From positions 1 through 64,000 of the forward strand of contig NZ_VOLO01000007.1 of NCBI RefSeq assembly GCF_007954365.1: DNA of 64,000 nt, read 5' to 3'. Below the pieces are notes generated by a model. The model saw nothing but the letters and a program-made list of their open reading frames with translations. It had not been told where the DNA came from and did no database searches. The DNA is from Frigoribacterium sp. ACAM 257 (GTDB lineage Bacteria > Actinomycetota > Actinomycetes > Actinomycetales > Microbacteriaceae). The position numbers and the translations under genes were made by a program. Shown in pieces: positions 1 to 64,000 of the stretch (its first letter is position 1; each line of letters starts with the position of its first letter).

Positions 1-135
<135 letters not shown>

Positions 136-1020
136 CTAGCCGGCGTAGGTCGGCGCAGCCGGCAGGCCGAAGAACTCCTCGAGCGTGGTGACGCCCGTCG
201 CGTGCATCTCGGTCGCGAGCGGCACCCCGACGTAGCGGAAGTGCCACGGCTCGTAGGTGAAGCCCGTGATCGCCGTCTTGTCGGCCGGGTAGCGCAGCAG
301 CCACCCGTAGCGCCAGGCGTTGGCGGCCAGCCACTGCCCCTGGGCGGTGTCGCCGAAGCACGCCTGCAGAGCACAGCTCAGCGGGACCGGGCTGATGTCG
401 GCGACGAGCCCGGTCTGGTGCTCGCTGTGCCCGGGCCGAGCGCTCTGGATGTCGGCCTGCGCCTGGCCGAGCCGGTCGACCCAGCCCTGGTAGACGCTCA
501 CCTGCGTGGCGTACGACCGATACGCGCTCTGCACCTGGAACTGTCCCGCACCCTCCGCCTCCCCCGCGGCGAACAGCGCGAGCAGCGCGTCGCCGGCCTC
601 GCGGCGGAACACGGGCGGGTTCTGCGACGCCACGTCGACCGTGACGAGATCGCTCGGCACGTAGTCGATCGGGTCCACGGTCCGCAGCTTGTCGGTCACG
701 ACCCAGAGGCTCGCCGGGTCGTCGATCGACAGCGCCGACTTGTCGAAGGCGGGCACGGCGGGTGCCGACGGCGCCGGCGGCTCGGCGGGGCTGGTCACGG
801 GGGCGGATTCCTCGGGGGGCTCGGGGGTCGACGAGGGCGACGACGACGAAGGAGGTGCGCTCGGCCTCGCGCTCGTGCTCGCGCCGGGCGCGGCGCCCGA
901 GGTGCACCCCGCGAGGGCTGCCGTCACCAGTGCCAGCGCGAGCGCGGCCAGCGGGGCCGACGACGAGCGGCGACGCGACGAGCGGCGAGCCGACGATCGG
1001 CGACGGCGGGAGGACGGCAT
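136..1020 (-). CDS. D-alanyl-D-alanine carboxypeptidase, M15/VanY family lipoprotein
   Basis: This is a 294-residue exported zinc peptidase that should trim the terminal D-Ala from peptidoglycan stem peptides. The N-terminus is Arg/Ser rich, then hydrophobic, and ends in a lipobox LAGC with Cys39, so the protein is probably a lipoprotein. A Ser/Pro/Glu-rich linker of about 50 residues follows. The M15B catalytic core shows SAYRSYATQ, then PGHSEHQTGLVADI (about residues 195-207, zinc His and Asp) and EPWHFRYVG near residue 258 (catalytic Glu and third zinc His). The start at 1020 is supported by a -10-like TAGCCT six bases upstream (leaderless). It is divergent from the DHA2 exporter. Family assignment is firm; the substrate is inferred from the family. 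Confidence 0.93.
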   Translation of the reverse strand: MPSSRRRRSSARRSSRRRSSSAPLAALALALVTAALAGCTSGAAPGASTSARPSAPPSSSSPSSTPEPPEESAPVTSPAEPPAPSAPAVPAFDKSALSIDDPASLWVVTDKLRTVDPIDYVPSDLVTVDVASQNPPVFRREAGDALLALFAAGEAEGAGQFQVQSAYRSYATQVSVYQGWVDRLGQAQADIQSARPGHSEHQTGLVADISPVPLSCALQACFGDTAQGQWLAANAWRYGWLLRYPADKTAITGFTYEPWHFRYVGVPLATEMHATGVTTLEEFFGLPAAPTYAG

Positions 1021-1026
1021 CGCACC

Positions 1027-1032
1027 AGGCTA
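1027..1032 (-). promoter_or_regulatory. -10 hexamer TAGCCT, leaderless start of the carboxypeptidase
   Basis: TAGCCT ends six bases before the ATG at 1020, and no Shine-Dalgarno lies between. This geometry puts the transcription start at the start codon. Confidence 0.6.
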
Positions 1033-1262
1033 AGGCCCCTCCCCCGGCCGCGGCTCGGCCCTCTCTGTCCACAGGCTCCCCACGACGTCTGGTGGAAGCC
1101 GTGCCGGTGCAGTACTTTTGCGGTCTGCGCACGTTCGGTGCGCCTCCCTCGGCTGCAGCGTCGCCGCCCCGCTCCTCCCGTTCCGCAGCCCACGCCCGGT
1201 CCCGCAGCTCCTGTGCTGCTCCGCAGCCTCACCACCTCGTGCCCTCCGAAGGACGCCGCACC

Positions 1263-3107
1263 ATGTCGAGAACCACCGCCTCTTCCTCCCCGGCGACCAC
1301 CGCCTCCTCGGCGCCCGCGGAGCGAGAGGGGCTCATGACCCACCGCCAGATCCTCTTCGTGATCTTCGGGCTGATGGCGGGCATGTTCCTGTCGGCGCTC
1401 GACCAGACGATCGTCGGCACGTCGATGCGCACCATCGCCGACGACCTCGACGGGCTGAGCCTGCAGGCGTGGGTGACCACCGCCTACCTGATCGTGTCGA
1501 CGATCTCGACGCCGATCTACGGCAAGCTCTCGGACATCTTCGGGCGTCGGCCGCTGTTCCTGATCGCGATCTCGATCTTCCTGCTGGGCTCGGTGCTGGC
1601 CGGCTTCTCGACGAGCATGTACCAGCTCGCGATCTTCCGCGCCGTGCAGGGCATGGGCGCCGGCGGCCTGATGGCGCTGCCGCTGACGATCATGGGCGAC
1701 ATCCTCGCCCCGCGCGAACGCGCCAAGTACCAGGGCTACTTCCTCGCCGTGTTCGGCATCTCGAGCGTGATCGGCCCGCTGGTCGGCGGGCTCTTCGCGG
1801 GCGCCGACCAGATCCTGTTCGTCACCGGCTGGCGCTGGGTGTTCCTCGTCAACCTCCCGATCGGCGTCGTCGCGCTGGCGATCGTCGTGCGGTTCCTGCA
1901 CATCCCCGGCCAGGTGCGTCGCGAGAACGTCCGCATCGACTGGTGGGGCGCGGCCTCGGTGATCGTGGCCGCGGTGCCCCTGCTGCTCGTCGCCGAGCAG
2001 GGCCGCGAGTGGGGCTGGTCGTCGCCAGGAGCCTTCGCCTGCTACGTCATCGGCGCGGTCGGCATCGTGTCGTTCGTCATGGTCGAGCGAGCGATGGGCG
2101 ACGACGCGCTCATCCCGCTGAAGCTGTTCCGCAACGCCACCTTCTCGATGGCGACCGTGCTCGGCGTGCTGGTCGGCTTCGGCATGTTCGGCGCGCTGCT
2201 GACCGTGCCCCTCTACCTGCAGCTGGTGCTCGGCTCGACGCCGACCGAGAGCGGCTTCCAGATGCTGCCGATGATCGCCGGGCTGATGATCTCGTCCATC
2301 GTGTCGGGCCAGCTCATCTCGCGGACCGGCCGCTACCGGATCTTCCCGATCACGGGCACCGCGTTCATGTCGCTCGGCTTCTTCTGGTTCACGAACCTGT
2401 CGTACGACAAGCCCTACTGGTTCATGATGATCGGCATGCTGCTGATCGGCCTGGGCCTCGGCCAGCTGATGCAGACGCTCACCATCGCGTCGCAGAACTC
2501 GGTCGGGCCGCGCGACATCGGCGTCGCCACCTCGGCGTCGACGTTCTTCCGCCAGATCGGCGGCACGCTCGGCACCGCCGTGCTGTTCTCGGTGCTCTTC
2601 TCGCGCATCCCGCAGACGATCGCCGCGGCGTTCGCCGACCCGGCCCTGCAGCGCGACGCCCAGGCAGCGCTGGCCGACCCGAGCGTCACCGCCGACAGCG
2701 CGAACGCGAGCATCCTCGGTCTCTACCAGGCGGCGCAGAACGGCGACACGTCGCAGGTCGGCGGGGCGCTGAACGGCAACACGTCGTTCCTGAACACGGC
2801 CGACAGCCGGCTGGCGGCGCCGTTCCTCGACGGGTTCGCGCAGGCGACCGTCACCGTGTTCTGGGTCGCGCTCGGCATCGTGCTGCTCGCCTTCGTGCTC
2901 AGCTTCTTCCTCAAGGCGTCGCCGCTGAGGCAGAAGTCGGCCATCGACGAGGCGAACGACGACCGGCTGGCGGCCGAGCTGGCGGCGCAGGAGGCGGCGG
3001 CCGCGTCGGGCGCGCTGGTCGCGCCGACGACGGGCAGCGTCCCGGTCGTCGAGGGCGACGGGGAGGGGTCGGCCCGACCCGCATCCGGCCCGACGACGTC
3101 GAGCTGA
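1263..3107 (+). CDS. DHA2-family MFS drug exporter (14 TM)
   Basis: This 614-residue transporter starts at the ATG at 1263, which has GAAGGA nine bases upstream; the reading frame is open further 5' but that part has no membrane character. The first helix ends in SALDQTIVGTSMRTIADDL, the antiporter motif of EmrB/QacA-type proton-coupled exporters, followed by GKLSDIFGRR (motif A) and about fourteen hydrophobic segments. A hydrophilic loop of about 60 residues separates the last two helices, and an Ala/Glu-rich cytoplasmic tail closes the protein. It should export toxic organic compounds by proton antiport. The MarR gene 180 bp downstream is a plausible regulator. The substrate cannot be read from sequence. 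Confidence 0.92.
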   Translation: MSRTTASSSPATTASSAPAEREGLMTHRQILFVIFGLMAGMFLSALDQTIVGTSMRTIADDLDGLSLQAWVTTAYLIVSTISTPIYGKLSDIFGRRPLFLIAISIFLLGSVLAGFSTSMYQLAIFRAVQGMGAGGLMALPLTIMGDILAPRERAKYQGYFLAVFGISSVIGPLVGGLFAGADQILFVTGWRWVFLVNLPIGVVALAIVVRFLHIPGQVRRENVRIDWWGAASVIVAAVPLLLVAEQGREWGWSSPGAFACYVIGAVGIVSFVMVERAMGDDALIPLKLFRNATFSMATVLGVLVGFGMFGALLTVPLYLQLVLGSTPTESGFQMLPMIAGLMISSIVSGQLISRTGRYRIFPITGTAFMSLGFFWFTNLSYDKPYWFMMIGMLLIGLGLGQLMQTLTIASQNSVGPRDIGVATSASTFFRQIGGTLGTAVLFSVLFSRIPQTIAAAFADPALQRDAQAALADPSVTADSANASILGLYQAAQNGDTSQVGGALNGNTSFLNTADSRLAAPFLDGFAQATVTVFWVALGIVLLAFVLSFFLKASPLRQKSAIDEANDDRLAAELAAQEAAAASGALVAPTTGSVPVVEGDGEGSARPASGPTTSS

Positions 3108-3121
3108 CCGCGTCGAGCTGA

Positions 3122-3203
3122 CCGGCCCCGCGCACGGGCCGGACGCGCGTCGAGCTGTCCGGCCCCGCACACGGGCCGGACGCGCGTCCAGCTGACCGGC
3201 CCG
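3122..3203. terminator. Two tandem hairpins with 37-bp period after the exporter gene
   Basis: Stems CCGGCCC/GGGCCGG occur at 3122-3142 and again at 3159-3179, inside a 37-bp direct repeat; a third partial copy starts near 3191. The position just after the stop codon suggests rho-independent-like termination without a U tract, as is usual in high-GC actinobacteria. The tandem duplication is visible directly. Confidence 0.6.
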
Positions 3204-3277
3204 TCGCGCAGCCCTCGAACTGGCTGGGAACCGCTCGGGGCGCAGCCCCGCTCCTGGAACTCCCTGATCGGCTTAGC

Positions 3278-3283
3278 TACACT
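3278..3283 (+). promoter_or_regulatory. -10 hexamer TACACT for the marR gene (leaderless)
   Basis: TACACT lies seven bases before the ATG at 3291 and there is no Shine-Dalgarno, so the transcript is probably leaderless. Confidence 0.55.
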
Positions 3284-3290
3284 CTCTAGC

Positions 3291-3896
3291 ATGAGTTCCG
3301 AGCCGACCCGGCGCACCTACGACGCGACGGGGTACTGGTACGGCTCCAGCGCCAGCGAGCGCGGGGTCGCCGTGCTGAACGCCCTTCGCCGCTACCGTGC
3401 AGCCGAGTCGGACATGCGTCGTCGCACGCGCGACAGCATGAAGATGAACGAGACCGACCTGGCCGCGCTGAGGTTCCTCGTGCGGGCCGGGCGCAAGCAC
3501 GAGCCCGTCAGCGCGAAGGTGCTGGCCGAGCACCTCGCCATCACCTCTGCGTCGACCTCCGTGCTGATCAACCGACTCGTCGCGAGCGGCCACGTCGAGC
3601 GCCTTCCCCACCCCACCGACAAGCGCGGCGTCCTGCTCCGGGCCACCGAGGGAACGCACGCCGAGGTCACCGACACGCTCTCCGGCATGCACAGCCGCAT
3701 GATCACGGCGGCGCAGGGTCTGTCGCCCGACGAGACCGCAGCGGTCGTCTCGTTCCTCGAGGCCATGACGGCCGCCGTCGACGTCGACGACCACGCCCTC
3801 GCCGAGATCGCCCTCGCCGAGGCCCGCGCCGAGGCAGAGGCCGAGGCCCTCGCCGAGCTCGAGGGCCGCCTCCCAGCCGCTGCTGCCACCGCCTAG
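3291..3896 (+). CDS. MarR-family transcriptional regulator
   Basis: This 201-residue protein has a winged helix-turn-helix around residues 45-115: ETDLAALRFLVRAG, then VLAEHLAITSASTSVLINRLVASGHVERL (recognition helix) and the wing HPTDKRGVLLRAT with the conserved D.R motif. The C-terminus is an Ala/Glu-rich helix of about 30 residues beyond the usual MarR length. It is probably a dimeric repressor; the exporter just upstream is the obvious candidate target, but no operator was identified. It overlaps the convergent methyltransferase gene by four bases. Confidence 0.9.
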   Translation: MSSEPTRRTYDATGYWYGSSASERGVAVLNALRRYRAAESDMRRRTRDSMKMNETDLAALRFLVRAGRKHEPVSAKVLAEHLAITSASTSVLINRLVASGHVERLPHPTDKRGVLLRATEGTHAEVTDTLSGMHSRMITAAQGLSPDETAAVVSFLEAMTAAVDVDDHALAEIALAEARAEAEAEALAELEGRLPAAAATA

Positions 3897-4789
3897 CTGG
3901 CCGTGGAGGCCCGGGGCGGCTCGGCGACGACGAACGTCGCGTCGGGCAGGCGTCTGCGCATCACGGCCACCGCCTCCTCGTTGCTGTCGACCAGCACGTA
4001 GCGGCGCCCCAGCGCCTCGGCGACCGCGCCGAGCGTGCCGCTGCCGGCGAAGAAGTCCAGCACCCAGTCTCCCTCGCGCGACGACGCCTGCACCATCCGG
4101 CGCAGCACCCCCTCGGGCTTCTGCGTCGGGTAGCCGGTCTTCTCGCGCCCCGTCGGCGAGACGATCGTGTGCCACCAGACGTCGGTCGGCAATTTGCCGC
4201 GCGCGACCTTCTCGGGCGTCACCAGCCCGGGCGCCATGTACGGCTCGCGATCGACGGTCTCCGAGTCGAAGAAGTACCCCTTCGGGCTCTTCACGTAGAC
4301 GAGGATCGTGTCGTGCTTCGTCGGCCACCGGTTGCGGCTCTTGGCGCCGTAGTCGTAGGCCCAGATGATCTCGTTGAGGAACGAGTCGCGGCCGAACAGG
4401 GCGTCGAGCAGCACCTTCGCGTAGTGCGCCTCGCGGTAGTCGAGGTGCAGGTAGAGCGTGCCGTCGTCGGCGAGCAGCCGCCACGCCTCGGCGAGCCTCG
4501 GCTCGAGGAACGACCAGTAGTCGTCGAAGCGGTCGTCGTAGCGCATCAGGTCGCCGCGGATCCGCTCGTAGCCGAGGCCCTTGAAACCGGTCACGGCGGT
4601 CACCGAGTCGGGCACGCTGCGCACCGACGTCGTCGCGCGCCGCGTCTGGGGTCGACCCGTGTTGAACGGCGGGTCGAGGTAGACGACCGTGAACGCTCCG
4701 TCGGGCAGCGTCGAGGTCACGTCGAGGTTGTCGCCGTGGACCACGAGACTCGAGGAGGCGCGGGTCCAGTCGACGGGCATGGTCGCCAT
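3893..4789 (-). CDS. Site-specific DNA methyltransferase, beta-class amino-methyltransferase
   Basis: This 298-residue protein carries motif IV DPPFNTG (residues 39-45) ahead of motif X TGYPTQKPEGVLRRMV and motif I LDFFAGSGT near residue 245. That permuted order defines beta-class N6-adenine/N4-cytosine methyltransferases using S-adenosylmethionine. LDPPF is more typical of N6-adenine enzymes. No restriction endonuclease or specificity subunit is adjacent, so it appears to be an orphan enzyme that could act in epigenetic regulation or replication timing rather than in restriction. The start at 4789 is the first Met; Met4 is an alternative. One copy of the AGGAGGCGCGGGTC motif lies in its 5' end (4753-4766). 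The recognition sequence is unknown. Confidence 0.88.
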   Translation of the reverse strand: MATMPVDWTRASSSLVVHGDNLDVTSTLPDGAFTVVYLDPPFNTGRPQTRRATTSVRSVPDSVTAVTGFKGLGYERIRGDLMRYDDRFDDYWSFLEPRLAEAWRLLADDGTLYLHLDYREAHYAKVLLDALFGRDSFLNEIIWAYDYGAKSRNRWPTKHDTILVYVKSPKGYFFDSETVDREPYMAPGLVTPEKVARGKLPTDVWWHTIVSPTGREKTGYPTQKPEGVLRRMVQASSREGDWVLDFFAGSGTLGAVAEALGRRYVLVDSNEEAVAVMRRRLPDATFVVAEPPRASTAS

Positions 4790-4827
4790 CCTCTCGCACC
4801 GCGGGACAGCGCCCGAGCCACCGGGCG

Positions 4828-4833
4828 TACCGT
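4828..4833 (+). promoter_or_regulatory. -10 hexamer TACCGT for the small GNAT gene (leaderless)
   Basis: TACCGT is six bases before the ATG at 4840; no ribosome binding site is visible. Confidence 0.6.
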
Positions 4834-4839
4834 GTCGGG

Positions 4840-5124
4840 ATGAGCACCACAGTCGAGAACCGCCCCGACCAGAACCAGTACGTCCTCGTCGAGGACGGCA
4901 GCACGATCGGCCTCGCCGCCTACGACGTCGTCGGCGACGAGATCCGCTTCACGCACACCGAGATCGAGCCCGCCCGCCGCGGCGCCGGCCTCGGGGCACA
5001 GCTCGTGCAGGGTGCGCTCGACGACGTCCGCTCGGAGACGTCGCTGCGCGTCGTGCCGATGTGCCCGTTCGTCGTCGACTGGGTCGACGAGCACGTCGAC
5101 TACCAGGAGCTGCTGACCCGCTAG
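4840..5124 (+). CDS. Small GNAT-like N-acetyltransferase (YjdJ/COG2388 type)
   Basis: At 94 residues this is a minimal GNAT fold. EIEPARRGAGLGAQLVQGALDDVR (about residues 46-69) contains the RRGAGLG acetyl-CoA pyrophosphate loop, and PMCPFVVDWVDEH matches the conserved C.F...W...H end of the YjdJ-like single-domain family. It should bind acetyl-CoA; the acceptor is unknown for nearly all members. It is transcribed divergently from the methyltransferase, with both starts within about 50 bp. The start is fixed by the leaderless -10 element. The family is clear, the biological role is not. Confidence 0.85.
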   Translation: MSTTVENRPDQNQYVLVEDGSTIGLAAYDVVGDEIRFTHTEIEPARRGAGLGAQLVQGALDDVRSETSLRVVPMCPFVVDWVDEHVDYQELLTR

Positions 5125-5174
5125 CTAGGTCCTGACCTCGGGCTCGGCCCGCACCGGCTCGGCCCGGACCTCAC

Positions 5175-5234
5175 CTCGAGTGGTCAGTTCCTGTCGTTCC
5201 CATGAGCGGGAGGGACGGGAACTGACCACTCGAG
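5175..5234. terminator. Long inverted repeat between convergent genes (17-bp perfect arms)
   Basis: CTCGAGTGGTCAGTTCC at 5175-5191 is repeated inverted and exact at 5218-5234; pairing continues imperfectly inward to give a stem of nearly 28 bp. It lies between the ends of the GNAT gene and the lipoate ligase gene, a position suited to a bidirectional terminator. Confidence 0.65.
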
Positions 5235-5303
5235 GGTCCGAGCACGGGGGCGAGTCCCGATCGTCGCGACCGACCTCGGCGGCCCGGCCCCCGCCTCCTC
5301 GGG

Positions 5304-6353
5304 TCAGGGGACGCGGCGGAGCCACTCCGGCGTCGCGAACTTCGTGGTGACGAGCTGCTCGGCCTTGTCGAGCTCGTCGTCGGTGACGTGTCCGACCTCG
5401 GCGCCGTAGAGACCGGTGAAGGTCTGCTTCATGCGCTCGATGATCTCCGCGCGCGCCAGGCCCGTCTGGCTGCGGAGGGGGTCGACGCGCTTCGCGGCGC
5501 TGGTCGTGCCCTTGTCGCTCATCTTCTCGCGCCCGATCCGGAGCACCTTCACCATCTTCTCGCCGTCCATGTCGTACGACATCGTGGCGTGGTGCAGCAG
5601 GGCCCCGTTGCCGAGGCGCTTCTGGGCGGCCCCGCCGATCTTGCCCTTCGCGCTCGTGATGTCGTTGAGCGGCTGGTAGAAGGCGTCGATCCCGAGCGAC
5701 TTGAGGGCCGTGATCACCCACTCGTCGAGGTACGCGTAGCTGTCGGCGAAGCTCATGCCCTGCACGAGCTCGCCGGGGGCGTAGAGCGAGTAGGTGACGA
5801 TCGACTGCGCGTCCATGAACATGGCGCCGCCCCCGCTGATGCGCCGCACGACCTCGAAGCCGTGCTCGGCTGCCGCGTCGAGGTCGACCTCGTTGCGCAG
5901 GGACTGGAAGCTGCCGATGACGACGGCGGGCTGGTCCCACTCCCAGAAGCGGAGGGTGGGCTGGCGGCGACCGGCCCCCACCTCCTCGGTGAGGACCTGG
6001 TCGAGGGCGAGGTGCATGTTCGGCGAGACGGGCGCGTCGTGGATGATCTGCCAGTCGTGGTCGCGCCAGTCGGTGGCCTTCGAGAGGCTGCGGCGGATCG
6101 CCGTGGCGACCGCGTCGGGCGAGAAGCCGAGCAGGACCGCGTCGTCGGGCAGGCCCGTCTTGATCGCGGCGGCGATCGACGCCGCGTCGGACTCGACCGG
6201 GAGGCCGTTCACCGCACGGTCGATGGCGTCGAGCGCCGTGTCGGGCTCGAGGAAGAAGTCGCCCGCGAGCCGGAACTCGGCGATGCGGCCCTCACGCACC
6301 TCCAGGTCGACCACCACGAGCTTGCCGCCAGGGACCTTGTACTCACCGTGCAT
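5304..6353 (-). CDS. lplA: Lipoate-protein ligase family protein with accessory domain at the N-terminus
   Basis: This 349-residue enzyme should attach lipoate (or octanoate) through lipoyl-AMP to the lysine of 2-oxoacid dehydrogenase E2 or GcvH proteins. Residues 1-90 resemble the lipoate-ligase accessory domain (VPGGKLVVVDLEVREGRIAEFRLAGDFFLEP) usually found at the C-terminus, so the domain order is swapped, as known in some actinobacterial and archaeal proteins. The catalytic domain shows RRISGGGAMF (about 170-179) and AKGKIGGAAQKR around 236-246, where the lysine contacts the adenylate. The start is supported by a TAGGCT hexamer six bases upstream. No lipoyl synthase or E2 gene is nearby. 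A ligase is likely; octanoyltransferase activity is the alternative. Confidence 0.87.
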   Translation of the reverse strand: MHGEYKVPGGKLVVVDLEVREGRIAEFRLAGDFFLEPDTALDAIDRAVNGLPVESDAASIAAAIKTGLPDDAVLLGFSPDAVATAIRRSLSKATDWRDHDWQIIHDAPVSPNMHLALDQVLTEEVGAGRRQPTLRFWEWDQPAVVIGSFQSLRNEVDLDAAAEHGFEVVRRISGGGAMFMDAQSIVTYSLYAPGELVQGMSFADSYAYLDEWVITALKSLGIDAFYQPLNDITSAKGKIGGAAQKRLGNGALLHHATMSYDMDGEKMVKVLRIGREKMSDKGTTSAAKRVDPLRSQTGLARAEIIERMKQTFTGLYGAEVGHVTDDELDKAEQLVTTKFATPEWLRRVP

Positions 6354-6359
6354 GGCTGC

Positions 6360-6365
6360 AGCCTA
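6360..6365 (-). promoter_or_regulatory. -10 hexamer TAGGCT for the lipoate ligase (leaderless)
   Basis: TAGGCT lies six bases before the ATG at 6353, without a Shine-Dalgarno. Confidence 0.6.
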
Positions 6366-6415
6366 TGCCTGCGCGGTCTGCGGCCGGTCGGCGCCAGGTC
6401 AGCGCGAGGTCAGGG

Positions 6416-7294
6416 TCAGGGGCGCGGGCGCGGGAGGCGGGCGTCGAGCCACGCGACGAGGTCGGCGAAGACCTGGGCCCGGTTCGTCTCCTTGAAGACC
6501 TCGTGCCGGGCGCCGTCGTACACGACGAGCTCGACGTCGGTCAGCCCGCTGCGCGACGCGTACGCCGTGGCCAGCTTGCGCGCGCTCTCCTCGCCTCCGA
6601 GCGGGTCGTCGCCGCCCACGAGGATCAGCAGCGGCACGTCGGCGTCGAGGTTCCGAGCCGGACGCCCGAGCAGGCGCAGCGCGTCGCGCCAGCCGAAGAG
6701 GGTCGCCACCTTCGCGTCGACGGCGAGCGGGTCGGCCGCCATCTCGGCCGCGACGGCCGGGTCACGGCTCAGCCACTCGTACCCGGTGGTGCCGAGGTGG
6801 GCGTGCCGCGCGTTCAGGTCTCCGCCGTTCATGCTGCCCGGCACCCGGTAGGCGGTGCCGCTGAGCACGACGGCGTCGTAGAGGGAGGCCCGCTCGTCGA
6901 CGATCTTCTGCAGCATCAGCGAGCCCCACGAGTGGCCGAGCGCCACGAGCGGCAGGCCAGGGGCGTCGTCGCGGATGATCCCCGTGAACTGGACGACCGC
7001 CTCCACCGCCCCCCGCAGCCCCGACGGGCCGAGCCGGCCGAGCTTCGTGTGGTCGCCGCCGTGCTGGCCGAGGCCGGTCGCACCGTGGCCGAGGTGGTCG
7101 TCGGCGTAGACCGTCCAGCCGGCGCGGACGAGCTCCTGCGCCAGCTCCTCGTAGCGGAGCGCGTGCTCGCCGACGCCGTGCATCAGCTGGACGGAGCCGC
7201 GCGGGTCGGCCGCACGCCAGACGTACCAGTGGACGGTGACGCCGTGGGCGTCGACGAACGTGTGGTCGCCTCGGGCGGCGGAGAAGGTGGGCAC
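6416..7294 (-). CDS. Alpha/beta hydrolase, monoacylglycerol-lipase-like (Hydrolase_4)
   Basis: This 292-residue serine hydrolase has the oxyanion region LMHGVGEHALRYEELA near residue 38, the nucleophile elbow GHSWGS with Ser122, an acid at GGDDPLGG (about residue 230) and the catalytic His in YDGARHEVFKE near residue 258. The lid and the HGVGEH box match monoglyceride or lysophospholipase-like enzymes of the serine aminopeptidase S33 group. No signal peptide is seen, so it is cytoplasmic. It runs in the same direction as the lipoate ligase (62-bp gap). The GTG start at 7294 has no clear Shine-Dalgarno. The substrate, probably an acyl ester, is inferred. Confidence 0.85.
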   Translation of the reverse strand: MPTFSAARGDHTFVDAHGVTVHWYVWRAADPRGSVQLMHGVGEHALRYEELAQELVRAGWTVYADDHLGHGATGLGQHGGDHTKLGRLGPSGLRGAVEAVVQFTGIIRDDAPGLPLVALGHSWGSLMLQKIVDERASLYDAVVLSGTAYRVPGSMNGGDLNARHAHLGTTGYEWLSRDPAVAAEMAADPLAVDAKVATLFGWRDALRLLGRPARNLDADVPLLILVGGDDPLGGEESARKLATAYASRSGLTDVELVVYDGARHEVFKETNRAQVFADLVAWLDARLPRPRP

Positions 7295-7361
7295 GGGGTC
7301 ATCCTCGCATCGTCGGGCCGCCGGCGGCGCTGGTCGTCGTCGAGACCCCCTGGAACCGCGC

Positions 7362-7406
7362 GCACCCTCCGGCGCGCACGGGGGCGTGCGCGGGTCCGGA
7401 GGGTGC
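7362..7406. terminator. GC-rich nested hairpin downstream of the PepSY gene
   Basis: GCACCCTCCGG (7362-7372) pairs with CCGGAGGGTGC (7396-7406), and CGCGCACG/CGTGCGCG pairs inside. It includes a relative of the GAACCCGCGCACACCC hairpin family (GAACCGCGCGCACCC from about 7353). It lies just past the end of the minus-strand PepSY gene. Confidence 0.55.
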
Positions 7407-7443
7407 GGAGGGTGCGGAGGAGGCGCGGAGCGCGCCGGGCAGG

Positions 7444-8142
7444 TCAGCGGCGGTCGTCGACGTCGGTGCGGAGCACCCCGAAGGAGGCGTCGAGGTCGAC
7501 GTCGACCTCGGTCCCGTCGTCGAGGCGCACGTCGACCTCGTAGGCGGTGTCGCCGTCGTCGCTGCGGTCGGCGTCGGTCACGGTTCCGCCGCCTGCAGCG
7601 GCGATCGCGGCCGCGGCAGCCTGGTCGAAGTCGGCTCCGACGAGGTCGTCGTCGTCCGTGCCGGGGGTGCTGCCCGAGGTGCCGCCCGAGCCGGGCGTGC
7701 TCGAGGCTCCGGGCGTCGAGGTCGAGTCGTCGGAGACGTCGGAATCGTCGTCACGGCCGTCGCGGCTGTCGCGGTCGTCGCTGCTGTCGCGGTCGTCGCT
7801 GCTCGAGCGGTCGTCGCTGCTCGAGCGGTCGTCGCGGTCGTCGTCGATCCGCGACGACGAGACGCTGAAGTCGTCGCCCAGCAGCACCGTGCTCTCGCGG
7901 CCGTCGGGCAGCACGACGTCGACCTCGTAGCCGGGCAGGCCGTCGTCGAGACGGTCGACGTCGGTGACGGTGCCTCCGCCGGTCTCGGCGAGCGCCGCCT
8001 CCTGCGCCCGGTCGTTCGCCGCGCCGCCGACCCGGTCGTCGAGCGTCGACGCGACGGCCACGCCGCCGCCGCCGAGCACGAGCACCCCGACGACGCCGCC
8101 GGCGATGAGGAGGGACTTCTTGCTCTTCAGGACGTTCTTCAC
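7444..8142 (-). CDS. Membrane-anchored protein with two PepSY-like repeats and a Ser/Asp-rich linker
   Basis: I place the start at the GTG at 8142 (VKNVLKSKKSLLIAGG...) because GGAGA precedes it; a longer open frame would run through a hairpin. The 232-residue protein has one N-terminal membrane segment (about residues 8-32), then a PepSY-like unit (AALAETGGGTVTDVDRLDDGLPGYEVDVVLPDG), a linker of about 60 residues made mostly of Asp, Ser and Arg, and a second PepSY-like unit (AAIAAAGGGTVTDADRSDDGDTAYEVDVRLDDG). PepSY proteins are common partners of sensor kinases in actinobacteria. The tandem CTGAAG sites upstream match those of the adjacent response regulator, so it is probably a regulon member and possibly a feedback or cation-binding partner. 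The exact function is unknown. Confidence 0.8.
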   Translation of the reverse strand: MKNVLKSKKSLLIAGGVVGVLVLGGGGVAVASTLDDRVGGAANDRAQEAALAETGGGTVTDVDRLDDGLPGYEVDVVLPDGRESTVLLGDDFSVSSSRIDDDRDDRSSSDDRSSSDDRDSSDDRDSRDGRDDDSDVSDDSTSTPGASSTPGSGGTSGSTPGTDDDDLVGADFDQAAAAAIAAAGGGTVTDADRSDDGDTAYEVDVRLDDGTEVDVDLDASFGVLRTDVDDRR

Positions 8143-8201
8143 GGTGTCTCCGATCGTGGGGCCGCTGCGCGGCGGGCGGTGCTCTCTCGAGCGATGACCC
8201 C

Positions 8202-8245
8202 ACTGTCGCGGGCGGGCGCTGAAGCACCCCTGAAGCGACCTGAAG
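8202..8245 (-). promoter_or_regulatory. Predicted response-regulator operator and promoter of the PepSY gene
   Basis: CTGAAG occurs at 8219-8224, 8230-8235 and 8240-8245 (read on the plus strand), with spacings of 11 and 10 bp, plus an inverted CTTCAG at 8250-8255. Eleven bases separate the proximal repeat from a -10-like GACAGT (8202-8207, minus strand). This is the direct-repeat layout of OmpR/PhoB-type activators replacing the -35 region. The same arrangement precedes the response regulator gene. Confidence 0.65.
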
Positions 8246-8264
8246 GAACCTTCAGCGAGCGTCG

Positions 8265-8309
8265 CCCCGCACCCCGCACCCCGCAGCACCCCGCACCCCG
8301 CACCCCGCA
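8265..8309. repeat. Six CCCCGCA heptamers
   Basis: Three CCCCGCA units (8265-8285), a GCA interruption and three more units (8289-8309) lie between the CTGAAG operator and the kinase-gene hairpin. This is a simple-sequence tract likely to vary in copy number; its distance from the PepSY -10 makes a direct promoter effect uncertain. Confidence 0.8.
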
Positions 8310-8365
8310 CCCCGGAGTGGACGATGCACCCCGTCGTTCCGGGGTGCATCGTCCACTCCGGGGTG
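8308..8365. terminator. Perfect 26-bp hairpin after the histidine kinase gene
   Basis: The arms 8308-8333 and 8340-8365 are exact inverted copies (beginning CACCCCGGAGTGGACG) around a six-base loop TCGTTC. It lies between the end of the kinase gene at 8402 and the PepSY operator, so it probably separates the two transcription units. Confidence 0.75.
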
Positions 8366-8401
8366 TTTCGACATCGAGGAGGCGCTGGTCACGCCGACAG
8401 G

Positions 8402-10072
8402 TCAGGCCGCGTCGGCGGGGAGGTCGACCACGAACCGGGCGCCGCCGAGCGGTGCCGTCTCGACCCGCACCGAGCCCCCGTGCACCCGCACGATCTCGGC
8501 GACGATGGCGAGGCCGAGACCGCTGCCGCCGGCGTCGCGGTCGCGGGCCTCGTCGAGCCGGACGAAGCGCTCGAAGATGCGCACGTGGTCCTCCGGCGCG
8601 ACTCCCGCGCCGTCGTCGTCCACGGTCAGCACGGCACGCCCCCCAGGAGTCTCGACCAGCCCGAGGGCCACGGTCGAGCGGGCGTGCCGGGACGCGTTCG
8701 CGACGAGGTTGCGGACGACCTGGCCGAGCAGCCCCTCGTCGCCGCGCACACGGGCAGGGCCCACCGCCGTCGCGTCGACGGAGACACCCGGACCAGTGCC
8801 CGCTGCCGATCGCAGACGCGCCGCCTCGGTCAGCACGAGGTCGTCGAGGTCGACGGGGCGGCGGGCGACGCCGAGAGCGCCCTCGTCGGACCGGGCGAGG
8901 ACCAGCAGGCCCTGCACCAGGGAGGTGAGGCGCGCCTCCTCGCCGAGGACGGTGCCGGCGAGCGCCCGTCCGTCGATGCTGTCGGGGTGCAGCAGGGCGA
9001 CCTCGGCGTGCTGCCTGATCGTCGCGAGCGGCGTCTTGAGCTCGTGCGAGGCGTCGCCGACGAAGCGCCGCTGCGCCGTCGCGGAGGCGTCGAGCCGGTC
9101 GAGCATGCCGTTCAGGGTCGACGCGAGCCGCGACACCTCGTCTCCCCCTCCCGGGTCGGCGAGGCGGTGCGACAGGTTCGCGGCGGTCACCTCGGCGACC
9201 TCGCGGCGCATCGACTCGACCGGGCGCAGCGCCCGCCCGACCACGAACCAGGTCGTCACGCCCAGCACGAGCAGCGCCACGGGGACGGCCACGCCGAGCG
9301 TGAGCAGGCTGGCCGAGGAGGCGGCCTGCGCCTCGTCGAGGGAGCGCGCGGCCACGACGTCCCACCGGGTCGTGACGGTCTGGACGTCGTCGGCGGAGTC
9401 GTCCGACGACTCGTCCGAGCCCGAGGAGGCGGCCGCGTCGTCAGCTGCCCGGGCGGCGGCGTCCTCGGCGGCGTCCTCGGCGGCGTCGCGGGCATCCTCG
9501 GCGGCGTCCCGCGCAGCCTCGGCGGCGTCGTCCTCGTCGAGGGCGTCGTCGTCGGACGAGGACTCCGACGGCTCGGGCACAGGGGAGGGACTCGACGACG
9601 GGCTCGGGCTGAGGCTCGGCGATGCGGTCGACGTCGCAGTCGTCGCCGACTCGGCGCCGTCGGCCTCGACGACGAAGTCGTCCCCGTCGAGCGAGACCCG
9701 GCTGCCGGAGGTCACGCCGGCGAGCTCGCGTGCGTGCTCGGCGAGGTCGTCGTCGCCGCCCGTCGCGACGAGCCTGCCGGAGGAGTCGAAGACCGCCACG
9801 AGCGCACCGTCCGCGTCGCCGGAGACGGCGACGGCAGGACTCGAGCCGCCCGCGAGGGCGGCGACTGCACGGTCGACGTCGGCGGACGCGGCAGACCGCG
9901 GGGCGTCCGCGAGCACCGCCTGCTGCACCAGCGCGAAGACGATCGCGAACGCGCCGAGGGTGAGGGCCACGGCGAGCACGGCGGCCGCGGTGATGCGGAG
10001 GCGCAGCGAGCCGCGGCGGCCACGAGGACCGCGGCGACCACGGCGGCCGACGCGACCGGCGTCGTCAGCCAC
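8402..10072 (-). CDS. Sensor histidine kinase with acidic extracytoplasmic domain
   Basis: The GTG at 10072 overlaps the stop of the response regulator by eight bases, indicating translational coupling; the frame open upstream of it is a shadow. The 556-residue protein has TM1 (about residues 25-48), an extracytoplasmic domain of about 190 residues with a very acidic, low-complexity stretch (repeated AAEDARDAAEDA and SSDD), TM2 (about 245-270), HAMP, HisKA with the phospho-acceptor in DASHELKTPLA (about residue 341), and HATPase_c with N box NLVANASRHA, DDDGAGVAP and GGSGLGLAIV. It should autophosphorylate and pass phosphate to the OmpR-type partner. The signal is unknown; the acidic domain suggests cation or envelope-charge sensing, which is inference. 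Confidence 0.92.
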   Translation of the reverse strand: MADDAGRVGRRGRRGPRGRRGSLRLRITAAAVLAVALTLGAFAIVFALVQQAVLADAPRSAASADVDRAVAALAGGSSPAVAVSGDADGALVAVFDSSGRLVATGGDDDLAEHARELAGVTSGSRVSLDGDDFVVEADGAESATTATSTASPSLSPSPSSSPSPVPEPSESSSDDDALDEDDAAEAARDAAEDARDAAEDAAEDAAARAADDAAASSGSDESSDDSADDVQTVTTRWDVVAARSLDEAQAASSASLLTLGVAVPVALLVLGVTTWFVVGRALRPVESMRREVAEVTAANLSHRLADPGGGDEVSRLASTLNGMLDRLDASATAQRRFVGDASHELKTPLATIRQHAEVALLHPDSIDGRALAGTVLGEEARLTSLVQGLLVLARSDEGALGVARRPVDLDDLVLTEAARLRSAAGTGPGVSVDATAVGPARVRGDEGLLGQVVRNLVANASRHARSTVALGLVETPGGRAVLTVDDDGAGVAPEDHVRIFERFVRLDEARDRDAGGSGLGLAIVAEIVRVHGGSVRVETAPLGGARFVVDLPADAA

Positions 10073-10742
10073 CCCGCGCCTCCAGCCGGTACCCGGCCCC
10101 GCGCAGCGTGACGATCGACTCGCGGCCGAAGGGCCGGTCGACCTTGTTGCGGAGATGCCGGACGTACACCTCCACGATGTTCGGGTCGCCCTCGAAGTCG
10201 TCGTTCCAGACGCCGTCGAGCACCTCGCGCTTCGTGACCACGCTGCCCGCACGGCGCATCAGGAACTCGAGCACGGCGAACTCGCGACTCGTCAGCTCGA
10301 TCTGCTCGTCGCCGCGCCGGACGTCGCGCGACGCCGGGTCGAGCCGGAGGTCGCCGGCTTCGAGCACGACCGGACGCTCCCGGGCCCCGCGGCGGACGAG
10401 CGCACGGAGGCGCGCGAGCAGCACCGCGAACGAGAACGGCTTCGTGAGGTAGTCGTCGGCCCCGGTGTCGAGGGCCTCGACCTGGTCCCACTCGCCGTCC
10501 TTGGCCGTGAGCATGATGACCGGCGTCCAGTCGCCTCCTTCGCGCATCGCCCGGCAGACGGCGTAGCCGCTCATGCCGGGCAGCATGATGTCGAGGACGA
10601 CCACGTCGTAGCTGCCCTCGCGGGTGCGCCAGAGGGCGTCTGTACCGGTGCCGGCCACGTCGACGGCCATGCCCTCGGCCTCGAGCCCGACGCGGAGCCC
10701 CTCGGCCAGGGTCGGCTGGTCCTCGACGACGAGCACGCGCAC
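10065..10742 (-). CDS. OmpR/PhoB-family response regulator
   Basis: I choose the GTG at 10742 because CCCCTTCCT on the plus strand (AGGAAGGGG on the message) lies six bases ahead; an in-frame ATG at 10769 is possible but would add nine residues outside the receiver fold. The 225-residue product has a receiver domain (VEDQ acidic pair, VVLDIMLPG phospho-Asp near residue 51, MLTAKD, DYLTKPF Lys) and a winged-helix DNA-binding domain (LTSREFAVLEFLM, then NIVEVYVRHLRNKVD and the wing RGAGYRL). It is the first gene of a two-gene operon with the kinase and is probably autoregulated through CTGAAG repeats at 10799-10826. Confidence 0.93.
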   Translation of the reverse strand: MRVLVVEDQPTLAEGLRVGLEAEGMAVDVAGTGTDALWRTREGSYDVVVLDIMLPGMSGYAVCRAMREGGDWTPVIMLTAKDGEWDQVEALDTGADDYLTKPFSFAVLLARLRALVRRGARERPVVLEAGDLRLDPASRDVRRGDEQIELTSREFAVLEFLMRRAGSVVTKREVLDGVWNDDFEGDPNIVEVYVRHLRNKVDRPFGRESIVTLRGAGYRLEARGG

Positions 10743-10781
10743 GGTCGGCCCCTTCCTCGCGCGCACCATGCCCGCGTGCCC

Positions 10782-10826
10782 ATCCTGGCGCGGGTGCGCT
10801 GAAGCGCCGCTGAAGCGGCGCCGAAG
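10782..10826 (-). promoter_or_regulatory. Predicted autoregulatory operator and promoter of the response regulator
   Basis: On the plus strand CTGAAG at 10799-10804, CTGAAG at 10810-10815 and CCGAAG at 10821-10826 repeat every 11 bp (unit CTGAAGCGCCG). Eleven bases separate the proximal repeat from a -10-like CAGGAT (10782-10787, minus strand), exactly as at the PepSY promoter. Likely binding site for the phosphorylated regulator. Confidence 0.65.
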
Positions 10827-10849
10827 CGCCTCCCGCGATGCGGCTCACG

Positions 10850-10921
10850 TCGAGGGCGGGTCATCTGGGTCGAGGGCGGGTCGTTCGGGACCCGCCCTCG
10901 ACCCGGATGACCCGCCCTCGA
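10850..10921. terminator. 33-bp hairpin downstream of the SDR gene
   Basis: Arms 10850-10882 and 10889-10921 match at 32 of 33 positions (the exception can pair G-T) around a six-base loop. Each arm itself contains TCGAGGGCGGGTC twice. It separates the SDR gene from the response-regulator promoter. Confidence 0.75.
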
Positions 10922-10958
10922 GCTGTGCCCCGCTCAGCCGCGAGCCTGAGCGCGAGCG

Positions 10959-11711
10959 CTAGTGCGCCGAGTAGCCGCCGTCGACGAGGTGGTAGCTGCC
11001 CGAGATGAACGAGGCCTCGGGGCTGAGGAGGAACAGCACGAGAGCCGCGACCTCCGAGTCGGTGCCGAGCCGGCCCGACGCGTGCTGGCCCTCGAGCGCG
11101 TGCAGCTCGTCGGTCGACATCGACGAGCGGACGAGGGGCGTGTCGATGAAGCCGGGGCCGACGGCGTTGGTGCGGACGCCCTGCGCCGTGTACTCGAGCG
11201 CGGCGACCTTGGTCAGACCGATGAGAGCGTGCTTCGAGGTGACGTAGGCCGCGTTCTTCGCGATGCCGACCGAGCCCAGCACGGAGGCCATGTTGACGAC
11301 GGCTCCGCCGCCGGCCTCCACCATCGCGGGCAGCTGGAACTTGAGGCCGTAGAAGACGCCGTCGAGGTCGACCGAGCGGACCCTGTCCCAGGCGGCGATG
11401 TCGTAGTCGCCGATGGTCTGCGGCGCGGCGCCGATGCCCGCGTTGTTGACGGCGAGGTGCAGGGCTCCGTAGGTCTCCTTCGCGAACGCGACGGCCGCCT
11501 CCGAGTGCTCCCACTTCGCGGTGTTCTGCTCGAACGCGACGGCCGTGCCGCCGGTCGAGGTGATCTCGTCGACGATGCGCTGTGCCGCCTCGACGTTGAT
11601 GTCGGTCACGACGACCGACGCGCCCTCCGCGGCGAGCTGCCGCGAGACCTCGGCGCCGATGCCGCTCCCGCCGCCGGTGACGATCGCCGTCTTGCCGCTG
11701 AACTTGCCCAT
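10959..11711 (-). CDS. Short-chain dehydrogenase/reductase (classical SDR)
   Basis: The ATG at 11711 (MGKFSGKTAIVTGGG) has AGGAAG about ten bases upstream and gives a 250-residue protein of normal classical SDR length; the longer frame adds 22 residues without family similarity. It shows TGGGSGIG (dinucleotide binding, residues 12-19), NNAGIG, the catalytic Ser region NMASVLGS, and AAYVTSKHAL (Tyr and Lys of the YxxxK motif). It should be an NAD(P)H-dependent oxidoreductase of a carbonyl or alcohol substrate, most like FabG- or glucose-dehydrogenase-type proteins. It is divergent from a MarR gene and may belong to its regulon. The substrate is not predictable. Confidence 0.9.
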   Translation of the reverse strand: MGKFSGKTAIVTGGGSGIGAEVSRQLAAEGASVVVTDINVEAAQRIVDEITSTGGTAVAFEQNTAKWEHSEAAVAFAKETYGALHLAVNNAGIGAAPQTIGDYDIAAWDRVRSVDLDGVFYGLKFQLPAMVEAGGGAVVNMASVLGSVGIAKNAAYVTSKHALIGLTKVAALEYTAQGVRTNAVGPGFIDTPLVRSSMSTDELHALEGQHASGRLGTDSEVAALVLFLLSPEASFISGSYHLVDGGYSAH

Positions 11712-11819
11712 GCTGTCGCTTCTTCCTCGTGTCGTGTGGGGCTCGTCGATGAGCCGTCCTCGACGATACGCCTGCATGGACCTGGCGGCAACAGGTGTCG
11801 GACATCGTGCCCGATCGTT

Positions 11820-11840
11820 TACTTAGGCGAGCTAAATGAT
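11820..11840. promoter_or_regulatory. Predicted MarR operator between SDR and marR
   Basis: TTAGGCGAGCTAA (11823-11835) is an inverted repeat, TTAG-N5-CTAA, in an AT-rich patch ahead of the marR start at 11855. MarR proteins typically bind such short palindromes in their own promoters. It could control both divergent units. Confidence 0.5.
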
Positions 11841-11854
11841 TAAGCTGACGGGCG

Positions 11855-12319
11855 ATGACCGACACCGCAACACCCGCACCCGCACCCGCACGCCGCACCG
11901 TTCCGCACGCCCAGCTCGCGAGCGACGTGCGCGGCTCCGTGCTCCGCCTCGCCCGCCGCATGCGTCAGCAGAAGGCCGACGTCGACGTCTCCGACGCGCA
12001 GATGACGGCCCTCGGCTACGTGTTCCAGGAGCAGCCGCTCACCATCGGCGCCCTGACCGAGCACGAGGGCGTCACTCCCCCGTCGATGAACCGCACGGTC
12101 GGCAAGCTCGTCGACGCCGGCCTGCTCAGCCGCCGGGTCGACGACGACGACCGTCGCCGGGTGGTGCTCGAGACGACGGAGGCGGGTGCCGCGTTCGTGC
12201 TCGAGACCCGACGCCGCCGCGACGAGTGGCTGGTGCCGCGGCTGGCCGCGCTGACCGCCGACGAGCGCCGCACCCTGGCCGACGCCACCGAGATCCTCCG
12301 GAAGCTGAACCGCTCGTGA
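11855..12319 (+). CDS. MarR-family transcriptional regulator
   Basis: This 154-residue regulator has an N-terminal dimerisation helix, then DAQMTALGYVFQEQPLTIGALTEHEGVTPPSMNRTVGKLVDAGLLSRRVDDDDRRRVVLETTEAG, a complete MarR winged helix with the conserved D(x)RR wing. It overlaps the following MFS gene by four bases (GTGA), so the two are translationally coupled and the regulator probably represses its own efflux operon in response to the transporter's substrate. The start ATG at 11855 lacks a strong Shine-Dalgarno (GACGGGCG upstream). Confidence 0.92.
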   Translation: MTDTATPAPAPARRTVPHAQLASDVRGSVLRLARRMRQQKADVDVSDAQMTALGYVFQEQPLTIGALTEHEGVTPPSMNRTVGKLVDAGLLSRRVDDDDRRRVVLETTEAGAAFVLETRRRRDEWLVPRLAALTADERRTLADATEILRKLNRS

Positions 12320-13704
12320 GCGCGATGTTCCGCTCGCTCGGCCTCTACAACTACCGGCTCTGGTTCGGCGGCGCGCTCGTCTCGAACACGGGCACGTGGA
12401 TGCAGGCCACCGCGCAGGACTGGCTCGTGCTCACCCACCTGACCGACCACGACGCGACCGCGGTCGGCATCACGATGGCCCTGCAGTTCGCGCCGCCCAT
12501 CTTGCTCGTGCCCGTCACGGGGCTGATCGCCGACCGGTTCGACCGCCGCCGCATGCTGATGCTCACCCAGGGCACGATGGCGCTGCTCGGCCTGGCCCTC
12601 GGCCTGCTCGTGCTCACCGACGTCGCGCAGCTCTGGATGGTGTGGGTCTTCGCGCTCCTGCTCGGCACGGTCAACGCGATCGACGCCCCGATCCGACAGA
12701 GCTTCGTCTCGGAGCTCGTGCCCCCCGGCCACCTCTCGAACGCCGTCTCGCTGAACTCCGCCTCGTTCAACGGCGCGCGCCTCCTCGGCCCTGCCGTCGC
12801 CGGCGTGCTGATCGCGAGCGTGGGCACCGGCTGGGTGTTCCTGATCAACGCGGCGTCGTTCGCCGCGGTGCTGCTGTCGCTGCGCTTCATCCGCGTCTCT
12901 CAGCTGCAGCACAAGCCGCCGGTGTCCCGGGCGAAGGGGCAGATCCGCGAGGGGTTCCGGTACGTCAAGGGGCGCCCCGACCTGCTCGTCGTCTTCACGA
13001 TGATCTTCGTGATCGGCACCTTCGGCCTCAACTTCCCGATCTTCACGTCGACGATGGCGAGCGTCGAGTTCGGCGTGGACGCCAGCGGGTTCGGCCTGCT
13101 CTCGTCCTGCATCGCCGTGGGGTCGCTGACCGGCGCCCTGCTCTCGGCGCGACGGGAGCGCCCGCGGATGCGGGTGCTGGTGCTGGCCGCCGCCTCCTTC
13201 GGGGTGACCTGCACCGTCGCCGCGCTGATGCCCAGCTACTGGACGTTCGCCGCCGTGCTCGTCGCCGTCGGGCTCTCGTCGATCACGCTGATGACCACGG
13301 CCAACAGCACCGTGCAGCTGTCGACCGCGCCCGAGATGCGCGGCCGCGTGATGGCGCTGTACATGGCGATCTTCACGGGCGGCACGCCGCTCGGCGCCCC
13401 GATCGTGGGCTGGGTCGCCGACACGGCAGGGCCCCGCTGGGCGATCGGCGTCGGTGCCGCCGCCGGCTTCGTCGCCGCCGGGATCGCGGTCGTCTGGCTC
13501 GTGCGCCGACAGCACCTGCGGGTGCGCCGGGTGGCACCGGTCGCCGCGGCCGCGGACGCCGGGGTCGTGCGGCGGATCGCGCCGCGGCTCGTGCCGCACT
13601 TCACCGTCGAGCACGACGGCGACGGGGGCAGGCCCGCCCGCGACCGACGCGACGAAGCGGCCGCCGTGCTCGCCGCGGACGAGGTCGCCGCGCGCACGTC
13701 TTGA
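12316..13704 (+). CDS. MFS transporter, MFS_3/EntS-like exporter
   Basis: The GTG at 12316 overlaps the marR stop; an ATG at 12325 is the alternative start. The 462-residue protein begins FRSLGLYNYRLWFGGALVSNTGTWMQATAQDWLVL, the hallmark of MFS_3 (transmembrane secretion effector/EntS) exporters, and has about twelve helices with the motif A-like loop ADRFDRRRMLM. The C-terminal 60 residues are charged and cytoplasmic. Cotranscription with marR points to efflux of a small toxic molecule or siderophore-like compound. The substrate is unknown. Confidence 0.9.
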   Translation: MSAMFRSLGLYNYRLWFGGALVSNTGTWMQATAQDWLVLTHLTDHDATAVGITMALQFAPPILLVPVTGLIADRFDRRRMLMLTQGTMALLGLALGLLVLTDVAQLWMVWVFALLLGTVNAIDAPIRQSFVSELVPPGHLSNAVSLNSASFNGARLLGPAVAGVLIASVGTGWVFLINAASFAAVLLSLRFIRVSQLQHKPPVSRAKGQIREGFRYVKGRPDLLVVFTMIFVIGTFGLNFPIFTSTMASVEFGVDASGFGLLSSCIAVGSLTGALLSARRERPRMRVLVLAAASFGVTCTVAALMPSYWTFAAVLVAVGLSSITLMTTANSTVQLSTAPEMRGRVMALYMAIFTGGTPLGAPIVGWVADTAGPRWAIGVGAAAGFVAAGIAVVWLVRRQHLRVRRVAPVAAAADAGVVRRIAPRLVPHFTVEHDGDGGRPARDRRDEAAAVLAADEVAARTS

Positions 13705-13745
13705 GCTGAGCCCGCGGCTGCGGCGGCGGCGTCAGCGGGGCGGCC

Positions 13746-13809
13746 GCACCCCTCGAACCCGCGCACACCCCTCGGCGCGCGCGAGGGTGCGCGCGGGTTC
13801 GAGGGGTGC
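13746..13809. terminator. Long hairpin after the MFS gene (GAACCCGCGC family)
   Basis: The left arm from 13746 begins GCACCCCTCGAACCCGCGC and pairs with the segment ending at 13809; nineteen bases match exactly, then pairing continues with one mismatch and one bulge. The core GAACCCGCGCACACCC recurs in hairpins near 23930 and 62935. Confidence 0.7.
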
Positions 13810-13875
13810 CGGGGGCCCGAGGGCTGAGCCGTGTCCGCTGAGCGCAGGGGGCTACCGCCTGCGGGCCGCCCGGCG

Positions 13876-13881
13876 TACAGT
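13876..13881 (+). promoter_or_regulatory. -10 hexamer TACAGT ahead of a six-codon leader ORF
   Basis: TACAGT sits six bases before the ATG at 13888, the geometry used by leaderless genes elsewhere in this window. Confidence 0.5.
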
Positions 13882-13887
13882 CCGCCC

Positions 13888-13908
13888 ATGACGAGTCCTC
13901 GGGTCTGA
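13888..13908 (+). CDS. Putative leaderless leader peptide, MTSPRV
   Basis: ATG-ACG-AGT-CCT-CGG-GTC-TGA begins six bases after a TACAGT hexamer and ends 37 bases before the ATG of the membrane protein gene at 13946. It is too short for ordinary gene finding. If transcription starts at this ATG, ribosomes would translate six codons first, so it could act as a leader peptide or upstream ORF affecting the downstream gene. This is inference from geometry only; there is no homology support. Confidence 0.35.
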   Translation: MTSPRV

Positions 13909-13945
13909 TCCGGCCCCGCGGCGTCCCGTCGTGGAGGGTCCCGAC

Positions 13946-14554
13946 ATGGGCAGGACAGCGCGGTGCGCGGCAGCGGCTCTCGCCGCCGTCGTCGCCGGAG
14001 GCGCGCTCGGCCTGGCAGCGGACGCCCGCGCCGTCGACGGCCCCTACGACTACGTCGCGGTCGCGTTCCTCCTGCTGGCGTCGGCGCTCGTCGTCGGGGG
14101 CGTCGTCGTGCTGCTCGTCGCCCTGGCCGACCGCCTGCTCGGGCGACTGCCGACGTCGAGCTCGGAGTCGGCCCCGACCCCAGCCCCAGTCGCGCCCGTG
14201 CCCACCCCCGAGGAGGCGGTTCGCACGTCGACCTCGGAGCCGGCTGCTCTCGCGGCGGCCTGGACGACGACCCGCCGGCACGCAGCCAGGGCAGGGCGGG
14301 CGGCGACCTCGGCGACCCGCCGAGCGGCTGCGGCGCGACGTTCCGCGACGAGCTCCCTCACGGACGCGGTCACGCGGTCCGTGGCCGTCGCGCGTGCCGC
14401 CGGCGCGGCGAGGTCGACGGCTGCGACCGCGACCTCGGCTGCCGGACCACTCGATGACGAGTCCGAGCGGACCGCCGTCGGCGCGGGCGTCGCGCTCGCC
14501 ACGTCGTCACCCGCGGCAGCCCGGGACGCGGACCGTCCGCAGCACGACGACTAG
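13946..14554 (+). CDS. Small membrane protein with long Ala-rich cytoplasmic tail, function unknown
   Basis: GGAGGG about seven bases upstream fixes the ATG at 13946. The 202-residue protein has a signal-like first hydrophobic segment (AAAALAAVVAGGALGLAA), a short loop DGPYDY, a second strong membrane helix (VAVAFLLLASALVVGGVVVLLVALADRLL) and about 130 residues rich in Ala, Thr, Ser and Arg. I do not recognise a family; two-helix proteins like this are common next to transporters in actinobacteria. Preceded by the putative leader ORF. Confidence 0.7.
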   Translation: MGRTARCAAAALAAVVAGGALGLAADARAVDGPYDYVAVAFLLLASALVVGGVVVLLVALADRLLGRLPTSSSESAPTPAPVAPVPTPEEAVRTSTSEPAALAAAWTTTRRHAARAGRAATSATRRAAAARRSATSSLTDAVTRSVAVARAAGAARSTAATATSAAGPLDDESERTAVGAGVALATSSPAAARDADRPQHDD

Positions 14555-14636
14555 AGCCCGGCCGAGCCCCCTGAGCACCCAGACGGCCCGGGCGCCCCGG
14601 CGACGGGCACGGTGCAGCACCCCGCGGGGCCGCGGC

Positions 14637-15374
14637 TCAGCGCTTGCTGTAGTCGAAGGAGAGCCGCATCCGGTCGCCCCGGAACACGATCGTCGAGTAC
14701 TCGAAGGCACCGCCTGCGGCGTCCGAGATGACGTCGGTCAGCTGCAGGACGGGGTCACGCGGCTGCAGGTGCAGCAGCTCGGCGTCGGTCGCGGTGACGG
14801 CCACCGCCTCGAGCGACTCGGCGACGTCGTGCATGGCCAGGTCGAACGCCGACTCGAGCACGACGCAGAGCTGCTCGCCCACGACGTCGAGACGGTCGAG
14901 GGTCGGGGCGAGGTCGGCGGGCACGAACGAGCGGTGGACACTCAGCGGCTGCCCGTCGACGGAGCGCAGCCGGACGATCGCGAAGACGAGGGCACCCGGC
15001 GGCAGCCTCAGCCGCTCGCGGACGCGCGTCGGCGCGGGCTCGCAGACCAACGAGACGAGCTCGGTCGAGATGTCGTAGCCGAGCACCTCGAGCTGCTCCC
15101 GGATGCCCTGGTAGGCCGGCGAGACGGCCGTGATCTTGTCGGGGGCGACGTAGGTGCCCTTGCCCTGGACGCGCACGAGCAGCCCGTCGGCGGTGAGCTT
15201 GGTGAGGACCCCCCGGACGGTCATCCGGCTGAGGCCGAACAGCCGGTTGAGCTCGTTCTCGGACGGGATGCGCTGGCTCGGGGCCCACTCGCCGCTCGCG
15301 ATGCGCGCGCGGAAGATCTCTTCGAGCTGCTGGTAGAGGGGGACGAGGGAGTCCCGGTCGACGACGTCGGACAC
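14637..15374 (-). CDS. GntR-family regulator with UTRA domain (HutC subfamily)
   Basis: The GTG at 15374 (VSDVVDRDSLVPLYQQL) has GGGAAGG eight bases upstream. The 245-residue protein has a winged helix-turn-helix (residues about 8-72: LYQQLEEIFRARIASGEW, RIPSENELNRLFGLSRMTVRGVLTKLTADGLLVRVQGKGTYVA) and a UTRA ligand-binding domain (about 85-240). UTRA regulators sense phosphosugars or amino-acid metabolites and usually repress a neighbouring catabolic operon. It is divergent from the aldolase-HAD-dhaL-dhaK operon, with a TTGTCTAG-containing promoter region between them, so it very probably controls that operon. Confidence 0.92.
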   Translation of the reverse strand: MSDVVDRDSLVPLYQQLEEIFRARIASGEWAPSQRIPSENELNRLFGLSRMTVRGVLTKLTADGLLVRVQGKGTYVAPDKITAVSPAYQGIREQLEVLGYDISTELVSLVCEPAPTRVRERLRLPPGALVFAIVRLRSVDGQPLSVHRSFVPADLAPTLDRLDVVGEQLCVVLESAFDLAMHDVAESLEAVAVTATDAELLHLQPRDPVLQLTDVISDAAGGAFEYSTIVFRGDRMRLSFDYSKR

Positions 15375-15422
15375 GAGCACCACCTTCCCAGATCCCTCAC
15401 GGCGAATTCTTGCGGAGTCTAC

Positions 15423-15451
15423 TTGTCTAGCCCTGTATGGACATGTACATT
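15423..15451 (+). promoter_or_regulatory. Promoter of the aldolase operon with overlapping GntR-type operator
   Basis: TTGTCT (15423-15428) and TACATT (15446-15451) are separated by exactly 17 bp, a good housekeeping promoter. The -35 lies in TTGTCTAG, half of the TTGTCTAGACAA-like palindrome used by HutC-type GntR proteins, and the spacer contains the partly palindromic TGTATGGACATGTACA. Repressor binding here would occlude RNA polymerase. Confidence 0.6.
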
Positions 15452-15503
15452 CCGAGCAGGTGCCGGAGGCGGCACCACCCCACGAGGAAGTGAGGACAAA
15501 TCC

Positions 15504-16379
15504 GTGGTCGCATCGACACTGTCCATGACCCGAACCGCTCGGGACGCCGGCTACGCGGTGCCCGCGGTCAACGTCTTCGACGAGATCAGCATGCGAGCCG
15601 TGCTCGCCGCCGCGGAGCGCACCGCGTCCCCGCTCATCGTCCAGATCTCGACCAAGACCGTCCGCACCGCCGGCTGCGCGTTCGTCACCGACCTCTTCGC
15701 CGCCCTGGCACGCGACGTGACCGTGCCGGTCGCCCTGCACCTCGACCACTGCCCCGACCGGGCGGTCCTCACCGAGGTCATCGCCTCCGACTGGTCCTCG
15801 GTGCTCTTCGACGCCTCCGACCGCGACCTCGACGACGCCGTGCGCGAGACGCACGAGGTCACCGCCGAGGCCCACGCGGCCGGGGTGGACGTCGAGTCCG
15901 AGATCGAGAACATCCTGGGCGTCGAGGACGGGGTCGGCAGCGACGAGTCGCAGCACGCCTACTCCGTCGAGCAGCTCGCCGAGATCGCGGAGAGCACCGG
16001 CAGCGACCTGCTCGCCCCGCAGCTCGGCACGAGCCACGGGCTCTACAAGGCGCACCCGCAGCTGCTGCCGCAGCGGGCGGCCGAGCTCGCGGCGCTGACC
16101 GACCGCCCGATCGTGCTGCACGGCGGGACCGGCCTGTCGGAGGCGGACTTCCGGTCGTTCATCGACGCGGGGGTCTCGAAGATCAACATATCGACGGCGG
16201 TCAAGCACGCCTACATGCAGGCGTCCCTGGCCCACCTCGAGGTGGCGCGCGCGAAGGACCGCTGGGACCCGCCCCGACTGATCGCCGACGTCTCCGCCGC
16301 CGTGACCGACGTCATCGCCGAGCACGTCGCCTGGTTCGGGGCCGACGGCAAGGCCGCCGGCACCGGGAGCGCACGATGA
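15504..16379 (+). CDS. Class II ketose-bisphosphate aldolase family protein
   Basis: The GTG at 15504 follows GTGAGGA with seven bases of spacing and gives 291 residues, the normal length. Family motifs: HLDHC (about residues 79-83, zinc His and catalytic Asp region), GTSHGLYK (zinc His), HGGTGL near 205 and KINISTAVKHA near 226 (phosphate and DHAP binding). Class II enzymes use zinc to cleave ketose (bis)phosphates to DHAP plus an aldehyde. Cotranscription with a CbbY-type phosphatase and DhaL/DhaK rather than glycolytic genes suggests a dedicated sugar catabolic role (tagatose-, fuculose- or related phosphate). The stop overlaps the next start by four bases. Confidence 0.88.
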   Translation: MVASTLSMTRTARDAGYAVPAVNVFDEISMRAVLAAAERTASPLIVQISTKTVRTAGCAFVTDLFAALARDVTVPVALHLDHCPDRAVLTEVIASDWSSVLFDASDRDLDDAVRETHEVTAEAHAAGVDVESEIENILGVEDGVGSDESQHAYSVEQLAEIAESTGSDLLAPQLGTSHGLYKAHPQLLPQRAAELAALTDRPIVLHGGTGLSEADFRSFIDAGVSKINISTAVKHAYMQASLAHLEVARAKDRWDPPRLIADVSAAVTDVIAEHVAWFGADGKAAGTGSAR

Positions 16380-17146
16380 CGAGGGCACTCCTCTTCGACT
16401 GCGACGGGGTGCTCGCCGACACGGAACGCGACGGCCACCTCCCCGCGTTCAACGAGACGTTCGAGCACCTCGGGCTGCCCGTCCGGTGGAGCGCCGACGA
16501 CTACGCACGGGTGCTGCGCATCGGCGGCGGCAAGGAGCGCCTCGCCTCGCTGCTGACGCCCGAGTTCGTCGAGCGCGCCGGGCTGCCCGACGACGAGGAG
16601 GCGCAGCGCGCGGCGATCGCGGAGTGGCACGCCGAGAAGACCCGCCGGTACACCGCGAAGGTGCGGGCGGGCGAGATGCCCGGGCGCCCGGGCATAGCCC
16701 GCATCGCCGACGAGGCGCACGACGCCGGCTGGCTGCTCGCGGTCGCGTCGACCTCGGCCGAGGAGTCCGTCCGGGCCGTGCTCGAGCACGTGGTGGGGCC
16801 CGAGGCCGCCTCGCGGTTCGCGGTGTTCGCCGGGGACGTCGTCCCCCGCAAGAAGCCCGCCCCGGACATCTACGAGCTGGCGCTCCGCGAGCTGAGGGTG
16901 TCGGCCGACGACGCCGTCGTCGTCGAGGACAGCGCCAACGGCCTGCGTGCCGCGGTCGCCGCCGACCTCGCGACGGTCGTGACGACGAGCAGCTTCACCG
17001 TCGACGAGGACTTCGCGGGGGCCGCGCTCGTCGTCGACAGCCTGGGCGACCTGCCCGACGCCCCGAGCCGGGTGCTCGCCGACCCGCGCGGCGTCGGTCC
17101 CCTCGACCTCGTGGACCTCGGCACCCTCGTCGCACTGACGCACTGA
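16376..17146 (+). CDS. HAD hydrolase, CbbY-like phosphosugar phosphatase
   Basis: This 256-residue protein opens LLFDCDGVLADTERDGHLPAFNETF, the CbbY signature; DxD nucleophile and acid are Asp8 and Asp10. Further motifs are STSAEESV (motif II Ser/Thr), KKPAPDIY (motif III Lys) and VVEDSANGLRAA (motif IV acids). CbbY enzymes dephosphorylate xylulose-1,5-bisphosphate and related sugar phosphates. Here the gene overlaps the aldolase gene by four bases (ATGA). Its last codons run into a 7-copy octamer repeat (17131-17186). Cap-domain selectivity cannot be judged by eye. Confidence 0.87.
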   Translation: MTRALLFDCDGVLADTERDGHLPAFNETFEHLGLPVRWSADDYARVLRIGGGKERLASLLTPEFVERAGLPDDEEAQRAAIAEWHAEKTRRYTAKVRAGEMPGRPGIARIADEAHDAGWLLAVASTSAEESVRAVLEHVVGPEAASRFAVFAGDVVPRKKPAPDIYELALRELRVSADDAVVVEDSANGLRAAVAADLATVVTTSSFTVDEDFAGAALVVDSLGDLPDAPSRVLADPRGVGPLDLVDLGTLVALTH

Positions 17147-17186
17147 CGCACTGACGCACCGACGCACCGACGCACCGACGCACCGA
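17131..17186. repeat. Octamer tandem repeat (CGCACTGA/CGCACCGA), seven copies
   Basis: Three CGCACTGA units are followed by four CGCACCGA units, covering the end of the HAD gene (its TGA is within the second unit) and most of the gap to dhaL. The unit is not a multiple of three, so copy-number change would mostly alter the spacing between the two genes. Confidence 0.9.
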
Positions 17187-17222
17187 CCCGACCGAACCCG
17201 AACACAGGAGACCGAGGAACAC

Positions 17223-17870
17223 ATGAGCAACGACGCTCCCCCCGCCGACACTAACTCGTCCCGTCTCGTGGACGTCGTCCGGCTGATCGCCCAGACCTGC
17301 GTCGACAACGAGGCGTACTTCTGCGACCTCGACGCGGTCGCGGGCGACGGCGACTTCGGCTACTCCCTGGCGCGCGGCTTCGAGACCGTCCTCGCCGACC
17401 TCGACCAGTTCGACCACGACGACCTCGGGGCTTTCCTGCAGAAGGTGGCCACGACGATGAGCAGCCGGATGGGCGGCACCTCGGGCCCGATCTGGGGCAC
17501 CGCCTTCCTCCGGGCCGCGATCACGATGAAGGGCAAGAGCGAGACCACGCCCGACGACACGGTCGCGATGCTCCGGGCCGCGATCGAGGGCATCAAGAAG
17601 CGCGGCGGCGCCGACGTCGGCGACAAGACCCTGCTCGACGCGCTGGTGCCCCTGACCGACGCCGTCGAGGCCGACGTCGCCGCGGGCACCGACGCGGCCG
17701 GCACGGCACGGCACGGCGCCGAGGTCGCGCGGGCCGCCGCCGAGGCCACCGCGAGCCTCCAGGCACGACGGGGCCGCGCCTCCTACACGGGCGAGCGGAG
17801 CATCGGGTCCCCCGACCCCGGAGCGATCGCGGTCGCCGTGCTCGCCGAGCGCGTCGCGGACGCGTGGTGA
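17223..17870 (+). CDS. dhaL: Dihydroxyacetone kinase subunit DhaL (nucleotide-binding)
   Basis: The ATG at 17223 follows GAGG-type Shine-Dalgarno sequences. The 215-residue protein has the DhaL metal-nucleotide motif CDLDAVAGDGDFG (about residues 37-49; the position after GDGD is Phe where His is common), MGGTSGPIWG, GDKTLLDAL and ASYTGERSIGSPDPGA. DhaL binds ADP or ATP and passes phosphate to the ketone held covalently by DhaK. PTS-type systems need DhaM to rephosphorylate ADP; no dhaM or PTS gene is present, so this may be an ATP-exchanging pair of a DAK-like sugar kinase. The aldolase-phosphatase context argues for a ketose rather than glycerol route. Confidence 0.9.
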   Translation: MSNDAPPADTNSSRLVDVVRLIAQTCVDNEAYFCDLDAVAGDGDFGYSLARGFETVLADLDQFDHDDLGAFLQKVATTMSSRMGGTSGPIWGTAFLRAAITMKGKSETTPDDTVAMLRAAIEGIKKRGGADVGDKTLLDALVPLTDAVEADVAAGTDAAGTARHGAEVARAAAEATASLQARRGRASYTGERSIGSPDPGAIAVAVLAERVADAW

Positions 17871-17940
17871 CCCGGCGCGTCCGACCGACTTCCCCTCCCC
17901 CTCCCACCACGGCGACACACGACGAAGTGAGGCACCCGCA

Positions 17941-18936
17941 ATGAAGAAGTTCATCAACGACCCGAAGGCGTTCGTCCCGGAGATGCTCAAGGGCCTCGCC
18001 CTGGCGAACCCCGACACGCTCACCTACGACCCGAAGTACAACCTGATCGTCCGTGCCGACGCGCCGGACCAGGACAAGGTGTCGATCGTGCAGGGCTCCG
18101 GCTCCGGCCACGAGCCCGCCCACGTGATGGTCGTCGGCAAGGGGATGCTCGACGCTGCCTGCCCCGGCGACGTCTTCGCGGCCCCGCCGACCGACTACGT
18201 GGTCGAGGCGGCGCGGCGCGTCCAGAGCGAGAAGGGCGTGCTGCTGCTGGTCAACAACTACACCGGCGACAAGATGGCCTTCGAGATGGCGGAGGAGCTC
18301 GCCGACGCCGAGGGCATCAAGGTCAAGACCCTGTTCATCGACGACGACGTCGCCGTCAAGGACTCGACCTACACGATCGGCCGTCGAGGAGTGGCCGGCA
18401 ACTTCTTCGTGATCAAGGCGGTCGGAGCGGCGGCCGAGGAGGGCGCCGACCTCGACGAGGTCGTCCGCGTCGGCGAGAAGGTCAACTCGGTCACGCGGAC
18501 GATGGGCGTGGCCCTGACCGCCTGCACTCCCCCCTCGAAGGGCTCGCCGCTGTTCGAGCTCGGCGACGACGAGATCGAGGTCGGCGTCGGCATCCACGGC
18601 GAGCCGGGCCGGGCCCGACAGAAGATCGTGCCCGCGGACGAGATCGTCGACCTGCTGCTCGAGCCGATCGTGTCCGACCTGCCGTTCTCGGACGGCGACG
18701 AGGTCGCGCTGATGGTCAACGGCCTCGGCGGCACGCCGATCAGCGAGCTGTACCTGCTCTACGGCATCGCCCACGAGAAGCTCGTCGCCCAGGGCATCAC
18801 CCCGGTCCGCAGCTACGTCGGCGAGTACTGCACGTCGCTCGACATGGCCGGCGCGTCGATCACGCTCGTCAAGCTCGACGACGAGGTGAAGCGCCTGCTG
18901 GAGGCGCCGGCGGAGATCCCGATGCGGACGTTCTAG
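17941..18936 (+). CDS. dhaK: Dihydroxyacetone kinase subunit DhaK (substrate-binding)
   Basis: This 331-residue protein starts MKKFINDPKAFVPEMLKGL, as typical DhaK proteins do. It has GSGSGHEPAH (His near residue 56) and GVGIHGEPG with the His near 217 that forms the hemiaminal with dihydroxyacetone, plus NYTGD and FIDDDVAV. The length is that of a stand-alone DhaK. It lies 70 bp after dhaL, the last gene of the operon; gene order dhaL-dhaK without dhaM is unusual. It could phosphorylate dihydroxyacetone, erythrulose or another short ketose. A short GC hairpin follows. Confidence 0.93.
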   Translation: MKKFINDPKAFVPEMLKGLALANPDTLTYDPKYNLIVRADAPDQDKVSIVQGSGSGHEPAHVMVVGKGMLDAACPGDVFAAPPTDYVVEAARRVQSEKGVLLLVNNYTGDKMAFEMAEELADAEGIKVKTLFIDDDVAVKDSTYTIGRRGVAGNFFVIKAVGAAAEEGADLDEVVRVGEKVNSVTRTMGVALTACTPPSKGSPLFELGDDEIEVGVGIHGEPGRARQKIVPADEIVDLLLEPIVSDLPFSDGDEVALMVNGLGGTPISELYLLYGIAHEKLVAQGITPVRSYVGEYCTSLDMAGASITLVKLDDEVKRLLEAPAEIPMRTF

Positions 18937-18960
18937 GGACCGGGAGCGGCCGTGCCCGCG

Positions 18961-18986
18961 GCTGCGGCCGCCGCTGCGGCCGCAGC
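18961..18986. terminator. Hairpin after dhaK
   Basis: GCTGCGGCCGC (18961-18971) pairs with GCGGCCGCAGC (18976-18986) around CGCT. It ends the dhaK operon and lies just before the promoter of the next gene. Confidence 0.6.
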
Positions 18987-18998
18987 TGTCCGGGGACC

Positions 18999-19004
18999 TA
19001 TGCT
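18999..19004 (+). promoter_or_regulatory. -10 hexamer TATGCT for the GH114-like gene (leaderless)
   Basis: TATGCT lies six bases before the ATG at 19011 with no Shine-Dalgarno. Confidence 0.6.
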
Positions 19005-19010
19005 CGCTGC

Positions 19011-19886
19011 ATGCGCAGACCCAGGACAGCCGCGGCCAGGGCGGTCGGCACCGCCGCCGCCGCCGCGGGGATCGTCGTCGTCGCCCTCGCTCTGACGGGC
19101 TGCACGCCGAGCGAGTCCGGCGCCAGTGCTCCCCTCCTCGTCGAGACGATGCCCCCGGCCACCCCCGACGCCGACGGCTTCCCCGTCGGCGCGGCCCTCG
19201 ACTACCAGCTGGGCGGCGCGTACGACCCGCCGAGCGGCACCGGGATCGTCGTGCGCGACAGCACCGAGCAGCCTGCCTCCGGGGTGTGGAACGTCTGCTA
19301 CGTGAACGGGTTCCAGACCCAGCCGGGCGTGGAGTGGCCCGACGAGTGGTTGCTGCACCGCTCCTCCGGTGAGCTGCTGGTCGACCCCGGCTGGCCCGAC
19401 GAGCACCTCTTCGACCTGGCCGACGCGACCACGAGGGAGGCGGTGGCCGAGCGGATGCGCTCGACCGTCCAGGGCTGCGCGGACGACGGCTTCGACGCCG
19501 TCGAGTTCGACAACCTCGACTCGTACACCCGGTCGGACGGCGCCTTCGACCTCGACGACGCGGTCGCCTTCGCGACGTTGCTCGTCGGTGAGGCCCACGA
19601 CGCCGGGCTGCTCGCCGGCCAGAAGAACACCGCCGAGCTGGAGGGGCGCGGCCGTGACGAGATCGGCTTCGACTTCGCCGTCGTCGAGGAGTGCGACCGC
19701 TACGCCGAGTGCGACGCCTTCACGTCCGTCTACGGGGAGCGCGTGCTCGCGGTCGAGTACACGGACGACCTCCGCGACACGGTCGAGGGGCTCTGCTCGC
19801 GGGAGTCGACCCCGCGCAGCACGGTGGTGCGCGACCGTGACCTCGTCACCCCCGACGACCCCGCGTACTCGTTCGCCCGCTGCTGA
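19011..19886 (+). CDS. Lipoprotein with GH114-like endo-alpha-1,4-polygalactosaminidase fold
   Basis: This 291-residue exported protein has an Arg-rich n-region, a hydrophobic core and lipobox LTGC (Cys about residue 32). The rest resembles GH114/DUF297: WNVCYVNGFQTQP, then GFDAVEFDNLDSYTRSDGAF (acidic residues at the barrel centre), AGQKNTAEL and FAVVEECDRYAECD, the last being the second conserved acid pair. Family members hydrolyse alpha-1,4-galactosaminogalactan-type polymers or remain uncharacterised. It could act on extracellular polysaccharide. No sugar transporter is adjacent. The leaderless promoter supports the start. Confidence 0.82.
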   Translation: MRRPRTAAARAVGTAAAAAGIVVVALALTGCTPSESGASAPLLVETMPPATPDADGFPVGAALDYQLGGAYDPPSGTGIVVRDSTEQPASGVWNVCYVNGFQTQPGVEWPDEWLLHRSSGELLVDPGWPDEHLFDLADATTREAVAERMRSTVQGCADDGFDAVEFDNLDSYTRSDGAFDLDDAVAFATLLVGEAHDAGLLAGQKNTAELEGRGRDEIGFDFAVVEECDRYAECDAFTSVYGERVLAVEYTDDLRDTVEGLCSRESTPRSTVVRDRDLVTPDDPAYSFARC

Positions 19887-19891
19887 GCCGG

Positions 19892-20737
19892 CTACGCCTC
19901 GCGCGTGATCTCCACGGTCACGAACAGCGACGACGCGCCCGACCCCGCGTAGACCCCGCGCAACGGCGGCACGTCGCGGTAGTCGCGGCCGTGGCCGACG
20001 ACCACGTGACGCTCGCCGATGTCGATCAGGTTGGTGGGGTCGTAGCCGTGCCAGGCACCGCAGAACCACTCGATCCAGGCGTGCGACTCTCCCGTGACGG
20101 TCTCGCGCAGCTCGGCCGACGGCCGGGGGTGCAGATACCCGCTGACGTACCGCGCCGGGATCCCCGCCGCGCGGAGCGCCCCCACGGTCACGTGCGCGAT
20201 GTCCTGGCAGACCCCGGCCCGGGCGGCCCAGCTCTCGGCGGCCGTCGTCTTCACGTTCGTGACGCCGGGCAGGTACTGCACCGCGCCTCCTACGCGCTGG
20301 CAGATCTCCATCGCGGTCGAGCAGGGCGACGTCGACGCCCCGCGGGCCTCGAGCGCCAGGTCGACGAGGTCGGCCGGCGGCGCGGTCAGCGGCGTCTGCT
20401 CGAGGTGCTCGACGAACTGGGCGGTGGCGCCGGCGACGCGGGCGAGGTCGTCCCAGCCGGTCGTCGTCTCGGGGTGCAGCACCGGCCTCAGCTCGACGGT
20501 CGAGGTCGCCGTGAGCGAGAGCTGCCGGTGCGGCAGCAGCACCTCGAACGCCGACACCCGGGTGCCCCAGTAGTCGACGTACTCGTGCGTGCCCGCCGCC
20601 GGGTCGATGCGGAGGTGGGACGACAGCACGAACTGCCCCTCGGCGTGCGCCGGCAGCATGCGCGCCTCGTTGTAGCTCGCGACGGCCTCCCCGGCGTAGG
20701 AGAAGCCGGTGTGGTGACGGATCCGCAGCCGGCTCAC
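19892..20737 (-). CDS. Transglutaminase-like cysteine protease/transferase (COG1305)
   Basis: This 281-residue cytoplasmic protein begins MSRLRIRHHTGFSYAGEAVASYNEARMLP, the conserved N-terminal beta domain of bacterial transglutaminase-like proteins. The triad is visible: Cys in AGVCQDIAHV (about 176), His in ESHAWIEWF (about 218) and Asp in YDPTN (about 230). It ends a three-gene operon with the alpha-E protein (overlap 4 bp) and the circularly permuted ATP-grasp protein. This triad is widely conserved and thought to make or process a peptide-like bond, but the substrate remains unknown. The 3' end is five bases from the convergent GH114-like gene. Confidence 0.93.
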   Translation of the reverse strand: MSRLRIRHHTGFSYAGEAVASYNEARMLPAHAEGQFVLSSHLRIDPAAGTHEYVDYWGTRVSAFEVLLPHRQLSLTATSTVELRPVLHPETTTGWDDLARVAGATAQFVEHLEQTPLTAPPADLVDLALEARGASTSPCSTAMEICQRVGGAVQYLPGVTNVKTTAAESWAARAGVCQDIAHVTVGALRAAGIPARYVSGYLHPRPSAELRETVTGESHAWIEWFCGAWHGYDPTNLIDIGERHVVVGHGRDYRDVPPLRGVYAGSGASSLFVTVEITREA

Positions 20738-21663
20738 GACCGCTCACCGACCCAGGTCGGCGCCGCGCTGGTCGGGAAGTACCGCTGCCGGATGGCCTCG
20801 GAGGCGGCACTCGTCGCCGCCTGGACCGCGTCCATCTGGGCGGGCAGGTCGTCGAGGATGTCGCCGATCGGCCGGAACTCGAGCTCGCTGCGCATCTGCC
20901 CGAGGATGCGCACGCCCCCGTCGGTCGCGATGACGCGCCCGTTCGACGGCTCGACCTCGCGGAGGCACGCCTCGGCACGGCTGACCGCGAACATCACGCT
21001 GCGCGGGAACAACCGGTCGAGCAGCAGGAACTCCGCCGCGTTGCGGGCGCTCGGCACGCCCCGGTAGGTGCGCAGGTAGGCCTCGTAGGCGCCGCACGAG
21101 CGGAGGATCGTCGTCCACGACGGCCCCGACGCCTCGGTCAGCGTGCGCGTCGCGAGCAGCCGCGCCGTCATGTCCGCGCGCTCGATCGAGCGGCCGAGGG
21201 TGAAGAACTGCCAGACCTCGTCGCGGCTCGTCGCGCTCTCGATGATGCCGACGGCGAGTGCGCTCCTCTCGCGCACCCAGGCGAAGAACTCGTGCACCTT
21301 GTCGCCCGCGACCTTGCGCGGCATGCGGGCGCGGGTCGTGTTCAGGCACTCCCAGAGCTCGGTCGAGACGATCTCGCGGGCCCGCCGGGCGTTCTCGCGC
21401 GCGGCGCCGAGCGAGTACGCGATGGAGGCCGGGTCGTGCCGGTCGACGGCCAGCCGCGCGAGCACGTCGCCCCGCGTGAGCGCCACGTCGGAGGCCGCCT
21501 CGCTGCCCATGACCGAGAGCAGGCTGCGGCAGGCGGTGTCCTCGTCGATCCACGGGTCCTCGAGCAGCAGCTGGAGGTGCACGTCGAGGATGCGCGCCGT
21601 CCCGTCGGACCGCTCGATGTACCGGCCGATCCAGAAGAGGCTCTCGGCGATGCGGCTCAGCAT
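20734..21663 (-). CDS. Alpha-E domain protein (DUF403/COG2307)
   Basis: MLSRIAESLFWIGRYIERSDGTARILDVHL is the diagnostic start of the alpha-E family; ERADMTARLLATRT repeats the same ER-x-T/D-x-AR pattern in the middle of the all-helical protein (309 residues). The start at 21663 overlaps the end of the ATP-grasp gene by seven bases, so the two are tightly coupled. It always travels with the circularly permuted ATP-grasp enzyme and often with the transglutaminase. No catalytic activity has been assigned; it may be the scaffold or acceptor of the modification. Much longer open frames across this region are shadows. Confidence 0.93.
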   Translation of the reverse strand: MLSRIAESLFWIGRYIERSDGTARILDVHLQLLLEDPWIDEDTACRSLLSVMGSEAASDVALTRGDVLARLAVDRHDPASIAYSLGAARENARRAREIVSTELWECLNTTRARMPRKVAGDKVHEFFAWVRERSALAVGIIESATSRDEVWQFFTLGRSIERADMTARLLATRTLTEASGPSWTTILRSCGAYEAYLRTYRGVPSARNAAEFLLLDRLFPRSVMFAVSRAEACLREVEPSNGRVIATDGGVRILGQMRSELEFRPIGDILDDLPAQMDAVQAATSAASEAIRQRYFPTSAAPTWVGERS

Positions 21664-23399
21664 GGTCGTCCTTCGGTCGTGGTGGCGGGTCTCGCCTGCT
21701 GCTGTTGCTGCTGTTGCTGCTGCTGCGCCTGCTGGTCGTTGCGGGGGTCGTCCTGCGGGGCGTGGTCGGGAGTGTGGTCCGCGGCCGCCGCTGCCGCCGC
21801 GGCCGCCGCCTCCGGCGTGATCACCGGTATCGACTGCGTCGGCGTCGTCTGCTCCGCGATGAGGGCGCTCACGTCGTGCCCTGCCCAGGCCGCCACGTCG
21901 CCGCCGACGACCCAGGTGTCCTTCGACCCGCCTCCCTGGCTGCTGTTCACGACCAGCTGGCCCTCGGGCAGGGCCACCCGCGTCAGCCCGCCGGGCAGCA
22001 CCCAGACGTCGTCGCCGTCGTGCACGGCGAAGGGCCGCAGGTCGGCGTGACGGGGCTGCAGGCCGTCGTCGACGAGGGTCGGGATGGTGCTCAGCTGCAC
22101 GACGGGCTGGGCGATCCAGCCGCGCGGGTCCGCCTGCAGGCGGGTCCGCAGCTCGTCGAGCTCGCGTCGGCTGGCGGCAGGCCCCACGACGAGGCCCTTG
22201 CCGCCGGAGCCGTCGACGGGCTTGACCACGAGCTCGTCGAGGCGGTCGAGCACCTCCTCGAGCGCGCCGGGGTCCTCGAGGCGCCAGGTCCGCACGTTCG
22301 GCAGCAGCGCCTCCTCGCCCAGGTAGTACCGGATCAGCTCGGGCAGGTACGTGTAGACGAGCTTGTCGTCGGCGACGCCGTTGCCGACCGCGTTCGCGAT
22401 GGTGACGGTGCCGAGGCGCGCCGCCATCAACAGGCCCGGCGAGCCGAGCACCGAGTCGGCACGGAACTGCAGCGGGTCGAGGAACTCGTCGTCGACCCGG
22501 CGGTAGATCACGTCGACGCGCTCGGGACCGCCCGTGGTGCGCATGAACACGCGGCCGCCCGAGCAGTAGAGGTCGCGGCCCTCGACGAGCTCGACGCCCA
22601 TCAGCCGGGCCAGCAGCGTGTGCTCGTAGTACGCCGAGTTGAAGACCCCGGGGGTCAGCACGACCACCGTCGGCTCGTCGACCCCCGACGGCGCGCTCTT
22701 CTTCAGGGCCGCGAGGAGGCGCGCGGGATAGTCGCCCACGGGGCGCACCTTCATCGAGACGAAGAGCTCGGGCAGCGTCTGTGCCATCACCCGCCGGTTC
22801 GAGATCACGTAGCTGACCCCGCTGGGCACGCGGACGTTGTCCTCGAGGACGCACCAGGCGCCCGCCTCGTCGCGGATCAGGTCGATGCCGCTGACCTGGA
22901 TGCGCACGCCGTTCGCCGGGTCGATGCCTGCGGCCTGACGGTGGAAGTGGCTCGAGCTCGTGATCAGCCCCGCGGGGATCACCCCGTCGGCGACGGCCCG
23001 CTGCGGGCCGTAGACGTCGGCGAGGAACGCCTCGAGCGCCTTGACGCGCTGCTTCACGCCCTTCTCGACGTCCTGCCACTCGTCGTGCTCGATCACGCGG
23101 GGCACGGCGTCGAGGGGGAACGGCCGCTCCTCTCCGGCGAAGTCGAACGTGACGCCCTGCGCGAGGTAGGAGTCGGCGAGGGCGGCGGTGCGGCCGCGCA
23201 GGTCGTCCTGCGTCATGCCCTCGAGGGTCGCGTGGATCTCCTGGTAGGCCCTGCGGACCTCTCGGTCGGAGGCGAACATCTCGTCCCAGGGAGGCGCGGG
23301 CCGGCCTGGTCCTGCAGGCTGGCCGGGGCGGACAGGCCGGCCCTCGGAGACGCCCCGGGCCGCGGTGCCGGCGGCGTAGCGGTCGAAGAGGTCTGCCAT
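21657..23399 (-). CDS. Circularly permuted ATP-grasp protein (COG2308) with C-terminal polyglutamine
   Basis: This 580-residue protein begins MADLFDRYAAGTA and carries RVQVSGIDLIRD-like (VRIQVSGIDLIRDE), YVISNRRVMAQTLPE, TPGVFNSAYYEH and LVVKPVDGSGGKGLVVGP, the signature elements of the permuted ATP-grasp family. ATP-grasp enzymes ligate a carboxylate to an amine through an acyl phosphate. The last ~60 residues are Ala-rich and include ten consecutive Gln (plus-strand CTG/TTG repeats around 21697-21735), outside the catalytic domain and probably variable. First gene of the triad; 205 bp separate it from a divergent small-protein gene. Confidence 0.92.
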   Translation of the reverse strand: MADLFDRYAAGTAARGVSEGRPVRPGQPAGPGRPAPPWDEMFASDREVRRAYQEIHATLEGMTQDDLRGRTAALADSYLAQGVTFDFAGEERPFPLDAVPRVIEHDEWQDVEKGVKQRVKALEAFLADVYGPQRAVADGVIPAGLITSSSHFHRQAAGIDPANGVRIQVSGIDLIRDEAGAWCVLEDNVRVPSGVSYVISNRRVMAQTLPELFVSMKVRPVGDYPARLLAALKKSAPSGVDEPTVVVLTPGVFNSAYYEHTLLARLMGVELVEGRDLYCSGGRVFMRTTGGPERVDVIYRRVDDEFLDPLQFRADSVLGSPGLLMAARLGTVTIANAVGNGVADDKLVYTYLPELIRYYLGEEALLPNVRTWRLEDPGALEEVLDRLDELVVKPVDGSGGKGLVVGPAASRRELDELRTRLQADPRGWIAQPVVQLSTIPTLVDDGLQPRHADLRPFAVHDGDDVWVLPGGLTRVALPEGQLVVNSSQGGGSKDTWVVGGDVAAWAGHDVSALIAEQTTPTQSIPVITPEAAAAAAAAAADHTPDHAPQDDPRNDQQAQQQQQQQQQQARPATTTEGRPC

Positions 23400-23604
23400 G
23401 GCTCGACGCTACTGACGAGGTGTTGCGAGGGTGTTTCCGGGCGGTTGCAGGCGGCGACGAGGGTCGCGCCGGGTGCGGCTGGCCGCCGACTGCTGGCCGC
23501 TGGCCGCTGACTGCGCTCTCGGCGGTCTCATCCGTGCGGGCGAGACGCCGCACAGGCGTGGGGACTAGCGTCGAGGAACACGTCAACGTTCCCTGGGAGG
23601 ACCC

Positions 23605-23817
23605 ATGAGTTTCCGTTTCTTGCTCATCGCCATCATCGCGTTCATCGCCTACACCTTCGGCGCGAAGGCCGGGCACGGTCGCTACAAGCAGATCTCGGGC
23701 TACGTCGGCTCGTTCTGGAACGACCCCCAGGTGAAGAAGGCGCGCAAGAGCGCCAAGAAGAACGTCGCGACCGCCCGCAAGGCCGCGATCAAGAAGGCCA
23801 AGAAGGCCTCGCGCTGA
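23605..23817 (+). CDS. Lys-rich single-pass small membrane protein
   Basis: GGGAGG seven bases ahead of the ATG at 23605 supports this 70-residue ORF. Residues 3-20 form one membrane helix (FRFLLIAIIAFIAYTFGA); residues 24-45 are a polar linker (HGRYKQISGYVGSFWNDPQ), and the tail VKKARKSAKKNVATARKAAIKKAKKASR is a basic Ala/Lys repeat like histone-H1 or HU tails. A TAGCGT hexamer near 23566 may be its -10. It may tether DNA, RNA or acidic polymers to the membrane; I know of no assigned function. A terminator follows at once. Confidence 0.85.
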   Translation: MSFRFLLIAIIAFIAYTFGAKAGHGRYKQISGYVGSFWNDPQVKKARKSAKKNVATARKAAIKKAKKASR

Positions 23818-23836
23818 CCTGAGCGCACGTACGTCG

Positions 23837-23871
23837 ACGAGGCCCGTCCCGCTGAGCGGGGCGGGCCTCGT
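23837..23871 (+). terminator. 15-bp stem terminator after the Lys-rich protein gene
   Basis: ACGAGGCCCG...CGGGCCTCGT with inner CCCG/CGGG forms a strong stem with loop CTGAG, 20 bases past the stop codon. Confidence 0.8.
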
Positions 23872-23921
23872 CGTGTGCGGGCGGCGGCGGCCCGGCCCGG
23901 CGGAGCGGGCCGCGCGTCCGG

Positions 23922-23981
23922 ACCCGCCGAACCCGCGCGCACCCTCGTGCGCGCCGAGGGGTGCGCGCGGGTTCGGCGGGT
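23922..23981. repeat. Long inverted repeat, GAACCCGCGC family
   Basis: ACCCGCCGAACCCGCGCGCA at the left arm (from 23922) is matched exactly by the right arm ending at 23981 for 23 bases, with one bulge and three further pairs. It follows an ordinary terminator, so termination is already accounted for and this element is additional. Confidence 0.7.
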
Positions 23982-24046
23982 GCGGCCGCGTGGGCGCCCG
24001 CGGCTGTGGGCGGTGGGGGCCGCCGCGGGCTGTGCGGGCGCTGCCG

Positions 24047-24052
24047 TAGCGT
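24047..24052 (+). promoter_or_regulatory. -10 hexamer TAGCGT for the APH-like gene (leaderless)
   Basis: TAGCGT ends six bases before the ATG at 24059; no Shine-Dalgarno. Confidence 0.6.
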
Positions 24053-24058
24053 GGGCGG

Positions 24059-24847
24059 ATGATCCCCGACGCGTCCTCGGGCGGCGACGACCGCCTCCTC
24101 GTGGTGCCGGCCCCCGTGCTCGCCGCGGCCGACGGCGACACCGTCACGCCGGTCTGGCTGAACGAGGCCGGAGGCGTGACGTACCGCCTCGGGGACGGTC
24201 CCGACCGGCGGTTCGCCAAGTGGGCGCCGCACGGCAGCGGGCTCGACCTGCACGCCGAGGAGATGCGCCTGCGCTGGGCCGTGGACTTCGCGACGGTGCC
24301 TCGGGTGCTCGAGATCGGCAGCGACGACGAGGGCGACCACCTCGTCACGGCGGGCCTGCCGGGCCGGAGCGCCGTCGACCTGCGCTGGGTGCGCGACCCG
24401 GAGCGGGCCGTGCGGGCGGCGGGGCACGGGCTCCGCGTGCTGCACGACACCTTGCCGGTGGACGACTGCCCGTTCAGCTGGTCGGTCGACGACCGGATCG
24501 CGACGAGTGCGCGGGCGCGCACCGCGCCTCCTGCGTCGCAGCCCGGCTCGCAGCGCGACTCGCAGCCCGACTCGCTCGGGCCGGCCCCGGAGGTCGACCG
24601 GCTCGTGGTGTGCCACGGGGACGCGTGCGTGCCGAACACGCTGCTGCTCGACGACGGGACGTGGTCGGGGCACGTCGACCTCGACGCGCTCGGGGTCGCC
24701 GACCGCTGGGCCGACATCGCCGTCGCGACCATGAGCCTCGAGTGGAACTACGGCCCCGGCTGGGAGGCCGTCTGGCTCGACGCCTACGAGATCGACCCCG
24801 ACCCCGTGCGGACCGCCTTCTACCGCGGACTCTGGAACGCGACCTGA
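24059..24847 (+). CDS. Aminoglycoside phosphotransferase-like kinase (APH(3') type)
   Basis: This 262-residue protein has the APH fold: AGGVTYRLGDG...RFAKWAP (nucleotide loop and Lys), the catalytic loop VVCHGDACVPNTLLL (HxDxxxxN) and metal-binding GHVDLDALGVADRWADIAVA. The order and spacing match APH(3')-type enzymes, which phosphorylate the 3'-hydroxyl of kanamycin-like drugs. A Ser/Gln/Asp insertion (SQPGSQRDSQPDS) precedes the catalytic loop. Base composition matches the surroundings and no mobile element is near, so it looks like a resident chromosomal kinase. Actual resistance is not shown by sequence; it could phosphorylate another metabolite. Confidence 0.87.
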   Translation: MIPDASSGGDDRLLVVPAPVLAAADGDTVTPVWLNEAGGVTYRLGDGPDRRFAKWAPHGSGLDLHAEEMRLRWAVDFATVPRVLEIGSDDEGDHLVTAGLPGRSAVDLRWVRDPERAVRAAGHGLRVLHDTLPVDDCPFSWSVDDRIATSARARTAPPASQPGSQRDSQPDSLGPAPEVDRLVVCHGDACVPNTLLLDDGTWSGHVDLDALGVADRWADIAVATMSLEWNYGPGWEAVWLDAYEIDPDPVRTAFYRGLWNAT

Positions 24848-24904
24848 GGCGCTCCCGCGGGCGGCGCCCGCGAGAGGCGCGCGATCACGCAGTCCCTCCG
24901 CGAA

Positions 24905-24944
24905 AGCGACAAGACGACGCGGAAGATCGCGTCGTCTTGTCGCT
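24905..24944. terminator. 17-bp perfect hairpin between convergent genes (AGCGACAA family)
   Basis: AGCGACAAGACGACGCG (24905-24921) pairs perfectly with 24928-24944 around GAAGAT. A relative at 31222-31261 differs by a GA/AG change with matching changes in the other arm. Likely a bidirectional terminator. Confidence 0.75.
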
Positions 24945-24996
24945 CTCGGGTGGCTTCCGGGCGGGCGGGCGCCGGCGAGCGGGTCGGCGCGACGGG

Positions 24997-25638
24997 TCAG
25001 GCGGCGGCGCCGCCCCTGCGCGCTCGCCAGCGACGGGCGAGGTCGCGGCCGTAGAGCACCGCAGCGACGTAGTGCCCGACGAGCCCGAGCAGCAGCACGA
25101 AGCTGCTGACGACGACGAGCAGTTGGCCGAGCACGTCGAGCTGGTCGTCGGCATCACGCCACTGGGCGATGACGGCCCGCCCGACGAGGAGCATGAGCAG
25201 CCCGACGAAGATCAGGGCAGTCCGTATCTTGCCCACCCACGTCACGGGGAACGATGCACCGCCGAAGACGATCAGGGCGACGAGGCTCAGGACGATGTCG
25301 GGAAGCAAGATCAGGAGGAAGACGACCCCGGGGAGCAGCCCGCCCAGCCAGAAGGCCAGCACCACGACGATGACCGTGAGCCGGTCGGCCACCGGGTCGA
25401 GCCAGGCACCCAGCTCGGAGGTGGTGTTCGTGCGGCGTGCGACGAAGCCGTCGACGAAGTCGGTGAGGAACACGATCGCGATGACGACCATCGACGACCA
25501 GTAGCGCTCGCCGACGATGAGGACGACGAAGACCGGCAGCAGCAGGAGGCGGAGGGCCGTGATCGCGTTCGGCACGGTCCGCCACTCGTCGGTGCGGAAG
25601 AGGCGGTCGACGAGCTGCACGGGGGCTCCTGGGGTCAC
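24997..25638 (-). CDS. CDP-alcohol phosphatidyltransferase family membrane protein
   Basis: This 213-residue protein has five or six membrane helices and the full motif DFVDGFVARRTNTTSELGAWLDPVADR (DG..AR..G..D..D, about residues 60-86), which binds CDP-diacylglycerol and divalent metal. The family transfers phosphatidyl groups to glycerol-3-phosphate (PgsA), phosphatidylglycerol (actinobacterial cardiolipin synthase) or inositol phosphate. The start MTPGAPVQLVDRLFRTDEWRTVPNAITALRLLLLP is typical. The subfamily is uncertain: cardiolipin synthase or PgsA-like. It acts in the cytoplasmic membrane. Confidence 0.88.
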   Translation of the reverse strand: MTPGAPVQLVDRLFRTDEWRTVPNAITALRLLLLPVFVVLIVGERYWSSMVVIAIVFLTDFVDGFVARRTNTTSELGAWLDPVADRLTVIVVVLAFWLGGLLPGVVFLLILLPDIVLSLVALIVFGGASFPVTWVGKIRTALIFVGLLMLLVGRAVIAQWRDADDQLDVLGQLLVVVSSFVLLLGLVGHYVAAVLYGRDLARRWRARRGGAAA

Positions 25639-25726
25639 GGGGCGGGGCGGCGACGATCGGGGGCGGGCGTCCTGATGATCCTAGGCGGCAGCTCGGAACG
25701 CGAGGCCCTCGGCCCGATGACGGTCT

Positions 25727-26836
25727 TCAGTACCCGTAGCCCTCGAGGGTGCCGGGCGACGTGTCGCCCTCGATCCACGCGTAGCAGAGCACGTCATGGT
25801 CGCCTTCGGACCAGCTCTGCTCGGTCGGCGTCAGGTACGCGTAGTCGGCCACCGATTCGTCCCACGGGATGCCGACGAACGCCTCGAACCCGGTGGAGCA
25901 GCCCTCGTCGGCGAGGTCCCACAGGGCCCGCTCTCCCGGCCAGCTCGCCTGCGTCGCGTCGAAGACGAGGTACGCCTCGTTGTCGTGCTGGTCGTTGCAC
26001 GACTGGAGCTCGACACCGTCGATCTCGCCGGACCCGGTCGCGTCGCCCTCCCCCAGGGCGAAGCAGTCGCCGACCGCGAGGTCGAACGCGGAGATGTCGG
26101 GGACGCCCCCGGTCGCGCCGGGGTCGCTGCCCGTGTCGTCGGGGTCGCCGCCTGCGTCGCCGGGATCGCCGCCCGCCTCGACGGACCCGCCGCCCGGGGA
26201 CGACGCGGACGCGAGCTCGGCCGCGGTGTGCGCGACGGCGACGGCGGCGACCGTGCCGCCCGTGAGCACGAGCAGGCCGGCAGCCACGAGGCCGCCGATC
26301 AGCAGGCCCTTGCGGGGCCGCCGAGGTCGGGCGGCCGGAGCCGACCAGGTGGTCGCGGGCGCGGCTGAGGCGAAGGGGCCCGTGGCGGGCGCGGCCGTCG
26401 CGTACGGCGCGGGAGCCGGCGCCCCGAAGACCGCCGGGCCGGGGATCGCGGGAGGAGCGGAACGTGACGAGCGCGTGAACGGAGCGTCCGCCTCCCGCGG
26501 GCCGATCGCCTCGACCCAGCGCCAGACGGAGGCGACGACCGCGGTCGCGACGACGGGCGCGTCGGCCCGCAGCGGCACGGCCAGGAGTTCGCGACGGCGC
26601 TCGCCCGGAGGGGTCTCGCCGCCCTGGTCGGACCAGAGGCCGGCGACGAACCAGGCAGCCCCGTCGTCGGCGAGGTCGAGGAACGCCCGGTGCCCGAGAC
26701 GCACCCGGACCGCCCCCCGCGGGTCGGCGGAGTACGCGGACGGGACGACGACGACCTCCGACCCGGTCAGCTCGTGGCGGATGAGGCCCGCGAGGCGCTC
26801 GAGCTCGGCAGGCGAGGGAGGGATCGACGTCGACAC
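25727..26836 (-). CDS. Septum_form-domain membrane protein
   Basis: The GTG at 26836 follows AGGAG with a six-base spacer; open frame upstream is a shadow. Of 369 residues, about 1-125 form a soluble N-terminal domain I do not recognise, followed by a Pro/Ala linker, one membrane helix (LLIGGLVAAGLLVLTGGTVAAVAVA, about 190-214), a Gly/Asp/Pro-rich spacer, and a C-terminal Septum_form domain: VGDCFALGEGD, SCNDQHDNEAYLVFD, CSTGFEAFVG, YLTPTEQSWSEGDHDVLCYAW with four conserved Cys. This domain is found in actinobacterial surface proteins linked to septation; its molecular role is unclear. The C-terminal domain is predicted outside the membrane. Confidence 0.82.
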   Translation of the reverse strand: MSTSIPPSPAELERLAGLIRHELTGSEVVVVPSAYSADPRGAVRVRLGHRAFLDLADDGAAWFVAGLWSDQGGETPPGERRRELLAVPLRADAPVVATAVVASVWRWVEAIGPREADAPFTRSSRSAPPAIPGPAVFGAPAPAPYATAAPATGPFASAAPATTWSAPAARPRRPRKGLLIGGLVAAGLLVLTGGTVAAVAVAHTAAELASASSPGGGSVEAGGDPGDAGGDPDDTGSDPGATGGVPDISAFDLAVGDCFALGEGDATGSGEIDGVELQSCNDQHDNEAYLVFDATQASWPGERALWDLADEGCSTGFEAFVGIPWDESVADYAYLTPTEQSWSEGDHDVLCYAWIEGDTSPGTLEGYGY

Positions 26837-26959
26837 GGGCTGCTCCTGTCGGGCAGAGCCGGGTGCGACGGCTCCTGGACGGCGTCCGGTGCGTCCGCCG
26901 GGGCGATCGTATCCCGCGCCGCCGACGTCGCACAGGCCTCGATCGGGGGCGGACGCACG

Positions 26960-26995
26960 ACGGCGTGCGCCCTGCAGGTGCAGGCCGCACGCCGT
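26960..26995. terminator. Hairpin after the old yellow enzyme gene
   Basis: ACGGCGTGCG (26960-26969) pairs with CGCACGCCGT (26986-26995), and CCTGCA/TGCAGG pairs inside with one C/C mismatch. It lies between two minus-strand genes, after the stop of the upstream one. Confidence 0.65.
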
Positions 26996-27089
26996 GGCGT
27001 GGCCGGTGGTGCGAGGGCCCGGACGCCCGCTCGTCATCGGCGAGAGGAGCAGCCGAACGAACGGCGGAGGCGCGGAGGGCGCCCCGAGG

Positions 27090-28175
27090 TCAGCGCGAGA
27101 CGGACTCGAGCGTCGGGTAGTCGGTGTAGCCGGTCGCCCCGTCGGCGTAGAAGGTGGCGGGGTTCGGCTCGTTGAGCTCGGTCTCGCGCTCCCAGCGGGC
27201 GACGAGGTCCGGGTTCGCGATGGCCATGCGGCCGACGGCGACGGCGTCGGCGTGGCCGTTCTCGACCAGGTCCTTCGCCTCGGCCAGGTCGGTGACCGTG
27301 CCGAAGCCGCTGTTGAGCACGACCGCCTGGCCGAAGCGGCGGCGGAGGCGCTGGACGAGCTCGCCACGCGGGTCGGAGTGCAGGACGCTCATGTAGGCGA
27401 GGCCGAGGGGGGCGAGGCCGTCCATCAGCGCGTCGTAGGTCGCGGTCACGTCGTCGAGGTCGGTCTCGACGACGTCCTGGATGTTGTGCATCGGCGAGAT
27501 GCGGATGCCGACGCGGCCCGCGCCGATCGCGGCGGACACGGCCTCGGCGACCTCGATGCCGAGGCGGGCGCGCGCGGCGGGGCTGCCGCCGTACTCGTCG
27601 GTGCGGACGTTCGACACGGGCGACAGGAACTCGTGCAGCAGGTACCCGTTGGCGCTGTGCAGCTCGACGCCGTCGAGGCCGGCCTCGAGGACGGCGCGCT
27701 TCGAGGCGGTGACGAAGTCCTGCACGGTCTGGCGCACCTCCTCGGTGCTGAGGGCGTGCGGCACGGGGAAGTCGGCCTTGCCGGAGGGGACGTGCACCTG
27801 TCCGTCGATGGCGACGGCGCTCGGGGCGACGATGCGGTCGGTGCCGGTGACGTCGGGGTGCGAGACACGACCGGCGTGCATGACCTGCATGACGATGGTG
27901 CCGCCCTTCGCGTGCACCTCGTCGGCCACGCGCTTCCAGCCGGCGACCTGCTCGTCGGTGACGATGCCGGGCTGACCGGTGTAGCCCTTGCCCTCCTGCG
28001 TCGGGTAGGTGCCCTCCGTGACGATCATGCCGAGGGTCGCGCGCTGGCCGTAGTGCTCGACGACGACGTCGCCGGGCACGTCGCCCGCGTCTGCGCGGGT
28101 GCGGGTCAGCGGCGCCATGGTGACGCGGTTCGAGAGGACGAGGTCGCCGAGGACGGCGGAGGAGAAGAGATCCAC
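27090..28175 (-). CDS. Old yellow enzyme family ene-reductase (NemA-like)
   Basis: The GTG at 28175 (VDLFSSAVLGDLVLSNRVTMAPLTRTRA) follows GGAAAGGA with seven bases of spacing; 361 residues is the normal length. OYE features: NRVTMAPLTR at the N-terminus, MQVMHAGRVSHP, GVELHSANGYLLHEFLSP (His/Asn substrate pair), DEYGGS and the FMN phosphate-binding NSGFGT...ADAVAVGRMAIANPDL. It reduces activated C=C bonds (enones, nitro compounds, N-ethylmaleimide) with NAD(P)H. No regulator is adjacent. Physiological substrate unknown. Confidence 0.93.
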   Translation of the reverse strand: MDLFSSAVLGDLVLSNRVTMAPLTRTRADAGDVPGDVVVEHYGQRATLGMIVTEGTYPTQEGKGYTGQPGIVTDEQVAGWKRVADEVHAKGGTIVMQVMHAGRVSHPDVTGTDRIVAPSAVAIDGQVHVPSGKADFPVPHALSTEEVRQTVQDFVTASKRAVLEAGLDGVELHSANGYLLHEFLSPVSNVRTDEYGGSPAARARLGIEVAEAVSAAIGAGRVGIRISPMHNIQDVVETDLDDVTATYDALMDGLAPLGLAYMSVLHSDPRGELVQRLRRRFGQAVVLNSGFGTVTDLAEAKDLVENGHADAVAVGRMAIANPDLVARWERETELNEPNPATFYADGATGYTDYPTLESVSR

Positions 28176-28356
28176 GAAGGGGTCCTTTCCGGTGGAGGGG
28201 AGGAGGTGGCCGCGCCGCCTCGCGGCGCGTCGGGGGTCGTGCCCGTCGTCGCGCACCTGCGTGCCAACTCAGGGACCGGCGAGGTCATTCCGCACGACGG
28301 GCAGGGCGGGGGAGGTTCTCAGGAACGCGGCCCGGGGACGCCGTCTCGGCCGGCGG

Positions 28357-29280
28357 TCAGTCGGTGAAGGCCGTGCGCACCGCGGCGATGTCGTCGCCGC
28401 CGTGCCCGCGGTCGGAGGCGGTGCCGTAGAGGCCGGCCAGCGCCTCCAACAAGGAGGTGTCGAAGCCGGTGTCGGACTCGGCGGCGGCCTCGCGCATGAG
28501 CGCGACGTCTTTGCGGAGGCCGTCGAGCGCGAACTGCGGCGGGTAGTCGCCGGCGATCATGCTCGCGCCCTTGACGTGCGCGTAGGGAGTGTCGGCCTGG
28601 CCGCCCTCGATCGCGTCGAGGAACAGCTGCGGGTCGAGCCCGAGCGAGCGGGTCAGCGCGATCGACTGGGCGGTCGCCGCGGTGATCGACGCGATCCACG
28701 CGTTGGTGGCGAGCTTCAGCGCCGTGCCCTGGCCCACGTCGTCGCCGGCGACGACGGTCTTCGCGCCCATCGCGTCGAGCACGGGCCGCACACGGACGAG
28801 GAGGTCCGCGTCGCCGGCCGCGAGCATGACCAGGTTGCCTGTCTCGGCGGGCTTCTTCGTGCCGAGCATCATCGCCTCGACGAGCGGCACGCCTCGCTCG
28901 GCGGCGAGGTCGACGACCCGCGCGGTGTCGGCCGCGCCGATCGTGCTCGCCTGGACCCAGACGGGGCCAGGGTCGGTCGGGGTGCCCGGGTCGGTCGAGG
29001 TGCCAGGGTCGGTCGAGGTGCCGGCGCCGGTCGAGGTGCCGGGGTCGGTCGCCTCGCGCAGCACGCTCAGGACGGCCTCGCCGTCGAACAGCGCCGCGAC
29101 CACCACCTCGGCACGGTCGACGGCCTCACGCGCCGTTCCGACGACGGTCGCCCCGTCGCCCGCGAGCGGCTCGGCCTTGTCGCGCGTGCGGTTCCACACC
29201 GTGACGTCGTGCCCCTCGCGCAGCAGCGTCCTGACGACGCCCTGCCCCATGATCCCCGTGCCCAGCACCGCGACCCTCAT
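28357..29280 (-). CDS. NAD(P)-dependent dehydrogenase, 3-hydroxyisobutyrate dehydrogenase superfamily
   Basis: The ATG at 29280 follows GAGGAG. The 307-residue protein begins MRVAVLGTGIMGQGVVRTL (Rossmann GxGxxG), then the catalytic region GTALKLATNAW (conserved Lys and Asn) and the all-helical C-terminal domain. Between Rossmann strands, residues about 77-106 are a six-residue tandem repeat (PGTSTD and variants) encoded by a 5-copy 18-bp minisatellite at 28963-29052; normal members lack this loop. It should oxidise a beta-hydroxyacid or reduce its semialdehyde; imine reductases share the fold. Specificity unknown. Confidence 0.88.
   Translation of the reverse strand: MRVAVLGTGIMGQGVVRTLLREGHDVTVWNRTRDKAEPLAGDGATVVGTAREAVDRAEVVVAALFDGEAVLSVLREATDPGTSTGAGTSTDPGTSTDPGTPTDPGPVWVQASTIGAADTARVVDLAAERGVPLVEAMMLGTKKPAETGNLVMLAAGDADLLVRVRPVLDAMGAKTVVAGDDVGQGTALKLATNAWIASITAATAQSIALTRSLGLDPQLFLDAIEGGQADTPYAHVKGASMIAGDYPPQFALDGLRKDVALMREAAAESDTGFDTSLLEALAGLYGTASDRGHGGDDIAAVRTAFTD
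28963..29052. repeat. 18-bp minisatellite, five copies, inside the dehydrogenase gene
   Basis: Units of GGTGCC(A/G/C)GGGTCGGTCGA type at 28963, 28981, 28999, 29017 and 29035 keep the reading frame and encode PGTSTD-like hexapeptides. Confidence 0.85.
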
Positions 29281-29461
29281 GCCTGCTCCTCTGTCCGGGC
29301 CGAGCACCTCGCCGGCCGTGTCGTCGTCGTTCTCGTCGGCGTCCTCGGCGGACCCGCTCTCCGCCGGGGTCGACCGTACGCCCGGCCGCCGACACCGGAC
29401 CCGGGACGGACGCCGCGCCTCCTCGGGGCCCTTCCAGGGACCGCAGGAGGCGCAGGCCGAG

Positions 29462-30187
29462 TCAGTCGACCTCGCCCGACCCGAGAGGATCGCGCCGGAT
29501 CGCGCGGCGGACCCGCTCGACGACCGACGGCGCCGGCGGCTCGTTGTACGCGCCCGCCTCCTCCTGGCCGCTGAGCCGCTGGATCGCCGCCATCACCTCG
29601 TCGGTCGCGTGTCGCCGTGCGCGGCCCGACTTCGCGTCGCCGTGGTGCGAGAGATCGATCGGCTCGCCGAACTCTACCGTGAACCGGCGGAGGCGCGGGA
29701 CCGTCGTGCCCACCGGCTGCAGCTCCTGGGTGCCGGTCAGCGCGACGGGCACGACCGGCGCGCCGCTCGTGAGCGCGAGCCAGGCGACCCCGGTCCGGCC
29801 CCTGTAGAGACGGCCGTCGAGCGAGCGGGTGCCCTCGGGGTAGATGGCGAAGGCGTGCCCTCCGGCGAGTCGGTCGAGGCCGAGGTCGAGGGCCTGCTGG
29901 GCGGCCGCGCCGGCACCGCGCTCGACGCCGATCGCGCCGATGCCCGAGAAGAACGAACGACTGAGGCGTCCCTTCAGGCCCGTGCCCGTGAAGTAGGCGT
30001 TCTTGGCGAGGAACGAGACCTCGCGCGGGGCCATGAGCGTGATCACGACGCTGTCCATGAACGAGAGGTGGTTGCTCGCGAGGATCACGGCTCCGCGCCG
30101 GGGCACGTTCCGCCGACCGACGACCTTCGGGCGCCAGAGGAGCCGGACGAGGGGCACGAGCACGACGCGGCTGAGGATGGTGAGCAC
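29462..30187 (-). CDS. 1-acyl-sn-glycerol-3-phosphate acyltransferase family protein (PlsC-like)
   Basis: I place the start at the GTG at 30187 (VLTILSRVVLVPLVRLLW); an ATG at 30226 adds thirteen residues. The 241-residue protein has an N-terminal hydrophobic segment, ASNHLSFMDSVVI (HxxxxD catalytic motif, about residues 40-45), FLAKNAYF, YPEGTRS (acceptor binding, about 121-127) and VVPVALTGTQEL. It should transfer acyl chains to lysophosphatidate or a related lysolipid at the inner face of the membrane. A charged C-terminal tail of about 40 residues is extra. No phospholipid operon surrounds it. Several paralogues are usual in actinobacteria, so the exact acceptor is uncertain. Confidence 0.88.
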   Translation of the reverse strand: MLTILSRVVLVPLVRLLWRPKVVGRRNVPRRGAVILASNHLSFMDSVVITLMAPREVSFLAKNAYFTGTGLKGRLSRSFFSGIGAIGVERGAGAAAQQALDLGLDRLAGGHAFAIYPEGTRSLDGRLYRGRTGVAWLALTSGAPVVPVALTGTQELQPVGTTVPRLRRFTVEFGEPIDLSHHGDAKSGRARRHATDEVMAAIQRLSGQEEAGAYNEPPAPSVVERVRRAIRRDPLGSGEVD

Positions 30188-30370
30188 AGCACCACTGTGG
30201 CGCAGGGCGCATGCCGAGCGGGGCATGCGGGGCCGCTCGAGAAGCGATTTCCACTCACCCTTCTGGTCGCCTCCTGGTCTCGGGCGGGTGGCGGGCGACA
30301 CCGTCCGACTCGCCCGCAGTCGCCCGCAGTCGCCCGGTTCGGGGACAACGGGTGTCCTCCTGAGGGAGGA

Positions 30371-30400
30371 TTGCGCCTCGTCCGAGCCCGTCCCTAGGCT
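30371..30400 (+). promoter_or_regulatory. Promoter TTGCGC-N18-TAGGCT, leaderless start at 30407
   Basis: TTGCGC (30371-30376) and TAGGCT (30395-30400) are spaced by 18 bp; the GTG follows after six bases. Confidence 0.6.
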
Positions 30401-30406
30401 CGCCGC

Positions 30407-31072
30407 GTGGGCACTGGACGAGGCACAGGGGCGCAGCGGGGGCTGGCACTCGACGACGAACGACGACCGCAGGGCGACCTCGTCGACGGACCGCTCGACG
30501 GCGTGCTGCCGCTGCCCGCAGGACGAGCGCGCCGGGCCGCCTGGCTGGTCGCGCCCGTCTGGCACGTGGGCTTCGCCGTGCTGTCGGTCCTCGGCGCTGT
30601 CCACGCTGGGCACGCCGGCACCGTGGCCCCGCTCGCGGCGACGATGCTCTACGCGACGGCCGGGGCGCTGTTCACCGCAGTCGCCGCGACGCTCGTCGCG
30701 CTCCGCGTGCAGGGGACCCGAGGAGGCGGGGTGCCGTTGGCCCCGGTGCGCGCGGCCTACCTGACGACGCCCGTCGCGAGCGCCGTGCTGCTCTCGGCCG
30801 CGTACGTGACCCGACTGGGCGGCGGCCCCTTCTTCGGCGGGTTCGGCGCGATGGTCGCGCTCACCGTTGCGCTCGTGATGCTCGCGCAGCGGACGACGGA
30901 GCTGCGGCTCGGGTCGGCGGGGCCGGTCTCCGAGCGACGGACGCCGACGGCGCCCGTCGCCGTCGTCGGGGCCGTGCCTGCGGCCGCGCCCGTGAGCACA
31001 CCCGCGTCGGGAGTTGTCTCTGCCTCTGCCTCTGCCTCTGCCTCTGCCGACCAGGCCACCCCGCGCCGCTGA
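30407..31072 (+). CDS. DUF6328-like four-helix membrane protein
   Basis: The GTG at 30407 is placed by the leaderless promoter. The 221-residue protein has a charged N-terminus, then four helices (about residues 46-165: VWHVGFAVLSVLGAVHA, ATMLYATAGALFTAVAATLVAL, TTPVASAVLLSAAYVTRL, GFGAMVALTVALVMLA), and a disordered Ala/Ser/Pro tail ending in a SASASASASA repeat coded by five TCTGCC hexamers (about 31018-31047). The helix layout suggests a small integral membrane protein of the DUF6328 kind, but I am not sure of the family. Function unknown. Confidence 0.65.
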   Translation: MGTGRGTGAQRGLALDDERRPQGDLVDGPLDGVLPLPAGRARRAAWLVAPVWHVGFAVLSVLGAVHAGHAGTVAPLAATMLYATAGALFTAVAATLVALRVQGTRGGGVPLAPVRAAYLTTPVASAVLLSAAYVTRLGGGPFFGGFGAMVALTVALVMLAQRTTELRLGSAGPVSERRTPTAPVAVVGAVPAAAPVSTPASGVVSASASASASADQATPRR

Positions 31073-31127
31073 CCTCCGGCAGCGCCCGGTCCCCGTCAGA
31101 GGCGGGTGTCCCCTCGAAAGGGCCGAG

Positions 31128-31149
31128 GTGACGCGGGGCCCCGCGTCAC
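31128..31149. terminator. 22-bp perfect palindrome after the membrane protein gene
   Basis: GTGACGCGGGG (31128-31138) is followed immediately by its exact inverted copy to 31149. It lies 56 bases past the stop codon of the plus-strand gene. Confidence 0.6.
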
Positions 31150-31221
31150 TGTGCCCCTTCAGTGTCAGTCAGGCCCGCTCGTCGGAGTCGTTGCGAGCAG
31201 GGACGACTGAAACGCCGCGGG

Positions 31222-31261
31222 AGCGACAAAGCGACGCGATCCATCGCGTCGCTTTGTCGCT
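31222..31261. terminator. 19-bp perfect hairpin between convergent genes (AGCGACAA family)
   Basis: AGCGACAAAGCGACGCGAT (31222-31240) is exactly inverted at 31243-31261, with only CC between the arms. It is the second member of the family at 24905. It lies between the ends of the 30407 gene and recQ. Confidence 0.75.
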
Positions 31262-31357
31262 GCCACGTGGGGACTCGGCCGGAGCCGGTCGAGGAGGCGG
31301 CGGCCGGGCCGAGCGGGCGCGGCCAGCGCCGGCAGCGCGGCAGCGCCGCAGCCCGCG

Positions 31358-33577
<2,220 letters not shown>

Positions 33578-33583
33578 GCGACG

Positions 33584-33589
33584 AGTCTA
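33584..33589 (-). promoter_or_regulatory. -10 hexamer TAGACT for recQ (leaderless)
   Basis: TAGACT lies six bases before the GTG start at 33577; no Shine-Dalgarno. Confidence 0.6.
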
Positions 33590-33608
33590 GGAGGCCGGGC
33601 CGACAGGC

Positions 33609-34562
33609 TCAGCCGACCCGCGCCTCCTCGTGCACGGTGCCGGGATCGGGCAGCCCCGGGGAGGAACGACGCTCGCCCGACCTGCGGAAGGCCCGGGTCA
33701 CGAGCCACATCCAGACCGGCGTGCAGACGACCGTCACGGCCAGGCCGAGCGGGCTGCCGTCGCTCGCCTCGGTCCCCGCGAACGGCGCGAGCAGCAGGAA
33801 CAGCACGGTGTTGTTGAGCACGTGGCCGACGATCGCGGCCTCGAGCCCCCCGGTGCGCCAGGTGAGCCAGGCAGCCGCGACGCCGAAGACGGCGACGTCG
33901 AGCATCCCCCACGGGTTGTAGGCGTGCGACAGCGCGAACAGGGCCGTCGGCAGCACGATCGCGACCGCGGGCCAGACGATCCACGAGCCCAGCGCCTGCA
34001 TCGCGAAGCCGCGGAAGACGTACTCCTCGGCGGAGGCCTGCAGCGGCACGAGCAGGAGGATCACCAGCGCCGACCAGACGATCGTCCCGGTCGGCGTCGT
34101 GACCGGCCCCGTGCCGATCGCCTGGCCCGTCAGCGGGGGCAGCACCAGGTAGCTCAGGCCGACGGTCAGCACCATCAGCACGAGGGCGGCGGGCAGGGTG
34201 CGGAGCATCCAGCGCCAGCGCAGGCGGCCGGTGACGCTCGAGAGCTGCCCGAGACGGCCGAGCCCCGCGAGCCTCGTCGCGAGCAGCGCGGCGGGCAGCA
34301 GCGTCGCGATGGACGCGAGCGTCGTCAGCAGGACGAGCGGCCGGGAGGCGTCCAGCGGGTCGTCCTGGACGCCCTGCGCCACCGTGGACGTCAGCTCCTG
34401 GCCGCCGACCGCCCGCAGGACGGCGAAGATGCCCAGCACGATCGCGTTGGCGAACACCCAGTAGAGGACGGCGCCGATCACCGCCGCGAGCAGCGGCCGC
34501 CACCACCGCCAGCGCGGCAGGGTGCGGAACAGCCGGTGGTACTCGACGGAGGCGGTGGTCAC
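33609..34562 (-). CDS. CPBP-family intramembrane metalloprotease
   Basis: I place the start at the GTG at 34562, seven bases after a TAACCT hexamer; the upstream frame runs through a hairpin. The 317-residue protein has about eight hydrophobic segments and the CPBP (Abi/CaaX protease-like) motifs: AEEYVFRGF (EExxxR, about 176-184), FALSHAYN (His) and HVLNNTVLF (H...N). Glutamate-type intramembrane proteases of this group cleave membrane substrates; bacterial members often give bacteriocin self-immunity or have unknown targets. The C-terminal codons hold an AGGAGGCGCGGGTC copy (33615-33628). The substrate is unknown. Confidence 0.9.
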   Translation of the reverse strand: MTTASVEYHRLFRTLPRWRWWRPLLAAVIGAVLYWVFANAIVLGIFAVLRAVGGQELTSTVAQGVQDDPLDASRPLVLLTTLASIATLLPAALLATRLAGLGRLGQLSSVTGRLRWRWMLRTLPAALVLMVLTVGLSYLVLPPLTGQAIGTGPVTTPTGTIVWSALVILLLVPLQASAEEYVFRGFAMQALGSWIVWPAVAIVLPTALFALSHAYNPWGMLDVAVFGVAAAWLTWRTGGLEAAIVGHVLNNTVLFLLLAPFAGTEASDGSPLGLAVTVVCTPVWMWLVTRAFRRSGERRSSPGLPDPGTVHEEARVG

Positions 34563-34569
34563 GCCCCCG

Positions 34570-34575
34570 AGGTTA
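34570..34575 (-). promoter_or_regulatory. -10 hexamer TAACCT for the CPBP gene (leaderless)
   Basis: TAACCT lies seven bases before the GTG at 34562. Confidence 0.5.
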
Positions 34576-34580
34576 ACGCC

Positions 34581-34620
34581 GCCGGCCCGGTCGCACCTGT
34601 GCAGGTGCGACCGGGCCGGC
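34581..34620. terminator. 19-bp perfect hairpin after the 5'-nucleotidase gene
   Basis: GCCGGCCCGGTCGCACCTG (34581-34599) pairs exactly with 34602-34620 with a two-base loop. It lies between the stop of the nucleotidase gene and the CPBP promoter on the same strand. Confidence 0.8.
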
Positions 34621-34650
34621 GGGTGCCGCGAGCGACGTGCGGGATGCCGG

Positions 34651-36957
34651 TCAGTCGGCCGTCTCGACCAGCAGAGCACGACGGCGACGGAGGCGCGTGG
34701 CCGTGAGCACGCCGGCCCCGGCGAACATCAGCGCGAGTGCCGCGAGGAGGCCCGTCGTGGCCGTGTCCGAGCCGGTGAAGGCCAGGTCGCCCGCGGCGGC
34801 GGGGCGCGGAGTCGAGCCCGCGCCGTTGCCGGCGCCCGGGGCTGCGCCCGCACCGGTGCCCGGGGTGCCGGGCGTGGTCGGGTCGGTCGGGGCCGGGTCG
34901 GTCGGGGTCGGGTCGGTCGGGGTCGGGTCGACGACCACGGGGGCCGCTGCCGCCGCGAACACGATCGGCAGGTCGACCTCGGTGCCGGTGCCGGCGACCG
35001 CGATCCGGAGCGAGCGCGTGACCGGTCCGGCCGTCGGGGCGGTGATGCCCTCGGGCACGGTGACGGTCAGGGCGGCGCGGCCCTGCTCGTCGGCCGCGTC
35101 GAGGACGGTGACGTCGACGGGCGCCGACGCGAGCTCGACGCCGTCGAGCGAGGCCGTGACCGAGACCGGCCCGTCCGACCCGAGCTGGCTGAGCACCAGC
35201 GACGACAAGCTCATCGACACGGTGTCGCCTGCCTCGAAGCCGCCCGCGGGTGCGGGAGCGACGCCGGAGACCCCGACGGACCGCGACGCGAAGTCGGGCG
35301 ACGACGGCTCGGTCTGGGCATCGAAGTACTCGAGCTGGCTCTGCAGGTCGACCTTGCCGCTGTCCGCGTGCGCACGCCCGTTCGCGAAGGCCGTGAAGCC
35401 GTCGCCGCCGGTGGCGAGGAACGAGTTGACGGTCACCTTGTAGACGACCGCGTCGTTGATCGCGGCGCCCTCGAGGAACACGTCCCCGATGCGCGAGCCC
35501 GTGTCGGCCGTCGGGTCGTACGTGTACGTGAGGCCTGCGGAGGTGCCCAGCTTCAAGGTGGTGCTGCGGGTCGCCGTGGGCCACTGCTGCTCAAGTGCCT
35601 GGCGGATCTCCGCGCCGGTCATGTCGACGACGACGAGGGTGTTGGCGAATGGCTGCACGGCCGCGGCCGCCTCGTACGTGACGGCGCCGTCCGGCGCGAC
35701 GTAGGACAGGTCCTCACGGAGCCCGCCGGGGTTCATCAGGGCGAGCTGGGCGCCGTTCGCGGTCGTCGCGGAGAGCTGCACGTCGGCGACGAAGTTGCCC
35801 AGGGTCGACTCCCCCGCGCGGTTGGCGACGGGGATGCCGGACGAGTCGAGGAGGGAGTCGTAGGCACGGTCGAAGGAATCGCCGACGGAGCCGATGACTT
35901 CCTGGCCGCGGTCGCGTGCGACCGCCACGGCCGCGTCCACGATCGCCTCGACGACGGGGTCGGGGTCGTAGGCGTCGTAGAGCGGGATGAGCTCGCTCGA
36001 GGCGATGGTCACCTTGTCGCGGAAGGTGGCCGCTTCAGGGTCGACGCTCATGGTGACCCGGGCCAGGTTGGTGCCGTAGCTGCCGGTCTGGACCACGGCT
36101 CGCGGCGCCTTGCCGTCGGACGGCTGCACGAGGTAGTCGTAGCCCTGGTGCGTGTGGCCGGAGAAGATGGCGGACACGTCGCCGGAGACACCTCTGGCGA
36201 TCGCCCCGAAGGCGTTGTCGCCGGAGACGGCTGCCTCCGTGCCGGTCTCAGCGCCCTCGTGGAGGAGCAGGACGATGGCGTCCGCCTCGTCCGCCTCGAC
36301 GATCTGTCGAGCCGTGTCGTTGACGGACTTCACGATCGGCGCGAAGGAGAGGCCCTCGATGCCGCCCGGGCTGACGAGGGTGGGCATCGACTCGGTCAGG
36401 GCCCCGATGAAGGCGACCCGAACGCCGCCGATGGTCTCGACCTCGTAGGGCCGGTAGGCGTTGGTCCCGTCGGCCTTCATGATGTTGGCGTTGACGTAGT
36501 CGAACTCGCTGTTCGTCCGCACGCGGCCGTTGAAGTCGAGCTGCCCCTTGTCGAACTCGTGGTTGCCCGGGGTGCTCACGTCGAGGCCCATGGCGTTCAG
36601 GGCGTCGAGCGTCGGCTCGTCGTCCTGGATGAACGAGGTGAACGTCGAGGCGCCGATGTTGTCGCCGGCAGAGACGAAGAGAGTGTTCGCGTTCTCCGCC
36701 TCGACCGCCTTGACGGCGCTCGACAGGACTGCGGCCCCGGCGATGGATGCACGAGAGCCGGGTGCGTCGGCCTCGATGCGGCCGTGGAAGTCGTTGATGC
36801 CGACGATGTCGATCGTCGCAGGAGCAGCCTGGGCGGCCGGGGCCGCGACGAGCACGCCGAGCCCCATCGTGGTGACGGCGACGAGCGAGAGGGCGGCGCG
36901 GCGACGTCGCCCGCCCCCGTTCTCGCGCTGAGGTGAGGCAGTGGGGCGGGGGCGCAT
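34651..36957 (-). CDS. Secreted 5'-nucleotidase/2',3'-cyclic phosphodiesterase, sortase-anchored
   Basis: The ATG at 36957 (MRPRPTASPQRENGGG) has AGGAGA nine bases upstream. Of 768 residues, 1-45 are a signal peptide ending AQAAPA. The metallophosphoesterase domain shows DIVGINDFHGRI, SAGDNIGAS, TPGNHEFDKG, LLLHEGAE and FSGHTHQGYDY; the 5_nucleotid_C domain contains LGNFVADVQL, LMNPGGLREDL and NSFLATGGDGFTAF. A beta-rich domain and a Thr/Pro repeat follow, then LAFTGSD, a hydrophobic helix and RLRRRR, an LAxTG-type sorting signal for a class E-like sortase. It should release phosphate and nucleosides from external nucleotides at the cell wall. No PHO-box was identified. Confidence 0.94.
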   Translation of the reverse strand: MRPRPTASPQRENGGGRRRRAALSLVAVTTMGLGVLVAAPAAQAAPATIDIVGINDFHGRIEADAPGSRASIAGAAVLSSAVKAVEAENANTLFVSAGDNIGASTFTSFIQDDEPTLDALNAMGLDVSTPGNHEFDKGQLDFNGRVRTNSEFDYVNANIMKADGTNAYRPYEVETIGGVRVAFIGALTESMPTLVSPGGIEGLSFAPIVKSVNDTARQIVEADEADAIVLLLHEGAETGTEAAVSGDNAFGAIARGVSGDVSAIFSGHTHQGYDYLVQPSDGKAPRAVVQTGSYGTNLARVTMSVDPEAATFRDKVTIASSELIPLYDAYDPDPVVEAIVDAAVAVARDRGQEVIGSVGDSFDRAYDSLLDSSGIPVANRAGESTLGNFVADVQLSATTANGAQLALMNPGGLREDLSYVAPDGAVTYEAAAAVQPFANTLVVVDMTGAEIRQALEQQWPTATRSTTLKLGTSAGLTYTYDPTADTGSRIGDVFLEGAAINDAVVYKVTVNSFLATGGDGFTAFANGRAHADSGKVDLQSQLEYFDAQTEPSSPDFASRSVGVSGVAPAPAGGFEAGDTVSMSLSSLVLSQLGSDGPVSVTASLDGVELASAPVDVTVLDAADEQGRAALTVTVPEGITAPTAGPVTRSLRIAVAGTGTEVDLPIVFAAAAAPVVVDPTPTDPTPTDPAPTDPTTPGTPGTGAGAAPGAGNGAGSTPRPAAAGDLAFTGSDTATTGLLAALALMFAGAGVLTATRLRRRRALLVETAD

Positions 36958-37169
36958 GACGAGTGTGTCTCCTGGTGGGCTGCGAGGTGGAGGGGCCGGA
37001 TCGGCCCCGACGGCCTGCCCCCCGGTCGAGGGGCGGCCCCCACGACCATAAGATCCAGCTGGGAGTCCGACAAGGCCTCCCGCGGCTTCGTCATCCGTTG
37101 TTAACGCGACGACCGTCTCGCGAGACGACAGCTGTCGTCCTGGCCCGCCCCGCACCTCCTGGAGTCGCC

Positions 37170-38060
37170 GTGATCGCCGCCGTCCTCGGCCTGCTGGCCG
37201 CCGCCTCCTACGGCTCGGCCGACTTCCTGGGCGGGCTCGCCGCGCGACGCCTCGCCCCGCTGCGGGTCACCGCGATCGCCGCCGCGAGCGGACTGGTGCT
37301 GCTCGCCCTGCTGCTGCTCGTCGTTCCCGGCACGGCCTCGACGTCCGCGGTCGGCTGGGGCCTGCTCAGCGGCGTCGCGGGCGCCGTGGCCCTCGCGCTG
37401 CTCTACGCGTGCCTCGCGCTCGGGCCGATGAGCATCCTCTCGCCGCTGACCGCGGTCGTCTCGGCCGTCGTGCCGGTGGCCGTGGGGCTGGCCCAGGGCT
37501 CCCGGCTGGGAGGGGCGGGCTGGGCCGGCATCGCGCTCGCCCTCGTCGCGGTGGTGCTGGTCGGATTCGTCCCCGACCCTGCCGCACCGCGACCGAGCGC
37601 ACGGGGGCTGCTGATGGCGCTCGGCGCGGGCGCGGGGATCGGGCTGGTGCTGGTGTTCCTCGACCGGACGCCCGACGACTCCGGGCTCGTGCCCCTCGTC
37701 GCCAACCGAGCGACGAACCTGGTGCTGACGGGCGGGACGGTGCTGGTGCTGCTGGTCGTCGCCCGGGCCCGGACGCGGCGGCGAGCGCGAGCGCACCCGC
37801 AGGACGGCCCGCACCTGCTGCCCCTGCGTCGCGCCCTCGGGCTGGCCGTCGCCTGCGGCGTCGCCGACAGCGGGGCGAACGTGCTCATCCTCGTGGGGCT
37901 GCGGGTCGGGGACCTCACCGTGATGAGCGTGCTGACCGCCCTCTACTCGGCGGCGACGGTGGTGCTCGCGGCCGTCGTGCTGCGCGAGCGGCTGACCCGG
38001 TCGCAGGTCGGCGGGCTCGTGCTCGCCCTCGGCGCGGCGGCCTTGCTGGCGCTCGACTGA
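37170..38060 (+). CDS. EamA/DMT-superfamily transporter
   Basis: The GTG at 37170 has GGAG five bases upstream and leads directly into the first helix (VIAAVLGLLAAASYGSADFLGGLAARRL). The 296-residue protein has ten hydrophobic segments in two EamA repeats; ALLYACLALGPMSILSPLTAVVSAVVPV and ILVGLRVGDLTVMSVLTALYSAATVVLAAVVLRERLT are the paired signature ends. Such proteins export amino acids, nucleobases or other metabolites. Its start faces that of the nucleotidase gene across about 212 bp. Substrate not predictable. Confidence 0.9.
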   Translation: MIAAVLGLLAAASYGSADFLGGLAARRLAPLRVTAIAAASGLVLLALLLLVVPGTASTSAVGWGLLSGVAGAVALALLYACLALGPMSILSPLTAVVSAVVPVAVGLAQGSRLGGAGWAGIALALVAVVLVGFVPDPAAPRPSARGLLMALGAGAGIGLVLVFLDRTPDDSGLVPLVANRATNLVLTGGTVLVLLVVARARTRRRARAHPQDGPHLLPLRRALGLAVACGVADSGANVLILVGLRVGDLTVMSVLTALYSAATVVLAAVVLRERLTRSQVGGLVLALGAAALLALD

Positions 38061-38132
38061 GCGATGCCGCGCGGCGGCTGCTCGGCGTCTGCGCGCCGGC
38101 CGCTCGGGCCTGCCGCTCGCCGGGGGCGCGGG

Positions 38133-38624
38133 TCAGTCGGCGATCAGGCGCTTGCCGTACACGGCGACGTCGTCCGGCTCGTAGCCGAGGCCGCCCCACG
38201 TGGCCGCGGCCGCGTCGTTGCCGGAGCGCACCATCAGCATCACCTTCGGGCAGCCGGCCTCCGTGAGGAGACGCTCGGCCTCGGCGACGATCTGCCGAGC
38301 GCGGCCGCCGCCGCGGTGCCCTGGCGCGACGGCGACGTACCAGAGCCAGCCGCGGTGGCCGTCGTGACCGGCCATCGCGGTCGCGACCAGCACCTCCTCG
38401 GTGCTGCCGCCGTCGGTGCCGTCGCTCGCGCCGTCGCCGTCGCCGTCGCCTTCCGCGGCGCGCGGCTCGACGAGCTCGGTGCCGACGAGGAACAGCTCGG
38501 GCTGCACCGCCAGCTTGCGCTCGATGTCGCGGTGGGGGTCGTTCCACGGGCGAGTGAGGCCGCACTCGTGCCAGAGGGCGACGACGGGCTCGGTGTCGGC
38601 AGGGTCGAAGGCGCGGATCTGCAT
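38133..38624 (-). CDS. GNAT acetyltransferase, YpeA-like
   Basis: This 163-residue protein begins MQIRAFDPADTEPVVALWHECGLTRPWNDPHRDIERKLAVQPELFLVG, very close to the YpeA family, with WYVAVAPGHRGGGRARQIVAEAERLL (acetyl-CoA loop) and LMVRSGNDAAAATWGGLGYEPDDVAVYGKRL. Residues about 52-78 are an acidic Gly/Asp insertion (EGDGDGDGASDGTDGG) between beta strands that ordinary YpeA proteins lack. It should acetylate a small molecule or protein N-terminus; the acceptor is unknown. It is divergent from aroE. Confidence 0.9.
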   Translation of the reverse strand: MQIRAFDPADTEPVVALWHECGLTRPWNDPHRDIERKLAVQPELFLVGTELVEPRAAEGDGDGDGASDGTDGGSTEEVLVATAMAGHDGHRGWLWYVAVAPGHRGGGRARQIVAEAERLLTEAGCPKVMLMVRSGNDAAAATWGGLGYEPDDVAVYGKRLIAD

Positions 38625-38715
38625 CCGACGATGCTGGCACGGACGGGAGCAGGGTCGCCCCAGCGGCCCCGGGCATACTGTGTCGCGTCCGTCCGCCGTC
38701 CGAGAGGTGCCCGAT

Positions 38716-39612
38716 TTGTCCGCTGCTCCCCGCCGCCTGGCCGTGCTCGGCTCCCCGATCGCCCACTCCCTGTCGCCTGCCCTGCACCGCGCGGCCTACG
38801 CCCAGCTGGGGCTCGACTGGCACTACGACCGTGCCGAGGTCGCCTCGGGCGAGCTCGGGCAGTTCCTCGACCAGGCTGGCTCAGGCACCGCCGCCCGCCC
38901 CTGGCGCGGCCTCAGCCTCACGATGCCCCTGAAGCGCGAGGTCCTGCCCCTGCTCGACACGGTGTCGCCGCTCGCGGCCTCGCTCGGCGTCGCGAACACC
39001 GTCGTCATCGACGACGACGGTCGCCGCCACGGCCACAACACCGACGTCGACGGCATCGTCCGCTCGGTCGAGTCGCACCACGACGCGCGCCCCGCGAGCG
39101 CGACGATCCTCGGCGGCGGGGCCACCGCCTCCTCGGCGATGTGGGCTGCGTGGCAGCTCGGCGCCCGTTCGTTCTCGGTGCACCTGCGGAACCCGATGCG
39201 CGCCGGCGAGCTGACCTCGCTCGCCAGCGAGCTGGGCTGCGACATCAGCGTCGCGCCCCTGACCGAGCTCGGCACGCTGGCCCCGCTCGACTTCGTCATC
39301 AGCACCCTGCCCGGCGGGGTCGCCGACGCGCTGCCGCTGCGTCCCCGGAGCGCGTCGTCCGTCCTGTTCGACGTCGCCTACGAGCCGTGGCCCACCCGCA
39401 TCGCGTCGACCTGGGCAGCCGACGGCGGGATCGCGTTCAGCGGCCTCGACATGCTCGTCGAGCAGGCGGTGTCGCAGGTGCGCCTCTTCACGGGACTCCC
39501 GCAGGAGGTGCCGCTCGACGACGAGGACCGCGTGCGTTCGGCGATGCGCGCGGCCGTCGGCCTGGCGACGCGGTCGACGAGCACGCCGCCGGCGACCTCC
39601 GCGGTGGCCTGA
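38716..39612 (+). CDS. aroE: Shikimate dehydrogenase (AroE family)
   Basis: I choose the TTG at 38716, eight bases after GAGAGG; a GTG at 38707 overlaps that site. The 298-residue enzyme reduces 3-dehydroshikimate to shikimate with NADPH. Motifs: LGSPIAHSLSPALHRAAY (shikimate-binding Ser pair), LSLTMPLKRE (catalytic Lys near 74), HNTDVDG (catalytic Asp), LGGGATASSA (nucleotide-binding) and GLDMLVEQAVSQ near the C-terminus. It is followed after one base by aroD, forming a two-gene shikimate pathway operon. A TACTGT hexamer near 38675 is a likely -10. An AroE-like paralogue with other substrate specificity cannot be excluded. Confidence 0.9.
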   Translation: MSAAPRRLAVLGSPIAHSLSPALHRAAYAQLGLDWHYDRAEVASGELGQFLDQAGSGTAARPWRGLSLTMPLKREVLPLLDTVSPLAASLGVANTVVIDDDGRRHGHNTDVDGIVRSVESHHDARPASATILGGGATASSAMWAAWQLGARSFSVHLRNPMRAGELTSLASELGCDISVAPLTELGTLAPLDFVISTLPGGVADALPLRPRSASSVLFDVAYEPWPTRIASTWAADGGIAFSGLDMLVEQAVSQVRLFTGLPQEVPLDDEDRVRSAMRAAVGLATRSTSTPPATSAVA

Positions 39613-39613
39613 C

Positions 39614-40408
39614 GTGCGCCCGACGCCCCAGCCCGCGACGCTGCGGTCGCTCGTGCTCGGCGACGGCAGGCCCGCGGTGTGCGTGCCCCTCGTCGGCCGG
39701 ACCGCCTCGGCGCTCGGCGGGGCTGCCGGCTCCCTGACCCGCGCCTCCTACGACCTCGTCGAGCTGCGCGTCGACCACCTCACCGCTGTCGACGACGCCG
39801 AGAAGGTCCGTGAGGCGGTCGCGGCCGTCAGGGCGGCGCTGCCCGACGACGTGCCCGTGCTCTTCACCTTCCGCACCAAGCAGGAGGGCGGCGACCGCGA
39901 CATCACGCCCGAGGAGTACGGCGACCTGCTCACGCGGACGATCCGCGACGGCGTCGTCGACGCGGTCGACGTCGAGATGTTCACCCAGCCCGACGTCCGG
40001 GAGGCGGTGGTCGAGACCGCGCACCACGCGGGCGTCGTCGTCGTCATGTCGTCGCACGACTTCGCGGCCACGCCGTCGCGGGCCGAGATCCTGTCGCGCC
40101 TGCTGCAGCAGCAGGAGCACGGGGCCGACGTCGTCAAGCTCGCGGCGATGCCGTCGAGCCCGGCCGACGTGCTCACCCTGCTCGCGGCGACGGACGACTT
40201 CCGGTCGGGCCCGGGGCTCGTGCCGGCGGTCACCATGTCGATGGGACCGCTCGGGGCGGCGTCGCGACTCGTCGGGGAGACCTTCGGGTCGTGCCTGACC
40301 TTCGCCGCGGCGACGGCCGACGGCGTGAGCGCCCCCGGACAGCTCGACGCGTCGGGCGTGCACGCGGCGCTGGACCTGCTGCACGGAGCGGCGACCACCG
40401 GGTCCTGA
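39614..40408 (+). CDS. aroD: Type I 3-dehydroquinate dehydratase
   Basis: The GTG at 39614 is one base past the aroE stop. The 264-residue protein has the class I hallmarks: YDLVELRVDHL, FTFRTKQEGGD, VVMSSHDFAATPS with the catalytic His near residue 148, VVKLAAMPSSPADVL with the Schiff-base Lys near 175, and TMSMGPLGAASRLVGETFGS. It converts 3-dehydroquinate to 3-dehydroshikimate through an imine. Actinobacteria mostly use the type II enzyme for biosynthesis, so a type I enzyme paired with AroE may serve a biosynthetic or a quinate/shikimate-degrading branch. A GACCCGCGCCTCCT copy is at 39736-39749. Confidence 0.93.
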   Translation: MRPTPQPATLRSLVLGDGRPAVCVPLVGRTASALGGAAGSLTRASYDLVELRVDHLTAVDDAEKVREAVAAVRAALPDDVPVLFTFRTKQEGGDRDITPEEYGDLLTRTIRDGVVDAVDVEMFTQPDVREAVVETAHHAGVVVVMSSHDFAATPSRAEILSRLLQQQEHGADVVKLAAMPSSPADVLTLLAATDDFRSGPGLVPAVTMSMGPLGAASRLVGETFGSCLTFAAATADGVSAPGQLDASGVHAALDLLHGAATTGS

Positions 40409-40701
40409 CCGCCTGCCGTGCCGCCGGAGGATCTGTCACGGTCAGGGCTCCGACGGACCCGGCCCTGTGTCCCACACCGGGAAACACGAGCGACGGGCGT
40501 CGCTGAACAGGGACTCCAGGGCCGGGGATCCGCCGAAGTGAGTCGAGGATAGCGCGAGGAGCAGGCCTGGCGGGAGGACTTGCGCAACGGACGTCGTCGC
40601 AGTACCGGGCACCTGCCCGAAGAAGGGGTGACGCGGGAGGCGCGGTGTCGGTACCGTGGCCCACCGCGGTGGACACTCCCCCGCTCGACGAAGGAGACAC
40701 C
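40409..40701. other. Intergenic region with promoter for the small membrane protein
   Basis: No gene is visible in these 293 bases. TACCGT at 40652-40657 with TGACGC 17 bp upstream could be the promoter of the gene at 40702, giving a leader of about 38 bases. GATAGCGCG near 40548 is another weak -10 candidate. I see no hairpin, riboswitch or repeat; a near-copy of the 14-base motif (GGGAGGCGCGGTGT) lies at about 40636. Confidence 0.4.
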
Positions 40702-40962
40702 ATGAGCATCGGCGGCGGAATCGCCTTGATCGTGATCGGCGCGATCCTCGCGTACGCCCTGGACTTCCAGGTCGCGGGCATCGACATCATGCTGATCGGC
40801 TACATCCTCATCGCGGCGGGCGTGCTCGTGACGATCCTCGGCATCGTCTTCGCGACGCGTCGTCGTCGCACGGTCACCGAGGCGCGCACGGCGGTCGACC
40901 CGGCCAGCGGCGAGCAGGTCACGCGTCGCTCGACGCAGGACGGCGGCGGCCCGGTCGTCTGA
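40702..40962 (+). CDS. Small two-helix membrane protein, DUF6458-like
   Basis: The ATG at 40702 has GAAGGAG six bases upstream; the longer frame upstream is not coding. The 86-residue product MSIGGGIALIVIGAILAYALDF...IDIMLIGYILIAAGVLVTILGIVFATRRRR has two membrane helices joined by a short acidic loop, then a basic stop-transfer and a polar tail. Small proteins with this exact start are common in Microbacteriaceae and Streptomyces as DUF6458. Function unknown. A strong hairpin follows, and sbcC converges. Confidence 0.85.
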   Translation: MSIGGGIALIVIGAILAYALDFQVAGIDIMLIGYILIAAGVLVTILGIVFATRRRRTVTEARTAVDPASGEQVTRRSTQDGGGPVV

Positions 40963-41003
40963 CCGCCCCTGCCGACACGCGCCCTCCCCGGGCCGACGCA
41001 CGA

Positions 41004-41068
41004 CGTCGGGCGGGTTCGTCGCAGACGGGCGCTCATGAGCGCCCGGTCTCGACGGACCCGCCCGTCGT
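41004..41068. terminator. Long hairpin between convergent genes
   Basis: GGGCGCTCATGAGCGCCC at the centre is perfectly palindromic, and GTCGGGCGGGT/ACCCGCCCGTC-type arms outside pair with a few mismatches, giving about 30 paired bases. It lies between the DUF6458-like gene and sbcC. Confidence 0.7.
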
Positions 41069-41122
41069 CGTGTGCCCGGTGCGGGCTCCGGCGCAGCCGG
41101 GCGAGGGCGCGGACGCGTGCAC

Positions 41123-44100
41123 CTAGGAGCCGACGGTGGTGCGCAGCACGGACGAGCCGTCGGGCTGCCGTCGCACCTCGATGCGGTCGGCGATCCGCTG
41201 CTTGAGCTCGTCGACGTGGCTGACGATGCCGATCACCCGTCCCGTCTCGGACAGCCGCCCGAGCTCGGTCATCACCGCGTCGAGCGTCTCGGGGTCGAGC
41301 GAGCCGAAGCCCTCGTCGACGAACAGGGTGCCGAGCTCGAGCCCGCCTGCCTCGGCCTGCACGACGTCGGCCAGCCCCAGCGCCAGGCTCAGCGACGCGT
41401 AGAAGGTCTCGCCGCCCGAGAAGCTCGCGGGGTCGCGCGTGGTGTCCGTCGCGTGGTCGCGGATGGCGAGGGCGAGGCCGACCCGGCGCGACCGTGACCG
41501 CTGCTCGCGCTCGTCGGACGCCTCCAGCGCGTACCGGCCGCTCGACATGACGCTGAGCCGGGCGTTGGCGGCGGCGACCACGTCGTCGAACCGCCGCAGC
41601 AGCACGTAGGTGCCGAGGGTCACGCCCTTGACGTTGACGGAGCCGGTCGCGCTCGCGAGGTCGGCCATCCTCACGACGGCGCGGGCCTCGTCGGCGACCT
41701 CGGCACCGGCCCGCTGTGCTCGTCGCAGATCGTCGAGGGCCGCGGCCGACGCGGTCGACCGAGCGGCACGCCGGGCAGCCAGGTCCGATGCCGTCCCGAG
41801 GGCGGCCTCGGCCGCCTCCAGCGCCTCGACGACGGTGTCGACATCGGCCTCCTCGTCGCCGGACAGATCGGCGACCTCGGGCTCGGCGAGCCCCGAGGCG
41901 ACGACCGCGAGATCGGCCTCGTGGCGGCCGACCCGGGCACGCAGCGCGTCGCGCTCGGTCGCCGGCAGGACGGCTCGTGCCGCGGCGGCCGCGTCGTCGA
42001 AGCCCGACTCAGCGAGGGCCGCGTCCAGCTCGGCCGCACGCTGGGCCCGCGCGTCGACCGAGGCCCCGTGCGCGTCGACAGCCCGCAGGAGGCGCTCGAC
42101 GACCTCGGCACGGGCCCGACGCTCGGCGACGATGCCGGCGACGGACTCGCCTGCCCCCGCCAGCGCGGCCGCGACCACGGCCGCGTCGTCGTCGAGTCGC
42201 CGCTGCTCGCCGATGAGGCGCTCGGCCAGGGTCGCGTGCTCGGTCAGGACCGCGGCGAGCGCCGACCGCCGACGCTCGGTGTCGGCGTCGAACGCGGCGA
42301 GCGCGCGCTCGGCCGCCGCGAGGAACTGCTCGGCGGCCACGGCCTCGCGCACGAGGAGACGCGCGGCGTCGACGACCGTCCGGGCCGCGTCGGCCTCGAG
42401 GCCGCCGAGTTCGGCACGGGCGTCGTCGCGTCGGGCCTCGGCGACGGAGGCGAGCTCAGCCGCGCGGCGCTGCTCGCCCTGCGCCGACCGGGCACGGGCG
42501 GAGGCGCGCTCGACGTCGTCGTCGCTCGGGTGCTCGGCTGTGAGGGCGGCCGGGGCAGGGTGCTCGAGGGAGCCGCAGACCGGGCAGGGCTCGCCCGCCG
42601 AGAGCGTCGTCGCGAGCTGGCCCGCGATCCCGGCGATCTGGCGGAGCCGCAGGGCGGACTCGGCCTCGACGGCCGAGACCGCGTCGCGACTGGCGGACGT
42701 CAGTGCGGCAGCGGCCTGCTCGGCGTCCTGGTCGAGGACCACGACACGATCGAGGGCGGCTGCCTGCTGCTCGGCGGTCGTCAGCGCCTGCTCGGCGGCG
42801 GGGCGGCCACCTGCTCGCCGCGCGGCGTCGTCGCGCTCGGCCACGAGCGCCTCTCGGGCCGCGGGTCGACCGGTGAGCTCGGCGTCGGCGGCGCCACGGG
42901 CCTCGTCGAGTGCTGACAGCCGGGCGTGGGTCGACTCGACGGCGGCTCGGCGGGCCGGCAGCGCGGCCTCGACCTTGGCCGTCTCGGCGAGCAAGGCCAG
43001 CTCGGAACGGAGGCGGTCGCGCTCGGCGGCCAGCTCGGCCGCGTCAGGGGCGGGCGTGGGATCGGGGTCCGCATCGCGCGCCGGGTCGACCTCGGACGCC
43101 GGGTCGGGGTCGACCTCGGGCGCCGGGTCGGGGTCGACCTCGGGCGCCGGGTCGGGGTCGAGATCGGGGTCGGCAGCGGCGGCAACCCCGGCTGCCGAGG
43201 CCGCCCGCGCTGCCCGCGCGAGTTCGTCCGCCGTCGCGCGGACCGCCTCCTCGGCTCGGGCTGCCCCTCGGGCTGCCCCTGTGACGAGATCGGCCCGGGC
43301 GGCGGCGTCCAGGCGCTCACGCGCCTCGCCGACGGCCGGCTCGGCAGCCTCGAGCTCGGCCGCGCGGACGAGCAGAGCGGCTCGGCGGTCGAGCGCCTGC
43401 CTGAGCCGGCGTCGTGACTCGAGGTCGGACCTCAGCTCGTCACGACGGACAGCCCGTGAGTCACGCTCGGACTGCGCCGTGGCCGCTGCCACGGCGAGGT
43501 CGGCCAGCACCGCGTCCGGGTCGGCGGCGGGCCCGGCGTCCAGCCGCTCGGCGAGGCCGCGGACGATGCCGACGGGGGCGGGCTTCTCGGAGGACGATGC
43601 CCCGTCGCCCGGGGCGGCGTCGCCGACGACCTCGGAGTCGCCGGCTGAAGGCTCGTGGCGGGCGCCGACGAGCTCGTCGTCGCTGCCGACCCCGGCGGCC
43701 TCGCGCAGACGTGCCCAGCCGAGCTCGACGGCGTGGTCGGCGGCGGCGACCTCGGTGTTCGCCGAGCGCCGCGCCTCGACGAGCTGCGCCGTCGTCGCCT
43801 CGTAGACCTCGGTGCCGAAGAGCGACTGGAGCATCGTGCGACGCTCCTCGCCCGTCGAGCGGAGGAACGCCGCGAACTCGCCCTGCGGCAGCACGACCGT
43901 CTGCACGAACTGCTGTCGGGTCAGGCCGAGGATGCGGCCGATCTCGCCCCCGACCTCCTGGGTGCTGGTCGACACCGGCTCGCCGGCCGTCGCGTCCGGC
44001 GCAGTGAGACGCACGAGGGTCGCGGTCGCGTTCGCCGGGGTCGTGCCCGTGCCGCTCTTCTTCGGCCGCCGCCAGGCCGGGGTGCGCCGCACCCGGTGGA

Positions 44101-44365
44101 TGCCCGCGGCCGTCTCGAAGACGAGCTCGACGAACGGCTCGACCTCGGGAGCCGCGTGGTGGCTGCGCAGCCGGTCGCGACTCGCGCCCTCGCCGGCGAG
44201 CGACCCGTAGAGCGCGAAGACGATCGCGTCGATCACCGTCGACTTGCCCGCGCCCGTGGGGCCCTCGAGCAGGAAGGTGCCGGACGCCCCCAGCTCGGCG
44301 AAGTCGACGGTGTGCTCGCCCGCGTAGGGGCCGATGGCGCGGAGGGTGAGGCGGTGCAGGTTCAC
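41123..44365 (-). CDS. sbcC: Exonuclease subunit SbcC (Rad50-like ATPase)
   Basis: The GTG at 44365 overlaps the sbcD stop by four bases. The 1080-residue protein has FLLEGPTGAGKSTVIDAI (Walker A, about 33-50), FVQTVVLPQGEFAAFL (Q-loop region), long Ala/Glu/Arg coiled coils, the zinc hook GEPCPVCGSLEHP near residue 595, and a C-terminal SLALGLADVVQAE...LGTLFVDEGFGSLDPETLD (signature and Walker B, about 1000-1020). With SbcD it forms an ATP-dependent nuclease that opens hairpins and trims blocked DNA ends. An acidic octapeptide repeat (DPDPAPEV) from a 24-bp minisatellite interrupts the first coiled coil. Confidence 0.96.
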   Translation of the reverse strand: MNLHRLTLRAIGPYAGEHTVDFAELGASGTFLLEGPTGAGKSTVIDAIVFALYGSLAGEGASRDRLRSHHAAPEVEPFVELVFETAAGIHRVRRTPAWRRPKKSGTGTTPANATATLVRLTAPDATAGEPVSTSTQEVGGEIGRILGLTRQQFVQTVVLPQGEFAAFLRSTGEERRTMLQSLFGTEVYEATTAQLVEARRSANTEVAAADHAVELGWARLREAAGVGSDDELVGARHEPSAGDSEVVGDAAPGDGASSSEKPAPVGIVRGLAERLDAGPAADPDAVLADLAVAAATAQSERDSRAVRRDELRSDLESRRRLRQALDRRAALLVRAAELEAAEPAVGEARERLDAAARADLVTGAARGAARAEEAVRATADELARAARAASAAGVAAAADPDLDPDPAPEVDPDPAPEVDPDPASEVDPARDADPDPTPAPDAAELAAERDRLRSELALLAETAKVEAALPARRAAVESTHARLSALDEARGAADAELTGRPAAREALVAERDDAARRAGGRPAAEQALTTAEQQAAALDRVVVLDQDAEQAAAALTSASRDAVSAVEAESALRLRQIAGIAGQLATTLSAGEPCPVCGSLEHPAPAALTAEHPSDDDVERASARARSAQGEQRRAAELASVAEARRDDARAELGGLEADAARTVVDAARLLVREAVAAEQFLAAAERALAAFDADTERRRSALAAVLTEHATLAERLIGEQRRLDDDAAVVAAALAGAGESVAGIVAERRARAEVVERLLRAVDAHGASVDARAQRAAELDAALAESGFDDAAAAARAVLPATERDALRARVGRHEADLAVVASGLAEPEVADLSGDEEADVDTVVEALEAAEAALGTASDLAARRAARSTASAAALDDLRRAQRAGAEVADEARAVVRMADLASATGSVNVKGVTLGTYVLLRRFDDVVAAANARLSVMSSGRYALEASDEREQRSRSRRVGLALAIRDHATDTTRDPASFSGGETFYASLSLALGLADVVQAEAGGLELGTLFVDEGFGSLDPETLDAVMTELGRLSETGRVIGIVSHVDELKQRIADRIEVRRQPDGSSVLRTTVGS
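43087..43158. repeat. 24-bp minisatellite, three copies, within sbcC
   Basis: Units starting CGACCTCGG(A/G)CGCCGGGTCG at 43087, 43111 and 43135 are in frame and encode Asp/Pro-rich octapeptides inside the coiled coil. Confidence 0.85.
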
Positions 44366-45621
44366 GCGGACTCCTCGGCACGGCGGGCGGACTCGTAGGC
44401 GTGCCGCACGGCCGCGAGCTCGGCCTCGGTCGGCAGGGCGCCCGAGGCGAAGGCGACGAAGTCGGCGGCCACCTCGAGCGGGTCGGTCTCGGCGGTCACG
44501 AGGCGCAGCGCAGGGGCGTCGACCGCGCCGACGGGCTCGTGCAGCACGACGAGAGCGTGCGGGAAATGCGCCTTGACCCGGCTGTAGAGACGTTCGGGGT
44601 GGACCGGATCGGTGACGTGCACGCGCAGCCACGCGTCGCGCAGGCCGTCGTGCCGGCCGTCGAGCAGGTGCTCCAGCGTGTCGGTCACCTCCGCGAGCCT
44701 GCGCGGGACGGGAGCGGGGACGAGCTCGACCGTCACGCCTCCGTCGCGGTCGATGTCGACGAGGGCGGTCGACTTGGCGTGGCCGAGCTCGCCGAACGAG
44801 AAGGCCACGGGCGAGCCCGAGTACCGGATCACGGGCCGCTCGCCCCGGGACGCCCCGATGCGCTGCGCACCGTGCAGGTGGCCGAGCGCGACGTAGTCGA
44901 CGCCGGCGAGCACGGCCGAGGGGACCGAGTCGACCCCGCCGACGCGGATGTCGCGCTCGCTCTCGCTGGCCTCGCCTCCGCTGACGAACGCGTGGGCGAC
45001 GACGACCGAGCGGGTGCCGGGACGCGAGGCGAGGTCGGCCCGCACCTTGCCCATCGCGGCCGCGACGACGGCTTCGTGCGACCTCGGCAACGGCGGGCGC
45101 TCGGCGTCGGGGCCGGCGTCGGCACTGGGGCCCTCGTCGGCACTGGGGCCCGCGTCGGCGCTGGGGCCCGCATCGCCGCCGGCGGCCGCACCGGCACCGG
45201 GCGCCAACGTGTGCCGGACCGTGTCCGGGTCGAGGTAGGGCAGCCCGTAGAACGCGACGGGCCCGTGCTCGTCGTCGACCACGACCGGCTGGTCGAGGGC
45301 CTCGACCGAGGCGAGCACGTGCAGCCCCGCCCGCATCAGCTCGGCCGCGAAGCCGAGCCGCACCGCGCTGTCGTGGTTGCCCGGGGTCACGATCACGACC
45401 GCGTGCTCGCTGAGGCGCCGCAGGGCCGAGCCGAGGAGGCGGACGCTCGGCACCGAGGGGACGGCCCGGTCGTACACGTCGCCCGCCACCACGACGACGT
45501 CGACGTCGCGCTCGGCCACGAGCTCGACCAGGTGGTCGACGAACGCCGCCTGGTGCTCGAGCAGGTCGACCCCGTGCAGGGTGCGCCCGAGGTGCCAGTC
45601 GCTGGTGTGCAGGATGCGCAC
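44362..45621 (-). CDS. sbcD: Exonuclease subunit SbcD (Mre11-like nuclease)
   Basis: The GTG at 45621 (VRILHTSDWHLGRTLHG) follows GAGAGG. The 419-residue nuclease has all metallophosphoesterase motifs: DWHLG, VVAGDVYDRAVP, VTPGNHDS, VVVAHAFVSGG and ALGHLHGAQ. A Gly/Ala/Pro/Ser insertion (DAGPSADAGPSADEGPSADA), coded by a 4-copy 18-bp minisatellite at 45106-45177, lies between PYLDPDTVRHTL and the helix SHEAVVAAAMGKV. With SbcC it processes hairpins and double-strand ends using Mn2+. First gene of the sbcD-sbcC operon. Confidence 0.96.
   Translation of the reverse strand: MRILHTSDWHLGRTLHGVDLLEHQAAFVDHLVELVAERDVDVVVVAGDVYDRAVPSVPSVRLLGSALRRLSEHAVVIVTPGNHDSAVRLGFAAELMRAGLHVLASVEALDQPVVVDDEHGPVAFYGLPYLDPDTVRHTLAPGAGAAAGGDAGPSADAGPSADEGPSADAGPDAERPPLPRSHEAVVAAAMGKVRADLASRPGTRSVVVAHAFVSGGEASESERDIRVGGVDSVPSAVLAGVDYVALGHLHGAQRIGASRGERPVIRYSGSPVAFSFGELGHAKSTALVDIDRDGGVTVELVPAPVPRRLAEVTDTLEHLLDGRHDGLRDAWLRVHVTDPVHPERLYSRVKAHFPHALVVLHEPVGAVDAPALRLVTAETDPLEVAADFVAFASGALPTEAELAAVRHAYESARRAEESA
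45106..45177. repeat. 18-bp minisatellite, four copies, within sbcD
   Basis: Units of ACTGGGGCC(C/G)(G/T)CGTCGGC type at 45106, 45124, 45142 and 45160 keep frame and encode the AGPSAD hexapeptide. Confidence 0.85.
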
Positions 45622-45717
45622 GGTCGCCTCTCGTCGTGATCGGTGTGGTGGTGTCGTCCCTGTCAGGTCGCCGTCACTGTATCGGCGGCCGCCGACACCG
45701 CCTGCGCGAGCGTCACG

Positions 45718-45723
45718 TAGCCT
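45718..45723 (+). promoter_or_regulatory. -10 hexamer TAGCCT for the PH-like membrane protein gene (leaderless)
   Basis: TAGCCT lies seven bases before the ATG at 45731. Confidence 0.55.
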
Positions 45724-45730
45724 CGAGGGC

Positions 45731-46339
45731 ATGTCCGACGACGCCGGCACCTGGGTCGAGTTCGCCGACGCCCCGAAGCAGCGCGCGTTCCTCCGGGTGA
45801 TGCGGACTGCGCTGCCGATCATGGTGCTCGTCGGCACGGCGAGCGCCTTCTTCTCGAAGTCGGGCGAGTCGCCGTTCCAGACCTGGGGCCTGATCACGGT
45901 GCCGATCTGGTTCGTCGGCTGGAGCACCGCGGCCGCCATCACCTGGAACGTCGTGCTGCGCCTCTCGCGGCCGTTCGCCGTCGACGTCACGGGGCGCCGC
46001 CTCCGGATCCGCGGCCGGGTGCTCGCGTTCGAGCAGGTCGACTCGGCCGAGCTCGTGCCCCTGTCGAACGACGACGCGTCGGGGCTGCTGCTGAGGTTCG
46101 GGCAGAAGAGGGGACGCAAGGCGTCCGTCCTGCTGCGGGACCGCGCCGAGCACGTGCTCGACGACGAGCGGCGTGAGCTGCTGCTCGCCGTCGTCCGCGG
46201 CTCGCGCATCGCCCGGCCGGTCAGCCCGCACGACCCGACCGGCGCGTTCGGCCGGTACAACTTCCCCGGGACGCTCGACCGCGAGGGCGCCGAGCAGGTC
46301 GTGCTGCAGCCGCCGGCACCGGGCGAGCACGCGCCCTGA
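45731..46339 (+). CDS. Two-helix membrane protein with PH-like domain and DPTGxFGRYNFPG motif
   Basis: This 202-residue protein has two N-terminal membrane helices (about residues 25-43 and 52-72), then a predicted beta-rich domain (FAVDVTGRRLRIRGRVLAFEQVDSAELVP...GLLLRFGQKRGRKASVLLRDR) that reads like a bacterial PH domain, and a C-terminal HDPTGAFGRYNFPGTLDREGAEQVVLQPP. The same C-terminal motif occurs in the gene at 63139, which has the same layout, so the two are paralogues. I do not know a named family. It is divergent from sbcD. Confidence 0.75.
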   Translation: MSDDAGTWVEFADAPKQRAFLRVMRTALPIMVLVGTASAFFSKSGESPFQTWGLITVPIWFVGWSTAAAITWNVVLRLSRPFAVDVTGRRLRIRGRVLAFEQVDSAELVPLSNDDASGLLLRFGQKRGRKASVLLRDRAEHVLDDERRELLLAVVRGSRIARPVSPHDPTGAFGRYNFPGTLDREGAEQVVLQPPAPGEHAP

Positions 46340-46444
46340 GACGGGACCGGCGGGCGGTGACGACCCGCGCCTCCTACCCTGGGGGTGCGTCCTCCTGGCG
46401 AGCGACGTCGGCGTCCGCGCCGCCACTCCCCCGGAGGCACCCCC

Positions 46445-47620
46445 GTGACAGACCTCGACATCACCGCCCTGCGCGAGCGCATCGAGCAGCGGCGCGAGGC
46501 GATGGTCGCCGACCTGGTCAGCTACGCGTCGCTCGAGACGCCGTCGGACGACGTCGACCTGCTCGCCCGCGGCCTCGAGTGGATCGAGCACTGGCTCGGC
46601 CGCACCGTCGGGCCGCCCGCCGAACGACGCGTGCACGTCGTCGAGGGCTTCGGCGACACCGTCACCCTCGAGTACCCGTCGCCCGGCGGCTCGACCGAGT
46701 GGGTGTCTGCCCTCTGCCACTACGACACCGTCTGGTCCGAGGGCACCCTCGCCGAGTGGCCGGTCACGATCGACGGCGACCACATGACAGGCCCCGGCGT
46801 CTTCGACATGAAGTCGGGCCTGATCCAGCTCGGGCACGCGATGGCCGCCTCCGACGCCCTCGGGCTGCCCCGACCCGGCGTCCGCCTCCTGCTCAACGGC
46901 GACGAGGAGATCGGCAGCCTCGCGTCGCGTCCCGCCATCGAGGCCGAGGTCTCCCGAGGAGGCGCGGTGCTCGTCTTCGAGTCCGCTGCCGAGGGCGCCG
47001 TCAAGACCGCCCGCAAGGGCGTGGGCATCTTCGAGGTCGAGACGTTCGGCGTCGAGGTGCACGCCGGGCTTCACCCGCGCTCGGGCGCGAGCGCCGTCGA
47101 CGAGATGGCCCGGATCATCCTGCAGCTGCACGGCGCCGCCGACATCGACGCGGGCACCTCGCTCAACGTCGGCATCGTGCAGGGCGGCACCCGCACCAAC
47201 GTGCGCGCCGGCCACGCCCGCGCCTCGGTCGACGTGCGCGTCACCTCGGCCGACGAGGTCGCGCGGGTCGAGGCGGTCTTCGCCGCCCTCGCGCCGCACG
47301 ACCCGCTGGCACGGGTCGAGGTCACCGGCGGCTGGAACCGACCGCCGATGGAGCGCACGGAGGCGACGGCCGCGCTCTACGGACGCGCCGCCGCCGTGGC
47401 CGACTCGCTCGGCTTCGAGCTGCGCGAGGTCTCGGTGGGCGGTGCCAGCGACGGCAACTTCGCCGCGGCGCTCGGCTGCGCGGTGCTCGACGGCGTCGGC
47501 GGGGTCGGCGGCGGGGCGCACGCGCGCCACGAGTGGATCAGCCTCGGCGGCATGGTCGAGCGCACGGAGTTCGTGGCGGCGTTGTTCGTCGAGCTGGCGC
47601 AGGGCTCACCGGCGGCGTGA
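46445..47620 (+). CDS. M20-family metallopeptidase (carboxypeptidase G2-like)
   Basis: The GTG at 46445 has GGAGG seven bases upstream. The 391-residue enzyme shows the dinuclear zinc site: ALCHYDTVW (His/Asp, about 90-95), GPGVFDMKSG (bridging Asp, about 120), NGDEEIGS (catalytic Glu and ligand Glu, about 155), VFESAAEGA and a His near the C-terminus (HARHEWIS). The dimerisation domain holds GVEVHAGLHPRSGASAVDEMARII. It is closest to carboxypeptidase G2/ArgE-type enzymes that remove C-terminal Glu or N-acyl groups. No signal peptide, so cytoplasmic. Exact substrate unknown. Confidence 0.9.
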   Translation: MTDLDITALRERIEQRREAMVADLVSYASLETPSDDVDLLARGLEWIEHWLGRTVGPPAERRVHVVEGFGDTVTLEYPSPGGSTEWVSALCHYDTVWSEGTLAEWPVTIDGDHMTGPGVFDMKSGLIQLGHAMAASDALGLPRPGVRLLLNGDEEIGSLASRPAIEAEVSRGGAVLVFESAAEGAVKTARKGVGIFEVETFGVEVHAGLHPRSGASAVDEMARIILQLHGAADIDAGTSLNVGIVQGGTRTNVRAGHARASVDVRVTSADEVARVEAVFAALAPHDPLARVEVTGGWNRPPMERTEATAALYGRAAAVADSLGFELREVSVGGASDGNFAAALGCAVLDGVGGVGGGAHARHEWISLGGMVERTEFVAALFVELAQGSPAA

Positions 47621-47741
47621 CCTGATCGTGACCGGGCAGGCGGCCGCGTCATCCTCCGGGAGGACGGTCCGCCTCCTCGTGCTCGCTACCGTGAGCGCAG
47701 GGGCCCGCACCGACGGGCGCACGGGCAGGCAGGGGAACGAC

Positions 47742-48458
47742 ATGACACGACGACGCAGCACCACGCTGGGGGTCACGGCTCTCGTGGCCGCCACGCTGAT
47801 CGGCCTCACGGGCTGTGCGGGAGGCGCCGCCGGCGACGACGTGACGGCGGAGCCGACCGAGACCGTGACCGTCCCGGCACCCACGACGACGCCGGGCACG
47901 ACCCCGTCACCCACGGCAGAGCCGACGGGCCCGACGGACACGGCCGAGCCGACCGAGACGGCGGTCGCCGCTCCCCTCGTGACCATCCCTGCCGACTGCA
48001 CGCAGATCGTCGACCAGGCCACGGCCGCGGCCACCTTCGGCAGCACCCCGCTCAACCCGGCGGAGTTCCCCCGTCGCGACGGCACCGCCCGCGGCGCCCG
48101 GACGGCCTCCGTCCCTGCGGCCGGAGCCCAGCCCTTCCAGATCGTGGACGCCGCGGCGGAGCTCGACTGCCTGTGGCGCGACCCCGCTGCCGACATCACC
48201 GGCATCGGCGTGGTCCTCGGGCGCCTCGACCAGCCGACCGCCGCCTCCCTGCTCGACCAGGTCTCGGCCGCGGGCGCCACCTGCCAGGAGGCGCACGGCG
48301 GCCAGCTCTGCCAGCAGCCGTTGACGAACACCGAGCCCTACGACGTCGAGGCCGCCGCGACGTGGTTCGTGCGGGGCGACCTCTACATCGCCGTCGAGCA
48401 GTTCAACGTGCCGACGAACGACCTGATCGGCTCGATCCTCGCCCACCTCGAGAGCTGA
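47742..48458 (+). CDS. Secreted lipoprotein, function unknown
   Basis: The ATG at 47742 follows AGGGGAA. The 238-residue protein has a signal peptide with lipobox LTGC (Cys about 25), a Thr/Pro/Glu-rich linker (about 28-75) and a globular domain with four Cys (ADCTQIVDQ, AELDCLWRDP, GATCQEAHGGQLCQQP) that could make two disulfides. FVRGDLYIAVEQFNVPTNDLIGSILAHL closes the protein. The pattern resembles DUF3558-like actinobacterial lipoproteins but I cannot assign it firmly. A TACCGT hexamer near 47687 may be its promoter. Confidence 0.8.
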   Translation: MTRRRSTTLGVTALVAATLIGLTGCAGGAAGDDVTAEPTETVTVPAPTTTPGTTPSPTAEPTGPTDTAEPTETAVAAPLVTIPADCTQIVDQATAAATFGSTPLNPAEFPRRDGTARGARTASVPAAGAQPFQIVDAAAELDCLWRDPAADITGIGVVLGRLDQPTAASLLDQVSAAGATCQEAHGGQLCQQPLTNTEPYDVEAAATWFVRGDLYIAVEQFNVPTNDLIGSILAHLES

Positions 48459-48482
48459 CCCGCGCGGCTCCGGCGATGCGGC

Positions 48483-48525
48483 CGCGGTTCTCGCGGAGAA
48501 CCGCGTTCCGAGCGGGTGCCCGCTC
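48483..48525. terminator. Two adjacent hairpins between convergent genes
   Basis: CGCGGTTCTC/GAGAACCGCG (48483-48505) and GAGCGGG/CCCGCTC (48510-48525) lie side by side between the lipoprotein and amidase stop codons. Confidence 0.7.
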
Positions 48526-48535
48526 GCGAGACGCG

Positions 48536-49507
48536 CTACAGCACGCTCTTCGGCACGCGGTGCAGCGTCACCGCGCCGACCGCCGCGAACGGGTGCAGCG
48601 GGTCCGGGGCGACCGACCCCGTCGGCCCGCCCAGCCGGGAGTGCCCGACCGCGCTGAGCACGGCGTAGGCGTCGCCCCGCGACCAGCCGTGGTCGTCCAC
48701 CAAGAACGAGAACGCGTCCTCGTACCCCCGCCGCACGCTCTCCTGCACGGGATCGCCGAGGCCGACGAAGATCCAGTCGTCGGCCGTCTCGATCCGCGGC
48801 GCCCGCAGCGCGAGGCCCTTCACGAGGTCGACCGACACGACCGCGGTGCCCTGCGCCTCGATCGCCACGAACGACGACTCGCCCTCGGCCATGATCGCGT
48901 GCACGTCGCCGATCGACAGGTACGCTCCCTCGACCATGACGGGCAGGAAGACGGTCGAGCCGATCGTGTTCTCGGTGACGTCCATGTTGCCGCCCTGCGG
49001 GTACGCGGGCATGATCGTCGAGTTCTCGCCCTCGGCGGGCGCGGTGCCCATGCAGCCGATCATCGGCCGTGCCGCGAAGGTGTGCCGCGACGTCACGTGC
49101 ACCCCGTCGGCGTCGATCGGCACTCGCCGGGTGAACATCTCGTCGCCCATCACGTGCTGCAGCGCGCCAGAGCCGGGCAGGCTGACCGACCAGCCGTGGT
49201 CGACGAGGCGGATGTCGTGCACCGTCACCGCGAGGGCGTCGCCGGGCATCGCGCCCTCGACGAAGACCGGGCCGGTGACCGGGTTGATCGGCACCGACAA
49301 CTGCGCGAGGTCGTGGTGGTCGTGCAGCTCGGCGTAGACCGCGTCGCTCGTCTCGAAGCCGATCGTCTCGCCGGTGCCCGGTGTGATCCGCAGCACGGGC
49401 GAGGCCGCGGCGCTGAAGCCCGGGCGACCGAGCTCGTTGCCGAGGAAGTGGTCGATGCCGTCGCGCGAGCCGGTCACGCCGCGTGGGGCAGTCACGCCGC
49501 CGCTCAC
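48536..49507 (-). CDS. Acetamidase/formamidase family protein
   Basis: This 323-residue protein shows the family features: ELHDHHDLAQLSVPINPVTGPVFVEGAMPGDALAVTVHDI, HTFAARPMIGCMGTAPAEG, PAYPQGGNMDV (conserved PQ.GGNMD) and YLSIGDVHAIMAEGES. It hydrolyses short amides to ammonia and a carboxylate. The ATG at 49507 overlaps the permease stop by four bases, so uptake and hydrolysis are coupled. Together with the alpha/beta hydrolase it forms a minus-strand operon divergent from a FadR-type regulator, suggesting use of an amide or amino-acid amide as nitrogen source. Confidence 0.92.
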   Translation of the reverse strand: MSGGVTAPRGVTGSRDGIDHFLGNELGRPGFSAAASPVLRITPGTGETIGFETSDAVYAELHDHHDLAQLSVPINPVTGPVFVEGAMPGDALAVTVHDIRLVDHGWSVSLPGSGALQHVMGDEMFTRRVPIDADGVHVTSRHTFAARPMIGCMGTAPAEGENSTIMPAYPQGGNMDVTENTIGSTVFLPVMVEGAYLSIGDVHAIMAEGESSFVAIEAQGTAVVSVDLVKGLALRAPRIETADDWIFVGLGDPVQESVRRGYEDAFSFLVDDHGWSRGDAYAVLSAVGHSRLGGPTGSVAPDPLHPFAAVGAVTLHRVPKSVL

Positions 49508-50949
49508 GCGTCGTGCCGCTCGGAGTCGGCGGCCGGGGTGGACGCGACCGCAGCGTCGTCGGCGCCCTGTCCCAGGGTCGGGGCGGCGCCTCCTCGGCTG
49601 CGGTAGTACAGGAACACCCCGGCGCCGAGCACGAGCCAGACGAGCCCGCCGATCTTCGCCTCGGGCGCCGCGTTCACCAGCACGTAGCCGATGATCAGGA
49701 ACCCGATCACGGGCACGACGAGGTGCAGCAGCCAGTTGCGCGACTTCTTCTTCACGACGTAGTGCACGACGACCGAGACGTGCAGCAGCATGAAGCCGAA
49801 CAGCGCGCCGAAGTTCACCAGCGACGCGATCAGGTTGATCTGGCCCACGAAGAACAGCACGAGCACGGCCGACAGCGCCGACACGACGAGGATGGCGGCC
49901 TGCGGCACCTTGCGCGTGTTGATCTTCGACAGGAACGCCGGCAGCTGCTTGTCGCGGCTCATCGAGAAGAGGAGGCGCGAGGTCGCGGCCTGCGCCGCCA
50001 TCGCGTTGGCGATGCCCACCGCGAGCACGTTCACGACGAAGAACGCCGTCGCCCAGCCGCTGTTCGACGCGGCCCTGACCAGGTCGAAGAACGCGTTGCC
50101 GGCCTCGCCCTCGGGGAACGAGTCCCGGCCCCCCGCGAGCGCGCTAGCCAGCCAGGTCTGCAGGACGAAGCAGAACGCCACGATGAACAGGGCGATGATC
50201 ATCGCCTTGCCCGCGCCTCCTCGCTTGCCGGTGCTCTCCTCCGACAGCGTCGAGATGCCGTCGAAGCCCAGGAAGCTCAGCACCGCGATCGACAGCGCCG
50301 AGGCGATCAGGGGCGCGGTGACCTTGCTGGAGTCCCAGATCGGGTCGGTCGTGAACTCGGCGCCGGGGATGGTGCCGTTGTTGAGCGCGATCACGGCGAT
50401 GATGACGAAGATCGCGATGAACACGACCTCGATCGCGAGGAACACCCGGTTCATCATCTTGATCGAGCTGATGCCGAGCAGGTTCACCGCGGTGTTGATC
50501 GCGACGAAGATGAGCGCCCACATCCAGCGGGCGCTGCCCGGGAAGATGCCGATCATCGACTCGGCCGCGAACACGTAGAGCAGCGTCGGTACGAGCAGGT
50601 AGTCGAGCAGGATCGCCCAGCCGGCGAAGAACCCGGCGATCGGGTGGATGCCGCGGCCGACGTACGAGAAGACCGAGCCGGCGAGCGGGATCGACTTCGC
50701 CATCTGCGCGTAGGCGAGCGCCGTGAAGATCATCGCGATGAGGCCCACGAGGTAGACCAGCGGCACCATGCCCGACGACGCGTTGTAGACGGTGCCGAAG
50801 ATCGCCCACGGCGCGATGGGCACCATGAAGATCAGGCCGTAGATGAGCAGGTCGACGGTCGAGACCGACCGCTTCAGCTCCTGCTTGTAGCCGTACTGCT
50901 CGAGCTGCTGCTGGTTGCTCAGCTCGGGTGACGCGGTCTTCTCGGACAT
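49504..50949 (-). CDS. APC-family amino acid permease
   Basis: This 481-residue transporter has twelve hydrophobic segments, starting ELKRSVSTVDLLIYGLIFMVPIAPWAIFGTVYNASSGMVPLVYLVG, and SLSEES-type loop ISTLSEESTGKRGGAGKAM between helices 6 and 7, typical of amino acid/polyamine/organocation permeases of the putrescine or glutamate:GABA subgroup. The Ser/Gly helix 1 region matches substrate binding. It lies between the amidase gene (4-bp overlap) and the alpha/beta hydrolase gene (125 bp), probably importing the amine or amide consumed by those enzymes. Specificity unknown. Confidence 0.92.
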   Translation of the reverse strand: MSEKTASPELSNQQQLEQYGYKQELKRSVSTVDLLIYGLIFMVPIAPWAIFGTVYNASSGMVPLVYLVGLIAMIFTALAYAQMAKSIPLAGSVFSYVGRGIHPIAGFFAGWAILLDYLLVPTLLYVFAAESMIGIFPGSARWMWALIFVAINTAVNLLGISSIKMMNRVFLAIEVVFIAIFVIIAVIALNNGTIPGAEFTTDPIWDSSKVTAPLIASALSIAVLSFLGFDGISTLSEESTGKRGGAGKAMIIALFIVAFCFVLQTWLASALAGGRDSFPEGEAGNAFFDLVRAASNSGWATAFFVVNVLAVGIANAMAAQAATSRLLFSMSRDKQLPAFLSKINTRKVPQAAILVVSALSAVLVLFFVGQINLIASLVNFGALFGFMLLHVSVVVHYVVKKKSRNWLLHLVVPVIGFLIIGYVLVNAAPEAKIGGLVWLVLGAGVFLYYRSRGGAAPTLGQGADDAAVASTPAADSERHDA

Positions 50950-51074
50950 GGTGTCTCTTCTCGGGTCGAGGCGGGTGAACGACGAGGAGGTGCGGTGGGG
51001 GTGGGACGGAGGAGGTGCGGGAGGCGCGGGTCGCGTCGGTTCAGGGAGCGCGACCCGCGCCGGTCAGGAGGGAG

Positions 51075-51992
51075 TCAGGCGCTCTGCGGTGCGACGTCGT
51101 GCTCGCTCAGGAACCCCGCGACGACGCGGCGGAACTCCTCGGGCTGCTCGAGGTGGCTGCAGTGGCTGGCGCCGGCGAAGACGTGCGAGCGGACGTCGGC
51201 GATGCCGTCGACGAAGGGCTGCCAGGTGGCAGGTGTCGCCTCGTCGTGCTCGCCGGCCACGACCAGGGTCGGCGCGGACACGCGCGGCAGCCGGTCGACG
51301 ATGCTCCAGTCGCGCATCGTGCCGATGACGTGGAACTCGTTCGGCCCGTTCATCGTGTGGTAGACCGTCGGCTCGGCCTCCATCTGCTCCTCGCTGTCGA
51401 CGAAGTCCTGGGGCATCGGGACCACTCGGCAGACGTGGCGCTCGTAGAAGACCTGCGTCGCGGCGAGGTACTCGGGGTCGGTGGTGGTGCCGGCGTCCTC
51501 GTGACGCTGCAGCGCCTCCTGCGTGTCGGCCGGCAGCTGGGCCCGCAGCTCGGCCGCGCCCTCGACCCAGAGCTGCATCGAGGCGGGCGAGTTGCAGATC
51601 GCGAGGCTGGTGAGCCCGGCTGGCTGGCGCACCGCGATCTCGGCGCCGAGCATGCCGCCCCACGACTGGCCGAGCACGTGGAACCGCGCGAGGCCGAGGT
51701 GCGCCACGACGGCGTCGAACTCGGCGACGAAGAGCGCCGGGGTCCAGGTCTCGACGGGGGCGCCGGGCCGGTGGCTGCTGCGGCCGCAGCCGAACTGGTC
51801 GTAGTGCACGACCGTGCGGCCGGTCTCGTCGGCGAGCGCCACGAGGTTCCGCAGGTAGTCGTGCGCCATCCCGGGGCCGCCGTGCAGCACGACGAGGGGC
51901 AGGGCGCCCGCGCGCGGCTCGTCGGGCGTGGTCACCTGGAGCCAGGTGTGGCCGTCACGGAAGGGGAGGACGTCGGCGGTGCTCGTGGACAT
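51075..51992 (-). CDS. Proline iminopeptidase-like alpha/beta hydrolase
   Basis: Two starts are possible, ATG 51992 (MSTSTADVLPFRDG) and ATG 52004 (four residues longer); neither has a strong Shine-Dalgarno. The 305-residue protein has LVVLHGGPGMAHDYL (HGGPG oxyanion motif), HYDQFGCGRSS, HVLGQSWGGMLG (nucleophile Ser near 114), AGEHDEATP (Asp) and GASHCSHLEQPE (His). HGGPG and DQFGCGRS identify S33 prolyl aminopeptidase/amino-acid-amide hydrolases. It probably releases N-terminal Pro or hydrolyses an amino acid amide. First gene of the operon facing the FadR-type regulator, with a palindrome just upstream. Confidence 0.9.
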   Translation of the reverse strand: MSTSTADVLPFRDGHTWLQVTTPDEPRAGALPLVVLHGGPGMAHDYLRNLVALADETGRTVVHYDQFGCGRSSHRPGAPVETWTPALFVAEFDAVVAHLGLARFHVLGQSWGGMLGAEIAVRQPAGLTSLAICNSPASMQLWVEGAAELRAQLPADTQEALQRHEDAGTTTDPEYLAATQVFYERHVCRVVPMPQDFVDSEEQMEAEPTVYHTMNGPNEFHVIGTMRDWSIVDRLPRVSAPTLVVAGEHDEATPATWQPFVDGIADVRSHVFAGASHCSHLEQPEEFRRVVAGFLSEHDVAPQSA

Positions 51993-52012
51993 GCGTGAGA
52001 GCATGCACCCGG

Positions 52013-52062
52013 AAAGGTCTCGTGCCAAGACCTTTGTTCGTGACTTAACGTGGACGTAACAA
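52013..52062. promoter_or_regulatory. Operator palindrome and divergent promoters of the amidase operon and GntR gene
   Basis: AAAGGTCT (52013-52020) and AGACCTTT (52028-52035) form an 8-bp inverted repeat with seven bases between. On the plus strand TTGTTC (52034-52039) and TAACAA (52057-52062) are spaced by 17 bp, a promoter for the GntR gene whose -35 overlaps the palindrome. On the minus strand the same hexamers read TTGTTA-N17-GAACAA, so a facing promoter may use the same DNA. Confidence 0.55.
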
Positions 52063-52086
52063 CGGACGCAGGCAGGGGCGGGACGG

Positions 52087-52860
52087 ATGACGACGAGCGA
52101 GACGACCGCCTCCGGCGCCCTCGACGCTCCCCTCGAGCCGACCACGCGCGCCGACGACATCACCGACCGCCTGGTCACCGCGATCGCGACCGGCGAGTAC
52201 CTGCCCGGCCAGCGCCTCCCCGCCGAGCGCGAGCTCGCGACCTCGCTGCGCGTCGGGCGCATGACCGTGCGGCAGGCTCTCGCGCGGCTCGTCGAGCAGG
52301 GGCTGATCGAGACGCAGCGCGGGCGCGGCGGCGGCTCGTTCGTGCTCGCGCAGGACTCCCGCCCCGAGCAGGACGCCCGATCGACGTCCGCCGTCGCGCG
52401 GCGCACGCTCGCGGCCCGCTGGTCGGACCTCAGCGACACGAGCGCCGCCATCGGACGCCTGCACGGCACCGTCGCGGAGGCGGCCGCCGAGAACCGCACC
52501 GACGCCGACGTCGTCCTGCTCCGCGAGCGGCTCGAGGCCTACCGCGCCGCCGACTCGGGGCTCGCGTCGCAGAAGGCCGACGAGCTGCTGCACGTGGCCA
52601 TCGCCGAGGCCGCCCACAACGCCGTGCTGCGCGACGTCCTGCTCGAGCTGGAGGCGCGGGTCAGCATCGCCGCGCCGGCCCACCCCTGGGGAGGGCCGGA
52701 CGGCATGCGCGCGATGGAGCTGCGCGCGCTCGCCGAGCACGAGGCGATCGTCGACGCGATCAGCGCCGGGCGTGCGCGCGAGGCGGCGTCGCTGGCCCGG
52801 GCGCACGTCGGCATCGACCTGGAGCTGCTCGAGCGCGTGGTGCGCGGCGGCGGCGCCTGA
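52087..52860 (+). CDS. FadR-subfamily GntR transcriptional regulator
   Basis: This 257-residue protein has an N-terminal winged helix (ADDITDRLVTAIATGEYLPGQRLPAERELATSLRVGRMTVRQALARLVEQGLIETQRGRGGGSFV, about 22-85) and a C-terminal all-helical FCD ligand domain with the His/Asp/Asn metal-ligand pattern (LHVAIAEAAHNAVL, LAEHEAIVDAISAG). FCD regulators sense organic acids or amino acids. It is divergent from the hydrolase-permease-amidase genes and a palindrome lies in the shared promoter region, so it probably represses that operon and itself. Confidence 0.92.
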   Translation: MTTSETTASGALDAPLEPTTRADDITDRLVTAIATGEYLPGQRLPAERELATSLRVGRMTVRQALARLVEQGLIETQRGRGGGSFVLAQDSRPEQDARSTSAVARRTLAARWSDLSDTSAAIGRLHGTVAEAAAENRTDADVVLLRERLEAYRAADSGLASQKADELLHVAIAEAAHNAVLRDVLLELEARVSIAAPAHPWGGPDGMRAMELRALAEHEAIVDAISAGRAREAASLARAHVGIDLELLERVVRGGGA

Positions 52861-52912
52861 GGTCTTCTCTTCCACCTCGAACCGCGTTCCTGCGCGGCCG
52901 TGGCCGCGGGCG

Positions 52913-53962
52913 TCAGGGCGCCGACGCCGGCGCCGGCGCAGGGGCAGGGGCAGGCGCCCAGCCGAGCTCGGGCCCGAGGTGCTCGGCGAGGTCCGTGAGG
53001 ATCTGCGCGTAGTCGTCCGGCTCGAGGGCGAAGGGCAGCGCGAAGGCGACCTCGTCGACCGCCTGGTAGGCCGGGTCGGCGTGCAGGGCGTCGGCGATCT
53101 CGGCCGAGGTGCCGACCAGGTCGGCGGCGAAGAGCAGCTGCCCGGGGCCCTGCGGCACGCCGACTCGTCCGGCGCGTGACTCGGCGTACGCGGCGTAGCG
53201 GGCCCGCTGCTCTGGGGTCGCCGAGTCGGTCGGCACGACGACGAGGCCCTGCGAGACCCTGGCGGAGGCGCCGGCCGGGTGGGCGTCGCGGTACGCGTCG
53301 ATCTGGGCGCGCTGGTTCACGGCGAAGTCGGTGCCCTGCTCGGCCTTCGTCACGCTCGACGCCAGCAGGTGGAACCCATGCTCGCCGGCCCAGACCGCCG
53401 ACCGAGTGCTGCCTACGCCGCACCAGAGCCGGTCGACGAGCCCCGGGCTGTGCGGCTGGACGACGTCGCTGAACTCCTCGATGCCGCGGCGGCCCGGCGA
53501 GCTGCTGACAACGTCGCCGCGGACGAGGTCGCGGAGGCGCAGGAGGCGGTCGGGACCGAGGTCCTCCTGGTCGAGGGTGTCCGGGTAGATCGCGTCGCGG
53601 TAGAGGTCGAAGTTCATCGGCGTGCCCGTCGAGAAGCCGGGGTTGAGGCGGCCGCCGAGCAGCACGTCGACGGTGCCCAGGTCCTCGGCGAGGCGGAACG
53701 GGTTCTCGGCGCCGATCGGCGTGACGGCGGTGCCGAGCTCGATGCGGCTGGTGCGCTGCGACGCGGCGGCCATGATCGCGACGGGCGACGAGATGCCGGG
53801 CTGCAGGTGCCGGTGCCGCAGCCACGCGCTGTCGAGGCCGAGCTGCTCGCCGCGCTCGATGACGCGCAGCGTGTCCTCGTGGCCGCCGGCCGGCGACGCG
53901 GAGTCGAACGACCCGATCGTGAGGAAGCCGAGGCGCTGCAGGGGGAAACCGTGTTCGGGCAT
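52913..53962 (-). CDS. LLM-class flavin-dependent oxidoreductase
   Basis: This 349-residue luciferase-like protein begins LQRLGFLTIGSFDSASPAGGHEDTLRVIERGEQLGLDSAWLRHRHLQPGISSPVAIMAAASQRTSRIELGTAVTP, the classic LLM N-terminus, with ENPFRLAEDLGTVDVLLGGRLNPGFSTG after it. It uses FMNH2 or F420 to oxygenate or reduce an unknown substrate; no flavin reductase or F420 gene is adjacent. A short Ala/Pro repeat ends the protein. It is divergent from the ABC operon, with an inverted repeat between them. Confidence 0.9.
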   Translation of the reverse strand: MPEHGFPLQRLGFLTIGSFDSASPAGGHEDTLRVIERGEQLGLDSAWLRHRHLQPGISSPVAIMAAASQRTSRIELGTAVTPIGAENPFRLAEDLGTVDVLLGGRLNPGFSTGTPMNFDLYRDAIYPDTLDQEDLGPDRLLRLRDLVRGDVVSSSPGRRGIEEFSDVVQPHSPGLVDRLWCGVGSTRSAVWAGEHGFHLLASSVTKAEQGTDFAVNQRAQIDAYRDAHPAGASARVSQGLVVVPTDSATPEQRARYAAYAESRAGRVGVPQGPGQLLFAADLVGTSAEIADALHADPAYQAVDEVAFALPFALEPDDYAQILTDLAEHLGPELGWAPAPAPAPAPASAP

Positions 53963-54010
53963 GACCCGAGTCTCGCAGGGGCGGCTGCGCCGCGCGCGTC
54001 GTCACGCCGG

Positions 54011-54060
54011 CGTCGTGGGACGAGGCAGGCGTGGGCCCACGCCTGTCCCGTCCCACGACG
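54011..54060. repeat. 25-bp inverted repeat between divergent genes (CGTCGTGGGACG family)
   Basis: CGTCGTGGGACG...(54011-54035) is inverted at 54036-54060 with two mismatches and no spacer. Unlike most long inverted repeats here, it lies between two gene starts, 49 bp from the LLM gene and 115 bp from the ABC permease gene. The only relative, at 59823-59876, also separates divergent genes. Confidence 0.7.
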
Positions 54061-54174
54061 CCTGCCTCGCGCAGCGACGGGGCGCCGACGCGGCCACCGC
54101 GCCCGGGAACGTGCAGCCGCGGCACCGTTCGGCGGTAGTGTCTGCTCGTCCGCGACCGCACGAGGAGGTGCCCG

Positions 54175-57100
54175 GTGGCTCGACCTGCCTGGGTCACGAG
54201 CGTGCGCCGCCGTCCCGCGGGCGCCGCCTCCCTCGTCGTGCTCTCGGCCCTCGCCGTGCTGATCTCGGTGCTGGCGCCGATGCTGCTCCGGGCCGTCCAG
54301 CAGCAGGGCCTCGCCGAGGCGACCGCCCTGTCGCGGGTCGACGACCTGAGCCTCGTCGTCGTGTCCGACCTCTACGGCGACTCGACCCTCGTGGGCATGT
54401 CGAACGGCCGCGACGTCGTCGAGTCGGTCGACGCGGGCCCGGTGTGGCGCGCCCCCGTGGTGGCCGCGGAGTCGGCCGCCGACGTGCTCTGGACGTCGGC
54501 GAGCGACGCGGACGTGACGGGCGGCGCCCGCGTGTCGAGCCTCCTCCGCGACGACTGCGGCGACACCGTGCTCGACGAGGGCACGTGCCCCGTCGGGAGC
54601 GACCAGGTGATGGTGTCGTCCGCCGTCGAGGGCGTGGCCGTCGGCGACGTCCTGACGGTCGTCACGGACGGCGACCAGGTCGAGCTGACCGTCAGCGGGC
54701 GCTACGACCCGACGCGGGACGACGGCCGGTTCTTCGCCGCCCCCTCCCGCGCCGTGCGGGTCGACGTCCCGAGCGCCGACGACCTCGTGGTGACGTCGGA
54801 CGGCTTCGACGCCTTGCTGCTGAACGCCAAGGTCTACGCCGCCCTCGTCCCGTCGCGGCCGCTCGCCCTCGACGACGTGGCCCGGGTCCGTGCCGACGCC
54901 GCCGCCCTCGAGGTGGCGACCCTCGGCACGGACGGCGCCGCCGCCCGTGCCAGCCTGCGCACCGGCCTCACCGGCGTGCTCGGCCAGGTCGACCGGCAGG
55001 CCGACGCGGCCGCCGTCATCGCCGCGGCCACGGCGCTGCAGGCCCTCGCGCTCGCCTGGTTCGCAGTCGCGCTCGTCGTGCAGCGCCTCGCGCGCGTCCG
55101 CGCGGCCGAGTGGGGCCTCGCGCGGCTGCGCGGCCTGACGCGCAGCCGCTGGCTCGCCACGGTCTTCACCGAGCCCGCCCTGGCCGTCGCGCTCGGCGCG
55201 GTGCTCGGGGCGCTGGCCGGCTGGGGCTCGGCCGCCGTCGCGGCCCGGACCTGGCTGGGCGACGCCGTGCGCGTCGAGCCGACCAGCCCGCTCGTGGTGG
55301 GCGCCGCCTCCCTGGCACTCATGGGGTCGCTCGTCGCGCTCGGCGTGGCGAGCCTGCGCTCGGCGCGGGTGCCCCTCGACCAGCTGCTCGGCGGGTCGGC
55401 CGACCCGAGACGGCTCGGTCGGCTCGGCGTCGTCGTGCAGGCCGGCCTCGCGCTCGTCACCGTCACCGTGCTCGGCGCGCTCGTCACGCAGGGCGAGGCC
55501 ACCGGCCCGGGCGTCGCGCTGCTCGCGCCCAGCCTCGTCGCCGTGCTCGTCGGCGTCGGCGCCCTCCGGCTCGTCGCCCTGCTCGCCGGCCGCTCGGCCC
55601 GACGACCGCCTCGCTCGCTCGGCGCTCTGCTCGTCACGCGACGGCTCGGCCGGACGCCGTCGGTGCTCACCGCGGCCGTGCTCGTCTGCCTCGGCGTGGC
55701 GGTGACGGGGTGGGCGAGCCAGGTCGCCGTGACGGCCGACCGCCTGCAGGTCGACCGGGCCCGCGCCTCCGTGGGGGCCTCCAGCGTGCTGAGCGTCGGC
55801 GTCCGTGACGACGTGGACTTCGTCGGCGCGGTGCGCGCCGCGGATCCCGACGGCGACCGGGCGATGGCCGTCGACGTGCTCCGCCGCGGGCAGGGCGTCG
55901 GCCGCATCGTCGCCGTCGACACGGAGCGCCTCGGCGCGGTGTCCGCCTGGTCGGCCGGCTGGAGCTCCGCCGGCACCCCGGGGCGCCTGGCCGAGCTGCT
56001 CGCCCCGCCGGTCGGCGACTCGTTCGTGCTGACCGGCTCGAGCCTCTCGCTCGACGTCGCCGACGTGACGACGATCGCGCCGCAGGGGCTCACCGTCGAG
56101 GGGTTCCCGACCGACCTCGCCGACGTGTCGCTCCGCGTGGTGGTGCAGGCGGCCGACGGCTGGCACACGGTCGACCTCGGCGACCCCCGCGACGGCACCC
56201 TGACGAGCGTGCCCGGCCGGTTCCCGTGCGAGGCCGGCTGCCGGGTCGTCTGGCTCGGCGTCACCAGCTCGCGCGCGACCACCCCGACCTTCGGCGTCGC
56301 CCTCACCGTGACCGGCATCTCGACCGACCAGGAGGCGGCGGCCGACACCGCCGACTGGCTCGCCCCCGACCGGTGGCGCGACCGCGTCGGAGAGGCCGTC
56401 GACCCCACCCGCCCGGCGACGACCGCGATCGCCGACGCGGTCGACCGGGGCGGCGCAGTGCCCGGGCTGGCGTTGTCGTTCCTCGACCAGCAGGGCGGCA
56501 ACACGGCGTCGATCGCGCCGCTCGACGCGCCCGAGCCGCTGTCGGTCGTCGTCGCCGACGGCACCGCGACGACCCCGTTCGCCGGGGTGGAGGGCGGCCT
56601 CGTCGGCGTCGCCCCCGACCTGACGTCGCGCGTGCTGGCCCAGGTCGGCCACGCCCGGATCCTGCCGCGCATCGGCGGCGAGGGGATCCTCGTCGACCTC
56701 CCGCTGCTCGACCGGGTCAGCGATCCCGGCGCGTCCGAGGCCGAGCACGAGGTGTGGCTCGCGCCGATGACGAGCGCCGAGGAGGCGCGGGTCGTCTCGG
56801 CCCTGTCCGACCAGGGCGTCGAGGTCGTCGGCACCAGGACCCTGCAGGAGGTGACGGCCGGGTACCGGCACGCGTCGCCGACCCGCGCCTCCTCGTTGGC
56901 CCTCGTGGTGGGAGCCGCCGCCCTGCTGCTGACGCTCGCCGCGACCGTGGCCGCGCGCGTCGTCTCGGCGCCGTCGCGGCGGGGCGACCGGGCGGCGCTC
57001 GAGTCGGCCGGGGTGCCCCGACGACGGCTGCGGCGAGCCGCGAGCCTCGAGGTGTTCCTGCCTCCCGCGGTCGGCACGGTGCTCGGCGGGGCGGCCGGGC

Positions 57101-57348
57101 TGGTCGCGTACCTGCTGACCGTGTCGCGGCTGCCGCTCGTCGTGGGCTCGGGGCGCGTGCCGCCGCCCGACCTCGTGCCGTCGTGGGGGCCGCTCGTGCT
57201 GCTGGTCGTCGGGACGCTCGCGCTGCTCGCGGGCGTGGCCGGGGTCGCGGGGCGCGTCGAGCTCGGCGGGAGCGGACCGGTCGGGCCTGAGCGCAGCGGG
57301 CCCGAGCACAGCGGGCCCGAGCTCGGCGACGAGGAGGAGCCTCGATGA
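54175..57348 (+). CDS. FtsX-like ABC transporter permease, large
   Basis: The GTG at 54175 has AGGAGG seven bases upstream. The 1057-residue protein has one N-terminal helix (AASLVVLSALAVLISVLAPMLL), an extracytoplasmic domain of about 230 residues, a helix cluster (about 280-440 and 480-530: LALAWFAVALVVQRLARVRAAEWGLARLRG and following), a second extracytoplasmic domain (about 540-900) and a final helix group (ALVVGAAALLLTLAATVAARVV...). This is the MacB/FtsX type III architecture used for mechanotransmission or lipoprotein/peptide export rather than import. It is coupled by a 4-bp overlap to the first ATPase. Copies of the 14-base motif lie at 56780-56793 and 56880-56893. Confidence 0.9.
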   Translation: MARPAWVTSVRRRPAGAASLVVLSALAVLISVLAPMLLRAVQQQGLAEATALSRVDDLSLVVVSDLYGDSTLVGMSNGRDVVESVDAGPVWRAPVVAAESAADVLWTSASDADVTGGARVSSLLRDDCGDTVLDEGTCPVGSDQVMVSSAVEGVAVGDVLTVVTDGDQVELTVSGRYDPTRDDGRFFAAPSRAVRVDVPSADDLVVTSDGFDALLLNAKVYAALVPSRPLALDDVARVRADAAALEVATLGTDGAAARASLRTGLTGVLGQVDRQADAAAVIAAATALQALALAWFAVALVVQRLARVRAAEWGLARLRGLTRSRWLATVFTEPALAVALGAVLGALAGWGSAAVAARTWLGDAVRVEPTSPLVVGAASLALMGSLVALGVASLRSARVPLDQLLGGSADPRRLGRLGVVVQAGLALVTVTVLGALVTQGEATGPGVALLAPSLVAVLVGVGALRLVALLAGRSARRPPRSLGALLVTRRLGRTPSVLTAAVLVCLGVAVTGWASQVAVTADRLQVDRARASVGASSVLSVGVRDDVDFVGAVRAADPDGDRAMAVDVLRRGQGVGRIVAVDTERLGAVSAWSAGWSSAGTPGRLAELLAPPVGDSFVLTGSSLSLDVADVTTIAPQGLTVEGFPTDLADVSLRVVVQAADGWHTVDLGDPRDGTLTSVPGRFPCEAGCRVVWLGVTSSRATTPTFGVALTVTGISTDQEAAADTADWLAPDRWRDRVGEAVDPTRPATTAIADAVDRGGAVPGLALSFLDQQGGNTASIAPLDAPEPLSVVVADGTATTPFAGVEGGLVGVAPDLTSRVLAQVGHARILPRIGGEGILVDLPLLDRVSDPGASEAEHEVWLAPMTSAEEARVVSALSDQGVEVVGTRTLQEVTAGYRHASPTRASSLALVVGAAALLLTLAATVAARVVSAPSRRGDRAALESAGVPRRRLRRAASLEVFLPPAVGTVLGGAAGLVAYLLTVSRLPLVVGSGRVPPPDLVPSWGPLVLLVVGTLALLAGVAGVAGRVELGGSGPVGPERSGPEHSGPELGDEEEPR

Positions 57349-58217
57349 ACGACGACCTCGCCCTGCTCTGCCGCGGGCTCGTGCACGTGTACCGCGAGGC
57401 GGGCACCGACGTCGCCGCCCTGCGCGGCGTCGACCTCGTCGTGCCCGCCGGGCAGCGCGTCGCTGTGCTCGGCCCGTCGGGCTCGGGCAAGTCGACGCTG
57501 CTCTCGATCGTCGCGGGGGTCACGCGACCGTCGGCCGGCCGGGCCGAGGTGTTCGGCACCGACCTCGCGACCGCGCGACCCGGCACGGTCAGCCGCCTGC
57601 GCCGCGGGACGCTCGGGCTGATGATGCAGGGAGCGCCGGCCAACCTCCTCCTGCACGACGACGCCGTCGGCAACGTCGCCTGGGCCGTGGGCAGCCGCGA
57701 GCGGGACGACCTCCGCGTCGGCCGTCGCGTGCTGCGCGCCGCCGGGCTCGTGGGCGACCGGCGGCCGGTCGGCCTGCTGACGCCGACCGAGCAACAGGTC
57801 GTCGCGCTGGCCGTGGCGCTGGCTCCGCGCCCGCGCCTCCTGCTCGCCGACGAGCCCACGAGCCGGCTCGGGCCGGAGGCGCGCGACGCCCTGCTCGACC
57901 TGCTCGTCGAGACGACGTCGGAGGCGGGCACGGCCGTGCTCGTCGTCACCCACGACGACGCGGTCGCGGCGCGGATGCAGCGCATGGTGCACCTCCGCGA
58001 CGGGCGCGTCGGCGAGGAGGCCACCGCGGAGGGGCGCTGGTCGGTCGTCGGCACCGACGGCTCGCTGCAGCTGCCGCAGGCCCTGCGGGCCGACTGGTCG
58101 GACGGGGCGCTCGTCTCGGTCGAGGAGGTGGCGCCCGGCGAGCTGCGCGTGCGCCGGGTCGACGAGGCGGACGGCAGGTCGGGCGGAAGGACGACGGGAG
58201 GCGCGGGGCATGAGTGA
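57345..58217 (+). CDS. ABC transporter ATP-binding protein with intact Walker motifs but degenerate signature
   Basis: This 290-residue NBD has an intact Walker A ([13 protein letters not shown], about 43-55), Q-loop (LMMQGAP), Walker B with catalytic Glu ([14 protein letters not shown], about 163-176) and H-loop (VVTHDDA). The LSGGQ signature is replaced by LTPTEQQ. In an ABC dimer the signature of one subunit closes the ATP site of the other, so this subunit supplies the catalytic half of one site and a defective signature to the other. About 65 extra residues follow the NBD. Overlaps both neighbours (4 and 8 bp). Confidence 0.9.
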
Positions 58218-58980
58218 GCGCGATGCGGGCGCGGGCGCGGGGCCGTCGGAGCAAGCGGGGCAGCCGGAGCAAGTGGGGCAGCCGGTACGGCGGCGACTCG
58301 AGGCCGAGGAGGCGCGGGTCGGCTCCCCCGCGCTGAGTCTCGTCGGGCTGGTCGTGCGTCGTCCGGACGGCTCGCCCTCGGCCCCGGTCGAGCTCGTCCT
58401 CGCCCGGGGCGAGGCCGCCGTGCTGCTCGGCGACCCCGACGGGGTGCCCTCGGCGGTGCTGCGCGTGGTCGCCGGGCTGGAACGGCCGCTCGCCGGGCAG
58501 GTGCTCCTCGGGGGCGGGGACGGGGACGGCGCGGGTGCCGTCGACGGCAGCGGCAGCCATGGGGGCCGCGCCGGCCGCCCCGACGTCGGCCTCGTGACGC
58601 GTCAGCACGAGCTGCTCGGCTCGCTCACCGCGGCGGAGAACGTCGCCCTGCCGCTCCTCGCCCGCACGCCCGGGGCGCTCGCCTCGTGGACCGACGTCGA
58701 GCGGCTGCTCGACGGCCTCGGCGTCCCCGAGGCCAGCTGGCACAACCTGCTCGAGCAGCTCTCGGGCGGGCAGCAGCAGCGGGTCGCCGTCGCGCGCGCC
58801 CTCGTGGGGCGGCCCGCGGTCCTCTGCCTCGACGACCCCACGAGCGAGCTGGACCCGGGCAGCGCGGCGGTCGTGTGGGACGTCGTCGACGCCGCCCGCC
58901 GCGACGGAGCCGCCGTGCTCAGCGCGGGCTCGCCCGACGGCGTCGAGCGCGGGGGCGTCGCCCTGCTCAGCGTGCGCTGA
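58210..58980 (+). CDS. ABC transporter ATP-binding protein with intact signature but degenerate Walker A and H-loop
   Basis: This 256-residue NBD keeps a Q-loop-like region ([21 protein letters not shown]) and a perfect signature ([18 protein letters not shown], about 180-197), but Walker A reads [10 protein letters not shown] instead of GxxGxGK(S/T), the Walker B Glu is replaced ([11 protein letters not shown]) and the H-loop His is absent ([10 protein letters not shown]). It therefore cannot hydrolyse ATP itself but can complete the site of its partner. Its first ~35 residues are polar and variable. A 14-base motif copy is at 58307-58320. Confidence 0.9.
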
Positions 58981-59048
58981 CCTGGCCGCCCGGCGCGCAC
59001 CTCCTGCGCCCGCCCGCCGCGCACCCGCGCCCGCCGCCCGCACACCCG

Positions 59049-59110
59049 CACACCCCCGACCGTGCAGCACACCCCTGACTTCGAGGGTGTGCTGCACCGT
59101 CGGGGGTGTG
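59049..59110. terminator. 26-bp hairpin after the ABC operon
   Basis: CACACCCCCGACCGTGCAGC (from 59049) pairs with the arm ending at 59110, 25 of 26 positions matching, around a ten-base loop. It lies between convergent genes. Confidence 0.75.
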
Positions 59111-59126
59111 AGCGGCGGGCGGGCCC

Positions 59127-59744
59127 CTAGGCCTCCCAGAGGGGCTGTGCCAGGCGGGCGGCGGCGTCGAGCTCGAGGTGCTCGAAGCGGTGCCGCGTCT
59201 CGGGGATGCCGAACTCGGGCCAGGCGAGCACGAGCTCGAGGGGCCCGTCGGCGGGCAGGGGCCACAGCCACAGGGTGCCGGTGGTCGTCATGAGACGGTC
59301 GTCGCCCTGGCCGCCCTGGGGTGCGAACGTCAGCACGGGGCCGACCGGCACCTCCTCGGGGTCGCCGTGGCCGCCGAAGCCGTGGCCCATGTCGGCGATC
59401 GCCGTGCTGCCGTCGGCGAGCTGGACTCCGAAGCGGAGGCCCGCCGTCTCGTCCGCGAGGCCGGGCCGGAAGCGCCCGCCCTCGAAGCGGTCGACCAGGG
59501 CGGCCCACGCGCGCCGGCCCTGGCCGGGGTTCCTCAGGGTCCACTGCAGCTCGATGCCGACCCCGGAAGGATGCGCCGTGACGCCCGTGACGGCGACCGC
59601 GACCTCGTCCGTGCGCGCGAGCAGCGCGGCGTCGGCCAGCCGTCCGGGCAACCAGCCCTCGGGAGGCCGTGTCCAGGCGGGCGGGACCCACGCCTCCGCC
59701 AGCTCGTCGTCGTCGACCGGGGGCACGTCGGGGAAGAAGGACAT
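59127..59744 (-). CDS. Protein of unknown function, possibly a beta-sandwich
   Basis: The ATG at 59744 (MSFFPDVPPVDDDELAEAW) follows GAGGTGG; the open frame upstream reads as low-complexity Arg. The 205-residue soluble protein has no signal peptide or membrane segment. It alternates beta-type hydrophobic patterns (EVAVAVTGVTAHPSGVGIELQWTLRN, GLRFGVQLADGSTAIADMG, TGTLWLWPLPADGPLELVLAWPEFGIPETRHRFEHLEL). The WLWPLP...PLE..LAWPEF.I.....R motif recurs in uncharacterised actinobacterial proteins. I cannot assign a function. It is divergent from the DUF998-like gene with an inverted repeat in between. Confidence 0.75.
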   Translation of the reverse strand: MSFFPDVPPVDDDELAEAWVPPAWTRPPEGWLPGRLADAALLARTDEVAVAVTGVTAHPSGVGIELQWTLRNPGQGRRAWAALVDRFEGGRFRPGLADETAGLRFGVQLADGSTAIADMGHGFGGHGDPEEVPVGPVLTFAPQGGQGDDRLMTTTGTLWLWPLPADGPLELVLAWPEFGIPETRHRFEHLELDAAARLAQPLWEA

Positions 59745-59822
59745 GGCCCACCTCACCACGTCGTCGAGCGCTGCGCCAGCACGTCCTCGCCGCCTGCCCC
59801 GCCGGGCCCGTCGCACGAGGAC

Positions 59823-59876
59823 GGCGTCGTGGGACGGGACAGGGGCGGGCCCGTGCCCACGCCGTCCCACGACGCC
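59823..59876. repeat. Inverted repeat between divergent genes (CGTCGTGGGACG family)
   Basis: GGCGTCGTGGGACGG (59823-59837) is exactly inverted at 59862-59876. Twenty-one bases of its left arm are the reverse complement of the right arm region of the 54011-54060 element. It lies about 80 bp from one start and 113 bp from the other. Confidence 0.7.
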
Positions 59877-59976
59877 GGCGGCACGAGCGAGGCGCCGAGG
59901 AGGCGCGTGGTACCCAGGTGCTACGCCCACGTCGGGCGTGCACCAGGGGCCGACGCGGGCGGGGCAGGGGTCTTCT

Positions 59977-59982
59977 TAGCGT
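59977..59982 (+). promoter_or_regulatory. -10 hexamer TAGCGT for the DUF998-like gene (leaderless)
   Basis: TAGCGT lies six bases before the ATG at 59989. Confidence 0.6.
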
Positions 59983-59988
59983 CGGGGC

Positions 59989-60831
59989 ATGGCTTCCACC
60001 GTGTCCCGCACCGCACCGTCCGCAGCCCGTCCCGCGGGCGGCGCGACCGCCTCCGCCGCCGAGCGCACCGGTGCCTCGCGCGCCGCCGCCGAGACCGCCT
60101 CGCGCACCGCCTCGCGCACCGCCTCGCGCACCGTCGCGGCGGTCGCCGGCAGCGCCGTCACGGCCGTCGCCCTCGTGCTGATCTGGGTCGCGCGCAGCCG
60201 GGTCGACCGGCCCGTCTACGTGAGCGAGCTCGGCGCCGACGGCGAGCCGACGGCCGCGCTGTTCGAGGGGGCGCTGCTGCTCGTCGTCGCGGGCGGGCTT
60301 CTCGTCGCGTGGGCGGCGCGGGGCACGCGGGCCGGGCGGGGCACGCGGGCCGGGCGGAGCACCAGGGCCGGGCGGGGCACCAGGGCTGCGGGGCGCCTCC
60401 TCGGGGCCTGGACGGTGTCGACGTCGATCGCCGCCGCGTCGGGGCTGTTCCTGGTGACGTCGCAGGTGCCCTGCACGGCGGGCTGCCCGCTGCCGGTCGG
60501 GGCGACCTTCACGGTGCAGGACCTCGTCCACACGACGTCGGCCGTGCTCGCCTTCGCGGCGGCCTGCGTCGCGATGCTGCAGGCGTCGTTCGTCGCCGGG
60601 CGTCGCCGCCTGCGGGTGCTCTCGGTGACGAGCGGGGTCTCGGTGGCGCTGGTCGCGGCGACGGGCGGGCTGCTCTCGCTGCTGCGCGTCGGCACCGACG
60701 TCGGAGGCGTCCTCGAGCTCGTGGCGACGACGATCGCGATCGGCTGGTTGATCGTGCTGGGCGTCTCGACGACGGGCTCCGGCCAGGGCGCCTCCGACCG
60801 CGCCCGCGCCGCCGTCCGGGCCGCTGCGTAG
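59989..60831 (+). CDS. DUF998-like polytopic membrane protein
   Basis: This 280-residue protein has an Ala/Thr/Arg-rich N-terminus with SRTA repeats (three 12-bp units, 60097-60132), then about six helices. RPVYVSELGADGEPTAALFEGALLLV and the paired Cys loop PCTAGCPLPVG followed by DLVHTTSAVLAFAAACVAML match DUF998 membrane proteins. A cytoplasmic loop contains GTRAGR repeats encoded by an 18-bp minisatellite (60321-60392). Its stop codon lies inside the -10 hexamer of the following histidine kinase gene. It may be the membrane partner of that two-component system, by analogy with other kinase-linked membrane proteins; unproven. Confidence 0.75.
   Translation: MASTVSRTAPSAARPAGGATASAAERTGASRAAAETASRTASRTASRTVAAVAGSAVTAVALVLIWVARSRVDRPVYVSELGADGEPTAALFEGALLLVVAGGLLVAWAARGTRAGRGTRAGRSTRAGRGTRAAGRLLGAWTVSTSIAAASGLFLVTSQVPCTAGCPLPVGATFTVQDLVHTTSAVLAFAAACVAMLQASFVAGRRRLRVLSVTSGVSVALVAATGGLLSLLRVGTDVGGVLELVATTIAIGWLIVLGVSTTGSGQGASDRARAAVRAAA
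60321..60392. repeat. 18-bp minisatellite, four copies, within the DUF998-like gene
   Basis: Units GGGCACGCGGGCCGGGCG and variants at 60321, 60339, 60357 and 60375 encode GTRAGR-type hexapeptides in frame. Confidence 0.85.
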
Positions 60832-60834
60832 AGT
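60829..60834 (+). promoter_or_regulatory. -10 hexamer TAGAGT overlapping the upstream stop codon
   Basis: TAGAGT begins with the TAG stop of the DUF998-like gene (60829-60831) and ends six bases before the ATG at 60841, so the kinase gene may have its own leaderless transcript. Confidence 0.5.
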
Positions 60835-60840
60835 CGGACC

Positions 60841-62205
60841 ATGCCCGACAGCCCCCGCCCGCCGGGCGCCGTGCGCCGCTGGGCCGTGTCGCGTCCCGCT
60901 GTGGTTGACGCCCTCGTCGCCCTCGGCTACGTCGTCGTCAGCGGGACCGGACTCGCCCTGGTCTGGCTCGCGACCGGCACCGGCCGGCCGCTCGGCGTCG
61001 ACCTCCTCCTCGGCACGGCCGTCGCCGTCTCGGCTGCCGCGCTGCTCGTGCGGCGTCGGCGCCCCTGGCTGACCTTCGCGGTCGTGACGGCCACCGTCGC
61101 CGCGGCGGCCCTCGTCGACGGCGGGCTCGACCCGCTCGCGACCTGCCTCGCGCTCTACTCGCTCGCCGTGCACCGCTCGGTCCGCGCCGCGTGGATCGGC
61201 CTCGGCGTCTCCGTGCTCGCGGACGTGGCCGCCACGGCGGGGGCGGGGCTGGTGTCGAACCTGACGTCGGGCGTCGTCGGGGACGCGACGGGCGCCTCCG
61301 GCGTGCCCCTGCCCAGCCCGGTGCCCGTGCTGCTCACCCTCGTCGCGGTGCTCGTCGGGGTCGACGTCGGCGCCCGTCGACGGCGGCTCGAGGCTCTGGT
61401 CGAGCGGGCCGAGCGCCTCGAGCGCGAGCGCGACCAGCAGGCACGGCTCGCGACGGCGGCAGAGCGCGCCCGCATCACGCGCGAGGTGCACGACATCGTC
61501 TCGCACGGGATCTCGGTGATGGTCACGCTCGCCGAGGGCGCCGACGCCCTCGCCCGCAAGGACCCGACCAGGTCGCAGGAGGCGGTGGGCGAGATCGTGC
61601 AGGTCGGCCGGCGGTCGCTCGGCGACATGCGTCGACTGCTCGGGGCGCTGGGCGACGACGACGCGTCGGCCGGGGCGGACGGGACGAGCGGCGAGGCAGG
61701 CGCGGCGGGCGTCGGCGGCTCGACCGGGCTCTGGGCGCAGCCCCAGCCCGGGATCGACCAGCTGCCCGAGCTCGTGGCCTCGTTCCGGGCCGCGGGGCTG
61801 CCGGTGGTGGTCGAGTCCCGGGGCGTGCCCGCCGCCTCCGAGGCGCTCCAGACCGCCGTGCACCGGATCGTGCAGGAGTCGCTGACCAACGCCCTGCGGC
61901 ACGCGGGGTCGCCGACGCGGGTGCTGGTCGAGCTCGACTGGGGCGAGCAGGTGGCGGTGACCGTGACCGACGACGGGGCCGTCCGTGAGGAAGCCGCGAG
62001 GGACGCGGCCGGCGGGGCGGGCGCCGCTCCCCGGCTCACGGGAGTCGGCCGCGGCCTCGTGGGCATGCGCGAGCGAGCGAGGATGTACGGCGGCACCGTC
62101 GAGGCGGGCCCGCTGCCGGACGGCGGTGACGGCAGCGGCGACGGTGACGGCAGCGGCGGCTGGCGCGTCGCCGTCGTGCTGACCGACACGGAGGAGGCGC
62201 GGTGA
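60841..62205 (+). CDS. Sensor histidine kinase, HisKA_3 (NarL-type partner)
   Basis: This 454-residue kinase has four or five N-terminal helices (about 20-170), a coiled segment (RRRLEALVERAERLERERDQQARLATAAE) and a HisKA_3 domain with the phospho-acceptor in ARITREVHDIVSHGISVMV (about residue 219). The ATPase shows QESLTNALRHAG (N box), VTVTDDGAV (G1) and GVGRGLVGMRERARMYGGTV (G2), typical of DesK/LiaS-like kinases. Gly/Asp-rich loops interrupt the ATPase. The signal is likely sensed within or near the membrane. It overlaps the response regulator gene by four bases. Confidence 0.93.
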   Translation: MPDSPRPPGAVRRWAVSRPAVVDALVALGYVVVSGTGLALVWLATGTGRPLGVDLLLGTAVAVSAAALLVRRRRPWLTFAVVTATVAAAALVDGGLDPLATCLALYSLAVHRSVRAAWIGLGVSVLADVAATAGAGLVSNLTSGVVGDATGASGVPLPSPVPVLLTLVAVLVGVDVGARRRRLEALVERAERLERERDQQARLATAAERARITREVHDIVSHGISVMVTLAEGADALARKDPTRSQEAVGEIVQVGRRSLGDMRRLLGALGDDDASAGADGTSGEAGAAGVGGSTGLWAQPQPGIDQLPELVASFRAAGLPVVVESRGVPAASEALQTAVHRIVQESLTNALRHAGSPTRVLVELDWGEQVAVTVTDDGAVREEAARDAAGGAGAAPRLTGVGRGLVGMRERARMYGGTVEAGPLPDGGDGSGDGDGSGGWRVAVVLTDTEEAR

Positions 62206-62891
62206 CCGACATCAGGATCCTGCTCGTCGACGACCAAGAACTCGTCCGACGGGGAATGGCGATGATCGTGGACTCGACCGACGACCTCGTCGTCGTCGGC
62301 GAGGCGGCGACCGGCGAGGAGGCGGTCGTCCTGACCGCGGACCTGTCGCCCGACGTCGTCGTCATGGACGTCCGGATGCCCGGGATCGGCGGCATCGAGG
62401 CGACCCGGCGGATCGTCCGCGAGACGCCCTCTAGCCGCGTGCTCATCCTCACCACGTTCGACCTGGACGAGCACGCGTTCGGGGGGCTGCGGGCGGGGGC
62501 CAGCGGTTTCCTCGTGAAGAGCGCGCCGCGCGCCGAGCTGCTCGCCGGCATCCGGGCGGTCGCCGCGGGCGACGCCGTCGTCTCGCCGCGGGTCACCCGT
62601 GCGGTGCTCGACGTCGCGCTGCCGCGTCTGCCCCGTGGCGGCGCCGACGGCGGCGCGGGCGGCGCCGACGTGGCCGGCGCCCCCGTCGCGAGCCCGTTCG
62701 CCGTGCTCACCGAGCGCGAGCGGGACGTGTTCCTCGCGGTCGCGCAGGGCCTGAACAACTCCGAGATCGCCGCGCGGCTCGTCGTCAGCGAGTCCACGGT
62801 CAAGACGCACGTGGGCCGGGTGCTCTCCAAGCTGGACCTGCGCGACCGCGTGCAGGTCGTGATCCTCGCCTACGAGCACGGCCTCGTCTGA
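62202..62891 (+). CDS. NarL/FixJ-family response regulator
   Basis: The GTG at 62202 overlaps the kinase stop. The 229-residue regulator has a receiver domain (LLVDDQELVRRG, phospho-Asp in VVVMDVRMPG near residue 54, ILTTF, SGFLVKSAP Lys) and a LuxR-type helix-turn-helix (LTERERDVFLAVAQGLNNSEIAARLVVSESTVKTHVGRVLSKLDLRDR, about 168-215). The linker between the domains is Gly/Ala rich and longer than usual. Target genes are unknown; the DUF998-like gene upstream is a candidate. Confidence 0.94.
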   Translation: MTDIRILLVDDQELVRRGMAMIVDSTDDLVVVGEAATGEEAVVLTADLSPDVVVMDVRMPGIGGIEATRRIVRETPSSRVLILTTFDLDEHAFGGLRAGASGFLVKSAPRAELLAGIRAVAAGDAVVSPRVTRAVLDVALPRLPRGGADGGAGGADVAGAPVASPFAVLTERERDVFLAVAQGLNNSEIAARLVVSESTVKTHVGRVLSKLDLRDRVQVVILAYEHGLV

Positions 62892-62925
62892 CGCCGCGGC
62901 GGCCGCACCGGCCGCCGCACCCGCG

Positions 62926-62985
62926 GAACCCGCGCACACCCTCGAGCGCGCCGAGGGGCGCGCGCGGGTCCGAGGGATCCGCGCG
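62926..62985. repeat. Degenerate inverted repeat, GAACCCGCGC family
   Basis: GAACCCGCGCACACCCTCG (from about 62926) faces CGAGGGGCGCGCGCGGGTCC (from about 62951) with imperfect pairing, and GCGCGGGTCC then recurs downstream. It shares its core with hairpins at 13746 and 23922 and with an incomplete copy at 63970-63988. Confidence 0.6.
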
Positions 62986-63040
62986 GGTCCGCAGGGTCTG
63001 CGCGCAGCGGCAGCTCACGACGTCGAGCCCCTGCCCCCGC

Positions 63041-63096
63041 ACCCCTGAACGAGCACCGCACCCTCGAATTCGGGGGTGCGGTGCTCGTTCAGGGGT
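63041..63096. terminator. 23-bp perfect hairpin between convergent genes
   Basis: ACCCCTGAACGAGCACCGCA (from 63041) is matched exactly by the arm ending at 63096 over 23 bases, and CGAATTCG in the centre is also palindromic. It lies between the NarL-type regulator and the PH-like membrane protein genes. Confidence 0.75.
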
Positions 63097-63138
63097 GTCG
63101 CGCGGTGGTGCCGGTGAGTCGAGCGGACGTGCCGCGGT

Positions 63139-63801
63139 TCACCAGGAGGCGGGCAGCGGCGCCCCGGGCGCGGGTGGCCGCTCGACGAGCGCGACCGCGT
63201 CGTCGAGCCCGATGTGCCCCGGGAAGTTGTAGCGCCCGAAGCGGCCCGTCGGGTCGTTCGCGGAGGTCGGCATCGCGACGGAGGTGCGGCGGAGCGCCTC
63301 CGCGAGCACCCGGGTGGAAGTGCCGTCGAGGCGTGGGCCGCGCCGGTCGCGCAGGATGATCTCGACCCGCGCCTCCTTCGCGGTCAGACGGAGCACGAGC
63401 ACGTCCTGCCGCAGGGCGGGGTCCAGCGGCACGAGGGCCCGGTCGAGGTGGCTGAGGGCGACGGTGCGGCGGGTGCCGGCGCGCAGCTCGTCCGTGTCGA
63501 GGTTCACCCAGGGCTGCGGGTAGATCGCGTTGCGGACCGCGGTGACGCCCCAGAGCAGGGCCGCGATCAGCAGCACGCCGACCAGGAGGTTGCTCGGGAA
63601 CGGCACGACGTCCTCGAAGAGGCGTCCTGTCTGCAGGCCGAACCAGCCGAGGTAGGCGACGCCGAAGAGCGTCCCGTAGCCGGCCCACGACGACCACCAG
63701 CCGCGCTCGCCGATCCGCACCCAGCCGGAGGGGAGGGGCGCGTCGGGCGCGTCGGTCCCGCCCGGCTCGTCGGACCCGCCCGTGCGGGTGTCGCCGGTCA
63801 T
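63139..63801 (-). CDS. Two-helix membrane protein with PH-like domain, paralogue of the 45731 gene
   Basis: The ATG at 63801 overlaps the stop of a 38-codon ORF (ATGA). The 220-residue protein has a polar N-terminus, two membrane helices (about residues 42-60 and 72-92), a beta-rich region (WVNLDTDELRAGTRRTVALSHLDRALVPLDP...VLVLRLTAKEARVEIILRDRRGP) and the C-terminal motif NDPTGRFGRYNFPG, also found in the gene at 45731 (HDPTGAFGRYNFPG). Architecture and motif support a common family of unknown function, PH-like by appearance. A 14-base motif copy is at 63364-63377. Confidence 0.75.
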   Translation of the reverse strand: MTGDTRTGGSDEPGGTDAPDAPLPSGWVRIGERGWWSSWAGYGTLFGVAYLGWFGLQTGRLFEDVVPFPSNLLVGVLLIAALLWGVTAVRNAIYPQPWVNLDTDELRAGTRRTVALSHLDRALVPLDPALRQDVLVLRLTAKEARVEIILRDRRGPRLDGTSTRVLAEALRRTSVAMPTSANDPTGRFGRYNFPGHIGLDDAVALVERPPAPGAPLPASW

Positions 63802-63914
63802 ACGAGGCTCTCGTCGGACGAGGACCGACGACCGTCGCTGCGCCGCGGCGTCCGCGCGAGCCCGACGAAGTCGGCCCGCAGGAGGCGGCGGCCGGCACGC
63901 CGAGTGATCGTCAC
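63798..63914 (-). CDS. Putative 38-residue leaderless basic protein upstream of the PH-like gene
   Basis: A GTG at 63914 begins VTITRRAGRRLLRADFVGLARTPRRSDGRRSSSDESLV and ends in a TGA that overlaps the next gene's ATG. A TAGTGT hexamer sits six bases before the GTG, exactly as at other leaderless genes in this window. The product is Arg-rich. It may be a real small protein, or a translational leader that couples ribosomes to the membrane protein gene. I recognise no homologue. Confidence 0.5.
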   Translation of the reverse strand: MTITRRAGRRLLRADFVGLARTPRRSDGRRSSSDESLV

Positions 63915-63920
63915 GTCCCG

Positions 63921-63926
63921 ACACTA
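63921..63926 (-). promoter_or_regulatory. -10 hexamer TAGTGT for the 38-codon ORF (leaderless)
   Basis: TAGTGT lies six bases before the GTG at 63914. Confidence 0.5.
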
Positions 63927-64000
63927 TTGCAGCGCGCCGGAGCACGCCGCTCCGCGCTCCGCACCACTCGGACCCGCGCGCACCCTCGCCCGCGCCGGAG

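What the first reader, a model, noticed from the sequence alone, without database searches (positions are those of the whole stretch)
4753..63377. A 14-base sequence, AGGAGGCGCGGGTC, is strongly over-represented on both strands
Exact copies (either strand) at 4753-4766, 33615-33628, 39736-39749, 46362-46375, 56780-56793, 56880-56893, 58307-58320 and 63364-63377; single-mismatch copies near 51010 and 52650; and at least a dozen more copies of the 10-base core AGGAGGCGCG (for example near 7421, 8937, 12779, 17771, 20285, 22723, 24526, 29418, 46965, 49971, 57835, 59893, 62193), often as AGGAGGCGCGGTGC. By base composition I would expect well below one exact 14-mer. Copies in coding DNA read as EEARV in one orientation and TRAS in the other, and one (46362) is intergenic, so protein conservation does not explain it. 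It contains a perfect anti-Shine-Dalgarno match AGGAGG, normally avoided inside genes. It could be a recombination (Chi-like), segregation or nucleoid-protein site, or a methylation or repair hotspot. The mixed orientation argues against a simple replication-polar signal.
Basis: partly seen in the sequence, partly recalled or inferred. Interest (0 to 1): 0.85.

Follow-up and report, generated by a model that had tools for sequence, protein, structure and literature searches.

The report
Candidate self-DNA uptake tag in Frigoribacterium
A short DNA word scattered hundreds of times through this Frigoribacterium genome looks like the "self" tags that some bacteria use to choose which free DNA to take up, though no uptake test has been done.

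Summary
All eight exact 14-mers lie where stated; the genome holds 111 copies against 0 of the reversed word. The host is a Frigoribacterium (Microbacteriaceae). All 15 congeneric genomes searched carry 85-447 copies on both strands; 44 genomes of other genera carry 0-4.

Core GGAGGCGC is strict in two of three species sampled; a T at +16 extends the motif to about 18 bp. Inside genes the word is 6-10 times commoner than synonymous-codon shuffles give. Intergenic copies are denser, lie near stop codons, and close pairs favour hairpin orientation. No strand polarity was seen. Density falls five-fold in low-GC stretches, control words two-fold.

Other genera of the family carry other words: CGGATGCCGC (up to 2,441 copies) or CAGGATCCG (up to 816); CGGATGCCGC is near control in most of 139 genomes of other families.

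This is the anatomy of DNA uptake sequences with dialects. ComEA, ComEC, DprA, Tad and pilus genes are present. I commit to an uptake sequence at 0.6. No uptake assay exists; against it, site conservation vanishes at 82% identity and the receptor is unknown.

The parts
4753..4766 (+). exact 14-mer, antisense in a called gene (3893-4789 -)
33615..33628 (-). exact 14-mer, sense, reads EEARV
39736..39749 (-). exact 14-mer, antisense in aroD-like gene (name by my reading), reads LTRASY
46362..46375 (-). exact 14-mer, intergenic, 23 bp after the called gene end at 46339; kept in both named relatives that align there
56780..56793 (+). exact 14-mer, sense, reads EEARV
56880..56893 (-). exact 14-mer, antisense, reads PTRASS
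58307..58320 (+). exact 14-mer, intergenic by my caller, or inside the ORF 58210-58980 if its first start is used
63364..63377 (-). exact 14-mer, sense, reads KEARV
8377..8390 (+). 14-mer with one mismatch
51019..51032 (+). 14-mer with one mismatch, intergenic
52649..52662 (+). 14-mer with one mismatch, in a gene
7419..7428 (+). GGAGGCGCGG, intergenic
10074..10083 (-). GGAGGCGCGG, in a gene
17774..17783 (-). GGAGGCGCGG, in a gene
20281..20290 (-). GGAGGCGCGG, in a gene
23290..23299 (+). GGAGGCGCGG, intergenic
24522..24531 (-). GGAGGCGCGG, in a gene
27066..27075 (+). GGAGGCGCGG, intergenic
29413..29422 (-). GGAGGCGCGG, intergenic
29689..29698 (+). GGAGGCGCGG, in a gene
40636..40645 (+). GGAGGCGCGG, intergenic; core GGAGGCGCG kept in the three named relatives that align there while flanks differ
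46958..46967 (+). GGAGGCGCGG, in a gene; kept in all four named relatives
50211..50220 (-). GGAGGCGCGG, in a gene
55761..55770 (-). GGAGGCGCGG, in a gene
57831..57840 (-). GGAGGCGCGG, in a gene
58197..58206 (+). GGAGGCGCGG, in a gene
62193..62202 (+). GGAGGCGCGG, in a gene
8931..8940 (-). AGGAGGCGCG without the following G
12776..12785 (-). AGGAGGCGCG without the following G
22714..22723 (+). AGGAGGCGCG without the following G
49970..49979 (+). AGGAGGCGCG without the following G
59898..59907 (+). AGGAGGCGCG without the following G

Best explanation
The word is the Frigoribacterium dialect of a DNA uptake sequence used in natural transformation. A surface receptor prefers free double-stranded DNA that carries GGAGGCGC in the context A-GGAGGCGC-GGGTC. 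Such DNA is mostly kin DNA; it is imported through ComEC and recombined with the help of DprA. Because tagged alleles enter more often, copies pile up by molecular drive wherever they are tolerated: permissive codon frames, both strands, and places near stop codons, where head-to-head pairs can double as hairpins. Receptor and word change together, which gives genus dialects. Shown here: the word, its placement, the dialects and the presence of the machinery genes. Inferred: the receptor (most likely in the Tad/Flp pilus or ComEA, since the PilB-type pilus is missing in some strongly tagged genomes), the uptake preference and the drive.
For: 111 copies, both strands; 85-447 in 15 of 15 congeners and 0-4 in 44 other genomes; coding excess over synonymous shuffles 138/23.6, 62/6.3 and 132/14.6 in three species, and in six of six other genera tested for their own words; no strand polarity along G004:C1; intergenic density 2.2-4.9 times coding in Frigoribacterium; pairs 18-32 bp apart head-to-head in 22 of 31 and hairpins in 4 of 4 chosen pairs; 9 copies in nine stretches under 70% GC against 203 in the other 40; dialects that largely exclude each other between genera and a GGATGCC dialect confined to the family among the genomes sampled; comEA, comEC, Tad and type IV pilus genes in G000, ComEC in 16 of 16 Frigoribacterium, DprA matches in 16 of 16; published DUS share these traits (PMC2397512 passages; PMC3630211 one section).
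Against: No uptake or transformation experiment in this genus was found. Sites are kept no more often than control words against G004 (4 of 23 against 16%), and the higher conservation in the named relatives rests on four genomes over one region. The PilB-type ATPase is missing in G001, G002 and G005, G002 having the most copies. DprA is in two pieces about 18 kb apart in G005 and G010, which still carry 318 and 272 copies. In G000 two core substitutions are enriched. In other genera intergenic enrichment is slight (1.0-2.6) and close pairs are few and mixed in orientation. Loss in low-GC DNA is a proxy, not a pan-genome test.
Confidence: 0.6

Rival explanations
1. Chi-like recombination signal: a RecBCD/AddAB/AdnAB-type helicase-nuclease recognises the word on entering DNA and switches from degradation to recombination.
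For: Short asymmetric word, hundreds of copies, fewer in low-GC stretches; genus-specific words are known for Chi (recalled).
Against: No strand polarity, though not every Chi is polar (recalled); an 18-bp graded motif and hairpin pairs after stop codons are not expected for Chi. The nuclease was not searched for.
Confidence: 0.13
2. Binding site of a chromosome-structuring or segregation protein spread over the chromosome.
For: About 18-bp protein-like footprint, both strands, coding and intergenic; density is about half in C6 868-1210 kb, where no exact 14-mer lies.
Against: Site turnover at 82% identity, hairpin pairing, and wholesale word change between genera are odd for such sites; no protein was identified.
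Confidence: 0.12
3. A standardised transcription terminator or RNA element.
For: Head-to-head pairs near stops fold very stably (z -5.8 to -9.6, 4 of 4 chosen).
Against: Of 551 GGAGGCGCGG sites in three species 332 are inside genes, on either strand; the single intergenic site of the window does not fold (z -0.6).
Confidence: 0.05
4. Recognition site of a DNA methyltransferase or restriction-modification system.
For: Strict core in two of three species.
Against: Restriction sites tend to be avoided, not enriched (recalled); the graded tail and the T at +16 look like a binding motif. Not tested: no methylome.
Confidence: 0.04

Closest known systems
DNA uptake sequence (DUS) and its dialects, Neisseriaceae
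   Same: Most over-represented short word, hundreds to thousands per genome, both strands, genes and intergenic, close inverted pairs, rare in acquired DNA, related dialects across a family (PMC3630211 section 6; PMC2397512 passages).
   Different: Gram-positive phylum without outer membrane; unrelated GC-rich word; fewer copies in this species (about 830 GGAGGCGCGG by extrapolation from 214 in 859 kb); uptake and receptor untested.
Uptake signal sequence (USS), Pasteurellaceae
   Same: Core plus weaker downstream positions; named with Neisseriaceae as the bearers of uptake sequences (PMC7811141 passages).
   Different: Different word, phylum and probably receptor; no uptake map.
Natural transformation of Micrococcus luteus through Flp/Tad pili
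   Same: ComEA, ComEC, DprA and tad genes; actinobacterial (PMC4322843 passages).
   Different: That paper's main text has no occurrence of the term uptake sequence; here only one compact Tad locus was looked at.
Natural transformation of Rhodoluna and Aurantimicrobium
   Same: Same family by my recollection; transformation shown (PMC11577799 passages).
   Different: No tag described in the passages seen; the family's genomes of 1.8 Mb or less (unnamed) had at most 29 copies of CGGATGCCGC.
Chi sites
   Same: Short asymmetric over-represented word (recalled).
   Different: No polarity seen here; hairpin pairs.

Membership tests
DNA uptake sequence (DUS/USS) | Hundreds to thousands of copies, far above expectation, both strands | tested here: met
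DNA uptake sequence (DUS/USS) | Excess in genes not explained by codons, and intergenic excess | tested here: met
   (Frigoribacterium; intergenic excess slight in other genera)
DNA uptake sequence (DUS/USS) | Close inverted pairs that form terminator-like hairpins | tested here: met
   for Frigoribacterium; mixed in other genera; termination itself untested
DNA uptake sequence (DUS/USS) | Core genome favoured, acquired DNA poor in copies | tested here: inconclusive
   GC used as proxy: 9 copies in nine stretches under 70% GC, 203 in 40 others
DNA uptake sequence (DUS/USS) | Copies conserved above background | tested here: inconclusive
   32 of 49, 6 of 9, 4 of 23 against controls 28, 20, 16%
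DNA uptake sequence (DUS/USS) | Related dialects in a family | tested here: met
   relatedness of GGATGCC, GGAGGCGC and AGGATCC is by eye
DNA uptake sequence (DUS/USS) | Transformation machinery encoded | tested here: met
   DprA in two pieces in G005 and G010
DNA uptake sequence (DUS/USS) | DNA with the word is taken up or transforms better | not testable with these tools
   needs an uptake assay
DNA uptake sequence (DUS/USS) | Receptor that binds the word | not testable with these tools
   no receptor identified
Chi site | Orientation with respect to replication | tested here: not met
   mixed strands in stretches along the 3.14-Mb contig G004:C1; polarity is not universal for Chi (recalled)
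Chi site | Recognition by a helicase-nuclease | not testable with these tools
   needs biochemistry; the enzyme was not searched for
KOPS/FtsK polar motif | Strand polarity from origin to terminus | tested here: not met
REP/BIME-type repeat | Longer conserved unit confined to intergenic DNA | tested here: not met
   information outside -4 to +17 is low and 332 of 551 copies are in genes

The most novel reading that the evidence does not exclude
The family Microbacteriaceae has a self-recognition code for DNA uptake, written in at least three genus-level dialects (GGATGCC, GGAGGCGC, AGGATCC) and read by a receptor other than the type IV pilus: an uptake-sequence system of Gram-positive bacteria, arisen independently of Neisseriaceae and Pasteurellaceae.
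Probability: 0.5. Interest if true: 0.92.

Novelty: new variant of a known kind. Interest (0 to 1): 0.82.

Why it matters
If true, sequence-specific DNA uptake is not confined to two Gram-negative families but exists in a Gram-positive family of soil and plant bacteria, with dialects that may act as mating barriers. The change of word between genera makes a receptor search by comparative genomics direct, knowledge of the tag could make these bacteria easier to transform, and the family would be an independent replicate for the question whether uptake sequences spread by drive or by selection.

Tried and rejected
Protein conservation or codon bias as the cause: rejected by synonymous shuffles. 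Replication-polar signal: no polarity. Type IV pilus as the obligatory reader: rejected, since strongly tagged genomes lack the PilB-type ATPase; a weak association remains (CGGATGCCGC at least 4x its control in 37 of 62 genomes with it and 19 of 58 without, not corrected for phylogeny). Site conservation as proof: mixed. Reversed-word control for CAGGATCCG: poor, because it holds CTAG, so I compare between genomes. A viral-contig search with one window protein found no relative. Literature: the listings (4 to 20 papers shown where there were more; 2) show no title or abstract on uptake sequences in Actinobacteria; most hits were not opened, and the library holds open-licence PMC papers only, so this is weak evidence of novelty.
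Full report
OBSERVATION. The eight exact copies of AGGAGGCGCGGGTC are at the stated coordinates; with two mismatches allowed there are 33 matches against 4.5 expected, and AGGAGGCGCG has 22 against 1.3. The whole genome (3.33 Mb, 14 contigs) has 111 exact copies, 50 forward and 61 reverse, and none of the reversed word. In 859 kb (window plus 40 stretches) AGGAGGCGCGG has 138 occurrences against 13 from an order-5 Markov model and is, apart from homopolymer runs, the most over-represented 11-mer.

HOST. The window's SbcD protein hit four named Frigoribacterium best: sp. PhB116 89%, F. faeni 86%, F. endophyticum 76%, sp. Leaf263 72%. Their loci of about 21 kb carry 9, 6, 15 and 9 copies of GGAGGCGCGG (reversed word 1 each); the Curtobacterium locus has 0.

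DISTRIBUTION. All 15 other Frigoribacterium genomes searched have 85 to 447 exact 14-mers in roughly equal strand numbers (reversed word 0-1 per genome); 44 genomes of other genera have 0-4.

SHAPE. Numbering the first G of GGAGGCGC as 0: in G002 and G004 substitutions at 0 to 7 are rare (at most 2 copies each, against 39 and 96 of the full 12-mer). In G000 two of them are enriched, C5 to T (11 against 0.9 expected) and C7 to G (9 against 0.6), with 65 of the full 12-mer. Position -1 (A) and +8 to +12 (GGGTC) are softer. A T at +16 (37% of 219 intergenic and 34% of 332 coding sites, against about 14%) is not a codon effect. The motif spans about 18 bp.

PLACEMENT. Genes come from my own codon-usage caller. 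Coding copies of GGAGGCGCGG exceed the mean of 20 synonymous-codon shuffles: 138 against 23.6 (G000), 62 against 6.3 (G002), 132 against 14.6 (G004). Sense and antisense are both used (68 and 70 in G000). Intergenic density is 2.8, 2.2 and 4.9 times the coding density, median distance to a stop codon 42.5, 23 and 34 bp. Neighbours 18-32 bp apart are head-to-head in 22 of 31 cases, tail-to-tail in 5, direct in 4; at 33-200 bp the numbers are 17, 14 and 17 of 48. Four of four head-to-head pairs that I chose fold with z of -5.8 to -9.6; the single intergenic site of the window that I folded does not (z -0.6). Strands are mixed in stretches along the 3.14-Mb contig of G004. In 49 G000 stretches of 15-20 kb (two pairs overlap by 2-4 kb, one is part of the window), the nine under 70% GC hold 9 copies and the other 40 hold 203, a five-fold fall; permuted control words fall about two-fold. 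Four of the nine have none; by my reading of translations these hold metal-resistance-like, resolvase-like and glycosyltransferase-like genes.

DIALECTS. In 100-kb samples of eight other genera of the family, a GGATGC-type word stood out in G016, G017, G022 and G023 and less clearly in G021, AGGATCCG in G019; G024 was weak and G018 showed none. Coding copies of the own word exceed shuffles in the six tested (3.4- to 8-fold); intergenic density is only 1.0-2.6 times coding, and close pairs are few and mixed. In 120 family genomes CGGATGCCGC is at least 4 times its reversed control in 56 and has at least 300 copies in 29; the three Frigoribacterium among them have 30, 31 and 31, below their controls of 49, 53 and 48. 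GGAGGCGCGGG has 394, 672 and 439 copies in those three, 153 and 166 in the two genomes of one other genus (g53), 92 (control 44) in G092, and at most 49 in the other 114. CAGGATCCG has 816 and 677 in the two genomes of one genus, 352 in G084, at most 161 in the rest. In an order-wide sample ten family genomes reach up to 2,441 copies of CGGATGCCGC (G184, control 71), while 139 genomes of other families have at most 133; ratios of 4-5 occur there only with 12-42 copies.

MACHINERY. G000 has comEA (SLBB plus helix-hairpin-helix) directly before comEC, a compact Tad locus (ATPase, T2SSF protein, DUF4244 Flp-like peptide, TadE) and a type IV pilus locus (PilB, PilT-like, PilC, a prepilin). ComEC is in 39 of 40 genomes searched, all 16 Frigoribacterium included. 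DprA matches are in 16 of 16, but in two pieces about 18 kb apart in G005 and G010. The PilB-type ATPase is missing in G001, G002 and G005 of the 16, so it cannot be obligatory; the family-wide association is weak and uncorrected.

TURNOVER. Counting both directions, GGAGGCGCGG is kept in 32 of 49 cases against four named relatives (control words 28%), 6 of 9 against G002 (20%), but 4 of 23 against G004 (16%). Sites may be held over short times and replaced over longer ones; the samples are small and the named relatives cover one region.

READING. [quoted passage not shown] eight Neisseriaceae dialects have about 940-5,900 copies (PMC3630211, section 6). Pasteurellaceae and Neisseriaceae are named as bearers (PMC7811141, passages). 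Transformation is shown in Rhodoluna and Aurantimicrobium (PMC11577799, passages; family membership recalled), and depends on Flp/Tad pili in Micrococcus luteus (PMC4322843, passages). The word meets most sequence-level features that I tested; two are inconclusive (conservation, core against acquired DNA) and the defining one, preferential uptake, is untested. I say that it most likely works as an uptake sequence (0.6) and do not claim proven membership.

OWN LINEAGE. G000, G003, G006, G007 and G011 have few exact 14-mers (85-111). In G000 the variant AGGAGGCGGTGG is up: 31 in 859 kb, against 3 in 440 kb of G004 and 5 in 200 kb of G002. This may be a drifting dialect or a relaxed one.

Noticed in passing
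window 6-17 and 75-112: Runs of 12 and 38 G at the start of the contig; probably a sequencing or assembly artefact.
   Followed up: no
G005:C1:170167-188922 and G010:C1:603800-622942: DprA matches lie in two pieces about 18 kb apart in two Frigoribacterium genomes, as if an element had inserted into dprA; not read.
   Followed up: no
G000 sample L009-L048 plus window: GTCGAGGGCGGGT: 31 copies in 859 kb, 29 intergenic and several close together; 0 in 200 kb of G002 and 2 in 440 kb of G004. A separate, species-level repeat.
   Followed up: partly
G000:C6:868680-1210194: About 342 kb without an exact 14-mer; GGAGGCGCGG there is about half as dense (22 in ten stretches of 20 kb). Cause unknown; possibly the terminus side.
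   Followed up: partly
L165:8871-12377: One open frame holds the ComEC domain and, at its end, a DNA polymerase III delta C-terminal domain: comEC and holA in one frame, fusion or missed internal start.
   Followed up: no
L053: In the Curtobacterium locus AACCGACG occurs 10 times in 21 kb against 0.9 expected; perhaps another word of the same kind.
   Followed up: no
L075-L084 (G002): GAGTGGTCAGAA occurs 10 times in 200 kb against 0.03 expected; unexplained.
   Followed up: no
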